64,000 nucleotides of DNA from Druceiella hillmani (lineage: Eukaryota > Arthropoda > Insecta > Lepidoptera > Hepialidae), in assembly GCA_039881145.1 (NCBI GenBank), contig JAYKKI010000127.1, positions 2,666,001-2,730,000 of the forward strand, read 5' to 3'. This document shows, one piece after another, positions 1 through 64,000 of the stretch. Under the pieces are notes generated by a model. That model was not told the origin of the DNA. It saw only the letters and a program-made list of their open reading frames with translations, and made no database searches. Every line of letters starts with the position of its first letter. The stretch's first letter is position 1. The position numbers and the translations under genes are program-made.

Positions 1-3000
1 AATGACCGGAAATGTGTACGTTAAAGTTGAGTGACATTAAGGAAATTAAAAATACTTCGTTTGTGTCAAATATTCAATAAGCGTGCTACGATATATTTTA
101 TTAAAGAAATTGTTAGATGTTAGAGAAGATAGAACGGTTAGATACCTTCTAACAATGGCCAAATTTTTAACCGCAAATTTCATAAAATGTTTTGATCTGC
201 CCTGTCAACAATTTTTTACAGCCTTTCTTAGACAATAGCAAAATTTTTATTAGCATTATTATATTTATAAATAAATATTATAATTTTAAGAGTTTTTTAA
301 GTTTTATAGTAAACATTGTAATTAGTATTATATTTAACTAATTACTATGTTTGTTACCAAATTTACAAAATTTAATTGCTCAAAAATTTAATAAAGTAAA
401 TTTAAATGTTTATTGTAGTAACCTTTAAGAAAGTTACAAAAAGAATTAGTTATAATGTTCAGAAATTGAAAAATATGCGCAAGATAATAAACATTCGGTA
501 AGTTCATAAAATAAAGAAGTATTAATCGGATTTTTAAAACTGTATTAGTAAGTGACCTGGGCTGTTGCTGAGGGCTCTAGACTTTAGGGCGCCCAACGAC
601 TCATGCTCCGCAGTTATGGACATATTGAAAAATGATTTTTAATGCTATAGCACATGTTTAGATTCTCTGTTAATTTGTTGCTACCCGCAAGATATGATAT
701 TGTGTGAAATATGATACTGCCTATATTTTTGAATGATTTTAAAAAAAAATGTCACTTATAAAAGGAACAATTATTCCCAAGATACAAATGAAGCTATATA
801 TTAACATGAGTCTCCTGGAAATCTGTAAAAATCACGAAGTAAAATTGATATCAAAAAAGCAGGAAAGGTTAGCTACTAGGGAGTATTAGTTATTCTGAAA
901 AACTTCGAAATTTCAGAAGGAAATAGGGTATTAGGATATAGGCTACCCCTAAAATAGCTTATTTTAGTAATAAGTCATAATAATACAGACTCATCAGAAT
1001 CCATTAGCGAAATATTTATTAATATTGTTTAAAGAATAATTAGGCTAAGAGCTTCTAAATTTAATGATACAGATAGAGCAGAGATATCTTCTTCTCATTC
1101 AGGCAACTTTAAGTTAAAACTTGTTTGTCAACTTTAAGTTCAACAAAAAACTAAATAAATGTATTTAAAGCGTATTCATTCTAATTCATTAATGCCAATT
1201 TAAAATTATGTATCTGCTTGACAAAAAAGTGACGTAATTCCATTTCACTTTTAGATTTTATAAAACTTACTGAAGTGAAATTACTTAGACGGAGATTCGA
1301 TAATCGATAGGAGGATGAGAATTGAGAGTAAAATTTTAAGGTCGCCTCACGTTTAGGCACATTTCGTTATATGAGAGAAAATAAGGATATAGGTAGAGAG
1401 AAAGAGTCTATATATTCCGACGCCATGGAAATGGAGTACGATACGAAGCGATTGAATAGAACAGAGTCGAACGTTGTAGATGTACGTCTCAGACGCTACA
1501 TATGAACAGCTGAGGTACCACGCATAAGTTATGTTATTTACGTTACGTGTGTCAAAAGAAGACTAACAAAATTTTGTCGATTTATTTATATATTTATGTT
1601 TTATTTGTATCACTAAATAATATTCTGTATGTACTTCATGCATTACAAAAATAAAAACATATTAGATACACATTTTATTTATGAATCTGCAATGAACCCG
1701 TACATATATTCGTAAATATAATTTATAACGTAGACGGTATTTAAAAGTGTTCTGATACTTACTGTGTTCTGGTTATTTTTTAAATTAACAATAGGATGTG
1801 TAAGTTTATATGAAGATTAGATGTTTACATCGATTTGTAATGACATTTTATTAATTTTTCTAAATGTGTAGGGTTAAAATCTTCAATTATTTGCATTTAT
1901 TCTGCAATTTATTGATATAGTTGAAAAAATTGTGTAATACAATTCAGTAAAGCGATTTATCGAATATATCTTGCTTGAACCTATAAATCAATTAATTTAT
2001 ACAGAGCATATCGAACCATCTAAGCATTACACAATTTTGTAATTTATGAGTATAGTTAAAAACTAATAAGTATATTGTATACTTGATAAGTAAAACATTA
2101 AAACTGACATTTTCACAATCTTTCCCTGCACATTTATATTAATTTTCTAACATTGAAGATGTTGCTCGCCTCTAATTACCGTAAAAAATTTATGTTTCTG
2201 AAAAAAAATGTAAGTCAGTTCTTAAAAGTTATAATCGTTTGAAAAATATTTAATATTTAATAAAAAAATGATGACATGGTGATTATGGATGGCCATTTCT
2301 TTAATTACATTTTTTTTGGATAGTAATATTTATCGTGCATAATTCCAGAAAATTTCGCTATATCCATTGTACTTAGCCGCTGCTTAAAGCTCTTATTCAC
2401 AATAAAGTAGAAACGTCCTTCAATTTTCATATTAGACATGATTATCTTGAGAAAGACAATAAAATTGTTCAATTTCACTATTTAAATATTTTGGACACCA
2501 TAAACGCTTTACACATTTTTATTTTTAAGCCGACGCCGCACTCTCCTTTTCAATCAAAGTTATTAAGGTTATTTCCCTTGAATCTTTGAAGTTGGTAAAT
2601 AGAAAAATCTCATAGCAGAAATAAATAAGAAAAGAAAATTAATCTTTTAAAACTCTCTATTGAATTTTATATGACAAAAATGGTTTTTTGGATTTAGATC
2701 TTTTTTGTATATTTATAAAATACCTACTTACTAATCTTTACGACAATATAATACTATGATATGAAACTCTTAGAACGTGTACACTGCTAGCACTTAACCA
2801 CCTTTTTATATTATTTTTGCCGTTATTGTAAAATATACAAAATATTAGTCAATTTATTATATTTTTATTACGTATGACTTTGTGATATTTGAATATTTGC
2901 GACTTTTTTAATTTTTGGGATTGGATATTTTTAAATTTTGAATATGAAATAAATGGAAAATTCACAAGCTAATTATAGTTCCAGTTCCTTTGTCAATATC

Positions 3001-3223
3001 CTTGAAGTTCCTTTTATGCATGTAAAAATAGAGAGCTGTCGTATAACTTTTTTTTACTAAAAGGAAAAACCACCGAAAAATTACAAAAAATTAAATAGTG
3101 TCGTAACTTTCAAATATGATGTAGAAACCTTTAATCAAAATACGAATGATAAGATGCTCTTACAAATATATTTGATAGAGGAATTCCAAACGATTCACAA
3201 CCTATAATTTCCCTAAAATAAGG
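1..3223. other. AT-rich DNA without recognisable gene
   Basis: Stops are dense in all frames and no known protein motif was found. Two slightly GC-richer islands stand out, around 545-605 and 1,310-1,550, but neither carries an open frame or RNA fold I can name. It may be intergenic or intronic DNA. Confidence 0.5.
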
Positions 3224-3355
3224 TAATTAGAAATTCAATTTCCCTAACATCTAACAGATATTTTATTAAATAAACTAAGAGTTAAATATTTAATTAGAAA
3301 TTCAATTTCCCTAAGATCTAACAGCTATTTTATTAAATAAACTAAGAGTTAAATA
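3224..3355. repeat. 67-bp tandem duplication
   Basis: A unit beginning taattagaaattcaatttcc occurs at 3,224 and again at 3,291, with only a few substitutions (for example acatctaacagata against agatctaacagcta). Both copies end in the same aaactaagagttaaata string. It looks like a simple recent duplication with no coding content. Confidence 0.9.
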
Positions 3356-6300
3356 AGTGGAAACATTTTTAATTTCTTTTAATATTTTTGCGTCGGTGAA
3401 ATATATAGTAAACATTATATTCACATTTGGAAAATTAATACTCCTAAATAGTTTAACGGCAATACTATGTACACTTCATTGTATATAAATGCCTGAATGT
3501 AAATGGAAATCGCGTAGTATAGTTTTATTCTCGCTTGACAAGTTTTTTTGAAATAACATTTGCCGTGGAAATATTAATTTCATTTTGCTAAACTCATTTT
3601 CCCCAAAACAGCAAATTCAAAACCGGTTTAAAACATAAGTCAATCATTTTTATATTGTTTACTTTAAAATTACATAAGATAAGCAGAAGGAAGTATTACA
3701 CCTTCTCGTTCGTAATGCTTACATTGTAAACATTAGATACACTTACATACAAATACAAACTTAATAGTGATACATATTATTTCACTATCAGAAGCGTTGA
3801 TCGAATGCTCTTGGGTCATAAGAATGATAGGAATAAATTCAAACATTTGAGGGAAGAATTATAAATACAAACTGATATTATTTTTATTAAATTTCAACAT
3901 TTTTTTTAAAACTTGTCCCAAATAAATTTTAAAAATCTTATCCTTAAATATTTCTTGATTTTACATAGCCTACTATATTTTTTATACCATCGACTACCAA
4001 CAAGATATGCCAAAACTGGCTTCGACACCAGGGAAATATTTCTTTATTAAAATTACGTATCTACGCAAAGTAGGTGAACTCTTCTCGGTATATAATACGT
4101 GAAAAGTACCCAGGACGTCTTTCTTTTCTTTTTACAATTGTTTTTCATTGCCCATCAAAGTTGACACTAATTCTATAGGCCAACATCAGACATTGTTTAT
4201 TTTTTTACTTATTATCTATATACTATTAATAAAATTGTAACAGAGTGATGTACGTTGAAAATATTTTTTAAAAAGTTATTGATTTAGCTTATAGATAATG
4301 GAAGCTAGATAAAAGTTTTTTAGAATTGTTTGTGTCTATATGTTACTTTGAGCGGGTATCATACAAAATCTACTGGACTTAAAATCTGAGCTTCATCTAC
4401 TACAAGAATATTAATTTGTCCTATTCAGAAGATTGGTAGGATGAGATTAGGGAGACTTTGTTCATGGAAATGGCAAAATTGTGAATAGAAAAATAATCCA
4501 CCATCGGAAATTCAACCGTTGATTCTAACATCAACCATTATAAGTCATGTATTGATTTCCACCAAAGCGAAATAAAATGATGCTATTAAATTCATTGTAG
4601 TTAAAATAGCATAAACCTGAATTTGATGACATTGTGATTGTAGTATGCTTGCCGTCTAGACATGTGCAAAATCAACAGAAATGTAAAATTCTTTCCACTT
4701 TTATTTTGTATCGACAGAGTCTGACACAAAATTTCGTCTTTAAGAGTTCATTGACAATGGATGTCATAAATCATTAAATGAAAACAAAATAAAGGAGACA
4801 ATGGGATGTTATACCAAAATATTAATTAAAATCACTATTCAGTATGGTCGATGTATCCACAGTCAACTCAAAAAGCAAAAAAAAAAGGAAAACGTCGATT
4901 GACCATTGCTTTCTTCTGAAGAGAGAAGTATATTTTTAAAAAAGAATGAGTATAATTATTCAAAAGATGATCAATAAGAAGGCTTTAAATCTGGACCCTG
5001 GACTGGTGCTGGCTACGAAAATATTAAGGATATATTTTTTGAAATCTAATGAGTATGTACCATGTTATACAATGTCAACTCGATGAAGCATAGAGTATAG
5101 TATGTTCATTATATCAGCATCCAAGCTTACTGATATATGACCACTAATTCCATCACTAACTACATAGTAACTTATCTCCCATTATAGCTCAAAGCCATCA
5201 CCATAACTCTAAAAAAAACTAATTGGCATGTATACAAAATTCTTTTTCTACTTAAACATAAAATCCAATCTTTAAAAAATCTAAAACGATTACATTTGTA
5301 CTTTCCCTAGTGAAATAACAATCCTTCATCTATTAGAACCTCAAGTTCTGTAATCAAATATTACTACAAAGATCCATCTAAAATTATATTGACTTTCTAT
5401 TGCATACCAGTCACAACACTTAAATTGATATATGAAGAAACTACTAGTATATATGTCAACAAATGACATGTCTTCTGTTATCACAACTACAGTAGCTGCC
5501 GTTTCTTATGAAGAACATTCTACCATAGCAATAATATCAACAACTGCTTGAGTAATTTAAATACTAAGTTAATTATTAGTTCCAATACAAGATAGATTAC
5601 AAAAAGAGAATTAGACTCTAAGTTTGATTCAGAATTCTTTTTCCTTCTGATATTGGGATAAAAACTATGATATATGTTGTACTTAGAGCCTTTGCCGATG
5701 TAATAACAAAACATTTCATGTCTTTAACAGGTCCCAAAATTGCCAAAATGCGAAGAATAACTGGCAACTTTTCTTCAAGCGTTAGACATTCCCACATGTA
5801 AGTATTATGTTTTTCAAGCATGATGTTACCAAACTACTCTTCTGCGTTATAAAATAATTGTTTAATTAGCTATATTTTTAATTAATTTAGTTTTCTTCAA
5901 ATAGGCACAGATTTATAATTATTTAGTTGAGCGATGTAAACGCAATCTGTCATATTTCTTTTTAAATAAGGAGTGTTATATATAAAAATTATTAAAAACA
6001 TAATACATATCTATGTTTCAAAATCGAATATTTTCCTCTCCAACAAAATTGAAAAGCGTTAGTCAGCATCACGAAGGAAAATTTTAACTCCACGATAGTG
6101 TAACATAAATATAATTTGCAGGCAATCTGCTATAATAGCTACTGCGACGCCATTAGACCCGACATTAAAATGGACGTGATATTTGGCAGCAGCTTGTCTT
6201 TATTTAATTTTAAGGAAATATTAATTTTGTAGTTTCCTAACATTGCGGTCAATATTCAATTAAACACTTTATAGGATTCAATTCCCGGTTTTCTGACAAT

Positions 6301-6483
6301 CAGACAATCGGATCGCAATTATATTGAATTTTCAAAGACCTTCATTCATATTGTTTTTGTACTTGAGTTAAAAATACGCAATTTTAAAGAATTTTCAAAT
6401 AACTAGAATTATGAGTGTTTGGGTTTTAATTTATAACTCATTTTTTATTTATAATCATTAACAAAACCGATCATCAAACGTTA
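3356..6483. other. AT-rich DNA, no gene recognised
   Basis: The only longer open frame is on the minus strand (5,821-5,618, 67 codons, containing NTYMWECLTLEEKLPV). I do not recognise it and see no neighbouring exon or splice signals that would extend it. The rest holds short homopolymer and AT-rich stretches. Confidence 0.45.
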
Positions 6484-6484
6484 T

Positions 6485-6545
<61 letters not shown>
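6484..6545. repeat. Compound (AC)n(AT)n microsatellite
   Basis: About 12 AC dinucleotides run directly into about 19 AT dinucleotides. The same CA-into-TA structure occurs at 51,118-51,187. Confidence 0.95.
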
Positions 6546-6552
<7 letters not shown>

Positions 6553-9040
6553 AAAAATATTGAAGATATCACAAAAATTAAGTTTTAGTAACCTTGTTCT
6601 TGGTACATATTTATGTTCGATCCATGGTGAATATTTAAAATGACTATCTCCTGTCCCAAGCGCCCTTATTTACGCATTATGTTCATGACGCGAGAAAATT
6701 TATATAATTTTTGGATTAGGGCAGATATCTTGATAATATATTCCAATACTCATTAAAATATAACTAAATATTATATCGAGTTGTTTTATATAATATTCCT
6801 AACTTCCTTAATGTCGCTCAAATTTTTCAAACCGTTTTTACTTAATATCGTTCGGTATTTCGGTCAAGCGATCTCCAAGCATATATATTAGCAATGACAG
6901 CTTTTGTTTATTAAATTAAATGGATACAATATCTATATGGCGGAAACTACGGTCAAAAAACTTATTATATTCAATCATGTCTTAAAATTTTAAAGTTATG
7001 AAGTTTTATTTATTTTTGAAATAGCATTGTTAATGATTTAAAATGAAGATGACTTCAATTATACGCAATGACTGTCTCATGATCACCAAATTAAATATTT
7101 CACATACACTCATCGTATACGTAGAGTATTTAACTTAGTGATAATGAGAGAGTCACATTTTATAATTACGGAATTATATACGTATAAACTACTCAATTCG
7201 TTTTCGATAAAATCGCTGCATCATGTTTTTAACCTCTTTCAAAAATTGGCAAAACTACATTTAAGTAAAGCAAAGAATAAAAAAAATTCTAAAGTAAACA
7301 AAGTCAACAAATCTATCAGTTGATAGTTGACATACGACAGGATATGTCAAAGCCACATCAGCCACATGGACATATACGATCATCGTCTCCCCACTCATCA
7401 AACATAATATGACACGACCAACACTCATCGTCGACAATTATGAGGCGTCTCCGTCAACCGTCACAGCGCAGTTGCTTTATTTAAGCTGCCAGGCTTGCAT
7501 TTTCCGGATGTGAATAAAATGTTGAATGTGTTATCATTGAACGTAAACTTGAAAGGAAATGTATATTGTGGCTATTGTAGACATGTTTATTTTATTGCAC
7601 ATAATAAACAGGTAAGCAAAAAGTGTATATTGAAAATTAAGTTATTTTTTCTTATCTTCAATATCATGCATTATTATTAAGGGTCACCCGAAAGTTTGAT
7701 CTCGCTAGCGTGCTCCAAAAACACTCAAAAAGCTGTAGCTCCAAAATTTTTTTGTTGTGGAAGTATTATTTTTTTTTAAATAATTAATTTAAAAATTGTA
7801 TTATTATCATGCAAGAATTATCATAAATGTAAAGAAAATAATTAAATTGAAGTAATGTCCATAGACACAAGAACGAACTGAGTACGTTTTCGTTAATTTT
7901 AGTTAAAACTTTGCCGTAATGAATTTCGATAAATAATTTTCTAAATTAGGCAAATAGAATGTAAAATAGATTAGTTTGTCAAGAATTCGGCGAATACAAT
8001 GATTAAAATATTATCGTACATTCATATTTTTGTATAAAATTAACTGACAGCAGTTTGTTAAAAAATGTTAAAAGAATTTTATGTTAATTTTATATTTATG
8101 TAAAATTTATATATATATTATGAAATAGATATTTTTCTTTATAATAAGATGTGAGATTATAATAAAAAAAAGACAAACTTCCTCCTTAAAAATGTAGCCA
8201 AAAAAGTACTGAGACAGAATCAGCCATGTTGTTAATGAACTTTACCAGAAACGTGTAAGTGAGTTATACCTTTTCATCTAGATTTATTAAATATTATATT
8301 TATTATAATATCGAGTTTAGTTGTAGTGAATAGTTTTCCAATATTAACATTTTGACAACCTAAATTGTTTAAGATGGAAATTCTAATATTTTTTTTAAAT
8401 ACAAGCCAAGTAATTCATGTTAGAAGGGAAGTGTCAATAGTGTAGCTTGGAACTTTGTAGTGTAATATCATGCATTCCGATAGCGAAACCACATACAAAC
8501 AAAATGAACATTTTTATGATAATTGTATATCTGCCATATTGCACGAATGGTGGAATAAACATTAGAAGTAAATTCAAGATAAATAGTTAATGTAAGTGCA
8601 TAAACTATTATTGTTTAAGTCAATTCAATTTTTATGTGAACCCCATCTGGGTTATTAATATACTTGCATTTTTTAAACTCTAGCATCACAGTTGCCCAAA
8701 AAGTCTCTGTTGATATTTTTAACAGCTAAACTTTGGATTTTGCAAAAGTTAAAACATATTACCCTTAAAAATTAGGTTATTTTTTTTTAATATGCTGGTA
8801 TTATGGAGAATCATACATCAAATGGTTAACATATTACCTGAAGTCATGTCCCGTAACTGTCCTTCCCAAATGACATTAAAAATATATGTCCATTAAATGA
8901 AGAAACTGTGATTTCACCTTGTAAACATAGCTATCAGAATCAGTTACAACTGTATACGTAATGACTTTGAACATGTCTGAATCTGTATGTTCAGTTGATT
9001 ATGAATCGCTATTAAGTTTGGTTGTTCTTTTTGTAGTAGC
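6546..9040. other. AT-rich DNA with a GC-richer patch at 7,330-7,520
   Basis: No gene recognised. The patch around 7,330-7,520 is richer in C and G than its surroundings and holds a TATTTAAG box near 7,477 followed about 20-30 bases later by gcttgcattttcc. This could be a core promoter (of a gene or of an LTR), but no matching coding region follows; the 61-codon frame at 7,495-7,680 has no known motif. Confidence 0.3.
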
Positions 9041-9590
9041 ATGCCTAAAATTTCAAGTTTAACATTTGAACAACGTGACATTCTACAGCATTTTAATGAA
9101 TATCCAAATCTTTTTCATAAGATAATTTCTTGTTACGAAACTTGGACCTTTCAATACCATTCTGAAATCAAAATCCAGTTAATGCCCTGGAAAATACGGT
9201 CATCGCTTGGAAAAAGCTTGTCAAAATAAATCAAAATTCAAAACGAACTCATTATATTTCTTGATAACAAAAATGTAATTTTGAAAGAAAGGAATCCAGC
9301 GGGCTCTATATTTATCCAATAATGTTATAAGGAACTTTTGATAAAATTGCCAGCAAAAGCCAGAAAAAAAACGGTCGCACCGGTGGAAAAATTGAACATC
9401 TTACACATTCACCATGCGACCTATTCTCTACATACCTATTCCCAAAAAAGTAAATCAGTGCCTTAATGAAGGAAATGGTGGATGTATTGAAACAGCTAAC
9501 ACACCTTCAGACAGCCTTCAACAAGTGAAAAACAAATGGCAGCAATATATTAAAGAAATAGAAAGGATATTAAAGTGGGCTAACATTAAA
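9041..9590 (+). pseudogene. Mariner-family transposase remnant (Tc1/mariner)
   Basis: The open frame at 9,041-9,229 reads like the catalytic core of a mariner transposase: FNEYPNLFHKIISCYETW lines up with the usual FN-DP-FL-KIITGDETW block, followed by a TFQYHSEIKIQ segment where the family has a W-F-YDPE-K-Q segment, and then IIFLDNKNVILKE in the next stretch. Near 9,500-9,590 a [19 protein letters not shown] segment resembles the C-terminal tail (F-WK-RW--C---GEYFE). The first catalytic aspartate of the GDETW motif is replaced by tyrosine, there are stops and frame changes, and the second half of the DDE core is missing. Terminal inverted repeats and the TA target duplication were not found. 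The fossil is directly followed by a long (TA)n tract. It encodes no active enzyme. Confidence 0.72.
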
Positions 9591-9598
9591 CTCACTAT

Positions 9599-9736
<138 letters not shown>

Positions 9737-12369
9737 CATTAACTTCACACACTAATTAATTTTTTTTACTATGTAATAATGTTCCTAAATGCACATTAAT
9801 ATTGAGAATTATGCTTCGGTTAAATTAGTTACTAAAAACAGAGTATAGTTGTTAAGATAAATAAGATTTTTATCCTTTTTACTTGAATAGCTTTCGTGAA
9901 ACAAGAAATATTAAATTGTGAATTGATAAAAGTCCAATCTAGCCCCTATTTCACTTTGGACCATAAATACTTTGATTTCATTATAAATTAATTGAATTCT
10001 AGATCCTAAATATTATTATAAATTCTCTAAATACGAGACTAACAATATTAGTTATGATAAATTCTTTGATTATGCGCATATCGATCTCCTATTGCTCACA
10101 CTAAAAGACTAAAATATTAGCCATATTGTAATGAAATACCCAAAAGCTACCTTTTGTTTTAAAATTCACAACTTTATCTCTCATTCTCAGTTACGATATA
10201 AGACAAAAGGTAATATAACCGTCATGTAATTGGTAAACAAATACCGACCTCTGAATTTTAATTAATTAGCCCAAGCTTGGCCTAGCTCCAATTATAATAT
10301 AAGTTTACAGCCTAAACAAACTTACTCGCCGAAATTGAAATTGAGATATGCAATAGTTCAATTAATACGTTAAATTAATAGCAAGCAATCAATGCGAAAA
10401 TGCTGTATTTTGTCCTGTTTACTTGTTTGGCTTAACAACTTTAATGATCTACGTATTACGCAGTAATTTTGAAAGAAATTGTCTACAACTTCGTTGACCG
10501 GACAGATATTTTATCTTGAACAGATATTTTAATTATAACAGACTTTAGATTTTTGAAACAATCAAACTGAACGATTGTATTCAAAGCACTATTAAATTTA
10601 GTTTGTTCCGGAAAAAATAATAAAAAAAATTACTTTTTTGCGATATTTAAAAGGAGTAAATGGAAATTGTATTTTAATTCCTGAAAATATGTTTAACCTT
10701 AATTTATTTTATCTAGTAATTATTTTCATAAAAAAAATAATATCGTTGATTAAGGATACAATTTAGATGTTCTTTAAAAATTCCCCTAAAATTCAAATTA
10801 AAATATTAAATTTTCTGAAGTAGTTACTTTCATTCAAGTATAATTATGAAATTATTAATTTTTTTTTTCAATTTTCTTCATTATATTAATTTTAAATTCA
10901 TTTGATTGAAAATGAAATTAAATTTTTCTTCACAGTTAAGAGAGAGATAGCTCAAACAATAAAAATGTGACAACTGTTATGGACAAAAATTCATGCGGTC
11001 ATTAAATATTTAAGTAAAAATTTCAATAAATATATAAATAAAACGTACAATTTAAAATAAATTAAAAATTCGATGGGTTTCCTATTAACCATTGAGAAAT
11101 TCTTATGATCACCTCCCGCCTGTGGCACCATTTCCGATCGCTGTTAACATTTATTCTGTTGTCACTTGAATTACACAAGTTTTTAAAGTTCCAAATCAAT
11201 ACGATAGTCAGAAGTGGGTTGAAAATCGACTTACTAGATTTTGTTTTAAGCATAAGGTGTTAAAATGTAAGCTAATAAAAGTGTATTAAATATAAAATCT
11301 TAGTAATAACTGAATTCCTTGCTTAATGGTAATTACGTTACATTAATGTCCAGTTTTAAATACAACTTTCATAAAATAATGGTATGAAAATTTTTAATAG
11401 AAAAATAGAACGAAATTTTGGAAAAAACTTAAGAAAATCTCATACAAACAAATAAGTTAATAAATAATGCAATTAAATGCTTGGCATAATATACCATATA
11501 TTTCTTTATACAGTTAGGCAGTCTCTTATCTAAGATACGGCAAAGATTTTCCTTTTTTACTTACAATAAATGCGTATCTTTGTTCCTTACTACGCCTAGT
11601 CTGCTACTATTTGCAATCGGACTGTCTTTCACTTACGTCATGTTGGATCTCTATTCGGAGATCTCTCTCGGTTTATTATTGCGTTACATTGAATCAAAGA
11701 TTATGTTAAGGGCAAACAAGCTATGCGTGTATCAAATTCTTTATATAATAGACATCGGATTTTCTTCCTGTATTTACAATATCTACAAAAAAATTCACTA
11801 AAAATATTATTAACCCAGTCTTAAATGATCGGGCACCCAAGAGACCAATATGGTGCAGTTTTCATTAATTGCACCTTACAATTGTGAAATAAACAAAGTT
11901 AAACATCACGATGGTTATAGTCAGTATATATGTATTTGAAAGGTCTCCTAAAGGTGCATTATATTAATTAAATTAAAATATGCGCTCTTGCATAATCAAG
12001 TTCATTTTCATCCGTGAAAAATGAAGCATTTTATAAAAAACACGCGACTTAAAATTTGAGGAAAATATAAAATACAACTTTCCGATCACAAATTGAATAA
12101 ATAATTTGTGTTCTGAATGCGCAACCTTGAACGCGATCACGTCATTGATTCGTCCGTAAGCCCATCTGACAGTGACTAGCTTCTAACTTCTAAACCAAAT
12201 AAGATAGCTGTTTGGATTACACTCGTAATTTATGTCTAATTTGCACAAAATTGGAAAATGTACTGAAAATTACTTAGAATTATATTTTAAACGACCTTGA
12301 CGGGCTTTGACAGAACATTGGCTAAAAGATTATGAAATAATGCTTAGTTTAAAAAAATTATCAAGTAAC
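9737..12369. other. AT-rich DNA without recognisable gene
   Basis: Frames at 11,253-11,062 (minus) and 11,580-11,801 (plus) are short and carry no known motif; the latter starts on TTG, not ATG. A small direct repeat (gacagatattttat / aacagatattttaat) lies near 10,500-10,540. The patch around 12,120-12,200 is GC-richer but unassigned. Confidence 0.45.
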
Positions 12370-14338
12370 TAGTTATTTTAGCAGAAAAAAAGTTATGAGA
12401 GGTGGCTCCTTAATCTTATTTAAAAATGATCTCAACGAAAAGGACGTAAAGTTATAGTAAAACTTAGTGGTGAACAAACGATCGAGTTATCATCATTTGA
12501 GTTGGATAAATACATTTTTATTTGCATATTTCAAAATCTTTCATGAAATTACACTTACTTTCAGACTATAATGGAGGACGAATTAAAAATGGTATCCCCT
12601 GGTAAAAAAAAACTTCTTAGTTTGCGTTGATTTCAATATTAGCCTACCTATGAACTCAATAATTACCTTAAAATTTATAAATTTATTTAAATCTGTCCTC
12701 TTAAAAATATTTTTGTGATTTTAACGTTGGGAATAAAGAGGTTGTAAATTGTTTACCATCAGATAATAGCGGTAAATATATTGTATTTGAGGAGGTTGTA
12801 ATTAAAACATCAAATAACAAGAGAATAGACCAATAACAGCTAATATTTAAAAAAAATTGAAGTCAACGTAAAAAACAAATTAGTATCCATTGATCGAACA
12901 CAGAATAATCCAGATAGTCTTTATAATAAAATAAATTTAAAAAAAAATTTTAAAAAAATATTTACGTTTGAAATTAAAAAAAAATATTCCAAACTCGCAA
13001 AATTGTAACTAACATTAAAACCAAATTTTGTGGTTGGGCTACGAGCAGCATACGTAAAAGCATTGATACTTTGTTTGAGTTATGTAATATGAGAACATTT
13101 ACCCATAACATTCACCAAGTACGTTAAAACTACACAAAAAGTATATTAAAAGACTAAATTTAACTAAAATTACGTCAAAGATAAAATGTTCAAAGATAAA
13201 AGATAAAATATGGGAAGTTAAATCAACAGGATCTTTAGTACAGATGGATGTTCCCCAAGGCTCTATATTAGGACCCTTTCTTTTTCTTATGTACATTAAC
13301 GATCTGCCTTTTTGGTTGATTTTTTGCTGAAATAATATTGTTTGCTTACGGTACATCTCTCATATTTAAAATAAATAGGTATGTTGAATAATTAGATGAC
13401 GCTAATAAATCAATGTCACAAATAATTAATTGGTTTACGGTTAATAATTTACTACGCAATGCAAAAAAAAACTAAGCGTATTAAATGTACTCTTCCAAAT
13501 GTAAAACTAAATGACACTAAATTGGTGTTTGATAATAAAATGGATTTTGTCAGCACAATAATCTTTCTCGGCATTACTATAGACAGTAAACTACAAAGGG
13601 GAGCTCACATTTTACAATTGGCAGGGAAACTTAGTTCCACTGCATGCGCCGTCAAGAAAATCAGAGATTTAACAAATATTGAAACTGCAAGAATTGTTTA
13701 TTTTAACTACTTTCATAGTATAGTGTCGTACGATACATTGTTGCGGAGTGGAGCTGCTAATAATGAATGCATTTTTATTTTGCACAAGTACAATCGTTAC
13801 TAAAATTCGCTCAATATACAAATTAAATTCTCAAGATTCGCTTAGAGAACTATAAAAAATAATTAATATACTAACTTGACCTTCGCAAAATATTTTTGAA
13901 AATATTGTAAATGTGAGGAAAAAACAATTACTTCACCGTAAAATAAGAATAAACTGGATATTCCCAATTTTAGACTCACAGAGGTTGGTAGTTCTTTTTT
14001 AGGGAAGAGTATATACTCCTATAATACAATACCAGAAGATGTATTGAAATTGTCAGAAAAACATTTTAAATACGTTGTTAAGACTCGTTTACTAGAAAAA
14101 GCGTATTATAAAATTGGTGATTACGTAAACATAAAAAATTACTGGAGTCATCACCCTAACTTATCAAACTAGTATACATAAATATAATTTTATCATAAAA
14201 TTTCAATATTTTATGATAAAATTTGATATCTATATATTGTTTTTTGTGTTTTTTTTTTGTTTTATAGACTTTTGACGTTCAACAAGGGAACAAAATGTAT
14301 GTATGTTGAATAAAAATAAAATTTAATTTAATTTAATT
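12370..14338 (+). mobile_element. Degenerate Jockey-like non-LTR retrotransposon (LINE)
   Basis: Pieces of the endonuclease-reverse transcriptase protein can be read in order across several frames. At about 12,395-12,640 there are traces of the apurinic endonuclease (GGSLILFKNDLNEKDV, later a segment with IFICIFQ and, in another frame, VDFNISLPMNS). At 13,240-13,310 the reverse transcriptase palm block reads VPQGSILGPFLFLMYINDLP. The catalytic FADD box that should follow reads FAYGTSLIF, so both aspartates are lost. After a frame change in an A-run, the open frame 13,459-13,803 gives the thumb region (FLGITIDSKLQ, then IVYFNYFHSIVSYDTLL). A final segment at about 13,960-14,170 ends PNLSN-stop. 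The sequence ends with an AATTTAATTTAATTTAATT simple tail, as expected of a LINE 3' end. Much of the middle is deleted, and the element is dead. Clade assignment beyond Jockey-like is uncertain. Confidence 0.82.
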
Positions 14339-15233
14339 GCTCCCACATATGTGAAACGAACCAAAAAAATCCGTATAGATGTGAGTCATATAATGGGAAA
14401 GATCTCCTTGACATTTCTGTTTCTTATCATCTTTGACAAATTTGTTTTTTATCGTCTTTTTTTACTAAAAAGAAGTTAAGTTTTTTTGAGAAATTCATGA
14501 CATTTTATTGCCGCAAAAGAAAAATATCGTGCAAATTGATATTAACATTTACGTCAATAGAAATTATACATTTAAATTTAAATCTCCCATTGTGTGAGTT
14601 CTAAGCGTTATATATTGATTCTCTATTTTGCATTAAAATATTCCTAATTATGCAATTTGCATCGTAATGTTTAATATTACAAATGTAATTATTTATGTAT
14701 TCTGTTAAAAATGTTCTTCAAAAACTGATATTTTTAGATGGTACCTGAAACTATCATATGGCCCAAATCCATCATCGTGGTATCCTTCGTAAATTCCGTG
14801 ACGATAAGTCAAAATATATCGTCGCTTACAATTTGCCATTTCGCAACGAACGACACCTGAATCTATATGTCCATAACCATTTTAATAAACGTACCAACCT
14901 GTTTATCCTTCGAGTTTTTATAAAGATGTTTCCGTCATAAAAAGGGTCAACTTCATAAAATACAAATATGCCGATCTTGTATTCCGGCTGGAGGATGAGT
15001 ATAAACGAGATCGGATCCTTATTATTAATAAACGAAATATTTTCCATGTGTTTGAAATATAAAATACTTTTGGTTGATAATTCAAACATGAAATTTTAAA
15101 TTATTAACTCTGAGCAAAAAGAACAGAATTGGTACATGCGATGATATTAAAAATATTTATATTAAGGTAATTCAGAATAATCAGTGTTCATATTTTTAGG
15201 GAGCGTTTTGAAGTTTAAAATAAAAAAAGCGTA
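14339..15233. other. Unassigned flank between LINE and palindrome
   Basis: A GC-richer patch at about 14,740-15,065 carries two overlapping small open frames on the plus strand: 14,758-14,940 (starts MAQIHHRGILRKFRDDKSKY) and, in another frame, about 14,890-15,063 (contains KYADLVFRLEDEYKRDRILI). Their charged composition is unlike surrounding AT-rich noise, so an old exon or transposon fragment is possible, but I recognise neither and cannot choose between them. Confidence 0.3.
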
Positions 15234-17519
15234 TTATTGCTTTAATTTTTTATTGTAATGACTACGAAATGACTGGCAATATTAACACAAGAGGAGTCGT
15301 GATTATCGAGGAACGAATATGAAGAAGATGATGTAAAACGACAAATAGAAACTGTTCATATTGCTGAGTGTTGAGTGAAAATTAGGCAATGGGGAAGAGC
15401 TACAATAAATTTAAGCGAAAGATTTAAGATATAATACCCCGACAGGTAGACCTACGCTTATTATCTAATAATCATATTTGAAACGTCTCTCAAAATCTAT
15501 AATCCGCATTTTTTGGTTTGTTTGAAAATGGAAGAGAAGAAAGGTGAAATGTGCTCCATATTGTGAACACATTTGAAGTTGAATATTTTGTAGAAGAGGT
15601 TAAACAATTAAAAGAGTTAAATGGGATGTCAATTTAACAGACCTTTCTCGCTAGGATATTTAAATGTCTTTTTATTTTTATTTACAACAAAAGCCTCTCT
15701 TGTTATCTAAAAAAAATATAAAAAATATTTACTCTGTTGATTAAAATCTTCATCTGAACTATATACTTGTAAAATTTAATGTGGGTAGATCTAAAACTAT
15801 AAAGATTACGATGTTGTGATAGACCGACGGTACACATGGACTGTACTGGCTCCGTGTTTACTGACTACGCATGTACAAAAAAAGTAGGTGATTAATCAGT
15901 TTGAAGAAGTGTATTTGAGCAGGTAAATGAAGAATTGTTAGAATAATTAATTTACATTTAATATGTATAGGAATGAAGAAAAAACAATCAAAAAACTTTT
16001 CCCGTCCATATATAAGTAACAGCTAAATCCTCACTTGTCCCACGGCAACAAACCGACATCACTGTATCTGAGCGAACATCAGCAACTTGCCAACTGCAAA
16101 TTAGCTTGAAGAAGCTGAAACTAACAACCAAGTTTCTTTAACATCCCCAGCGGGCTGTTTACACAGTATCTTTCGCTTTGTGGATTTAGTTCCGCGTTAC
16201 TCGTCGACTTGTGCGCAAATGAAATGTTTTTTTTAATCGCATTTGTATGAGGAATAGATTCCGTCTAACAATTGTGGAAATGTTTGAATGCATCGGACAT
16301 AACTTCTACTTTGCGTACTATCAATTGTATAAAGTCCAAAAGTATTCTATCTGAACGACACAGCAATGGACGTTTCATATTGGACAGAATTTCAATTCTT
16401 TAGCTACTAATCATGTACCCTTAATTAGTCTTGAAGACTTCTCGAAATTTTAAATTTATTTTTTAATAAAATACAATAATTAGTGTTAAGTAAAGTATGT
16501 TAAATGTTAACAGGTAATATTTCTTTTCTTCTAGTTCTTTACTCGACCTCTAGTTTTTGAACTTTTCATTCATTTATATTTTTAAGGCAAAATTTCGTAA
16601 TTACGAAATTATTTATTTTAGGTTGAACAACATAAATAACGAAATAGTCGAGTATCAATTTAGACTACACTACATGCTGAAACGCAAAAGTTACATACCA
16701 ATGTAAGTTGTAATGTAACATCTTTGAAAACGCTTTGCGGTAATTCCCTGCAGTGTTTCAAGCTCGGTTGGATCACGCACGCTTTGGTAAAAGTTAGCGA
16801 GAAATGCTTTAAAATTATAACAGGGAACGGTAATAAAAATTAAATATTAAAACTCAGTGAAATTGCTTTATATCAATTACAAATTGTCTATATTTTTGTG
16901 TATGGTAATTTGTGATTGGGAAGTTATTGGCCATTGTTATGAAAATATAAATAAAATATAAATGCATGAATTACATGGCCGACTTTTCGTTAGGCTCATA
17001 AACTAAACCTAAAAGATACAATCATATGAGTATTTACACTTTTTTTGTTTACTTACTGACTAACTTGTTTACTTTATTCAGCAATTTAAGAAGTACCAAA
17101 CAAAAAAATTATTAACCTATCAAAATTATACCTATAAAAATTATATTTGTTCGGTGTAGTGACAAATTTAGCGTAAAATACAGAACATATTTTTCATACC
17201 TTTGAATTAAGTAAATTTTGAGAATGTTATAAATGTTGCAACAACATAAGATCGATTTGGATAAAAAAAATTGAAATTAATTTTGAATTTGATAATTAGC
17301 ATTATCCTTTTAACATAATTATTGTGATTTTTAAAACTTTTCAATGCAATTAATTTTAGTTTAATTATTTTTTTAGATCTTCAAAAAATAACACCTTACA
17401 CAAGATCTTAAGAGATCTTAAAAAAATGCGCACAATCTTTGATTTGGGAAAATTTCTTGAAAGAATATAGTGTCTTTCATCTACTACTAAAATACTCAGG
17501 AATAAATTAGAAATACTGG
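15234..17519. other. Outer part of left arm, no gene recognised
   Basis: The stretch is matched by 48,120-50,172 in the right arm. A GC-richer patch at about 16,030-16,210 contains, on the minus strand, the open run NAELNPQSERYCVNSPLG, which resembles another minus-strand run at about 26,240-26,330. Bases about 16,235-16,445 have no counterpart in the right arm. Confidence 0.4.
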
Positions 17520-19010
17520 GAATGCACCGACGACAAAAAAAATACCATTACTATTCAAGTATGCTACATGATGGCTCATGTGACCAGAACGGCGACAATA
17601 TGTGGAAATCCACATAAAAAAATTTGTACGTCTGAAGACCTAAGACATCTGGTTAAACGGTCTAAGTATAGATATATGTGTAAATATCTTCTACAATTAT
17701 GACAAAAAATAGTTCTAGAAGAGAGTCATCAAGCAAACAACAAATTAATTAAAAAATTTAAAGGAACGAAATTCCAAAATAAAACATTTACTAACTATTT
17801 AAAAAAAAACATTTTCAAACATTTCAAAATAAAACATTTACTAAACTATTTTTGACGGATTTCCACCCAAAAAATAATATATTTAAAGTTAGATATTCCT
17901 ATAAAGACTTAGACCAAAAGAAGCACAAATTTGGGGTTACTGGGGATAAAAGGTTTGATGAGAGCTGATGTAGCTATATAATTGTTAGAACAGTGTTTGA
18001 GTTCATTTAAGCTCAATCTCGACGACATAATTACTTTTTCTATAGACGGGTCCAGTGTAAGGGTGTTAACATGGCTAAGAACGGTCACCAACGACTGTCT
18101 TATGCCCATGGAATACACTTGGGGTGATTGACATATTGTATAAACCCAGAAAACTTCAGGTTTCCAAACTAATACGACCGCAAAGATATTGATACTGAAG
18201 AAGGAAATGAAGAAATTAGTGATAGATTTTTTATAGGCCAATCTAGATTTTCATAGCTAGACTTTTATATAAATATATTAGTTATAAAGTAAGAGGAGTG
18301 GCTAAATATTTCTATAAATCGCCCTTGAAAAAGACACATTACCAAAATATGCTTTAGAAGTGTACAGAAAAAAACCTTGATCTGACATTAAATTGTAAAA
18401 CAAGATGAAGTAGCATGTGATATATGTTTGAGATATAGGTTTTTTAAATTAAAAACATGCATGATGAAGGCGTTACTGGATTTGAAATCCAACGCGAAAT
18501 TTATAGACAAAGAAATAGAAGACATGTATAGCATTCATCGTAGTTTAGAAGTAATAAAACAACAGTGACGTCTTTACTTCGCCGAGATTCAAGTTTATTA
18601 AAAGCGAACGCTGCATTAACGTTTCTGCTTAATAAATTGGATCTTTACTTAAACGAATCCTGTGAACAATTTGTTTTATCTCTCAGGAAAAGAATACAAG
18701 GAAGACGAACAATTGCATATGATCTATTATATTATTTGTATAAAATGAAGAAATTTTCACAACCGCATTTGTTGAAACATTCTGAAAACCGTAGTTACAT
18801 GAAATCAGAACATTTATTATATAATTATTAGATTCTACGACCTCGTTTGCAAAAATCCTGATCACAAGTAGTGATGGTTGAGACGAGGAGTTAACCATCG
18901 TATAACAATTTTAAAAGAGATACACAAAGCTACGAGAGAAAACAAAGATTCCTCTAGAGAAAACAAGACCTAGAATCTGTTGTACAATTTTTGTTGTCTG
19001 TACCTTGTAG

Positions 19011-19047
<37 letters not shown>

Positions 19048-19068
19048 TATATATATATGTATATATAT

Positions 19069-19104
<36 letters not shown>

Positions 19105-19205
19105 TGAAGCTGAAAGAGCTTCTTCTTCTACCAGCTATTTTTCTAACAAACTGAGAAGTTCCTTATTAAGGAACGTCTTATCGTTTTAGCCATCATATTT
19201 CCAGA
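17520..19205 (+). pseudogene. hAT-superfamily transposase remnant (left arm copy)
   Basis: Conserved hAT blocks can be read in order with frame changes. About 18,006-18,050 gives LNLDDIITFSIDGSSVRV, where the family has a D-V-TDGAS-MV block. About 18,080-18,150 gives HQRLSYAHGIHLGVIDILYK, matching the C-AH-IHL-V-D-LYK block. A degenerate TRW-S-ML block lies near 18,385-18,430, followed by LLDLKSNAKFIDKEIEDMY. The frame 18,565-18,831 carries SSLLKANAALTFLLNKLDLY and LRKRIQGRRTIAYDLLYYLY, typical of the helical insertion region. The C-terminal dimerisation domain follows at about 19,105-19,205 (EAERASSSTSYFSNKLRSSL, matching the EAERAFS----KIRSRL signature). A (TA)n tract sits between the last two blocks. 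The gene has stops and frameshifts and is dead. The 110-codon minus-strand frame over 17,909-18,241 is a shadow. Confidence 0.85.
19011..19104. repeat. (TA)n tract inside hAT fossil (left)
   Basis: An interrupted TA dinucleotide tract separates the hAT helical region from its dimerisation domain. It is matched at the mirrored place (46,472-46,568) in the right arm, so it predates the palindrome. Confidence 0.95.
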
Positions 19206-19794
19206 AGCAAAAAGCAAATCATTTGTTATATCTCATTTATGTTCTATTTTTATTTACATACTGTAGATCTATTGAAGTAATTAGGATCTTATTATCGTCA
19301 TTAACTTCATGTATTTAATGCGAAAATATGCAGTAGAGCACGCAAGACTGTAGATTTCTAGGTTCTTCTAGGTTATAAAACTAGTCATGTGAACGACCCG
19401 TTTTTAGACAATTATTTCCAGGTTGAGGGTCATTGCGGCATAATAAGACTGAATTATTAACCGGATAGGTAAACTACTGAGTATATTATGCAAAGTTTTG
19501 TTAGATTTGTATAAACCTTTTTATATACACTGAAAGAAGAAAATACTTAGCTTGTTAAGCGTTTTCATCATTCATTTTTAAGAATTGACTTATAAAACTA
19601 AGTTGCTCTTTATTATTCCACGTCGAGATTAAAGTCAATATTGATTTATCGAAATTCAATATATAACCTAATTAATTATTGCTAACAATAGCCTAGTAAG
19701 GTTTTGTTAGCTTACATGATTAATTGATTAAGAAAACGAAATGATCTTAAAACGATGCAGATAGGCAAGATGTTTCTCACTTAATGTTATATGC
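19206..19794. other. Left arm DNA between hAT fossil and small ORF
   Basis: Matched by the right arm at about 45,835-46,370. No open frame or motif recognised. Confidence 0.4.
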
Positions 19795-19980
19795 TCATAG
19801 TATAAATTGAAAGAAAAGCACCTGAGTTAAATAATGCTTACACGAAAGACAATTTATTTTATGCACTGTGCACATCATTGTGACTCCATAAGGTCGTGAA
19901 TTCACGATGTTAATGTTTTCTAAAACTACTCCATGCGCAATTTTTTTGAATTTCGGTTGATCTTCGTTTGTTGCTAACAT
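19795..19980 (-). pseudogene. Small ORF shared by both arms, unknown (left copy)
   Basis: A 61-codon frame beginning MLATNEDQPKFKKIAHGVVL. The mirrored copy at 45,629-45,832 keeps the frame (starting MLATNEGHPKFKKFVHAAVL) with many substitutions but no stop, and both contain a TMMCTV-KINC-SCKHYL segment with paired cysteines. I do not recognise a family. In the right copy a ~680 bp insertion lies just before the start codon. With only two copies, retention of the frame may be chance; it could also be an exon of an old transposon gene. Confidence 0.3.
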
Positions 19981-21418
19981 TATTCTTCAAAAACATGTAC
20001 ATTCATTTTCATATATAACGTAAGGATGGTAATGATATTTTGGCATGAAGCAGTCGATCAAATTGAGAAATTCATTAAGGTGAAAATTTTATATAGATCA
20101 TTTCAGGATCAGGATACATGATAACAAACTCCGTCTACTTTTGTTTGTTAGCTTGCTTACATAACGAATTTTGGTTACAGTAATGATAAATTTGTTTTTC
20201 TGTGTTGAATTTAATTTTTTTCTCTATAATATATAATTAGTGTAGTTGTAACATTGAACAATTAAATAACAGTATTTAATTTCAGTTAGCAAATAATTTG
20301 ACCCCCGCCACTTAGGGTAAATAACAAATAAATTATTCGACTGGTCGATATTTAATTTCAGCTCTTTAAAGGCATTATTTTTGCCCTAAATACAGAATAA
20401 TTTGTTGTTATCTAGTCGTAATTGGCGATACTTGTTTGAAAGAAGAGAATTAATATAAATGTGGAAAGGAGTGTGCGCCGTAAAAAAATAATTTTCATAA
20501 AATTGTTTGTTTAATTAAATTTTTGTTGCTATAGTGGTGGAAACATGTCAATGATAAGAAAACTTGTGGAATAGATGGCTAATTATAATTAATTCATACT
20601 AACTTTTTATTAGCTTAATGAGAAAATTCCTATAGATGCTAATGCATGATCTATCTGATGAGAAGCTGAATGCGATTACATAAAACGTTAACGTATTCAT
20701 GCAAGCAGCAGAGTTTAACTTTATTTAAAACTTATGAGTCACGGTTTAAGAGAGCGGGTAATTATGAACATTAAATTTATTGAATATCATAATAAAATGT
20801 TTGTTGCAAATATTTGTTTCGTTAATGCGTAGCAAAACATCTCATTTAGTATATAATAAAATGAGAAGAGAGGGATTTTTTATACATTCATACTATGAAG
20901 TAATGTGTTACCAGATAGGTATCTTACAATTATTTTGAGACTACGTTCACGACTTCAGTTTTCAAAGGTTCATTTTTAACAGATTAAACTTCAAAGTGAA
21001 GTGTATCGTCTCTAATTTTTAAACCGTGAATTTAAAAAATCTGAATGTTGTAGCAATTGATCATAACTTCCAATTTGAATGAATTCCGCTAACTTGTGAC
21101 AAGAATTTCATCAGATATAATCCACTAGATTATCTTACTTTATACACGTTTCGATATTCATTTGGCTGGTTTCAATTTCTCAATTCGAACCAGACAAAAT
21201 AATCAAGCGTTCTAACTAGATCAGCATATCTGTAAACTGTTAAAGAAATACTGCTGTGGCAATTTTTAAGCTATCTATTATCCGCCATGAATTAAGAGAA
21301 TGACTTCAGTAGGGCGTTTGAATCAGCTAGGTTTCGCATGGTAATTCGGAGTAGTTAGAACAAAGCGTCGTGAAAACTATTTCATCACTTTGCGTTCTTT
21401 GCAGCTTCAATAAACTTG
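19981..21418. other. Left arm DNA between small ORF and piggyBac
   Basis: Closely matched by 43,504-44,939 in the right arm (for example cccccgccacttaggg at 20,302 and its mirror at 44,620). No gene recognised. Confidence 0.45.
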
Positions 21419-23831
21419 CACGTATATGGGACACCCGTGTCCCTAAATATGAAATATGTCTTAACTGAATTTCCATTATTTTACATTAGTTTTATTCAAA
21501 AATATTTGTTCAAGAATACGTTTTAAATTTCACGCCCTGCTTTATAATAGTAAAAAATAGTAAAAATTTTTAATAGTAAAAAATACATGAAAGTTGATAT
21601 TTTCGCGGGCTCATTAAAACTGTTTTTATTTAAATTTGAGTGTGTATTTGATGTATTTTTTATTTACACAGTGCTACATTTCGTTATAATTGTAAATTAA
21701 TATAGTTATTTTATTAACATTTCTAAGGATTCATTAAAATATAATATCTACAATTGAACTTAAAATTTAGGGGACCTATTCGTCTCATTACACGTAATTT
21801 GTCAATTTGACTTGTATTTTATGTAAATATATTTTTTTTATTATAATATTATTCTACATAATTACATATAATACCATTTCACTGTTTTAGAATCTTGAAG
21901 AAACAAGAATATTTTCTTTGGAAAAAAATTAAATAGATATCTAATGGCGACGAAGGATATCTAATGTTTCCACATCCCCATCCTAATGTTTCCCAATATC
22001 TATTGTTTCCACATTTCTATTACCTAATCCGCCTTGCAGAAATACAATCACAAAATTTCATTTTAGGCAAAACATATATTGTCCTCACATTTTTTCGAAA
22101 AACGAATTTGGATTTGGTAAAATAAATTTTCTTCAATAATCTGATTCATTGGACGCTACAGATTTCTTTCAGTCATTTACAGAAATAAAGAATTTGAATG
22201 AAAATTTAGTTATTCCGAAATTGATGTGATATGCTCATCATAATGGGTCTGTTATTACTACCGATCCCCCAGAAATGACAGCATTTATCAGAATGAACTA
22301 TGTCATGGGTTATTACGTTTTGCCTAGTTTTCAATGATATTGATCTGCTGTACCTTAAAAGGATACACGTGTACCATACGTGTCTAAAGTTATGCCTCTG
22401 TAAAGATTCGAGAAAATCAGAAGGAATCTCCACTTTTTTGATAATGAAGCACAACTGTCGCAAGGATTTTCTTAATTTGATAGAGAATAAAAATACAACC
22501 AGTAATGATTCACTTCAATACAATTTTTCAATCGGCCATGAACAATACTATTACTCAATCTAGGAATCAACATGTATTAAAGTTTAAAGGACATAATTTG
22601 ATGAAGCAATATAAACAAAATAAATCAGTACAAAGAAGCTTCAAATGTGGTGCCGTGCGATTCTAAAACGAGTCATTTATTTCAGTTTGATTTATATGCA
22701 GACAAAAAACCATTTGGACTTAAAATAGGACAGGGCGAAGGGACTAGGTAATTTTTTCTTGAGTTTGATAAAGTTCTTGCAAGGCACTAGGATGCAAGGT
22801 GTAATTTGATATTTTTTTTAATTCACTCTAATTGCAATATAAACATTAAAAGATATATCATCACTTCAAAAAGTCATTAAAGAAAAATCATTAAAGAATA
22901 TATCATCACTTGTGGTACGCTGCCCGGAAGGTAGCGGAAAAATAGTTCGAAAGTACACTAACGGATAAAGACATGAGGAAAGGAGGCATTTTTACCACTA
23001 ACTTTGAAAGAACATCTTTCTTCAAGAGGATGGACAACAAGTTTGTACATTTGTCTACTGGTTTCCTTTCACCAATACCAATATCAATTATGAAACGACA
23101 TCAAGTTGGTTCAGCCCAAAAAATTAAATGCCAAACGCCCGCCCATCGTCTGTAAGTATCATCGTGACTCAGAAAAAGGTCACAAATTGACTGAAAATCA
23201 AAAATAAAATATTATTTGCAATTATTTTTAAGTCTGATCGACATTGCAGTGAACAATGTCTACACGCTTTATATAAAACTCTACGAGGCGTATCGAATTG
23301 AAGGAACGATGCTTTCATTGTTAGAATATCGGTGTTTCGTAACAATGATAGGAGATTTTCCAATACAAAAAATGCCTTGCTTACCATGTCCATGACAAAA
23401 AAGAGGATCCAAAGCATCGGCTTCAGAAAATCGCTTCCTATTCATATCGTGGTAAAAGACACTAACCGAAAGAGTTGCGTCAATTGTGCGAAGGCGGGCA
23501 CAGATAATGGCACAAAATATATTCGCAGACTTTGCACTGCGCATTCGTGTTTTCCTTCTTTCAGTAATTATTTTGGTCCTCTCCTATAGCTAAATAAATG
23601 TATTTTATAAGTATATGTTCGTTTATTATTCTATATTATCTACTCAAGATCTCTACATGGTGCAATTTTCAATATTAAAACTTCTATACAATTTTACCAG
23701 AGATTTTGCAAAAGACATTTATATAAACAACTTTCTTAAACACATGTTGGAAATATATAATAATGGATATAATAATGCAGCTATTTACTTAAAAACAAAT
23801 TAAATTTTTTTCGCATTTGTTTGTGAATGGG
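21419..23831 (+). mobile_element. piggyBac-family transposon, dead (left arm copy)
   Basis: Transposase blocks read in order over about 22,130-23,589 in shifting frames: ATDFFQSFTEIKNLNENLVI, an ITTDPPEMTAFIRMNYVMGY block, a RFEKIRRNLHFFDNEAQLSQ block, then (other frame) IHFNT-FQSAMNNTITQS followed by RNQHVLKFKGHNLMKQY. In this block the family's IDE (with its aspartate) is replaced by RNQ. Then come SFKMWCRAILKRVIYF, at 22,965-23,150 DKDMRKGGIFTTNFERTSFF and DNKFVHLSTGF, and finally a cysteine-rich tail (RKSCVNCAKAG) as in piggyBac C-termini. The 3' end is ...GAATGGG followed by TTAA at 23,832-23,835. The 5' tip (TTAA plus CCCTTT, present in the right arm) is deleted here. Private stops add to frame lesions shared with the right copy. 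Neighbouring antisense frames are shadows. Confidence 0.92.
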
Positions 23832-24039
23832 TTAAAGGATTCTAATTTAATCCTCCTGTAGACCGATCGTATATGTTTTGACATAACCACGTTGTTACAA
23901 CAGCTCGAGCTTTGAACATTGTTTATCTTCTCTTCATAGGCAATAAATTTGAATAAATATTAATTGATCAAAATGTGGGATGCGAATAATTATATAATAT
24001 ATTGTTTTTTCTCGCATTGCAGTTTTTATAACATAATTA

Positions 24040-24095
24040 AATGAAACTATGTGATGTCGTTTTATTATGAATAATGAATTTCTAACAACAAAAAG
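24040..24095. repeat. Fragment of the ribozyme-bearing repeat family (left)
   Basis: The string attaaatgaaactatgtgatgt followed by aataatgaatttct also occurs beside the hammerhead-like motifs at 29,340-29,390 and 35,190-35,240. The mirrored right copy (about 40,740-40,838) is longer and reaches gcaaaatatattcaatattcaag. The ribozyme core itself is absent here. Confidence 0.6.
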
Positions 24096-24529
24096 CAAAA
24101 CTTAACGAGAATACAAAGAAAAATTCGCAGACACGAAAACAAATTTGAAGTTATGGTTTCATTTTATTTCTTTTATGAAGGTATTTGGAAATTATTATTT
24201 TTGATTTTAACTAACGTCTTAAATATACAAAGTAACATTTTTAGTTTCTTACTTTATGTATAGTGCTTTTACTCATGTGTTAGGATCTGTTTACATTTAA
24301 ATATTTATTAGATACTAACCACCTCTCCGCCTATCGCTTTTGAATTAATTGTATATATCCTTTTAGACTACGGTCTGTAAAAAATTTATACTGTTGTACC
24401 TATACTAATTTTCTCACATGTAGACTACAAAAGGTATTATTGTTATTACTAGTTAGAGGAAATTGTGAGTTCAGGCTCACTCACGCTTTTATAAAAACAC
24501 CTCGCAACAATACGTTTGAGTACGGCTAG
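24096..24529. other. Left arm DNA, no gene recognised
   Basis: Matched by about 40,400-40,735 in the right arm, which holds about 100 bp more near 40,690-40,790. Confidence 0.4.
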
Positions 24530-24693
24530 CTACTGCAGGGAACAGGATTTTTTCTTTTGATTCCACTTCCTCAAAATATTAGCCATGTTAGATTCTAAGA
24601 TCCAAATGTTTCTTTTTTCCACACGAGCTAAAGCCTGATCAAGGCTTGTTTCTTTTACAACATCAAGTAAAATATATAACAAACAAAATTTAT
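24530..24693 (-). pseudogene. Open frame shared by both arms, unknown (left copy)
   Basis: Read on the minus strand the frame is open for about 54 codons and includes ETSLDQALARVEKRNIWILE and RKWNQKKKSCSLQ before a TAG stop. In the right arm (40,064-40,414) the equivalent codon is TGG and the frame runs on. The charged, helical composition looks more protein-like than its surroundings. I cannot assign a family; a fragment of a transposon protein is one possibility. Confidence 0.3.
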
Positions 24694-25620
24694 GTTAAGA
24701 AGACGGTATAAGTGATTTGCTTAATCCATCAATGTAACACGGCTATATTAATCAATATGAAAAATCTGTATTATCACAAACATTCTAAATACATTTTAAC
24801 GCATTTTTTCTTCCAAGATATTAGATTTTTTTTAGAATAATCGTATTCACTTTATAAATAACTTAAAAATTTCAACGTAGTGACTTATAAAGGTTTATGT
24901 TTTGCTGTGGAATGTAAACAATTAAACAGACGAAAAAACAATTTCATATGTACAAGTTTTTTTTTATAATTCAAGTGTGTATAAAATTGTTGATTCTTAT
25001 ATCATATTTTATTTTTTTCTTAGCAATTACACAAGTTCATATGTAAAATAATGACTAAATGTTTAGTTCGAGCAATTTGTGCAATCACATTCCGACAGCG
25101 TTATTTTCGGTTAAAGATAGTTATTAATGGCTAGCAAGAGAAAGAGATCCTATAACCATACAGGTCATATAATAAATTTTCACTTTTCCCTCAATTGTAT
25201 ATTCAGATGCTGTTCGATCAATTTTAAATTACAGTACAGTTTGAAAATCAAAAGATTAGAGCTTATTATAAAAATGTTTTATTAATGACTTCATTTTAAT
25301 CTAACGCTTTTGAAGTGTAGCCGCTACCGTGTTTTTATCCACCACGAACGAACCAATGTTAAGTATGTAAGATTTTAATGTAACAAAAAAAACGGCCACA
25401 GTGTAAAATAATTTTAAATTTATATCTTTTCAAATTAGAAATATTTTTAGCTATAATTTTTTCCGGATCAGGATATCAATAGATAAACATTTTTGTATTC
25501 TTGAACATATATTATTGTGTAATTGTTTAATCACAAAGTACATCAAATGTAAGCGGAAATCTAATATGCCAGTGCGCCGTATATTTATTTACTTAACTTT
25601 ATATTTACAAATTTATTAGC
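24694..25620. other. Left arm DNA with a left-specific segment
   Basis: No gene recognised. About 25,085-25,365 is absent from the right arm, flanked by caatttgtgcaa on one side and agattttaatgta on the other. About 25,450-25,585 is the single left copy of the ~152 bp unit that is repeated in the right arm at 38,812-39,173. Confidence 0.5.
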
Positions 25621-25678
25621 TAAACTATGTTGCGATAATTACTACATATATATATAATAATTATCGCAACATAGTTTA
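25621..25678. repeat. Perfect 21-bp inverted repeat (left arm only)
   Basis: Arms 25,621-25,641 (taaactatgttgcgataatt plus a) and 25,658-25,678 are exact reverse complements around a 16-base AT loop. The right arm has this string only once (about 38,733-38,754), so one side was added, or lost, after the arms separated. Confidence 0.95.
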
Positions 25679-26049
25679 GATAATTCTTTATATTTCCTAC
25701 GTTTATTAAATGATTTTTTATCACCATTTATTTCATTTTCATTCACACAATAATAACGCACTATTTATAAATTTTCTTTCATTGATCTTTTATCATATTC
25801 ATCCTGGTATATGTAAATATTACTTCATCTCTCTTAAATATTTATTGGATAAAAATTGGATTAAATTTAATATTATGCAACATAAGATAATACCCTGTAA
25901 GTTAATATGTAAATGTTAAATTAAAATAACCTGTAAAATTTGAAATGAAATAGTAAAAGAACGAATGATACGGTAAATGCGTTGAAAATATAAGGTTTTA
26001 AAAATGATAAATATAAGAGACAAGTTAAATCAAGTCATGTGTCTTAATA

Positions 26050-26328
26050 TTGCTAGATTATCCCAGTAAAGTTTTCGGAAAACGTTCAAAGTTTTGTATT
26101 GGCCGTACTAAAGGCATGGTTAAAGTTGAGCAATGCCAATTTTACCACTCATTTGTCAGAGTAAAATCCTTAAGTTTCTCATCGCGACATATCAAATGTC
26201 AACAACAGACCGTAAGGCAACTGTGGAAATGGGGAAGTTTTCATTGCGTGTTGATGTTTCCAACAAGGTTGTTCAGAGAGTATCTTTCACTTTGCGTATT
26301 CGGGTCCATGTTAGTTGCAAAATGGTGA
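26050..26328 (+). pseudogene. Open frame kept in both arms, unknown (left copy)
   Basis: A 92-codon frame containing GKRSKFCIGRTKGMVKVEQ and FSSRHIKCQQQTVRQLWKWG. The mirrored frame 38,343-38,065 is also open with few changes. A second frame on the same strand (26,133-26,336) and a minus-strand run with MDPNTQSERYSLNNLVGN overlap it, so the true coding strand, if any, is unclear. The base composition is less AT-rich than the surroundings. I recognise no family. Confidence 0.25.
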
Positions 26329-27271
<943 letters not shown>

Positions 27272-27680
27272 CATAACGTGATTAATACGTATCTTTATTT
27301 TCTTCTTATCAAAGTTTTTACCAATTTGCTTCTTACCTATTTGATACTCCTTGTTTCATTATGTTGCCAACGCGTTATTTTTTATTTTCTAAGGCAGAAA
27401 ACAATCATATATATGACTGCAAATAAGACTAAACTCTGAGTCAAAGAAAAAAATCGAGGATCACTACATCCACTCTTTAATATACACCTAGACGGTTTGA
27501 TTGAAATTTATCATTAATTTGAATTAATATGTTATCAATTCTTTCTCTAAATATCTTCTAAGGCCATTTGGACTTATTTTGCAATTCTCGTGAAATATCT
27601 GCAATTTTTTATATGTGCGTAAATGTTCTATAGAAACCATCAGAACTGTATATTTGACCAAACCTTGAAGTTATATATAG

Positions 27681-27724
27681 TCTTCGAAGTATGCTACATA
27701 CAATGTATGTAGCATAATCTGAAG
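27681..27724. other. Short hairpin shared by both arms (left copy)
   Basis: atgctacatac and gtatgtagcat form a perfect 11-bp stem around aat, with an outer tcttc/gaaga pairing. The mirrored copy at 36,896-36,940 folds even better, so the hairpin predates the inverted duplication. It could be a remnant of a small inverted-repeat transposon or a microRNA-like hairpin; neither is proven. Confidence 0.7.
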
Positions 27725-28255
27725 ACTTTAACTTAGAAGCTTGAATTATTTAACTTGGGATAAAGTTAAATATTACATTAAATTTTTAGGAAAAAATGTT
27801 TAAGTATAAAATTCAAAATGCCCCGATTTTGTAACTAAAATAAAAATCTACAAATCACAAGGACCAACGTTGTATGGATGACATGTATTTATTATATCGT
27901 TTCAATATTCCTGTAACACATTTAATATGCGACAATTATATTGTTACTTAGTGTTGTAAACAAAAGGCATCCTTAGCTTTCGAATCTGGGTTTTAATTGA
28001 ACGTTACGTCGCCGATTTAGTGAAAAAGGAAATTAATTTGTTGAGATGACTAACAAATTTTTGACATTTCGCAATGATATCTGATGAATTTTGGTAAGAC
28101 TAAATTAAAAATATGGCCATAACAGAGTAATAACAAATGTAAAATGATTAACAGGCATCGATGAAACATATTTATCTCGTTCTTATATTGACCATTGTTA
28201 CTTTCGATGACATCGACAAAGTTCCATCATAAGACTACTCTACTAATTAACTGTT
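27725..28255. other. Left arm DNA, no gene recognised
   Basis: Closely matched by about 36,390-36,890 in the right arm; no open frame of note. Confidence 0.4.
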
Positions 28256-28480
28256 AAAATCATACCTATTTGTTTGGAGAAAAATATGTTAACCTAATAT
28301 TTGAGCCCTTTGGTGGTAACTTTAAAAAAATGAAGAGAATTATCTTCAGTACCATTAGTTGACACGTGCCTAAGGTTGTGGATTCTTCTTTTCGTTTCGT
28401 CTTTCACTATTGGTACAAATGTAGTCTGAGCGAATTCTAAGCTTATTTGGTCTAAAACAGCCATAGAAGGAAATAAATCA
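28256..28480 (-). pseudogene. Open frame shared by both arms, unknown (left copy)
   Basis: The minus strand reads MAVLDQISLEFAQTTFVPIV and continues KDETKRRIHNLRHVSTNGTE up to a TAG near GLKY. The right copy (36,161-36,385) is open through that point for 74 codons. No family recognised. Private damage in the left copy argues that, whatever it was, this copy is not functional. Confidence 0.3.
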
Positions 28481-29300
28481 TTTCGATTTTTAATTAATTA
28501 GATAATACAATCATGGATATACATGGTGACTAGGGAAAATATTTTAAAAAGATTAACAACCACAGTCATCTTGGCTGCTAGTTAATACAGAAATATATCT
28601 TAATCCTTTGAAATATTTCTATTTCTATGAACCCTTTACACGATTCTCAATAATCATTTGCCTGTTGATAAAAATGTTTGTAATGTGTAATGACAAATGC
28701 TTTCTAGAATGAGCATATATTTAACTAGAATTTGTCAAATTGGTTAGTCATCTAAGTCACCTTTATTAATTGTTTTGTACTTATTTATCAATAATAAATA
28801 ATACCAGCAAAACCTTTCATTTAAATACGACTTCCGGATAATTACAAATAATTATAGTACAAATCATAACAAAAATTCTGTACATTACGTTTATTAGGCA
28901 CATTTCATTTCAAAACTTGCTTCAGCTTACCATTTCAAATTATCATATCTTTTCAATAAAATATAAATTGCAAAATCTCACGTGAGTGACGTAGTTTATA
29001 TTGCAATATATTGTTTCTCGCTAATTTAATCTTTCACAAAATAATAAACTAATAAATTAAACGGAAACAGAAAACAAATAACACCATAAAATATAACTAG
29101 TCTACATAAACAATTTTAAAAAACCGGACAGTTTTATTAAAAATTATTTCCGTTGAACTTATTTCAGTCTGACTGATAATTTATTCTAATGACATTATGA
29201 TTTTTTGTGTAAGTGATGCATTTTACATCAACAAGAATATAGTGTAAACCGTCTATCCATACGATTAGGTTATGTCTAATGACGTAATCGATTTCATTTT
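28481..29300. other. Left arm inner DNA, no gene recognised
   Basis: Matched by about 35,240-36,160 in the right arm. The right arm holds an extra ~44 bp near 36,058-36,102. Confidence 0.4.
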
Positions 29301-29414
29301 GTTATAGTAAACTTTGAATACTGAATATATTTGGTGTTAATTTTGTGGAAATTCATTATTCACAATTTAATGAAACTACATGATGTAGTATTATTTCTAC
29401 TTTCTTTAAGTTCT

Positions 29415-29462
29415 TTACCACGACCTAGGTTTCGTTGTATTACAACATCTTCAGGTGGGCTA
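29415..29462 (-). ncRNA. Hammerhead-ribozyme-like motif (left inner end)
   Basis: Read on the minus strand: CCAC, then CTGAAGA, then a stem GTTG/CAAC closed by TAATA, then GAAA, then the self-complementary ACCTAGGT ending in TC, then GTGG. CTGANGA, GAAA and a UH cleavage site (here after GTC) are the conserved hammerhead core; CCAC pairs with GTGG as stem I. Deviations from the textbook core: one extra U lies between the CTGAAGA block and stem II, and stem III is so short (ACC-TA-GGT) that cleavage would probably need two copies pairing through the palindrome. Such short-stem-III hammerheads are known from Penelope-like retroelements. Downstream the transcript would run into the gtagaaataatactacatc repeat. 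Confidence 0.55.
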
Positions 29463-29474
29463 TTAGCTATCTTT

Positions 29475-29762
29475 ATGTGTTTATCTGTCCAACGTGTTTT
29501 CAGTTATATTTATGGTTTACTTGTGATTTATTTTGTACAGAATTTTTAGTGTAAACATGAGACTTTATAATAATAAAACTATTTATAATAAACTAAAATG
29601 GAGTAAATATAAAGGAAACTGTAAAACTCAACATATGTCACTTAATTTTAAAATATTTTCTCTATTTACTGTATAACAGAGGCATGATAAATCGTATGCA
29701 CAGGCTGATATTGAACTTAAACGTGTTAGATTAATTAGACTGAACTGTTACAAAATAGGCTA
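29475..29762. other. Spacer DNA next to left inner end
   Basis: It starts exactly where the palindrome pairing stops. No motif recognised. Confidence 0.4.
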
Positions 29763-31010
29763 AATATTTATTTATTAACTTTTTATGTATAGTACATATG
29801 GCAGGCTTATTGCTACATGAGCAACCTCTTCTAGTAAACCATAACAACATGTATTGAAATTTAGTTGATAGACTGTACGAGATTTTACAATGAAAATTCT
29901 TTATAAGACATTAGACGAAAAGAAATTGAAAAAAAAATACAAAATAAATTAAAAAAGAAAACAAAATATTGACATGATTTGGGATGGGATAGACAGGAAA
30001 GGACAAGGACACAAGGGAAAAGGTTTTAAGAGAGCCAGGACTTTTTCACTCGATCTTTGAAAATATTTAGAGACATGATATTCCTAATGGCAGAATCCAG
30101 GTGATTCCAAATTTTTATTGGTTGGACAGTGAAGGATTTTTCGTAAGTGGTAGAGGTATACTTAGGAATAAGTAGGGTGAGTGAACTTTTAGATCGTAGC
30201 CCAAGGCCGTGAACAGACAAATCTTTAAATTTTCCTCTAAGATAATTTGGGCTATGAGGATTTTTTTAATATGTTAAAAGAAGTGTAAGTATGTGAATTT
30301 GGGGTCGAACACGGATCTTCAGCCATTTGTGATAGTGACCTGTATTCAGAAATATGATCATATTTTCTGAGGCCGAAGATATACCGGATGCATACATTTT
30401 GAAGACGTTCCAACTTGCACAAATGTTCTTCATTAAGATCAGGATAGCACACGTCCCATAATCAATTAATGGTAATAAAAGTGTTTGACAAAGGTAGATT
30501 TTCATTTTAGTCAATAGAAAATTTTGTAGACGTTTCAAAGAATGTATCCTGTTGAAAACACGATGACTAACATCATTTACTTGAGGCCGCCAATTAATTT
30601 TGATCGATCAATAGGCCCAGGTGTTTAACAGTTGACGTGTATGGTATTATTGTACTATTTAGCACTAATGTCGGTAAACTAGGTAGATACTTTAGAAGTC
30701 AGTCTTTGACTATCAATGATGATAGCTTGTGACTTACTTGGGTTAAGGAAAAGACCCATTTCATGAGCTCACTGACCAATTGAAGCGAGATCTCAATTAA
30801 GGACGTCGATGGTTTTTGATGAGGAATGGGGGTTCGAGTGCGCGCATAGATTTTTAGGTCATCAGCATAGAGACGATAATTGCTAGAAATATTTTTAACA
30901 ACATCATCAATAAATACTGAGAAGAGGAGAGGAGATAGAACTCCAGCTTGAGGTACACCAGCTGTAAGATCAGTCCACTCAGAATACGTATCTGACAATT
31001 TAACACATTG
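29763..31010 (-). mobile_element. 5'-truncated LINE (reverse transcriptase C-terminal half) in spacer
   Basis: The minus strand reads a reverse transcriptase from its palm domain to the end of the protein. At about 30,998-30,840 it gives LTAGVPQAGVLSPLLFSVFI then YRLYADDLKIYARTRTPIP, so the catalytic YADD is intact although the preceding PQG has become PQA. LNPSKSQAIII-like sequence follows, then the segments ERLQNVCIRYIFGLRKYDHI and SVHGLGLRSKSSLTLLIPKY, and the end SLNIFKDRVKKSWLS-stop at about 30,026. The 3' untranslated part (about 29,763-30,020) contains GAAGAGGTTGCTCATGTAGC and ends in AATAAATAAATATT, a typical LINE tail. Several frameshifts split the gene. The 5' end is cut off at about 31,010. 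It lies entirely in the unpaired spacer, so it was either inserted after the palindrome formed or belongs to the original loop. Confidence 0.88.
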
Positions 31011-33329
31011 CCTTTATAAATTCATTAAATAGACTCACAGATAAAAATAACTTTTATTCAACCAATTTATTACAAGCTTTGCTCATAAAGTTGTCCAAGC
31101 CGCATTTTACAGCGAACACTCTTAATATTTATTTCAACATAAATGTTTTACTTCTTGTGAGCGCCAAAGTTCTGGAAATTTTATGTCAAAAATCGAACCT
31201 ATTTTAAACAATAATATAACATTGTTATATTTTCTAAAACGTACCTGAACTTTTCAAAGAAAGTTCACTTCCTGACGTTAATTTTTCAAAAGTTTGGCAC
31301 CGATAAAGCATCAAAAATTATGTCGGAATAAATATTTATATTACATGCATTTTACATGAAATTTTATTTAAAATTAACTAAGGATAAAAAAAACAACTAA
31401 CAACTAAGGATAAAATTTGGATGAGTGATAATAATAACGTCATACCATAAAAGTCCTAAAATGAAAATAAAGAAAAATCAAATAGACTTTATACACAGAA
31501 TTTAAAATATTGAAGGAAAGACATTTAAAAATTATTTTGACATTTACTGATATTTCTTTTATGTCCATGTCCAAACATTCACCAAAAAGTGAAAGTAATG
31601 GAGTTGTCACGCAGAATAAAAGATCAATACATACTCAGCTAAATTAATAAATCTCCCGTAACGGGAAAATTTTGGTTGAAGTGGTCAATGAAGGGAAAAC
31701 ATTTGGATGAGTCATGAAATAATATCGCCACTAAAAAAACATAAAAATTAATGAGGAATGAAGTACACTAGAAAAACAGTTAAAAATTATTTTGGAGTTT
31801 GTCTACAATTCTCATTGCATAACTCATAAAAATATATTTTTGAATATACTTATTTCCATCCCTTGTCACGTAATATATGTAAGCATTGCTTAAAATGTGT
31901 CTAAAAAAGTTTTTGCCAAAAGAAAAATATTCGTCGCAAAAAAGTATGCTAACAACCTTAGGCAGAATAATCAGAGCGCTCTAACATAATAAGCAATATA
32001 CAATACAAGTTGTATTGCACCGAATAACACAATATAGTTTGTTAGCCTAAAGCCATTAAACTTAGTAATAAAACTGTCCAAGAAATCTTATATAAGTTAA
32101 CATTATTTGCTTTATTAAAATGAACCAAACATTTTAGTAATACGAGAGCGGCTGCCTCTGCGTAATAGAAAGTATAAAATATTTGGGAGATTCCAAGTTT
32201 ATATAACGTTTTAGATATGCCAGTTAGCGTTCAAGACCGTTTAAATCTTTATATAAAAATATACGAGTTACAGTCAATATTTGAATAATTTATATTGCAT
32301 ATATTGGACGGCTGACGTCAAATAGACGTAATCAATATTTTAGCTTTAAAAAGGTATTCGATAGTTACATTTTATATACCTTATGGAATTATTAGAACTG
32401 GCTAATTTAATTAACTTCGTTCTAATAGGGATTAGAATGTTTGGTGGATAGAAAAGCAATATTCAGCTAATTGACGTAAATGACGTTAAATATTTCCTTT
32501 TTGTCGATACCCTAAATAATTTTCTTGGAATTCACTATTGTAAACTGCTCCGAAATCATATTTATTGCATTTATGAATGAATACTGAGCAACAATTTATA
32601 TTTTAATATCGCAAGCTACTCAAATACGTTAACGCAATTATTTTACGAACTCTCTTTGTTGTTCGTGATAATTAACTATTTTCTGATTTAGCTTAAACTC
32701 TATATTTTTTGGAAGATATTCGCAGACTCAATAAATCGACTCATATTCTAGGATCACAAATATTCCAAAAAACTAATTGTATATACTTAATTTTATATCG
32801 TTCATTATGAAGACTTAATTAACTCTATAAATAGTTTATTTCATTTCATAATAAACTTAAATGGAGTCGCCTAATTGCTTTATAAAAATATCTAAATATT
32901 CATTTTAAAACAAGTTTGAGTAAAACCAGTAAAGTATGAATTGGGTCCGCCTTGCGAAGATTCTACAAGTAGATTATTTAAAGTCAAATTTACTGTGATC
33001 CATAAATATTTTCTAACGTAAAGAGCTGGACGGGGTACAAAATTTACTTACTCACATCTTATTTAAAGTGACATTAGAGGCGTTCCCGACAAAGAAAAAA
33101 TTACTTTGCCATTATTTATAACTTAGAAAAATTAAAACTGACTATAGTCATTAGAGCTGAAAAACACAATTTATAAATAGGGGTAACATTTCTGTTTTTG
33201 TATATTTTAATACAAATATTACAACGTTAAAAAAGAAGCAGGCAGCATCTTATGGCTTTCACGAGCAAAAACATACCATAGTTCAATTTTGTTTTAATTC
33301 ACACTTATTTCGCCATAGGCTTTATCAAA
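31011..33329. other. Spacer DNA, no gene recognised
   Basis: AT-rich with stops in all frames. A weak two-fold repeat (tttggatgagt... and ...ttaaaaattatttt) is visible at about 31,415-31,555 and 31,700-31,800. Confidence 0.4.
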
Positions 33330-33770
33330 TTGGATTTACAGACTTCACTGCGGTTGAGTTAAAAGGAGCGTTAAGTAAAGGAAGCAGTATTTTCTTGCAT
33401 ATCAAATGTCTCGGAAAGTACTATAGAGACAAACTCCGAATTTTATTATGTCATAAATATTACAATCGAGTATTTGTATCTCCTTATGCTCTGCTATTCT
33501 AAAGTAAGATTTTCAGAATTTGCTGCTGTTGAGTTATGAGTTATTTAAAGTAAATAACGCAGTATTTTTTATGATAAATACCTCGAAAAGTACTACAGAC
33601 ATAAATTTTTAATATGCTATAACCAATTATTGGTCTCTCCATATGTCAGTATTTGTCTCTCCATATATAAATATGAAGTCAGAATTTATTGGAATTGATT
33701 TATAAGTTACTTTAGAGTAAAGGATACAATATTCGACAGTACGGTCCGAAATATTATAGTAAACCAGATT
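33330..33770. repeat. Degenerate ~170-bp tandem repeat in spacer
   Basis: Shared strings recur in order in about 2.5 units: aagtactatagagacaaa / aagtactacagacataaa; gcggttgagtta / gctgttgagtta / ggaattgatttataagtta; gtaaaggaagcagtatttt / gtaaataacgcagtatttt / gtaaaggatacaatattcg. Divergence between units is substantial, so the array is old. Confidence 0.65.
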
Positions 33771-33958
33771 GCGAGACAATAAAAGAGAGAAGTAAACCAG
33801 GTTATGAGACGTACAAAAAAACAGAGAAAATACAACTGTTATTTTTTAAAGAAATGATTTACTAGTTCATTTGAGACATCTGGAGAATACCAATAGCTTT
33901 CATTAAAAGGAAGGCGCTAAACCCCAACAACCATATGTCGGCTGAAATAAACCAATAT

Positions 33959-34000
33959 GGCAGAGCATAGCTCTGCCGTGGTTTACTGACGTTAGTCAGT
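33959..34000. other. Two adjacent hairpins in a GC-richer patch
   Basis: ggcagagc-ata-gctctgcc (33,959-33,977) is a perfect 8-bp stem, flanked by aaacca and tggttt that extend it; actgac-gtta-gtcagt (33,985-34,000) follows at once. The surrounding 33,910-34,100 is clearly GC-richer than the window. It could be the structured end of a transposon or an RNA gene; no family recognised. Confidence 0.6.
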
Positions 34001-34100
34001 GATAGAAGATGACATATGAGACACACAAGGAGACACGTGTCGACCCCAACACGGCCCTCAAGCCATAAGATTAATCTTGTGTGACAGTTATTTCACCCCA

Positions 34101-34977
34101 ACTTGGAACCTTGTCCAAATGTAAAATTTGTCTTAGCTTGTATATGAAAGACGTTCTAATTTTATTTAAGACTCACAACATAATTTATTGTTTCATAAAT
34201 AGGTTTTAAACACTTTTATTTTATTTTTATTTTAGTTTTTATCTCAACTTGCAATTAAAATTAATATTAACAAAAAAAATACAGTTTTGAAACGAACTTT
34301 ATAATATTTACGTTTTTCTCTATCATCATCAAATTAATAAAATTAATTGCGAATTTGTATGCAATTAAGTTGAAAGAATGGAATATTTTCTGATTAAATT
34401 GCAAATAGAAAGTATTTGGTCACGTCATTTTTCACCAGTATTTGTAAAGTAAATTATACAACTACAACATTGAATGTTTCCATTAATTATCTTGACGCTG
34501 TTTAAGAAAAATAAAGAAACCCGCAATTATTTACGGATTTTTCGGATAATGAAATTTGCACTTGCTCTAGAAACCACATTTCTTGTTTAGTGGGAATTAA
34601 GCTTACATGAAAATCTAGTTTAAGATCTTAAATTAACAAAATTAGTTCAAAACTGTCAAAATACTTACTTACCGTATTTCCGTACAGTGTTACTTCATTT
34701 CGATAAATATTTCATTGAAAAATGGTACATTTTGTTCTACATTTTAGCAGTGAGACACAGTGCCTTATAAGCAATTACAGGTGGGTTAATATGAACTTAT
34801 ATAATTTTAAATATTTTACAATATTTAGCTTGTAGCGCTGAAGTGAAGCCACCCTTTGATACATGATTTGCGCACGTACAAAATAAGAGCTACCAGTACA
34901 ATGAAATTTTAGACGAAACATACAAACTTCATTACTATTTCTGGAAATACGACTGTATAAGTCCTTATTCGTCGTTA
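34101..34977. other. Spacer DNA next to right inner end
   Basis: No gene or repeat recognised. Confidence 0.4.
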
Positions 34978-35043
34978 AAATTTACTATTCAAAATTAAAT
35001 GAAACTACGTGATGTAGTATTATTTCTACTTTCTTTAAGTTCT

Positions 35044-35092
35044 TTACCACGACCTAGGTTTTATTGTATTACAACATCTTCAGGTGGGCTAT
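35044..35092 (-). ncRNA. Degraded hammerhead-like motif
   Basis: Minus-strand copy of the motif at 29,415-29,462. CTGAAGA, stem II strands, ACCTAGGT and CCAC/GTGG are kept, but the essential CGAAAC block reads TAAAAC, so the guanosine of GAAA is lost. Self-cleavage is not expected. Confidence 0.5.
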
Positions 35093-35110
35093 TAGCAAAG
35101 ATAGCTAATG

Positions 35111-35152
35111 GCCCACCTGAAGATGTAATACAACGAAACCTAGGTCGTGGTA
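35111..35152 (+). ncRNA. Hammerhead-ribozyme-like motif (right inner end)
   Basis: Plus strand: cCCAC (stem I), CTGAAGA (35,117-35,123), a stem II region shortened by three bases to TGTAATACAAC, GAAA (35,135-35,138), CCTAGGTC with the expected cleavage point after C at 35,146, then GTGG pairing with CCAC. Both core blocks are intact, but the shortened stem II would weaken folding. Confidence 0.5.
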
Positions 35153-36160
35153 AAGAACTTAAAGAAAGTAGAAATAATACTACAACATGTAGTTTCATTT
35201 AATTGTGAATAATGAATTTCTGCAAAATTAACACCAAATATATTCAGTATTCAAAGTAGACTAAAACAAAATTAAATCGATTACGTCATTAGAAATAACC
35301 TAATCGTATGGATAGACGGTTTACACTATATTCATGTTGATGTGAAATACATAATTTACACAAACAATCATAATGTCATTAGAATAATCTATGCTATCAG
35401 TCAGACTGAAATAAGTGCAACGGAAATAATTTTCAATAAAACTGTCCAGTTTTTTAAAAATGTTTATGTAGACTAGTTATATTTTATGGTGTTACTTGTT
35501 TTGTGTTTGCGATTAATTTATTAGCTTATTATTTTGTGAAAGGTTAAAATAGCGAGAAACAATATATTGCAATATAAACTATGTCACTCACGTGAGATTT
35601 TGCAATTTATATTTTATTGAAAAGATATGATAATTCGAAATGGTAAGCTGAAGCCAGTTTTGAAATTAAATGTGCCTAATAAATGGAATGTACGGAATTT
35701 TCGTTGTGATTTGTACTATAATAATTTGTAATTATCCGGGAGTCGTATTTAAATGAAAGGCTTTGCTGGTATTGTTTATTATTGATAACTAAGTACAAAA
35801 TAATTAATAAAGGTGACTTAGATGACTAACCAAGTTGACAAATTCTAGTTAAATATATGCTCATTCTAGAAAGTATTTGTCGTTACAAATTACAAACATT
35901 TTTATCAACAGGCAAATGCGAATCGTGATAAAAGAGTACATAGAAATAGAAATATTACAAAGGATTAAGATATATTTCTGTATTATTTAGCAAGCAAGAT
36001 GACTGTGGTTGTTAATCTTTTTAAAATATTTAAAAAATATTTTCTCTAGTCACCATGTAAGTCGATAAATCGGGGTAAATACGTTGGGAGTTAATTGCAT
36101 TTGTATATCCATGATTGAATTATCTAATTAATTAAAAATCGAAATGATTTATTTGCTTCT

Positions 36161-36385
36161 ATGGCTGTTTTGGACCAAATAAGTTTAAAATTCGCTCAGA
36201 CTACATTTGTATCAATAGTGAAAGACGAAACGAAAAGAAGAATTCACAAACTAAGGCACGTGTCAACTAATGGTACTGAAGATAATTCTCTTCATCTTTT
36301 TAAAGTTACCAGCGAAGGGCTCAAATATGAAGATATTTTTCTTCAAACAAATAGGTATGATTATAACAGTCAATTGGTAGAGTAG
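36161..36385 (+). pseudogene. Open frame shared by both arms, unknown (right copy)
   Basis: A 74-codon frame starting MAVLDQISLKFAQTTFVSIV and ending TNRYDYNSQLVE-stop. Charged central part (KDETKRRIHKLRH). It mirrors the damaged frame at 28,480-28,256, from which it differs by several amino acid changes and by lacking the internal stop. No family recognised; possibly an exon or fragment of a transposon protein. Confidence 0.3.
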
Positions 36386-36895
36386 TCTTATGATGGCACT
36401 TTGTCGATGTCATCGAAGGTAAACGATGGTCGGTATAAGAACGAGACAAATATGTTTTATCGGTGCCTGTTAATCATTTTATATTTGTTATTACCCTGTT
36501 ATGTCCATATTTTTAATTTAGTCTTACCAAAATTCATCAGATATCATTGCGAAATGTCACAAATTTAGTAGTCATCTCAACACATTAATTTCCTTTTTCA
36601 CTAAATCGACGACGCAACGTTTAATTAAAACCTAGATTCGAAAGCTAAGGATGCCTTTTGTTTACAACATTAAGTAACAATATAATTGTCGTATATTAAA
36701 TGTGTTACAGGAATATTGAAATAATATAACAAATACATGTCATCCATACAACGTTGGTCCTTGTCATTTGTAGATTTTTATTTTAGTTACATAATCGGGG
36801 GATTTTGAATTTGATACTTAAACATTTTTTCTTAAAAAATTGATGTAATATGTAACTTGATCCTCAGTAAAATACTTCAAGCTTCTAAGTTAAAG

Positions 36896-36940
36896 TCTTC
36901 AGAGTATGCTATATAAATTGTATGTAGCATACTCTGAAGA
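36896..36940. other. Short hairpin shared by both arms (right copy)
   Basis: tcttcagagtatgctatata and tatgtagcatactctgaaga pair over about 20 bases with one mismatch. Mirror of 27,681-27,724. Confidence 0.75.
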
Positions 36941-37349
36941 ATATAAATAACTTCAAGGTTTGGTCAAATATATAGTTCACCGATGGTTTTTATAGAGCAT
37001 TTAAACACATATCCGAAATGCAGATATTTCACGAAAATTACGAAATAAGTCCAAATGGCCTTAGAACATATTTAGAGAAATAATTGATAACATATTAATT
37101 CAAATTAATGATAAGTTTTAATCAAGCCGTCTAGGTGTATATTAAAGAGTGGATGTAGTGATCCCCGATTTGTTTGTTTGACTCAGAGTTTAGTTTTATT
37201 TGCAGTCATATGATTGTTTTCTACCTTAGAAAATAAAAAATAACGCATTGGCAACACAGTGAAGCAAGGAGTATCCAATGGGTAAGTAGTAAATTGGTAA
37301 GAACTTTGATAAGAAGAAAATAAAGATACGTATTAATCACGATATGTTT

Positions 37350-37378
37350 CATATATATATAAATATATATAAATATAA

Positions 37379-37458
<80 letters not shown>

Positions 37459-37516
37459 CTGCTATTAGATAACATGACTAAAATTATCGATATATGGGTA
37501 ATTTAGAAAGTATATA

Positions 37517-37554
<38 letters not shown>

Positions 37555-37555
37555 T
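37350..37555. repeat. Split (TA)n tract (right arm)
   Basis: TA runs at about 37,350-37,455 and 37,509-37,555 flank a 53-base stretch containing gctattagataacatgact. That stretch is repeated in inverted orientation at about 39,212-39,262, again next to a TA-rich run. Confidence 0.93.
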
Positions 37556-38064
37556 GTAAATACGCTATCTAAACTAGATACGTAAGAGACGTCGGTCAGC
37601 AAAATTGACTATTTTTCAACTCAAATTCAATTTCTGTAAAAATATTCAATTGGAATAAATTCAAACGGGAAGACAACTAGATGGTGATGTATTTTATTTT
37701 TATGTCTGTATTAAAAATTTATAACCAAGTTAGAGCGTCAATTCAAAAGTGGGATTTTGATAATTTAAAAGCAAATCACTTTTCTTATGTCTTATGGTAT
37801 TCTATCCGAAATTCATGTTAACGAATTTTCTAACGACATATATTGTTTCGTAAATATACACAATTCATCTCATTTAACCTATGCAGATATGAATATGATA
37901 ATATATTAGATGAGGCTTCAAAAACCATTGTCGTTATTTTCTGTCTCAGTAATTTATTTCATCCGATTTAGTAACTTAAATGAAAAGTGCATTTGTTTAA
38001 GTAATAAATAAAATATGACTTCCACAGGCTATACGACCATGATCACATGCACACATTTACATGT

Positions 38065-38343
38065 TCACCATTTTGCAACTAACATGGAACCGAATACGAA
38101 AAGTGAAAGATACTCTCTAAACAACCTTGTTGGAAACATCAACACGCAAAGAAAACTTCCCCATTTCCACAGTTGCCTTACGGTCTGTTGTTGACATTTG
38201 ATATGTCGCGATGAGAAACTTAAGGATTTTACTCTGACAAATGAGTGGTAAAATTGACATTGCTCGACTTTAACCATGCGTTTAGTACGGCCAATACAAA
38301 ACTTCGAACGTTTTCCGAGAACTTTACCGGGATAATCTAGCAA
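38065..38343 (-). pseudogene. Open frame kept in both arms, unknown (right copy)
   Basis: A 92-codon minus-strand frame nearly identical to that at 26,050-26,328 (GKRSKFCIGRTKRMVKVEQ, LWKWGSFLCVLMFPTRLF). No family recognised. Because the arms are about 94% identical overall, the retained frame alone is weak evidence of coding. Confidence 0.25.
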
Positions 38344-38811
38344 TATTAAGACACATGACTTGATTTAACTTGTCTCTTACATTTATCATTTTTAAAACCT
38401 TATATTTTCAACGCATTTACCAAATTATTCGTTCTTTTTATTAACTATTTCATCTCGATTATTTTACAGGTTATTTTAATTTAACGATAATTAATATATT
38501 AGCAAAGGGTTTTATGTTGCATAATATTAAATTTAATCCAATTTTTATCCAATAAACATTTAAGAGGAAGGAATCAATATTTACATATATCAGGATGAAT
38601 ATGATACAAGATCAATGTAAGAAAATTTATAAATAGTACGTTATTATTGGGTGAATGAAAACAGAACAAATGGTGAGATAAAAAATAATTTAATAAACGT
38701 GAGAAATGTAGAGATAATGTATAAAATGTAGTAATTATCGCAACATAGTTTAGCCAATAAATTTATACATATAAAATTAAGTAAATCAATAAATTACGAC
38801 GAACTGGCATA

Positions 38812-39173
38812 TTACATTTCCGCTTACATTTGATGTACTTTGCGATTAAATAATTACATAATAATATATGTTCAAGGATACAAAAATATTTATCTATTGA
38901 TAATATCCTGATCAAGAAAAAATTTTAAGTTAATTTCTGAAAATAACTACGGCGCGCTTGCATCCTAAATTTGAGCTCACATTTTATGTACTTTACAATT
39001 ATGTAATTACCAAAATATTTATTCAAGGATACGTAAATATTTATCTATTGATAATATCTTGAACCGGAAAAAAGTTTAAATTAATTCCTAAAAATAACTA
39101 TAGCGCGCTTGCATACTAAATTTCAGCTTACATTTGATATACTTTACAATTATGTAATTGCAATAATATATGG
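38812..39173. repeat. ~152-bp minisatellite, about 2.4 copies (right arm only)
   Basis: gcttacatttgatgtact at 38,823, gctcacattttatgtact at 38,976 and gcttacatttgatatact at 39,127 mark successive units. Each contains atttatctattgataatat and ends near a GCGCGCTTGCAT string. The left arm has one unit (about 25,450-25,585), so copy number changed after the arms separated. Confidence 0.88.
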
Positions 39174-40063
39174 CATTGATTTTCCAATCATAACATAAAA
39201 ATTTGACTATTTAAATTATCCATATATCGATAATTTTAGTTATGTTATCTAACAGCAGATATAAACATATGTATATACATAAACTTACATATATATTTAT
39301 ATGGTAGTTATGTTATCCAGACGAAGCTCGTATCCCACTTGAACTAATACGTCAAAGTTTCAGCGAACACCGAAGCATTAATAGATATAATGTATCTAGG
39401 GAGAGTGAATATTTTCATCTGAATTCTTAGGAACATATGTGTTGTAATTGAATTTTTTAATGAAATTTACGGGAACTGAGGATTGTATGATATCAATGAT
39501 TCTTCTTGTGATTGATATTACTGATATATAATCAGCTTAAATTAAAATTGTTATAATCTAATACGTATGTAGCCAGAAATGTTTCTAATTTGAAAAGATG
39601 TAAATTTAAAATTATTTTACACTGTGGCCGTTTTTTTTGTCACATTAAAATCATATATGCATAACATTTTGCACAAATTGCTCGAACTAAATACTTAGTG
39701 ATTATTTTACATATGAACGTGTGTAATTGCTAACAAAAAAAAATCAATATGATATAAGAATCAACAATTTTATACACACTTGAATTATATAAAAAAACTT
39801 GTACATATGAAATTGTTTTTTCGTCTATTTTATGGTTTACATTCCACAGCAAAACATCAAACCTTATAAGCCACTACGTTGAAAATTTTAAGTTATTTAT
39901 AAAGTGAATAAGCTTATTCAAAAAAAATCTAATATCTTAGAAGAAAAAATGCGTTAAAATTGATTTAGAATATTTGTGATAATACAGATTTTTCATATTA
40001 GTTAATATAGCTTTGTTAGATTGAGGGATTAAGCAAATCACTTGTACAGTGTTCTTCACATAA
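39174..40063. other. Right arm DNA with sequence absent from left arm
   Basis: About 39,174-39,550 has no counterpart in the left arm. It includes the inverted copy of the gttatctaacagcagata motif and a TA-rich run. The remainder matches about 24,700-25,085 and 25,365-25,445. No gene recognised. Confidence 0.45.
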
Positions 40064-40414
40064 AATTATGGGCGTTGTGTATTTTATATTTTACTCAATT
40101 TTGTAAAAGAAACAAGCCTTGATCAGGGGTTAGCTCGTGTAGAAAAAAGAAATATTTGGATATTAGAATCTAACATGGCTAATATTTTGAGAATGTGGAA
40201 TCAAAAGAAAAAATCCTGTTCCCTACAGTGGATAGCCGTACTCAAACGTATTGTTGGGAGGTGTTTTCAAAAAGCGTGTTCAGGCACACAATTTTCTCTA
40301 ACTAGTAATAACAATAATACCTTTTGTAGTCTACATGTGAGAAAATTAGTAAAGGTACAAGAGTATAAATTTTTTTCAGACCGTAGTGTAAAAGGATATA
40401 TACAATTAATTTAA
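40064..40414 (+). pseudogene. Open frame shared by both arms, unknown (right copy)
   Basis: Open from about 40,064 to the stop at 40,412-40,414 (about 116 codons). An internal ATG at 40,175 starts MANILRMWNQKKKSCSLQWI; upstream in the same frame is ETSLDQGLARVEKRNIWILE. The left arm has a TAG where this copy has TGG. The lysine-rich tail and open length are unusual for this AT-rich context. I do not recognise the protein. Confidence 0.3.
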
Positions 40415-40739
40415 AAGCGATAGGCGAAGAGGTGGTGTCTAATAAATATTCAAATGTAAATAGATCCTAACACACATACGTAAAAGCAGTATACATAAAG
40501 TAAGAAATTAACAATGTCGCTTTGTATATTTATGACGTTAGTTAAGATCAAAAATAATAATTTCAAAAATTAAATGAAAAGAAATAAAATGAAACTATAA
40601 CTTCAAATTTATATTTTCGTGTCTGGAATTTTTTTCTGCTTAAGTTTTGTCTTTTCCTTTATATTTTTTTTTCTTCAAAATCCTGTCGCCATTAATATAA
40701 ACATGACATGATCCCATTTAATTTAAAAAAATCATTAAT

Positions 40740-40838
40740 TTATATTAAGAAAACTTGAATATTGAATATATTTTGCGTTAATTTTGTAGAAATTCATTAT
40801 TAAAAATAATACGACATCACATAGTTTCATTTAATGGT
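40740..40838. repeat. Fragment of the ribozyme-bearing repeat family (right)
   Basis: Contains ttgaatattgaatatattt, gcgttaattttgtagaaatt, cattatt and then aatacgacatcacatagttt, which match the extension next to the hammerhead-like motifs at 29,300-29,400 and 35,190-35,270. Its left-arm counterpart at 24,040-24,095 is shorter. Confidence 0.65.
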
Positions 40839-41039
40839 ATTATAAAAAATGTAATGCGAGAAAAGAATATATATTATATAATTATTCTTGTCCCATATTT
40901 TCATCAATTATTATTTATTAAAATTTATTGCCTTTAAATAGAAGATAAACAATGTTCAAAGCTCGAGCTGTTGTAACAACGTGGTTTTGTCGAAACATAT
41001 ACCATCGGTCTACAGGAGGACTGAATTAGAATCCTTTAA

Positions 41040-43499
41040 CCCATTTGCGAATCAATCCGAAAAAATTTTAGGTATTTTTAAGTAAACAGTTGCATTATTA
41101 TATCTATTATTATATATTTCCGGCATGTATTTAAAAAAGTTGTTTATATAAAAGTCTTTTGCAAAATCTCTGGTAAAATTGTGTCGAAATGTTAATATTG
41201 CAAATTGCACCATATAGAGATCTTGAGTAGATAATATAGAATAATATACGAACATATACTTATAAAATACATTTATTTAGCTATAGGAGAGTACCAAAAT
41301 AATTTCGGAAAGAAGGAAAATACGAATGCGCAGTACAAAGTCCGCGAATATATTTTGTGCCATTATCTGTGCCCGCCTTCGCACAATTGACGCATCTTCT
41401 TCGGTTAGTGTCTTTTACCACTATATGTACCGGAAGGGATTTTCTGAAGCCAATGCTTTGGATCCTCTTTTTTGTCATGGACATGGTCAGCCAGGCATTT
41501 TTTGTATTGGAAAATCTACTATCATTGTTACGAAACACCGATATTCTAACAATGAAAGCATCGTTCCTTCAATTTGATACGCCTCGTAGAGTTTTATATA
41601 AAGCGTGTAGGCAATGTTCACTGCAATGTCGATCAGACTTAAAAATAATTGCAAATAATATTTTATTTTTGATTTTCAGTCAATTTGTGACCTTTTTCTG
41701 GGCCACGATGTCTACACCACTCATATTTATACATACAGATGATGGGCGGGCGTATGGCATTTAATTTTTTGGGCTGAACCAACTTGACGTCGTTTCACAA
41801 TTGATGTTGGTATTGGCGAAAGGAAACCAGTAGACAAATGTACCGCCTTGTTGTCCATCGTCTTGAAGAAAGATATTCCTTCAAAGTTAATGGTAAAAAT
41901 GCCTCCTTTCCTCGTGTCTTTATCCGTTAGTGTACTTTCGAACTATTTTTCCGCTACCTTCCGGGCAGCGTACCACAAGTGATGATATATTTCACAAGTG
42001 ATGATATATTCTTTAACGAGTTTATATTGCAATAAGAGTGAATTAAAAAAATTATCATTTTCACACCTTGCATTCTAGTGCCTTGCAAGGACTTTATCAA
42101 ACCCAAGAAAAAATTATCTAGTCCCTTCGCCCTGTCCTATTTTAAGTCCAAATGGTTTTTTGCCTGCATATAAATTAAACTGAAATAAATGACTCGTTTT
42201 GGAATCTCACGCCACCACATTTTGAAGCCTCTTTTTACTGATTTATTTGTTTATATTGCTTCATCACATTATGTCCTTTAAACTTTAATACATATTGATT
42301 CCTAGATTGAGTAATAGTATTGTTCATAGCCGATTGAAAAGTTGTATTGAAGTGAATCATTACTGGTAATATTTTTATACTCTATCAAAATTAGGAAATC
42401 CTTGCGACAGTTGTGCTTCATTATCAAAAAAGTGGAGATTCCTTCTGATTTTCTCGAATCTTTGCAGAGGCATAACTTTAGACACGTATGGTACACGTAT
42501 ATCCTTTTAGGGTACAGTAGATCAATATCATTGAACACTAAGCAAAACGTAGTTCCTTCCGATAAATGCTGTAATTTCTGGGAGATCGGTGGTAAATACA
42601 GATCCATTCTGGTGAGCATATCACATCGATTCCGGAATAACTAAATTTTCATTAAAATTTTGTATTTCTGTAAATGACTGAAAGAAATGTGTAGCGTCCA
42701 ATGAATCAGATTATTGAAGAAAATTTATTTTACCAAATCCAAATTCATTTTTCGATAAAATATGGGGACAATATATGTTTTTCCTAAAATTAAATTTTCT
42801 GATTGTATTTCTGCAAGGTGGATCAGGTAATGTGGATGTGGAAACAATAGATTGTGGTCCATTTGTAGGTGCAATGATCCCTTCCGATACCCCTATTTTG
42901 ATATCTTGATCGATGAACGTCCTGTCTTTCTCGTTCAACGTGAAGGTATCTTCACAACCGCTACGTCGGCCATTAGATATCTATTTCATTTTTTTCCAAA
43001 GAAAACATTCTTGTTTCTTCAAGATTCTAAAACAGTGAAATGGTATTATATGTAATTGTGTAGAATAATATTACATTAAGAAAAAAATATAATGACGTAA
43101 AATAGAAGTCAAATTGATAAATTACGTATAATGAGACAAATAGGTCCCCTAAATTTCAAGTTCAATTGTAGATATTGTATTTTAATGAATTCTTAGAAAT
43201 GTTAATAAAATAACTACATTCATTCACAATTATAACGAAATGTAGCAATGTGTAAATAAAAAATACATCAAATACACACTCAAAATTAAATAAAAACAGT
43301 TTTAATGAGCCCGCGAAAATATCAAGTTTCATGTATCTTTTTAATATTTTTTTCCCGTGCAAGACTACCAAAGCAGGGCGTGATATTTAAGATGTATTCT
43401 TGAACAAATATTTTTTAATAAAACTGATGTAAAATTTTAAAAGTCAGTTAAGACATTTTTCATATTTAGGGACTCGGGTGCCCCATATACGTGAAAGGG
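41040..43499 (-). mobile_element. piggyBac-family transposon, dead but with both ends (right arm copy)
   Basis: A complete 2,460-bp element. TTAA lies at 41,036-41,039 and again at 43,500-43,503, the exact target duplication of piggyBac. The ends read CCCTTTCACGTATATGGGGC at the transposase 5' side and CCCATTTGCGAATCAATCCG at the 3' side, sharing CCC-TTT-like tips. The transposase runs on the minus strand from about 42,940 to 41,281: INFLQ-stop-SDSLDATHFF, a TTDLPEITAFIGRNYV block, RFEKIRRNLHFFDNEA (with CAA where the left copy has a stop), the FKGHN-MKQY block with RNQ in place of IDE, the MRKGG-F block, and the Cys-rich tail RRRCVNCAKAG. Frameshifts, some shared with the left copy, make it inactive. 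The two longer antisense frames (41,326-41,764) are shadows. Confidence 0.94.
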
Positions 43500-43503
43500 T
43501 TAA

Positions 43504-44939
43504 GAAGTTAATTGAAGCAGCAAAGAACGCACAGGGATGAAATAGTTTTCACGATGCTTTGTTCTAACTACTCGAATTACGCTGCTCGAACTACGAATTA
43601 CCATGCGAAACCTAGCTGATGCAAACACCCTAATGAAGTCACTCTCTTAATTCGTGGCGGATAATACATAGCTTAAAACCACAGCAATATTTCTTTAACA
43701 GTCTACAGATATGCTGATCTAGTTAGAATGCTTGATTATTTTGTCTGGTACGAATTGACAAAACGAAACCAGCCAAATGAATATCGAAACGTGTATAAAG
43801 TAAGATAATCTAGTGGATTATTTCTGATGAAATACTTGACACAATTTAGCGGAATTCATTCAAATTTGAAGTTATGATCAATTGCTATAACATTCAGATT
43901 TTTTAAATTCACGGTTGAAAAATTACAGACGATGCACGTCACTTTAAAGCTTAATCTGTTGAAAACGTGGCTTTGAAAATTGAAGTCGTGAACGTAGTCT
44001 CAAAATAATTGAGAGATTCCTATCTAGTAACACATTACTTCATAGTATGAATGTATAAAAAATCCCTCTCTTTTCATTTTATTAAATACTAATTGAGATG
44101 TTTTGCTACGCATTAACGAAACAAATATTTTCAACAAACATTTTATTATGATATTCAATGTTCATAATTACCCGCTCTCTTAAACCGTAACTCATAAATT
44201 TTAAATAAAATTAAAATGTGCTGCTTGCATAAATACGCTAAAGTTTTATGTAATTTCATTCAGCTTCTCATCAGATAGATCATGCATTAGCATCCGTAGG
44301 AATTTTCTCATGAAGCTCATAAAAAGTTAGTATAAATTAATTATAATTAGCCATCTATTTCACGAGTTTTCTTATCATTGACATGTTTCCACCACTATAG
44401 CAACACAAATTTATTTAAACAAAAAATTTAATGAAAATTCATTGTTTACGGCGCACACTCCTTTCCATATTTATATTAATTCTCTTCTTTCACAAAATTA
44501 TTGCCAATTAAGACTAGGTAACAACAAATTATTTTGTATTTAGGGCAAAAATATTGCCTTTAAAGAGCTGAAATTAAATATCGACAAGTCGAATAAATTT
44601 TTTGTTAATTAACCTAAGTGGCGGGGGGTCAAATTTGCGAACTGAAATTAAATACTGTTATTTAATTGTTCAATGTTACAACTACACTAATTACATATTA
44701 TAGAGAAAAAAATTAAATTCAATACTGAAAAACAAATTTATCATTACTGTAACCAAAATTCGTCATGTAAGCAAGCTAACAAACAAAAGTAGACAGATTT
44801 TGTTATCATGTATCCTGATCCTGAAATGATCTATATAAAATTTTCACCGTAATGAATTTCTCAATTTGATCGACTGCATCATGCCAAAATATCATTAGCA
44901 TCCTTACGTTATGTATGAAAATAAATGTACATGTTTTTG
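43504..44939. other. Right arm DNA between piggyBac and insertion
   Basis: Mirror of 19,981-21,418. No gene recognised. Confidence 0.45.
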
Positions 44940-45004
44940 TCTTTAGTTACCAGATTTAAAAATCATTTTTAGCATTATAATTGCAATTAAATGAGATGTT
45001 ATTG

Positions 45005-45077
<73 letters not shown>

Positions 45078-45622
45078 CACTCGCTGCAATAATTATACTT
45101 AGTACAATAAAAATAATTAGTAATTTCTATCATGAAAGCGGATTAACATGGTTGACATTGTAATAAATCAAACATAATGAGTGTTGATCACTCAAAATAT
45201 TTTATCGTTGCTCTTTAAAAAATAACCAAAATGAGTAATAGGTAAAAAATAAGAAATAAGTCAAAGTTAAAAAAGTTTCAGATAGCTCTAACGAGATTTC
45301 TTTTTTCGAACATTCAATTTCCATCTGACGTATTTCTATGTCTGCTATTCCAATTAAGTTGACTAAACATCTGCTCAAAACAAACAATATGTTTAAAGTT
45401 TTAAGTGGGCTAGACGATAGGCAAAAGATGGATGAAATTTTTTTCCCTTGAAATTATTTGTAGTTCGTATTAAATTAAAGAAAAATATATGAAAAGTACG
45501 ATAAAAACAATCCATTTGTGGATAAAAAGCTTTAGAACTAAAACCAGAGAATAATTACATAAATTTCAACGAAGCTTTTCCTCTAGTTCAACTTTTATTT
45601 CGTAAAATGAATTTTCTTTTTA
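44940..45622. other. ~680-bp insertion specific to the right arm
   Basis: The left arm reads acatgtttttgaagaataatg without interruption at 20,000-19,980 (reverse complement), whereas here tctttagttaccag... to ...gaattttcttttt intervenes between catgtttttg and aagaataatg. It contains a 70-bp (TA)n run at 45,008-45,077. No transposase, terminal inverted repeat or clear target duplication is visible, so its class is unknown; loss from the left arm is the alternative. Confidence 0.75.
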
Positions 45623-45628
45623 AGAATA

Positions 45629-45832
45629 ATGTTAGCAACAAACGAAGGACACCCGAAATTCAAAAAATTTGTGCATGCAGCAGTTTTACAAAACATTAAC
45701 ATGCTGAATTCACAACCTTATAGAGTCACAATGATGTGCACAGTGCGTAAAATAAATTGTCCCTCGTGTAAGCATTATTTAACTCTGGTGCTTATCTTTC
45801 AATTTATACTATTTTCATATAACATTAAATGA
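45629..45832 (+). pseudogene. Small ORF shared by both arms, unknown (right copy)
   Basis: A 67-codon frame starting MLATNEGHPKFKKFVHAAVL with INCPSCKHYL near the end; mirror of 19,980-19,795. It begins directly after the right-specific insertion. No family recognised. Confidence 0.3.
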
Positions 45833-46369
45833 AAAACATCTTGCCTATCTGCATCGTTTTAAGATCATTTCGTTTTCTTAATCAATTAATCATGTAAGTT
45901 TACAAAACCTTACTCGGTTATTGTTAGCAATAATTAATTAGGTTAGATATTCAATTTCGATAAGTCAATATTGACTTTAATCTTGACGTGGAATAATAAA
46001 GAGCAACTTAGTTTAGCAAAAGGTTTGTACGAATGAAATAAATTAAAATAAAAAAATAGGTTTGTACGAATCTAACAAAAATATGCATAAAATACTCAAT
46101 AGTTTACCTATCCGGTTAATAATTCAGTCTTATTATGCCGCAATGACCCTCAACCTGGAAATAATTCTCTAAAAGCGGGTCGTTCCATGTCTAGTTTTAT
46201 AACCTAGAAGAACCTAGAAATCTACAGTTTTGCATGTTCTGCTGCTTATTTTCGTATTAAATACATAAAGTTAATGACGATATTAACATCCTAATTACTT
46301 TAATAGATCTGCAGTATGTAAATACGAATAAAACATAAATTATATATTAGAAATTTTGCTTTTTTCTTC

Positions 46370-46474
46370 TGGAAATGTGATGGCTTAAACGATAAGACGT
46401 TCCTTGATAAGAAACTTCTCAGTTTGTTAGAAAAATAGCTGGCAAAAGAAGAAGCACTTTCAGCTTCAATATCG

Positions 46475-46550
<76 letters not shown>

Positions 46551-48120
46551 GTATGTATATATATATATTAATGTTGAAACTGAACGACAAGGTATAGACA
46601 ACAAAAAATTGTACACAGCTAGTAGGTGCCATCCGCCACTAAGAGCACTAGCATAAATGTACATTTGAACTCAAATAATCTAAATATTCATAATAGATTC
46701 TAGGTCATGTTTTCTCCAGAGGTATCTTTGTTTTCTCTCGTAGCTTTGTGTATCTCTTTTAAAATTAATATACGATGGTTAACTCCTCGTCCCAACCATC
46801 ACTACTTGTGATCAGGATTTTTGCAAACGACATCGTAGAATCTAATAATTATATAATAAATATTCTGATTTCATGTAAGTACGGTTTTCCGAATGTTTCA
46901 ACAAATGCGGTTGTGAAAATTTCTTCATTTTTATACAAATAATATAAAACATCATATGCAATTGTTTGTCTTCCTTGTATTCTTTTCCTGAGAGATAAAA
47001 CAAATTCTTCACAGGATTCGTTTACTTGAAGATTCAATTTATTAAGCAGAAACGTTAATGCAATGTTCGCTTTTAATAGCTATGAAAATCTTGAATCACG
47101 GCGAAGTAAAGACGTCACTGTTATTTTTAATACTTCTAAACTACAATGAATGCTATAAAGGTTTTCTATTTCTTTATCTATAAATTTCGCGTTGGATTTC
47201 AAATCCAGTAACGCCTTCATCATGCATGTTTTTAATTTAAAAAATCACCCAAACATATATTACATGCTACTCCATCTCGTTTTATAATTTAATGTCAGAT
47301 CAAGGTTATTTCTGTACTCTTCTAAAGCGTATTTTGGTAATGTGTCTTTTTCAAGGGCGATTTATGGAAATATTTAGCCACTCCTCTTACTTTATTACTA
47401 ATATATTTATATAAGAAATCTAGCGATGAAAATCTAGATTCGCATATAAAAAATCTATCACTAATTTCTTAATTTCCTTCTTTAGTATTAATATCTTTGC
47501 GTTCGTATTAGTTCGGAAACCTGCAGTTTTCTGGGTTTATACAATATGTCAATCACCCCAAGGTGTATTCCATGGTGATAAGACAGTTGGTGGTGACCGT
47601 TCTACCCATGTTAACACCCTTACGCTGGCCCCGTCTGTAGCAAAGAAATTATGTCGTCGAGATTGAGCTTAAATGAACTCGAACGATATTCTAACAATTA
47701 TATAGCTACATCAGCTCTCATCGAAACTTTTACCCGCAATAACCCCAAATTTGTGCTTTTTTTGGTATAAGTCTTTATAGGAATATCTAAATTGTAATGT
47801 AATATTTTTTGGGTGGAAATCCGTCAAACATAGTGAATGTTTCATTTTTGGAATTTCGTTCCTTTAAATTTTTTAATTAATTTGTTTTTTGCTTGATGAC
47901 TCTCTTCTAGAACTATTTTTTGTTATAATTGTAGAAGATATTTACACATATATCTATACTCAGAACCGTTTAACCAGATATCTTAGGCCTTCAGAAGTGC
48001 AACATTTGTTATGTGGACTTCCACATATTGCTGCCGTTCTAGTCACACGAGCCATCATGTAGCATACTTAAATAGTAATGGTATTTTCTTTGTGGGCGGT
48101 GCATTCCCAGTATCTCTAAC
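46370..48120 (-). pseudogene. hAT-superfamily transposase remnant (right arm copy)
   Basis: Mirror of the fossil at 17,520-19,205. On the minus strand: HHQLSYHHGIHLGVIDILYK near 47,600-47,530, the helical region at 47,037-46,849 (NESCEEFVLSLRKRIQGRQT, then FTTAFVETFGKPYLHEIRIF), and the dimerisation signature EAESASSFASYFSNKLRSFL near 46,470-46,400. The (TA)n tract (46,472-46,568) again separates the last two blocks. Frames are broken at several points, some the same as in the left copy. Not functional. Confidence 0.82.
46472..46568. repeat. (TA)n tract inside hAT fossil (right)
   Basis: Interrupted TA dinucleotides at the mirrored position of 19,011-19,104. The I/Y-rich frames at 46,300-46,664 are artefacts of it. 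Confidence 0.95.
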
Positions 48121-50172
48121 TTATTCCTGAGTATTTTAGTAGTAGATGAAAGACACTATCTTGTCTCAAGCAATTTTCCCAAATCAAAGATTGTGCGCAT
48201 TTTTAAGATCTCCTTGTGTAAGGTGTTATTTTTTGAAGATCTAAAAAAATAATTAAAATAAAATTAATTTCATTGAAAAGTTTTAAAAATCACAATAATT
48301 ATATTAAAAGGATAATGCTAATTATCAAATTCAAATTTATAGCAAAATTAATTTTAATTTTTTTTATCCAAATCGATCTTATGTTGTTGCAATATTTACG
48401 ACATTCTCAAAATTTAATTCAAAGGTATGAACCAATATTCTGTATATTACGCTAAATTTGTCACTATACCCAACAAATATACTTTTTATAGGTGTAAATT
48501 TAATAATTTTTTTTGGTACTTCCTAAATTTCTGAATAAAGTAACCAAGTTAGTCAGTAAGTAAACAAAAAAAATGTAAATACTGATATGATTGTATATTT
48601 TAGGTTTAGTTTATGACCCTAACGAAAAGTTGGCCATGTAATTCATGCATTTATATTTTATTTATATTTTCATGACAATGGCCAATACCTTCACAATCAC
48701 AAATTACCATACACACTATAAAGACAATTTGTGATTGATATAAAGCAAGTTCACTGAGTTTTAATATTTAATTTTTATAACCGTTCCCTGTTATAATTTT
48801 AAAGCATTTCTTGCTAACTTTTACCAAAGCGTGCGTGATCCAAACGAGCTTGAAACACTTTGCAGGGAATTACCGCAAAGCATTTTCAAAGATGTTACAT
48901 TACAACGTACATTGGTATGTAACTTTTGCGTTTCAGCATGTAGTGTAGTCTAAATTGATACTCGACTGTTTCGTTATTTATGTTGTTCAACCTAAAATAA
49001 ATAATTTCGTAATTACGGAATTTTGCCTTAAAAATATGAATGAATGAAAAGTTCAATAACTAGAGGTCGAGTAAAGAACTAGAAGAAAATAAATATTACC
49101 TGTTAACATTTAACATACTTTACTTAACACTAATTATTGTATTTTATTAAAAAATAAATTTCAGAATTAGAAAAAAAAAACATTTCACTTGCGCACAAGT
49201 CGACGAGTAACGCAGAACTAAATCCACAAAGCGAAAGATACTGTGTAAACAGCCCGCTGGGGAAGTTAAAGAAACTTGGTTGTTAGTTTCTGCTTCTTCA
49301 AGCTAATTTGCAGTTGGCAAGTTGCTGATGTTCGCTCAGATACAATGATGTCGGTTTGTTGCTGTGGGAAAAGTGGGGATTTAGCTGTTAATTATATATG
49401 TACGGGAAAAGTTTTTTGATTGTTTTTTCTTCATTCCTATACATATTCAATGTAAATTAATTATGCTAACAATTATTCATTTACCTGTTCAAATACACTT
49501 CTTCAAACTGATTTATCATCTGTTTTTTTTTGTACATGCGTAGTCTAAACACGGAGCCAGTACAGTCCATGTGTACCGTCGGTCTATCGCACCATAGTAA
49601 TCTCTATAGTTTTAGATCTACCCACATTAAATTTTACAAGTATATAGTTCAGATGAAGATTTTAATTAATATAGAGTAAATATTTTTTAAATTTTTTTAG
49701 GTAATAAAAGAGGCTTTTGTTAAAAATAAAATGAAAAAACATTTAAATATCCTAGCGAGAAAGGTCTATTAAAATGAAATTGATATCCCATTTAACTCTT
49801 TTAATTGTTTAACCTCTTCTATAAAATATTCAACTTCAAATGTGTTCACAATATGGAGCACATTTCACCTTTCTACTCTTCCATTTTCAAACAAACCAAA
49901 AATGCGGAGAATAGATTTTGATGAGACGTGTCAAATAAGATTATTAGATAATAAGCGTAGGTCTACCTGTCGGGGTATTATAATCCTTTTTTCTCGTTTA
50001 AATTTATTGTAGATATTCTCTTCCCCATTGCCTAATTTTCACTCAACACTCAGTAGTATGAACAGTTTGTATTTCTTGTGTTATATAATCTTCTTCATAT
50101 TCGTTCCTTGATAATAACAACTCCTCTTGTCTTTATATTGTCAGTCATTTCGTAGTCATTACTTTCAATAAT
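48121..50172. other. Outer part of right arm, no gene recognised
   Basis: Mirror of 15,234-17,519, lacking the ~210 bp found at 16,235-16,445. No open frame with a known motif. Confidence 0.45.
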
Positions 50173-50234
50173 GGTCATTTTACACAGCATGCTCATATAT
50201 CGACGACCATATATTCATCATATATTTATCTTAA

Positions 50235-50910
50235 ACAACATGACACCTATGAAATACATAGTTACAACGTCTAAAAATGAATTAATTATTTGTTAATGTA
50301 AGCTGTGCGAGACAACTCCTGCAAGTACAATTTTTCACCATCATTAATCTTCAGCATCTTCAACTGAAATCTCTCTGTTTAATGCTAATACATGTCCAGC
50401 GTTTCAGAGAAACCTGTAAGTTGGAAGTGGGGTTTTAGATAAATAAATAGAGTATGCAAATTCTCACCATATATCTAGCCTACACACGGATAACTTTCCG
50501 TGCAATTGTCTTCAACTTATGGCATGTACAGTTATTCGCAACGTCTAACAATGAATGAATTATAAATGGTAAGTTATGGGAGACAACTGCGGAAAAACAA
50601 TTTATCCCATCATTAATCTTTAATATCTTAAACTTAAATCTGTCTGTTTAGTGTTAGCACATGTCCAGCACTTTTGTAAGTTGGACGTGGGATTTTTGAT
50701 AAATAAATAAGTAAATAAATTGATAGTCATCTGTAAATAGTCATCCATATACTCACGGTATGAATAGTCCATATACTCACCATATATCTAGCCTGCACAC
50801 GGATAACTTTGCGTACAATTGTCTTCAACTTATGGAATGTACAGTTAATGACAAATCTAAGGATGAATGAATTATAAATATTAGGCTGTATGAGATAAAT
50901 TGAAAAAAAA
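50235..50910. repeat. ~270-310-bp tandem repeat abutting the palindrome
   Basis: Shared strings recur: catcattaatctt at 50,339 and 50,607; catgtccagc at 50,391 and about 50,662; ctcaccatatatctagcct at 50,463 and 50,776; acacggataactt and caattgtcttcaacttatgg at about 50,475-50,520 and 50,798-50,835; a third partial unit follows (gaatgaattataaat). The second unit has an internal duplication of catatactcac. It lies just outside the right end of the palindrome and has no counterpart at the left end. Confidence 0.85.
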
Positions 50911-51140
50911 TAATGAATTAAAAAAAACGGTATTAAAGCAGTTACCACTTGGACAGCATTTTTTTTCAATTTATTGATGTATCATCAACTTAAATTTCTT
51001 AATTTTTAGGTTAACATTTAATCTTTAGTGATGATGTGCAAGTGACAAATCATTCTGGATATTTTTCTAAGTTTAGAATTACATTAAATGCAGATTTACA
51101 AAAGTAGATAATCACACACAAACACACACACACACACACA

Positions 51141-51193
<53 letters not shown>

Positions 51194-52766
51194 CAACTTA
51201 TGTTGTATCTAAAAGTCTTCAGAAAATAGCTAGACTCAAATAAAAATAATAGACAGTATAGTCCACATACGATTATGCATGATAGATATTATTATACAGC
51301 GATAAGTTTTGCGAATATTTGTATTCATTTAGTATACGTTGATAGATGCATTAAATTTTATCAATCTGAAGAAACAAAACTCCTCTAAGTTTAAATTGTA
51401 TACGACAACTCAACAGATCATTATCCTTATTTCCATTTTGACTTAATATTAATGAGCAAAAACAATACCAAATTATTGAATGTTTTAATAAACTTGATCG
51501 GGAATGATTATCCTCGATTCAACATTCCTTAGACAAAAATATCTCTGTTTTCAATCCAAATAAATTAAATATATTATAAACAAAATGAAGTCTGTCTGTA
51601 TGTCTAAAACATTTTTTTTCTAAATAGTAGAATATCCTATTTAGGCTTCACCAAACTAAAAACTTGTTTTTTAAGAATGACCTTTCTCTCTTTATTCGAG
51701 TACGATGCAAAAACTTCTTAACCGTTTCAAATTTGCAAATAAATAGCAACTACCTCGGATCAACACTTGTTTTGTTAAAAATAAGTAATTTAAATGAAGA
51801 TTTAATAGATACAAAATTTATTTTTAACCATTTCATTTCAAAAAGTTCATAATGCCAATGTATTGTGAATATATATGATGTATGTCATACACTAAAATAC
51901 ACGTTAAAGCGAATCAAATAAAATATGAAAATTGCTCAAGGCCTGTTATTTATAAATTTCAATATTTAAAAAAAAATTAGATTTTCGTCTAAATGGAAAA
52001 TGAGTAGTCATACCTAATCTAAGCCTATTTTAATTAAATTAATTAGGTCTACCTAATTAATTCCAACGGTATTAATTGAGGATCCCTAAACTCGGGATTA
52101 ACTTCTGTAAGTACTCTCATAATAAAGAAGAAAAGTAAGAATGTAAGAGCCAAATGCTCTGAAAAAAATTCCTATTAAAAGATATTAAAATATCACATTA
52201 AAACATAATATCTTTTTTTTGGTAAATATTGTATAAAAAATAAAATAAATAAGAAATATTCTGGTAAAAAAAATTAATTTAAGTATAAAATGTTGTTTAT
52301 AAGACGAGATACAAATATATAATATATAAATGTAATAGTCAATAGATGTTGCCAAAATGCCAATGGATGTCTGTATTATGAAAATGGTATTAATTATCCC
52401 ACGAAGTTTTCAGCAAGCCCTTGAAGGACTGCGATCTTTCACATACGAAATACTACTGAAAGTTCACTTATGTGTACACAGAGTATGATGTTGCCAAAAC
52501 AGTGATAAGACTAAATAAAACTTCGGAAACCAAGCAATAATTTGCAAGGTAATGTCATTAAAGTTGCCTTTGTCACGTGACCACCTTTATATAGCGTACC
52601 TGAGAATGAGCGAATATTCACTTTAACGACACCTCAAGCAATAAGATGAAGTGTAGTTTATAAAAAAACCGTTGAATAAAAGTTTCACTCACGTCTGGAT
52701 ATACCAGTTGTGAGTTTTATTATTGTTTCAAACGAGGCACAGTATACATACGAATATATTAATGTG

Positions 52767-52824
<58 letters not shown>

Positions 52825-54470
52825 AAGTCAGTTTCACTGTGCTTATATTGAATAATAAATAGCGGCATAGAAGTACAAAGGCTTTCGTTAGTTCCAAGTT
52901 ATTATATACACCTAATTTATACAGAAAGGAAAGAAGTTTGTAGGAGAAGTTAGTGTGTATATCCAATTTATACAGAAGGCTTAAGGCTTATAGGCGTCTT
53001 CTATTATAAAAGAGGTCTATTGTAAATCTCGTGTTGACATTTGATTTTTAACTTGTGCATTTTAATATACATAACAAATAAGGGTTAAAAAACTAATACC
53101 CGGCTATGACTAAATACGTATTATACAAATTTAAAACCATCTTGTATTTTTTTAAATTCGATTCGTACTAATTTTTTTGATTAATCAATTTGAGACAAGG
53201 TTAAATATTAAGTTTATGAAGTTTATTTTACAACGTCACATTTTAGTGTTTCATGTAGAAAATAAAACAATTTTTTGGCAAATGTCTATCAAACTTGTAA
53301 AACAAAAGGAAACGAGTTAGAAAAATTTCCAAACAAATTTAATTGTGTAACATGTTTAGCCTATAAGATTTCCTAGCAATTTGAGACAGCGAGTAACAAA
53401 AAAATTTTATTTCGCTTTTTAAATTATTTATTGTTTTTTTATAAACCGTAATAAACTACGTATTGTTGTATTTTGTCTCTCTATTTGCTTTTAAACATGA
53501 TTTTACATACATCCCAAATAACTAACATAATTTTTTAAAATAAATTAAGTTCTTTTCTTTCGTTGCCGCTACACTAATTTTTATACACAACCAGAATACC
53601 TCATCCTTTCGATCTTAACCTTCGATCCTTTACCTTTCCGACAATGAAGTCGAATAATCTGATATTTCTCCAGATCCTTTAGGTTGTTTAGATTTTCCAA
53701 GAATATAGATACATTGATAAAAATAATTGGGTATATTAAATTGAGTATTTAGGGAAAATCTGTTTTCGTTCCAAGCGGTGTAATTTACTATTTGGGTAAC
53801 AAGGAAAAACTTAGAAATTTCCTCATATTTTTCAATATAATTGTTTAGAATAATATAGAGAAGTCAATTTTATATTTTTAACTGAACAAAAATTAAATTT
53901 TTGAAATATAATTTTTTTAACGCAAAAATTTAATATCTAATAAAAAGTACCTAAAAAATAAACACTTTTTACAATATATAGCATTTTTAACAATAGAAAC
54001 TGATCTTTTATTCTACAGGTAAAATATACCTGGTAGATTGAAAGTCGAACGGACAGATGGTGGACCCGGCTTCCACCTACATTTACCCAAATCACATCCA
54101 ATATTCCTTTTCTGTTCGAATTTAATGTATTTATTTTAAATTTACACATAGATTTAGTTAGATTTAGTGAATATTTTTGCGTTTCTTATACTAAATAAGA
54201 AACCAATACTAAATAAGTAAATAAAAGAAATTGGTTACTATTAGCTATTTTGTGTTAATCAGTGAAACAAAATCAATTACAATGTAATGGAACAGGAATT
54301 AAAATATCTTATAAAAACCGACTTAAAAAAAAGGTACTAACAAAAATATTTAACTCAAAATTTGTATCTCATTTTAGCAATAAATAATTAGGTTACTTAT
54401 TTTTGGAGTTAGTGGCGCCACTGCCGGCCAACTTAACAAATATATAACTTAATTTAATATATAATGTAAA
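50911..54470. other. AT-rich DNA with two microsatellites, no gene recognised
   Basis: Contains (CA)n(TA)n at 51,118-51,187 and (TA)n at 52,768-52,820. The 62-codon frame at 51,664-51,852 and the 70-codon minus frame at 54,149-53,937 have no known motif. Confidence 0.5.
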
Positions 54471-54528
54471 TTTAAAACCTTAACTTCTAAAGTGTGAGTG
54501 TGAGTACTTTAGAAGTTAAGGTTTTAAA
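54471..54528. repeat. Perfect 23-bp hairpin with a third nearby copy
   Basis: Arms 54,471-54,493 (tttaaaaccttaacttctaa plus agt) and 54,506-54,528 are exact reverse complements around gtgagtgtgagt. A further direct copy of aaagttaaggttttaaaat follows at about 54,537-54,557. Confidence 0.95.
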
Positions 54529-55111
54529 TTATAGGGAAAGTTAAGGTTTTAAAATATAGACAGAATAATAATGTTCCGAATGCGGTCGTTTCACTAATTG
54601 CTCGTCTGAATAAGGAACAAAACCGTCATCGGCCGTTATTTAGGAATGAAGTTTCACTTCTCCAGAAATCTCTGTCAGCATTTCACGACATGATTTTTGT
54701 GATATCAACATTGCCTTACATTTATAAATAGAAATTATTATGTCATAACTTTTCTTTTGACACTTTTATTACATTATTATTATTTTAAATTGATCATTAT
54801 ATCTTGTACATCTATAATTCTATATAGCGGATATTTCATTATCTGCAAGGAATCTATTGATTCTAACAATATTTATGCAAGACGCCCGTATGTAAGATAC
54901 AACGGATCTAAAAACTTAAGAACATAGTTGCTTTAATAATAAAGCTAAAGCACTGTGATAAAAAATTAACGAGTCTAGATTTCACTTGAAGAAAATTATG
55001 TTGAGATAAATAAAACAATTACTGGCATCGACATAGCCATATGTTTATATGCGGAAATTATTTTATTTACACTATACTATTGTTATTTTATATTGGTCAT
55101 AAGCAATATGT

Positions 55112-55138
55112 ATAAATATACATATATATATACGTATA

Positions 55139-55214
<76 letters not shown>
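55112..55214. repeat. (TA)n tract
   Basis: About 100 bp of TA dinucleotides with a few CA and GT interruptions. Confidence 0.95.
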
Positions 55215-55217
<3 letters not shown>

Positions 55218-55594
55218 ACAGATGCATGAAGTACATTTTAAAATTTAACATTGGTTTATGTTAATCGGCGGTGTTGGCCCCGACTTTAAAAGTAAGTAAT
55301 TAAGTTATTTATTGCGTGTAAGTGGGTACCAATTTTGAATTAATTATTTTTACTCTTTAGTACACGCTTTTTGCGAAGTTGGTTTTTTAAGACTCTTTAT
55401 TTTAACATTGTTAGTGATCATTAATATGAATCATCTCACAATAACTAACTTTCAATTGTTTTCTTTCTTAGAATATTGTATAATTATTAAAAGTCACGGG
55501 CAAAAGCTAATATACAGATAATTTCCTAAAGTTGTCTAAAGTTGTTATCAACAACACACAGAAACGAAGCGATAGTATTATCCGTCAGTGGTTA

Positions 55595-56260
55595 ACTGTT
55601 AGCCGTTGAGGAGTTCCATTCTCCATATCCAAAGTCCAATATCAGATTTTGCAAAGTAATAGCTAATGCAACACCTAGCCAATAGAAAATATATTGAATC
55701 ACTTTTGATTTACCACCATCCGTTAAAGAGTTGCACTATCCATCTTCAGAACACAATATCAGACCCTGACCTGGTGGATAGTGCAGTTATTTTCCAAAGT
55801 GAAAACTAGTAGCAAATATCTTGAATTACGTTTACGTTTACGAATTAGGTATTGGATTTACTACCGATACATCGGATAATAAATCAAACATAATTCAGGA
55901 ATATTACTCTATTGTTCATATAGAATTATATTATTCATCTCCAGAATGCGTTTATCAGACTCTGACATGGTAGATGTAATATTTATGTTGCAAAGTAACA
56001 ATTATTAGTAGCAAATATGTTTTCATAGTTCATTAACTAACATCCGTTAAGAAGTTCCACTGTTCACCTCCAGAACTTATCATCAGACCCTGGCATTATA
56101 AGTAGTGTAGTTATTTTCCAAGTAACAACTATACCTAGCAAATATCTCTCGAATCATAACTGATTTACTTTCATTCGTTAAGGATTTCAATCGTTTATTT
56201 CCAAACTTCATAATCAGATCATAATGATGTGTATACGGGACAACTCTTATAGTACCCTCT
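55595..56260. repeat. Degenerate tandem array, ~130-150-bp unit, about five units
   Basis: Recurring elements in fixed order: ccgttgaggagttccat (55,603), ccgttaaagagttgcact (55,720), ccgttaagaagttccact (56,044), tcgttaaggatttcaat (56,174); then atccatcttcagaa / catctccagaat / cacctccagaa; then atcagaccctgacctgg / atcagactctgacatgg / atcagaccctggcat; then gttattttccaa and agcaaatatcttgaat-like strings. The unit starting near 55,865 has lost its first block. No coding frame spans the array. Confidence 0.75.
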
Positions 56261-58845
56261 TTCAAATAAAAAAAAGAATCATCGAAATCGGCCCACTTGG
56301 CCCACTTTTGAAGAATTGAGAATTGAGTTTGATGAATTGAGAATCTCCTCCTTCTTTTGAAGTCCGTTAATTATATATGTCAAAATATCTTATATATTAT
56401 ATTCAATTATATATGTAGTTTAGAATATCTTTTCTTTTCCTTCTACATCGAGTATTCTTTCTCGTTGCTAGTCTGACTGCTTCCCATCAGCATACTTTTT
56501 ACTATAATTCAAATTCATTACATAACAACAATTTTCCAATATTAATTACATCAATATTCCGAGTATTTTGGATCAAAATAATAAAAAATAGAGAAATTAT
56601 AAAGATACTATCAACACTTAAATAGAGGTAAAAGTTTACATACATCGGAATCGTCGTCAATGATTTACAGATCAAAAAATGTTTCATCAGAAATTACTAC
56701 TCTAAAAAATAACCACTAAAATCTCAATCAAGAAAAACATAGAAATTACCTTTCAATTGGGAATAAAGTTTTTGCAAAAAACAATTATTTTACAAAAATG
56801 AAACAAAAAGTGCTCCGACTTCGTATGATAGAAAAATAAAAATGATTAATGCCATTAAAAGTGGAAGGGATGGATTATCGAAATCTCTCCTTCTAAGAGT
56901 CGATAGGGTAATGACTATGATTATGATCTATGGTTGCAATATATCATCGATCTTGTTATGTAAAAATATTTAAACAATTATGAAGACAGTGAAAACTGTC
57001 GATCCATGGATTATAAAGGCTGATATGGCAATGTTAAAAAATAATTAATTATATTAATGACACTCTTGATCGTCAGTTTTCTCTGAAAATATGAATGGAC
57101 GTTGTGACAGTTTATCCACTATGTATTCAAACTATTAGGAAGCTATTTTGAATAATAGTATTAGGCTCATTTGATTATTTCGAGTTTTCAAGGCCTATCA
57201 ATTCTTATATGTCTGAAGAAAAAAACATCTGGATAATTAAAGAAATCTCTAAGAGTCGAGTTTTGATGCTAAAGATGATAATGAGAGGAAAATTAAGGCG
57301 CTTAAAAAATCAATAATATCAAATATTTGGAAAGGAATATTCAGAAACGAGGATTGTCAGCAATCAAGAACAAATATTTCAAGACGGTATGAAATGTATC
57401 CTTGCACTGGCGAAAAAATAGCCAAAATTTAAAATAAATTAAGATTTGATTTTTAATTTTAACAATACAATTTTTTTTATTACCTTCGACGGTGGACACA
57501 ACAAAACAACATATTAAAATAATTATTTTACAATACCACTTCTTTTACCAGATGTTTCAAGAAATAGAGAGGAAAATGAAATATATTTCTTTTTACATAT
57601 GTGAAATTACGCCACTCGGATGAATAAAGGAAATATTTTGAATTGGTTACTTAGGATTATCCTTAATAGGATTACATATCAGGATTTTTGGCGTAACTCT
57701 ACAAAGATATAAAATGCACCACTAATATATTCATGCAACGGGTCTTTACAGTCATAGAAAATAGTCAACAAAAGATTCCTTACTAATTTCTCTGCTGTTA
57801 TTTTCTTTGGCAGAGGATAGCCTTTGCACACCCTATGCATTAAAGCATAGCATGCTTTAAGTCGTTTTTAGTTTCTAAGTCGTAGTGATGTACATAAATA
57901 TAATCCCCAAATACAAGGACAGGAAAAATATTTTCCTGCTTCTTACTATCTCTAAGTATTTGCTTTGAACATAAATTTGATCGAGCTTTTGATATAATTT
58001 CAACACTTTTTTCGTCATCAAATTTCTATTTAATATCAAGTGAATTTTCATTTAGGAAGACCATTTATCGGAACTTAAAGAGGAAGTTACAATTATCTCT
58101 CTACCATAACTAGATCCTTAATTTTTTTTTCAGGTTCATGAAAAATGGATTTTCTCTCTCTTTTAAATACATTAACTAACCCAATTGTAAATAGTGGTAA
58201 GATTACGTACACTCCTTTTATCTGTTAAGTTCTTCAAGTACTAAACATTTAAACACAGCTCGATCCCAAGATACACTTACATATTTACGAACTGATAGAT
58301 ATACAGGTATAATAATATTAAATTTTCGTTAATTTGTAGGTCGGAAAAGATTTTTTTTCAAACCTTTTATATAAAAATGATCCATAGTTCATCATGTACA
58401 CTCCACCAATACACATTCATACTATTCCTTGTTGCAAGATCGCTTTAATAAAGGCGATGACAGCCTATTTTTGCAATAATATTGTGACCTGCTAAAAATT
58501 ATTACCAAATAATATTAATGTTATGTTATTGAAACTCTATTAAATGTTACTGAAATTAAACACAAATTATTTTGACAATTTATACTTAACTTAAACATTG
58601 ATAATAAAGAAATTCAAAACATATTATTTTACTTCGTGCCCTCTTAAGAATTTTTACATATATATTTTGCTTCTATGGCGGCTGGATTCGCACCCAGACA
58701 GTTAAAGTGCACGTTCTGTATTTAGTATCAGCTAGTACATAAAGAATAGAACGAGATATGGAATGAAAAAATGAAAAAAAAATTCATCTATTTGGCTTTC
58801 TGTCTGTCTAATATACATCGAGGCTGAAATTTTGTAAAAGAAAAA

Positions 58846-58847
<2 letters not shown>
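56261..58847. other. AT-rich DNA, no gene recognised
   Basis: A minus-strand open run near 57,990-57,850 contains SKQILRDSKKQENIFPVLVF followed by GDYIYVHHYDLETKNDLKHA. It looks protein-like, perhaps a fragment of an old transposon protein, but I cannot name a family. A similar gaaatctct...aagagtcga string occurs twice (about 56,879 and 57,242). Confidence 0.35.

Positions 58848-58880
<33 letters not shown>
58848..58880. repeat. (TC)n microsatellite
   Basis: About 16 uninterrupted TC dinucleotides. Confidence 0.95.
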
Positions 58881-58883
<3 letters not shown>

Positions 58884-60539
58884 CTGTTATAGTTTGTATA
58901 CATGTATTAGGACGTCTTTGAAAAAAATGGGTTCAGCGAATTATACGTAACAATAAAGAAGGTGTGTAAATCACCGAAGTAAAAACAATTATTATTTTGC
59001 TCAAGAAATATAATCGCTTAAAATTAGTACTTAAATAATTCTCTCTTAATACATATAATTATTGCCATTTAGTTTACAGAAATATGAAATCATAATATAT
59101 TAACTCTGTCAACAAATTTAAAGCGCCTTTTATTAAGCGTCCATAAGAAACATTTTTTGGTATATAACAGAAACAAAAAGAAACAGAATGATATTTATAC
59201 CATTAAGAGTTTTCATGCAAACAATTTTAACACAACAGATCTTAATAAAAATGTTTGTACCTAAAACTGAATACAAATCAAACAAAATATTCAATATCAT
59301 ACTCCGCTTTGCCTATCACAATGCCACAGACCGCCATTTAGAACATTCGCATAAATTGAAATAAACACAATCTGTTACCGACCAGCACGTCCCATTTAGT
59401 ACTCGCCGCAAGCAACGTAATGGATAGACATGTCTTGCTGGATTAAAGAGAAATTTTATTGGGCGATATTGAAACTTTATCAGTGGACACTGAACCACCC
59501 TCACGACATCCATCCACGTTGTGTACTAACAACATTTCCATAGGTCTCAATATGGCTACATATATTCTTGTAGAACAAAATTGTTTACATCTTTTATATG
59601 ATCTTGGCGTAATATAAAACTAGATGAGAGTTTCATTTGTATTCAATACACTCAATTATTTTTCGCAAATATAACAGACCAAAATTGTCAGAACTTTGAA
59701 TATTTGGAAGTAGATGTGGAAATGTCACTTGTTCATCGTTCTTTCCACTTTTTTGTAACTGGCATATTCTTGAACTGAGACAAAATTTTCATCAGTGAAA
59801 TAATCAACAAGAGGAATAAAACGAGCTCACGTTAAATAGGTAACACTAAGCTCATTGAACATCGCCAACTTGTCTTGCTGCACATGTTATTTTTTCACGC
59901 CAATACTATCTATTCTAGAACCAGCTATCTATTTTTTATAAAAGTCATCAGTGGAGCCAAATTTTACTTAATGAAAAAGGACAAGTATCCGTCAACATAT
60001 TTCATTATTTTTGTATGTGCGTTTATTACGCAAAGTCATACAATCTACATAACCACGCAATATTAGTGGATAACTGGCTATTGGGAAACACGAAGTATGG
60101 CTGTTTTATATGGAAATCATATATTTCATTTACAAAATATATTAAACCATTTTCATAACGTTATATACAAGAAAACATAATGGAAAATTACAGTAATATC
60201 GGCAAACAATGTGAACCAAAACTTTTTATATATGATACCTATAAAGTTCGAACATAAACAAAGTTCCTAAAAATTACCGTTCAAAAAATATTAAATAAAA
60301 GAATAAATGGTTACTTCTATATTCATTTCTGTACTTTTCTTATCCCTAATGGGGTAATTTCTATTATTTTATATTTAGAAATCATTTTGATTTCAAATAT
60401 TTTTATATATTAATTATAGGTACAATAAATACCTATCATCTCAAGTTTTTATGTTTATTTTCTGCTAAATTATCATTGGTATAAGTTTTAGAGAGTTTTC
60501 CTTTTTAATCTTGAGAATATCAATCTTGTTTTCATAAAT
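58881..60539. other. Mostly unassigned DNA
   Basis: The minus-strand frame 59,513-59,316 (65 codons, MDVVRVVQCPLIKFQYRPIK...) lies in a GC-richer patch and has a neighbouring minus-strand run with FVSVQEYASYKKVERTMNK near 59,770. These might be pieces of a transposase but no motif is secure. The plus frame 59,875-60,066 overlaps and is probably noise. Confidence 0.35.
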
Positions 60540-61770
60540 TCAACTGCAAGCTCAATTGCGTGGTTTACAGTGCGGTCTTTGCATTTAAACATTCTATCCT
60601 TTATTTTTTCCTTTAAAGTAGGAATACCTAGATTTTGGTGCAATCCCTCAATAGTAATGTACCAAGGAGCGTCAGATATAATTCTTAAATTGCTATTATT
60701 ACTTTACATGGTAATCTCTGCAATATTTCCAACGTTGAATTGGCAGACGTGCTCCATAGTTAAATTCTATATGTCCATGTTGGTTTCATAATGTGCTTGT
60801 ATTTAGATAAGCAGTTTTTTTTTCAACGATAACTTGGAATTTCTATTCAACAACCAGTATTATTTTCTAGCTTGCAAGTTGAGACCTTCGTGCTTAGTGA
60901 CTATGTATTTCTTTCAGGTAAGTATTTTATATAAGTATAAGCTAAGATATTTAGCTCCCTCGAATTAAGATATGCTTACATTATTCAAGTCTCTTTTCTT
61001 AATATGCATGTATCCTTGAGTAGCTTCATTTCATTAGCTTTAATATGCTCTTACTCGAGCCAAAAGAGATGTTTCCCAAGTTTGCCGGAAGTAAGTTTGT
61101 TAACAGCAATAATAGCTGTATCATTAAGACGGACGTAAATAATTGGCAGAGAGTAGGGTCCAGGACACTGCCAAAAAAAACCCGTAAAGATATCCTGAAG
61201 GTTCGAAGTATCTCTACCATGCTTTTAAATATAAATGTTTTTGGTCTGAATATGAATTTAGCAATAGATGGTAATTTGTTGTGGGTAATTACTTGATCTT
61301 ATATATAAGACCCTAATACCAGAATCGGTCAAAAGCCTGGGATATATATAAAAAGGCTGCAGAGCTCTTTATATTCTAAACAACCTTATACACTTTTTAA
61401 AAACCTGTGGATTTGCTCCATTGTACCATATCCATGTCTTAATTGGAACTTTTGGGTAGAGATAAGCTTCCTTTCTTTGAGTATAGGATTCATTCTGACG
61501 ACGTTATTCATTCTGGATGAGTTACCACTTATTTTTTGTTCCTGACTTGCCGACAGCAGATGATGTATTTTGGATGAAATAACTCGTGAATCCCAGTCGG
61601 TCATTTGGCATTATAGTTTCCACCGACCATTAATATATTTCCAAGTGCTTTAAAGTAAGCAACGTAGTACTCCTTTATTAGTTGTGCTTGGGTAGACAGT
61701 AAAGTGGAGATAACGTTAAAAGGCCAGTGCAGCCTACAGCGGTAACATTCATTGTATGAATTTTATCTAA
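60540..61770 (-). mobile_element. Jockey-like LINE remnant with internal deletion
   Basis: Read on the minus strand from about 61,760. First a piece of the apurinic endonuclease: STQAQLIKEYYVAYFKALGN then ILMVGGNYNAK, where the family has a GGDYNAKH block (D changed to N). TDWDSRVISSKIHHLLSAS follows. Almost at once comes reverse transcriptase sequence (FQLRHGYGTMEQIHR, matching FGFR--H-T-EQ), showing that several hundred codons between the domains are missing. Next come a degenerate palm block (FGSVLDPTLCQLFTS, DTAIIAVNKLTSGKLGKHLF, EHIKANEMK) and, after a further gap, the C-terminal region near 60,690-60,600 (LRIISDAPWYITIEGLHQNL then GIPTLKEKI). The catalytic FADD is not readable. Stops and frame changes throughout. 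I see no clear 3' tail. Confidence 0.85.
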
Positions 61771-63003
61771 CTAATAAGGTTCACAGATCCAGCGTAACCA
61801 GTAACATCAGGGTGGCTTGTATTATGAAATTTATATTCCGGAATATTAAAATAATTTTTATTAGCAAAATGTATTTCATAAATTTTAAGTATATCAATAT
61901 AATTAACGTCTCGACTAAGCTGTAGTAGCTCATTGACATTTTAGATTACTATTTTGAGGTTGTTGACTGCGTAATTTTGTAAATTGTTCAAATATTTCTT
62001 TTAGAATCTCTAAATATGAGCAGAAAAGAGAAACGTTACCGATTCTAATCGACAAGGGTTATCATAATAATATATGATTAATTTAAAGAAACGTATAACG
62101 TAAATATAACTTTTATATAAAATATACGAAAACTGGTGATGTTAAAAATAATTAATACATATTCGAATAAAACCACGTGAACTTTTTAGTGCGGAATTCT
62201 GAGGCATATTTTAAACATTTACCAACAGTTTAAGGTGAGTCATATGAAAACCAAATGACCACATTCCTTTCGTACTTAATTCGAAAGAATGAAATAAACA
62301 AATTTTAATACAATTGAAATACAGAATTTGAGCAATATGCAGCACAACGAATCAACAAATCTTATAGGGAGTTTTAATAAAGTAACAAAACAAAAAATAC
62401 ACGTGGCATATAAATTGTCAAGTTAACAACATAAAACTTAGGATGGTTTCACGATTTATTTAGTCAGACATTTAATCTAAACAGACGTTTAGTTTTCATA
62501 TCATTTACATATAATGAAAAAGTATGAATAATTCGATTTTCCAAGGATAAGCCAAGCAGCTTAAGTAGAATACTAGCATAATGTGAATAAAGATCACAAA
62601 AGAATAACTTGAACAGAAAATATTCAACGTCAAGTAAAATAATGAGTTCAGACAAGTTCCTGATCTGCCCGTGACGTTGATAGTAGATGTTGTGAATATA
62701 CGCAACTAACTACCTCGGCTTAATTTCAACCCGAAAACGTTCTTATCGGTAACAGGGTTTTAACAACAAGTAGACATTAGTCTTTATTCTCCAGTTGATA
62801 TATTTTCCTTGACATAGTTGATGCAGCATAATATCAAAAATACTTTGTTAGTAACTACGTCACGATTGGTTTCTAGTTTTTTTCAATATGTTTATTATAG
62901 CTTGAAAACTGAAAGAAATGTTTTAATAAATCAGTTTATTAAGAAAATTGTTAAGAAATTATAATATTTTAATTCAGTCTTGTAGTTTAGGCTATTGTAG
63001 ATA
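61771..63003. other. AT-rich DNA, no gene recognised
   Basis: Short overlapping frames at 62,464-62,705 (minus) have no known motif. Nothing else supported. Confidence 0.45.
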
Positions 63004-63040
63004 TTCAGCTTATCCGGGCAAATAGCCCGGTTAAGCTGAA
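63004..63040. other. 16-bp GC-rich hairpin
   Basis: ttcagcttatccgggc and gcccggttaagctgaa pair with one mismatch around aaata. The ccgggc/gcccgg core is the most GC-rich stem in this flank. No U-run follows on either strand. Confidence 0.85.
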
Positions 63041-63499
63041 CATCAAATTCCTTTCATATATTACTACCGAAATAGCCAATGAACGATTAAGAATATGTAC
63101 AATTTCTTCATTTCAACATCTTTTTTCATATAAATCCTGGAATTGTAAGTGTGACGTCTTGTAATATCATTTAATTAATTCTCCCTAATTTCCTAACAAA
63201 AATTAATTTCCAACTATCTATATAATTGTTTTGTTACTAATTGATTTGTAACTATCAGATGCAACAACTAGTTAACCTATGTATAGAAATGATCATTGAA
63301 TTTGATACCACAAATAGTTAAAAAAACGGGCTTGGAATTTTTACAATCAAATTAATACAATTATTGATACAAAATTAAATAAAATGAAAGTACTGCAAGG
63401 CGTTATATATGTATAATATCAGATACAACTAACGCTACATTTATCAGTACAAGATACGCACCGTTTAGATATTTTCCAAGTAATTAGTAGTCAACAGCA

Positions 63500-63661
63500 C
63501 CCATTTTCTTTCTCTCTTTCTCTCATAGTCAGTTATGTTTCGTATATCTAAGACACAGTGCAAGCCAATAGGCTGTATCACACTGTATCACACTGTAGGA
63601 GCAAGAAAGAGCAGTGCGCGCGAAAAATTTTTTTCTCTCTTCCTCTCATAGCCAGTGCATG

Positions 63662-63712
<51 letters not shown>
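63500..63712. repeat. Duplicated CT-rich block and (TA)n tract
   Basis: tttctctctttctctcatag followed by tcagttatg (about 63,508-63,537) recurs as ttctctcttcctctcatagc followed by cagtgcatg (about 63,632-63,661). Between them tgtatcacac is repeated in tandem (about 63,573-63,594). A (TA)n run at 63,664-63,710 follows. Confidence 0.7.
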
Positions 63713-63713
<1 letters not shown>

Positions 63714-64000
63714 ATGCGAGTTTGCTAGCGTTACGCCAACGGTGATTTTTTGATTATTTTATAATTTCATTTCGTTCTTGAACAATTTTATAAATTATTA
63801 TTTTGTTCAATACATTAATGATTCTACGTTTAATGTGAATAAAATTTTAAATTAATTTTAAAGTTCATATTTTGTAAATTTGAAGTTTTATTTCAGTCGT
63901 ATTGTCTAAAGCACACTGGTATTTTTTTAATAAATATCCCAATCTAAAATGTTTCTGATCGCTTTTGTCTTTTATTTTCAAGGAAAATCACAGAAAATTC

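Follow-up and report, generated by a model that had tools for sequence, protein, structure and literature searches.

Inverted duplications attributed to fold-back of a broken DNA end have been described in patients, in tumours and in yeast selections. In the human series of Hermetz et al. 2014 (PMC3907307), which the available part of the report ties to terminal deletions, translocations and rings, a spacer of 766-70,466 bp was present at 21 of the 21 sequenced junctions, with inverted microhomology of 2-8 bp at 13 junctions, longer repeat homology at 3 and insertions at 5. In yeast, one end of a break has been reported to undergo fold-back synthesis while the opposite end is captured by end joining (Yu et al. 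2024, PMC11724301), and short-stem hairpins near a break form fold-back inversions, those with large loops being one of two classes according to the part of that report at hand (PMC7467729). A structure of similar outline, although different in its upkeep, is the palindrome of mammalian sex chromosomes, the arms of which are more than 99% identical through gene conversion, as stated in the available text of two reports (PMC8981503, PMC3723533).

The palindrome considered here lies in the assembly of another organism, within a stretch of 64,000 nucleotides analysed as a whole (the window: positions 2,666,001-2,730,000 of its contig, in an assembly of 2.586 Gb and 181 contigs, a size that marks it as eukaryotic), which is AT-rich, with 28.7% GC. 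The sequence-only reading had proposed arms of 14-15 kb with sharp inner ends around a 5.6-kb spacer, and self-BLAST confirms this structure: arms at 15,255-29,472 (14.2 kb) and 35,099-50,162 (15.1 kb) flank a spacer of the expected 5.6 kb, about 1.26 kb of which is absent from the neighbouring unit, and the coordinates first put forward are accurate to within about 20 bases. Among the matches listed, 11 collinear inverted pieces pair 15,255-29,474 with 50,162-35,097, each at 89.0-92.5% identity and with E values from 0 to 5e-161. The inner ends, at 29,472 and 35,099, are indeed sharp and fall at the apex of a hairpin element; the outer ends are sharp as well, at about 15,250-15,255 and 50,162. 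The arm identity of 94%, first estimated from hand-aligned samples, proves to be slightly too high, the alignment giving 91-92% over aligned bases: 91.4% over 13,461 aligned columns of a three-way MAFFT alignment, and 92.4% over 12,827 columns (K2P 0.081) with 25,030-25,700 left out. This last interval, in which the left arm is poorly alignable, was excluded from the distance figures. Moreover, each arm has private gaps, the left arm being without about 680 bp at 19,987 and the right arm without stretches of 206 and 194 bp. No second copy of the spacer was found in the window among the matches listed in the self-comparison. The locus is like the mammalian sex-chromosome palindromes in having two long inverted arms around a spacer, and unlike them in that its arms are 92% identical, with signs of exchange limited to the inner 3 kb (25.7-28.8 kb). 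The parts of the window, with the reading given to each, are the following.

11,478-15,250, plus strand: left flank (X), read as the ancestral neighbour of a lost segment
15,250-15,255, no strand: junction J1, where X meets the outer end of the inverted copy
15,255-29,472, minus strand: left arm, read as a derived inverted duplicate of the right arm
29,349-29,472, minus strand: half hairpin element, ending at the apex and 94% identical to half of 34,978-35,219
29,466-29,472, no strand: junction J2, a 7-bp microhomology (GCTATCT) between the hairpin apex and the putative ancestral start of the spacer
29,473-35,098, plus strand: spacer (S), single copy, in what is read as its ancestral orientation
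29,766-31,025, minus strand: probable insertion in the spacer, with a degraded reverse transcriptase fragment at 30,699-31,013
34,978-35,219, no strand: hairpin element, dispersed, palindromic and MITE-like, about 245 bp, at the boundary between spacer and right arm
35,099-50,162, plus strand: right arm (A'), read as the ancestral copy
50,163-64,000, plus strand: right flank (D), running on unbroken from the right arm

The surroundings of the palindrome were examined over the window, 200 kb downstream and 20 kb upstream; concatenate coordinates are contig positions minus 2,666,000. Duplicated units of about 61-65 kb form a local array on one contig, and the window is part of it. Unit 1 is the window itself, extending downstream beyond it; in unit 2 the spacer starts at about 91.6 kb and the arm covers 99.6-114.6 kb, and in unit 3 the spacer starts at 155.7 kb and the arm covers 161.5-171 kb, these two units lying about 64 kb and about 125 kb downstream of the palindrome, respectively. 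Units 1-3 share one orientation, and unit 4, at about 221-180 kb, is inverted. Further relatives of the spacer, also in inverted orientation, are found about 0.13-0.46 Mb upstream, and the 7 matches obtained with the spacer piece 31,500-32,900, from 7 candidates, are every one on this contig. The 20 kb upstream of the window gave short matches only, and no additional unit.

The neighbouring units differ from the window in their order. In units 2 and 3 the spacer adjoins the right arm and there is no left arm, no match to either arm having been found between X and the spacer in these units. The right arm of the window is collinear with unit 2, from the spacer through the right flank, and also with the spacer-arm part of unit 3; in unit 2 the right arm passes unbroken into the flank at the place where the window's outer end falls, and D is 94-99% identical to unit 2 per kb, as far as about 69.5 kb. 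The right flank was not seen, in the same orientation, after the arm of unit 3. On the other side, the part of X at 14,480-15,250 is 81% identical to unit 3 (concatenate 151,300-152,076), which was, besides itself, its sole match among the 40 of 660 candidates scored; pieces of X within 12,842-14,474 match unit 3 at 68-82%, the piece 11,478-11,715 matches unit 2 at 71%, and a dispersed repeat occupies about 13.2-14.35 kb. About 160 bases separate X, in unit 3, from a 3.3-kb segment (152,237-155,504), which is also present in unit 2 (87,366-90,472) at 70% identity. This segment of 3.1-3.3 kb has no match in the window, where the left arm occupies the place in which it would be expected. The S-A' order, the unbroken flank and the absence of an arm match in the neighbouring units thus support the reading of the right arm as ancestral and of the left arm as derived. 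The ancestral order so supported would be X - lost segment - S - A' - D, and the left arm would be an inverted copy of the right arm, replacing about 3.3 kb that has been lost. The ancestral stretch from X to S is assembled from two units: unit 2 is without most of X, and unit 3 is without the 91.05-92.7 kb part of unit 2.

The two junctions of the left arm are of different character. At J1, homology to unit 3 ends and the sequence begins to match the right arm in reverse complement; no clear microhomology was seen there. At J2, the sequence GCTATCT is common to the window junction, to the reverse complement of 35,099-35,105 and to unit 2 at 91,592-91,598, constituting an exact inverted microhomology of 7 bp; one of at least 7 bp was obtained in 0.13% of 200,000 random junctions (chance 0.0013). 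To the right of J2 the window tracks unit 2 (79%, then 90%), with 29,480-29,765 and the sequence from 31,026 onward collinear with unit 2 from 91,600. Two stretches break this collinearity, a hairpin element in unit 2 and, in the window, about 1.26 kb at 29,766-31,025. The latter contains the reverse transcriptase fragment at 30,699-31,013 (RVT_1, E 4.4e-8) and is probably a later insertion in the spacer, since the sequence of unit 2 continues across that site. Unit 2, 79-90% identical to unit 1 near J2, stands in for what unit 1 carried there before the event, so that single bases are uncertain.

The right arm starts inside the hairpin element, of which the left arm retains a half ending at the apex. 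The element is self-complementary (89% over 245 columns) and its single-strand fold reaches -100.4 kcal/mol (z -26), with an apex loop of 7 bases, TATCTTT, in which 5 of the 7 microhomology bases fall. It is moreover dispersed, with at least 80 matches in the 40 genome-wide candidates scored of 2,008, many of them on other contigs. No copy of it was found at the corresponding place in unit 3, so that its arrival, or its passing on, probably postdates the separation of unit 3. Rfam gave nothing at gathering level, and the microRNA matches below threshold at 35.0-35.2 kb are due to the hairpin.

A copy-neutral spacer, inverted microhomology and an adjacent deletion together make up the signature of fold-back, as given in the available part of PMC3907307. 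With the states before and after the event both to be seen, we infer, with moderate confidence as to mechanism, that the left arm arose by fold-back, as an interstitial inverted duplication. A double-strand break would have occurred to the left of S, with the loss of a segment; the end at S would have been resected and its 3' strand would have folded back over S, a loop of about 4.4 kb without the later insertion, pairing over 7 bases with the apex of the hairpin element that lies between S and A'. From there about 14-15 kb of A' would have been copied in the outward direction and the end so made joined to X, after which divergence of the arms would have proceeded much as in ordinary duplicates, with perhaps a degree of exchange over the inner 3 kb. 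The joining of the second end is the less certain step, J1 showing no clear microhomology.

The product is like the human fold-backs (PMC3907307) in that an inverted and a direct copy enclose an unduplicated spacer of a few kb, in that both spacer size and microhomology length are within the range reported there, and in that DNA past the break has been lost. It is unlike them, as far as the available part of the report goes, in the length of the copy (14-15 kb), its interstitial position, its divergence of 8% and an annealing site that falls on a hairpin element's apex: the left arm is joined to X, and no terminal deletion, translocation or ring accompanies it. As in the yeast events (PMC11724301), fold-back synthesis at one end and capture of the other would have left an inverted insert at the break, although the yeast inserts, by the portion of that report at hand, are mostly of 5-34 bp, at least 400 times shorter than the one of about 14 kb seen here. 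With respect to the hairpin classes of PMC7467729, as the accessible text presents them, a 7-bp stem beside the break, closing a loop of several kb, would count as one of the large-loop sort.

The same product is given by template switching in two steps (MMBIR/FoSTeS), in which a fork arriving from X would have switched to the outer end of A' on the opposite strand, copied inwards and switched again to the start of S at the hairpin. The hairpin element would be a natural stall site for a fork, and the model rests on complex duplications with deletions, microhomology and nearby low-copy repeats, according to the part of PMC2621351 available. However, two switches are required, with no clear microhomology at J1 and 7 bp at J2, whereas inverted microhomology at the spacer edge is predicted by fold-back without added assumption; template switching is thus considered unlikely here, while deserving to be kept in view. 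The deletion with inverted duplication described by Brewer et al. (PMC10766186) has the same copy-number pattern (1-0-1-2-1) and the same order as the window, and the available part of that report derives it from a triplication intermediate. In the corresponding model, ODIRA, an inverted triplication with palindromic junctions, formed around a replication origin, would later have been trimmed to a deletion, a copy-neutral segment and an inverted duplication. No trace of such an intermediate is seen in the window, neither a third copy nor a spacerless palindromic arm junction being present among the matches listed, and more steps are needed, which makes ODIRA an improbable origin for this locus.

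The two remaining explanations concern the integrity of the assembly and the movement of the spacer. The sequence-only reading had allowed that two heterozygous haplotypes might have been joined head to head, and a divergence of about 8% is conceivable between haplotypes of a very polymorphic species. Such a join, or a fold-back chimera, is nevertheless very improbable: the outer flanks are unrelated, with no match of at least 350 bp when 1-15 kb is set against 50-64 kb; there is a third copy, 64 kb downstream, at nearly the same distance from both arms; the neighbouring units have the junctions in unrearranged form; a library chimera would yield nearly identical arms; and the window is without N. 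The number of arm copies is neutral on this point, since a join would likewise leave two copies here: a search with the arm piece 20,000-21,500 (24 matches from 20 candidates, all scored) gave 3 nearly full-length copies in the assembly at 90% identity or more, itself included and with unit 2 as the one outside the palindrome, together with 10 further partial matches on this contig, 68-91% identical, and 11 short matches on other contigs. Inversion by staggered breaks is a known route to duplications at insect inversion breakpoints, and an inversion of the spacer in this way would have left inverted duplications on either side of it; relative to the right arm, however, the spacer is oriented just as it is in units 2 and 3, which contradicts this explanation, unless the orientation was later restored by a second inversion, and makes it very improbable.

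The divergence of the copies shows little preference for any pairing. K2P distances are 0.081 between the two arms, 0.090 between the left arm and unit 2 and 0.087 between the right arm and unit 2, the arms being 91.5-91.8% identical to unit 2 as against 92.4% to each other. With unit 3 as outgroup, polarised shared changes number 29 for the two arms, 23 for the left arm with unit 2 and 29 for the right arm with unit 2; with unit 4 as outgroup they number 8, 7 and 9 for the same pairings in the same order, and overall the relationship is a star. Over 15,255-25,029, the odd-one-out sites (880 in all) are divided among the left arm (300), the right arm (282) and unit 2 (298); the three copies being equidistant there, the template of the outer 10 kb is not assignable. 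Within the inner block 25,701-28,800, which has 311 such sites, the odd one is unit 2 at 159, a figure reached in none of 2,000 shuffles scored over any block of that size. The first proposal of an old natural inverted duplication, not kept uniform by conversion, is therefore supported over 15,255-25,029, where the copies are equidistant, and not fully supported over the inner 25,701-28,800, where there is an arm-arm excess. Since unit 2 is the odd one out there more than in any shuffle, local exchange between the arms over the inner 3 kb is possible; alternatively, the closeness of the inner arms may reflect the original history, the outer part having been blurred by exchange between units 1 and 2. 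This closeness would fit copying from unit 1's own right arm.

Furthermore, the units appear as mosaics. Odd-one-out sites are clustered beyond shuffles (0 of 2,000), even without 25,030-25,700. The longest arm-arm run is not significant (269 of 2,000 shuffles; best 25-site window 49 of 1,000), and unit 2 shares a run of 14 with the right arm at 21,977-22,016 (1 of 2,000; window 15 of 1,000) and a run of 11 with the left arm at 19,512-19,567 (1 of 2,000; window 0 of 1,000). The spacer is 82-95% identical per 300 bases between units 2 and 3, and 77-91% between units 1 and 2 up to 34.4 kb, where it becomes scarcely alignable until the hairpin element is reached. The identity of units 1 and 2 is about 92-94% in the initial 1.5 kb of the arm, starting at 35.0 kb, and 89-95% per 500 columns in most of the arm; between 49.0 and 69.5 kb it is 94-99% per kb, and past that point 83-90%. 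The rise in similarity at the hairpin element and the high identity maintained to 69.5 kb point to a transfer of sequence between units 1 and 2 over some 34 kb. As regards age, should the host be an insect, with the insect rate of about 3e-9 mutations per site per generation, the divergence of the arms would correspond, very roughly, to the order of 13 million generations.

Two boundaries thus coincide at the window's hairpin element, namely the inner end of the left arm and the jump in similarity between units 1 and 2, which are 77-91% identical or unalignable in the spacer and about 92% alike thereafter. It may be asked whether hairpin transposons of this family act as landing sites turning ordinary breaks into long inverted duplications, the broken end annealing to the exposed apex loop of an extruded element; this wider role is a doubtful proposition, which the case of the window makes testable. 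As the genome holds many copies of the element, other diverged palindromes, each having an inner edge at an apex of this kind, would be expected if it were true. The rearrangement itself is of a known kind and unusually legible: the neighbouring paralogues keep the pre-event state, so that the two junctions, the annealing site and the loss are all readable. Some of the large, diverged palindromes present in assemblies may, as this case suggests, be relics of repair, and not assembly errors or functional structures.

No function is implied for the palindrome. The window contains no ORF of at least 150 aa starting from ATG, GTG or TTG; it holds 44 ORFs of at least 80 aa, as well as shorter ones. 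A Pfam scan covered 30 stop-to-stop ORFs, 26 of them from the window and 14 of those in the arms. None of the 14 arm ORFs reached the cut-off, and no gene was recognised in the arms; among the 26, the sole ORF to pass was the spacer fragment at 30,699-31,013 (RVT_1). Candidates rejected as below the Pfam cut-off were zf-Tnp_2 (E 0.02) and DUF7695 (0.047) at 23,302-23,589, SPMIP5 (0.016) at 22,297-22,560 and CbiK (0.044) at 22,484-22,663. A tRNA search with the bacterial code found none, and the left arm had no match in a phage collection searched in near mode. The ORF at 26,029-26,325, for which relatives were sought and none found, has a dN/dS of about 0.25 between the arms, a value derived from just 5+5 changes. 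Finally, although mobile elements are unreliable indicators of their host, the closest named match of a nearby Penelope-like reverse transcriptase frame is a lepidopteran protein, at 64%.

The window and the 200 kb downstream of it (C127:2,730,001-2,930,000 of contig JAYKKI010000127.1, numbered here as consecutive 10-kb pieces L008-L027) are occupied by an array of duplicated units of ~61-65 kb, found in both orientations, and further relatives lie at C127:2.22-2.36 Mb. No host gene has been recognised so far in the window or in C127:2,730,001-2,930,000.

Unit 1, the unit of the window, and unit 2, its nearest same-orientation paralogue, are mostly 89-99% identical along a stretch of ~34 kb (window 35,000-64,000 plus L008:1-5,500, against L011-L015); outside it, identity drops to 77-91% on the spacer side and to 83-90% past the other end, which makes the units a mosaic. 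One edge of the high-identity stretch lies near a palindromic hairpin element of ~245 bp, which is dispersed, occurring at window 34,978-35,219 and in many contigs. Unit 2 carries a second copy, flanked, as judged by eye, by a 12-base target duplication, and by the same inspection unit 1 looks like the corresponding empty site.

Within the palindrome, left-arm positions 25,701-28,800 resemble their right-arm partner significantly more than either resembles unit 2; the outer 10 kb of the arms lack such closeness. There is a single long stretch of poor arm alignment (25,030-25,700 against 38,924-39,669); the right arm carries a tandem repeat here. The repeats and mobile elements concerned are as follows.

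Features of the window and of neighbouring units
L010:7,737-7,900, second hairpin element, unit 2
38,807-39,171, tandem repeat of 151 bp, 2.4 copies, right arm
L012:7,473-8,671, reverse transcriptase frame (RVT_1, E 2.1e-22), unit 2
L021:8,314 to L022:1,443, Penelope-like element, 675-aa open frame
6,507; 9,596; 19,012; 27,116; 37,351; 45,007; 46,475; 51,144; 52,767; 55,106; 63,664, AT/TA dinucleotide arrays of ~45-205 bp, window

The RVT_1 frame sits within a 1.24-kb stretch of the unit 2 arm that is absent from both window arms. The Penelope-like element is bounded by inverted terminal repeats of ~622 bp which are 97.7% alike, and its insertion is therefore probably young. Finally, the AT/TA arrays account for the window's many short self-matches.
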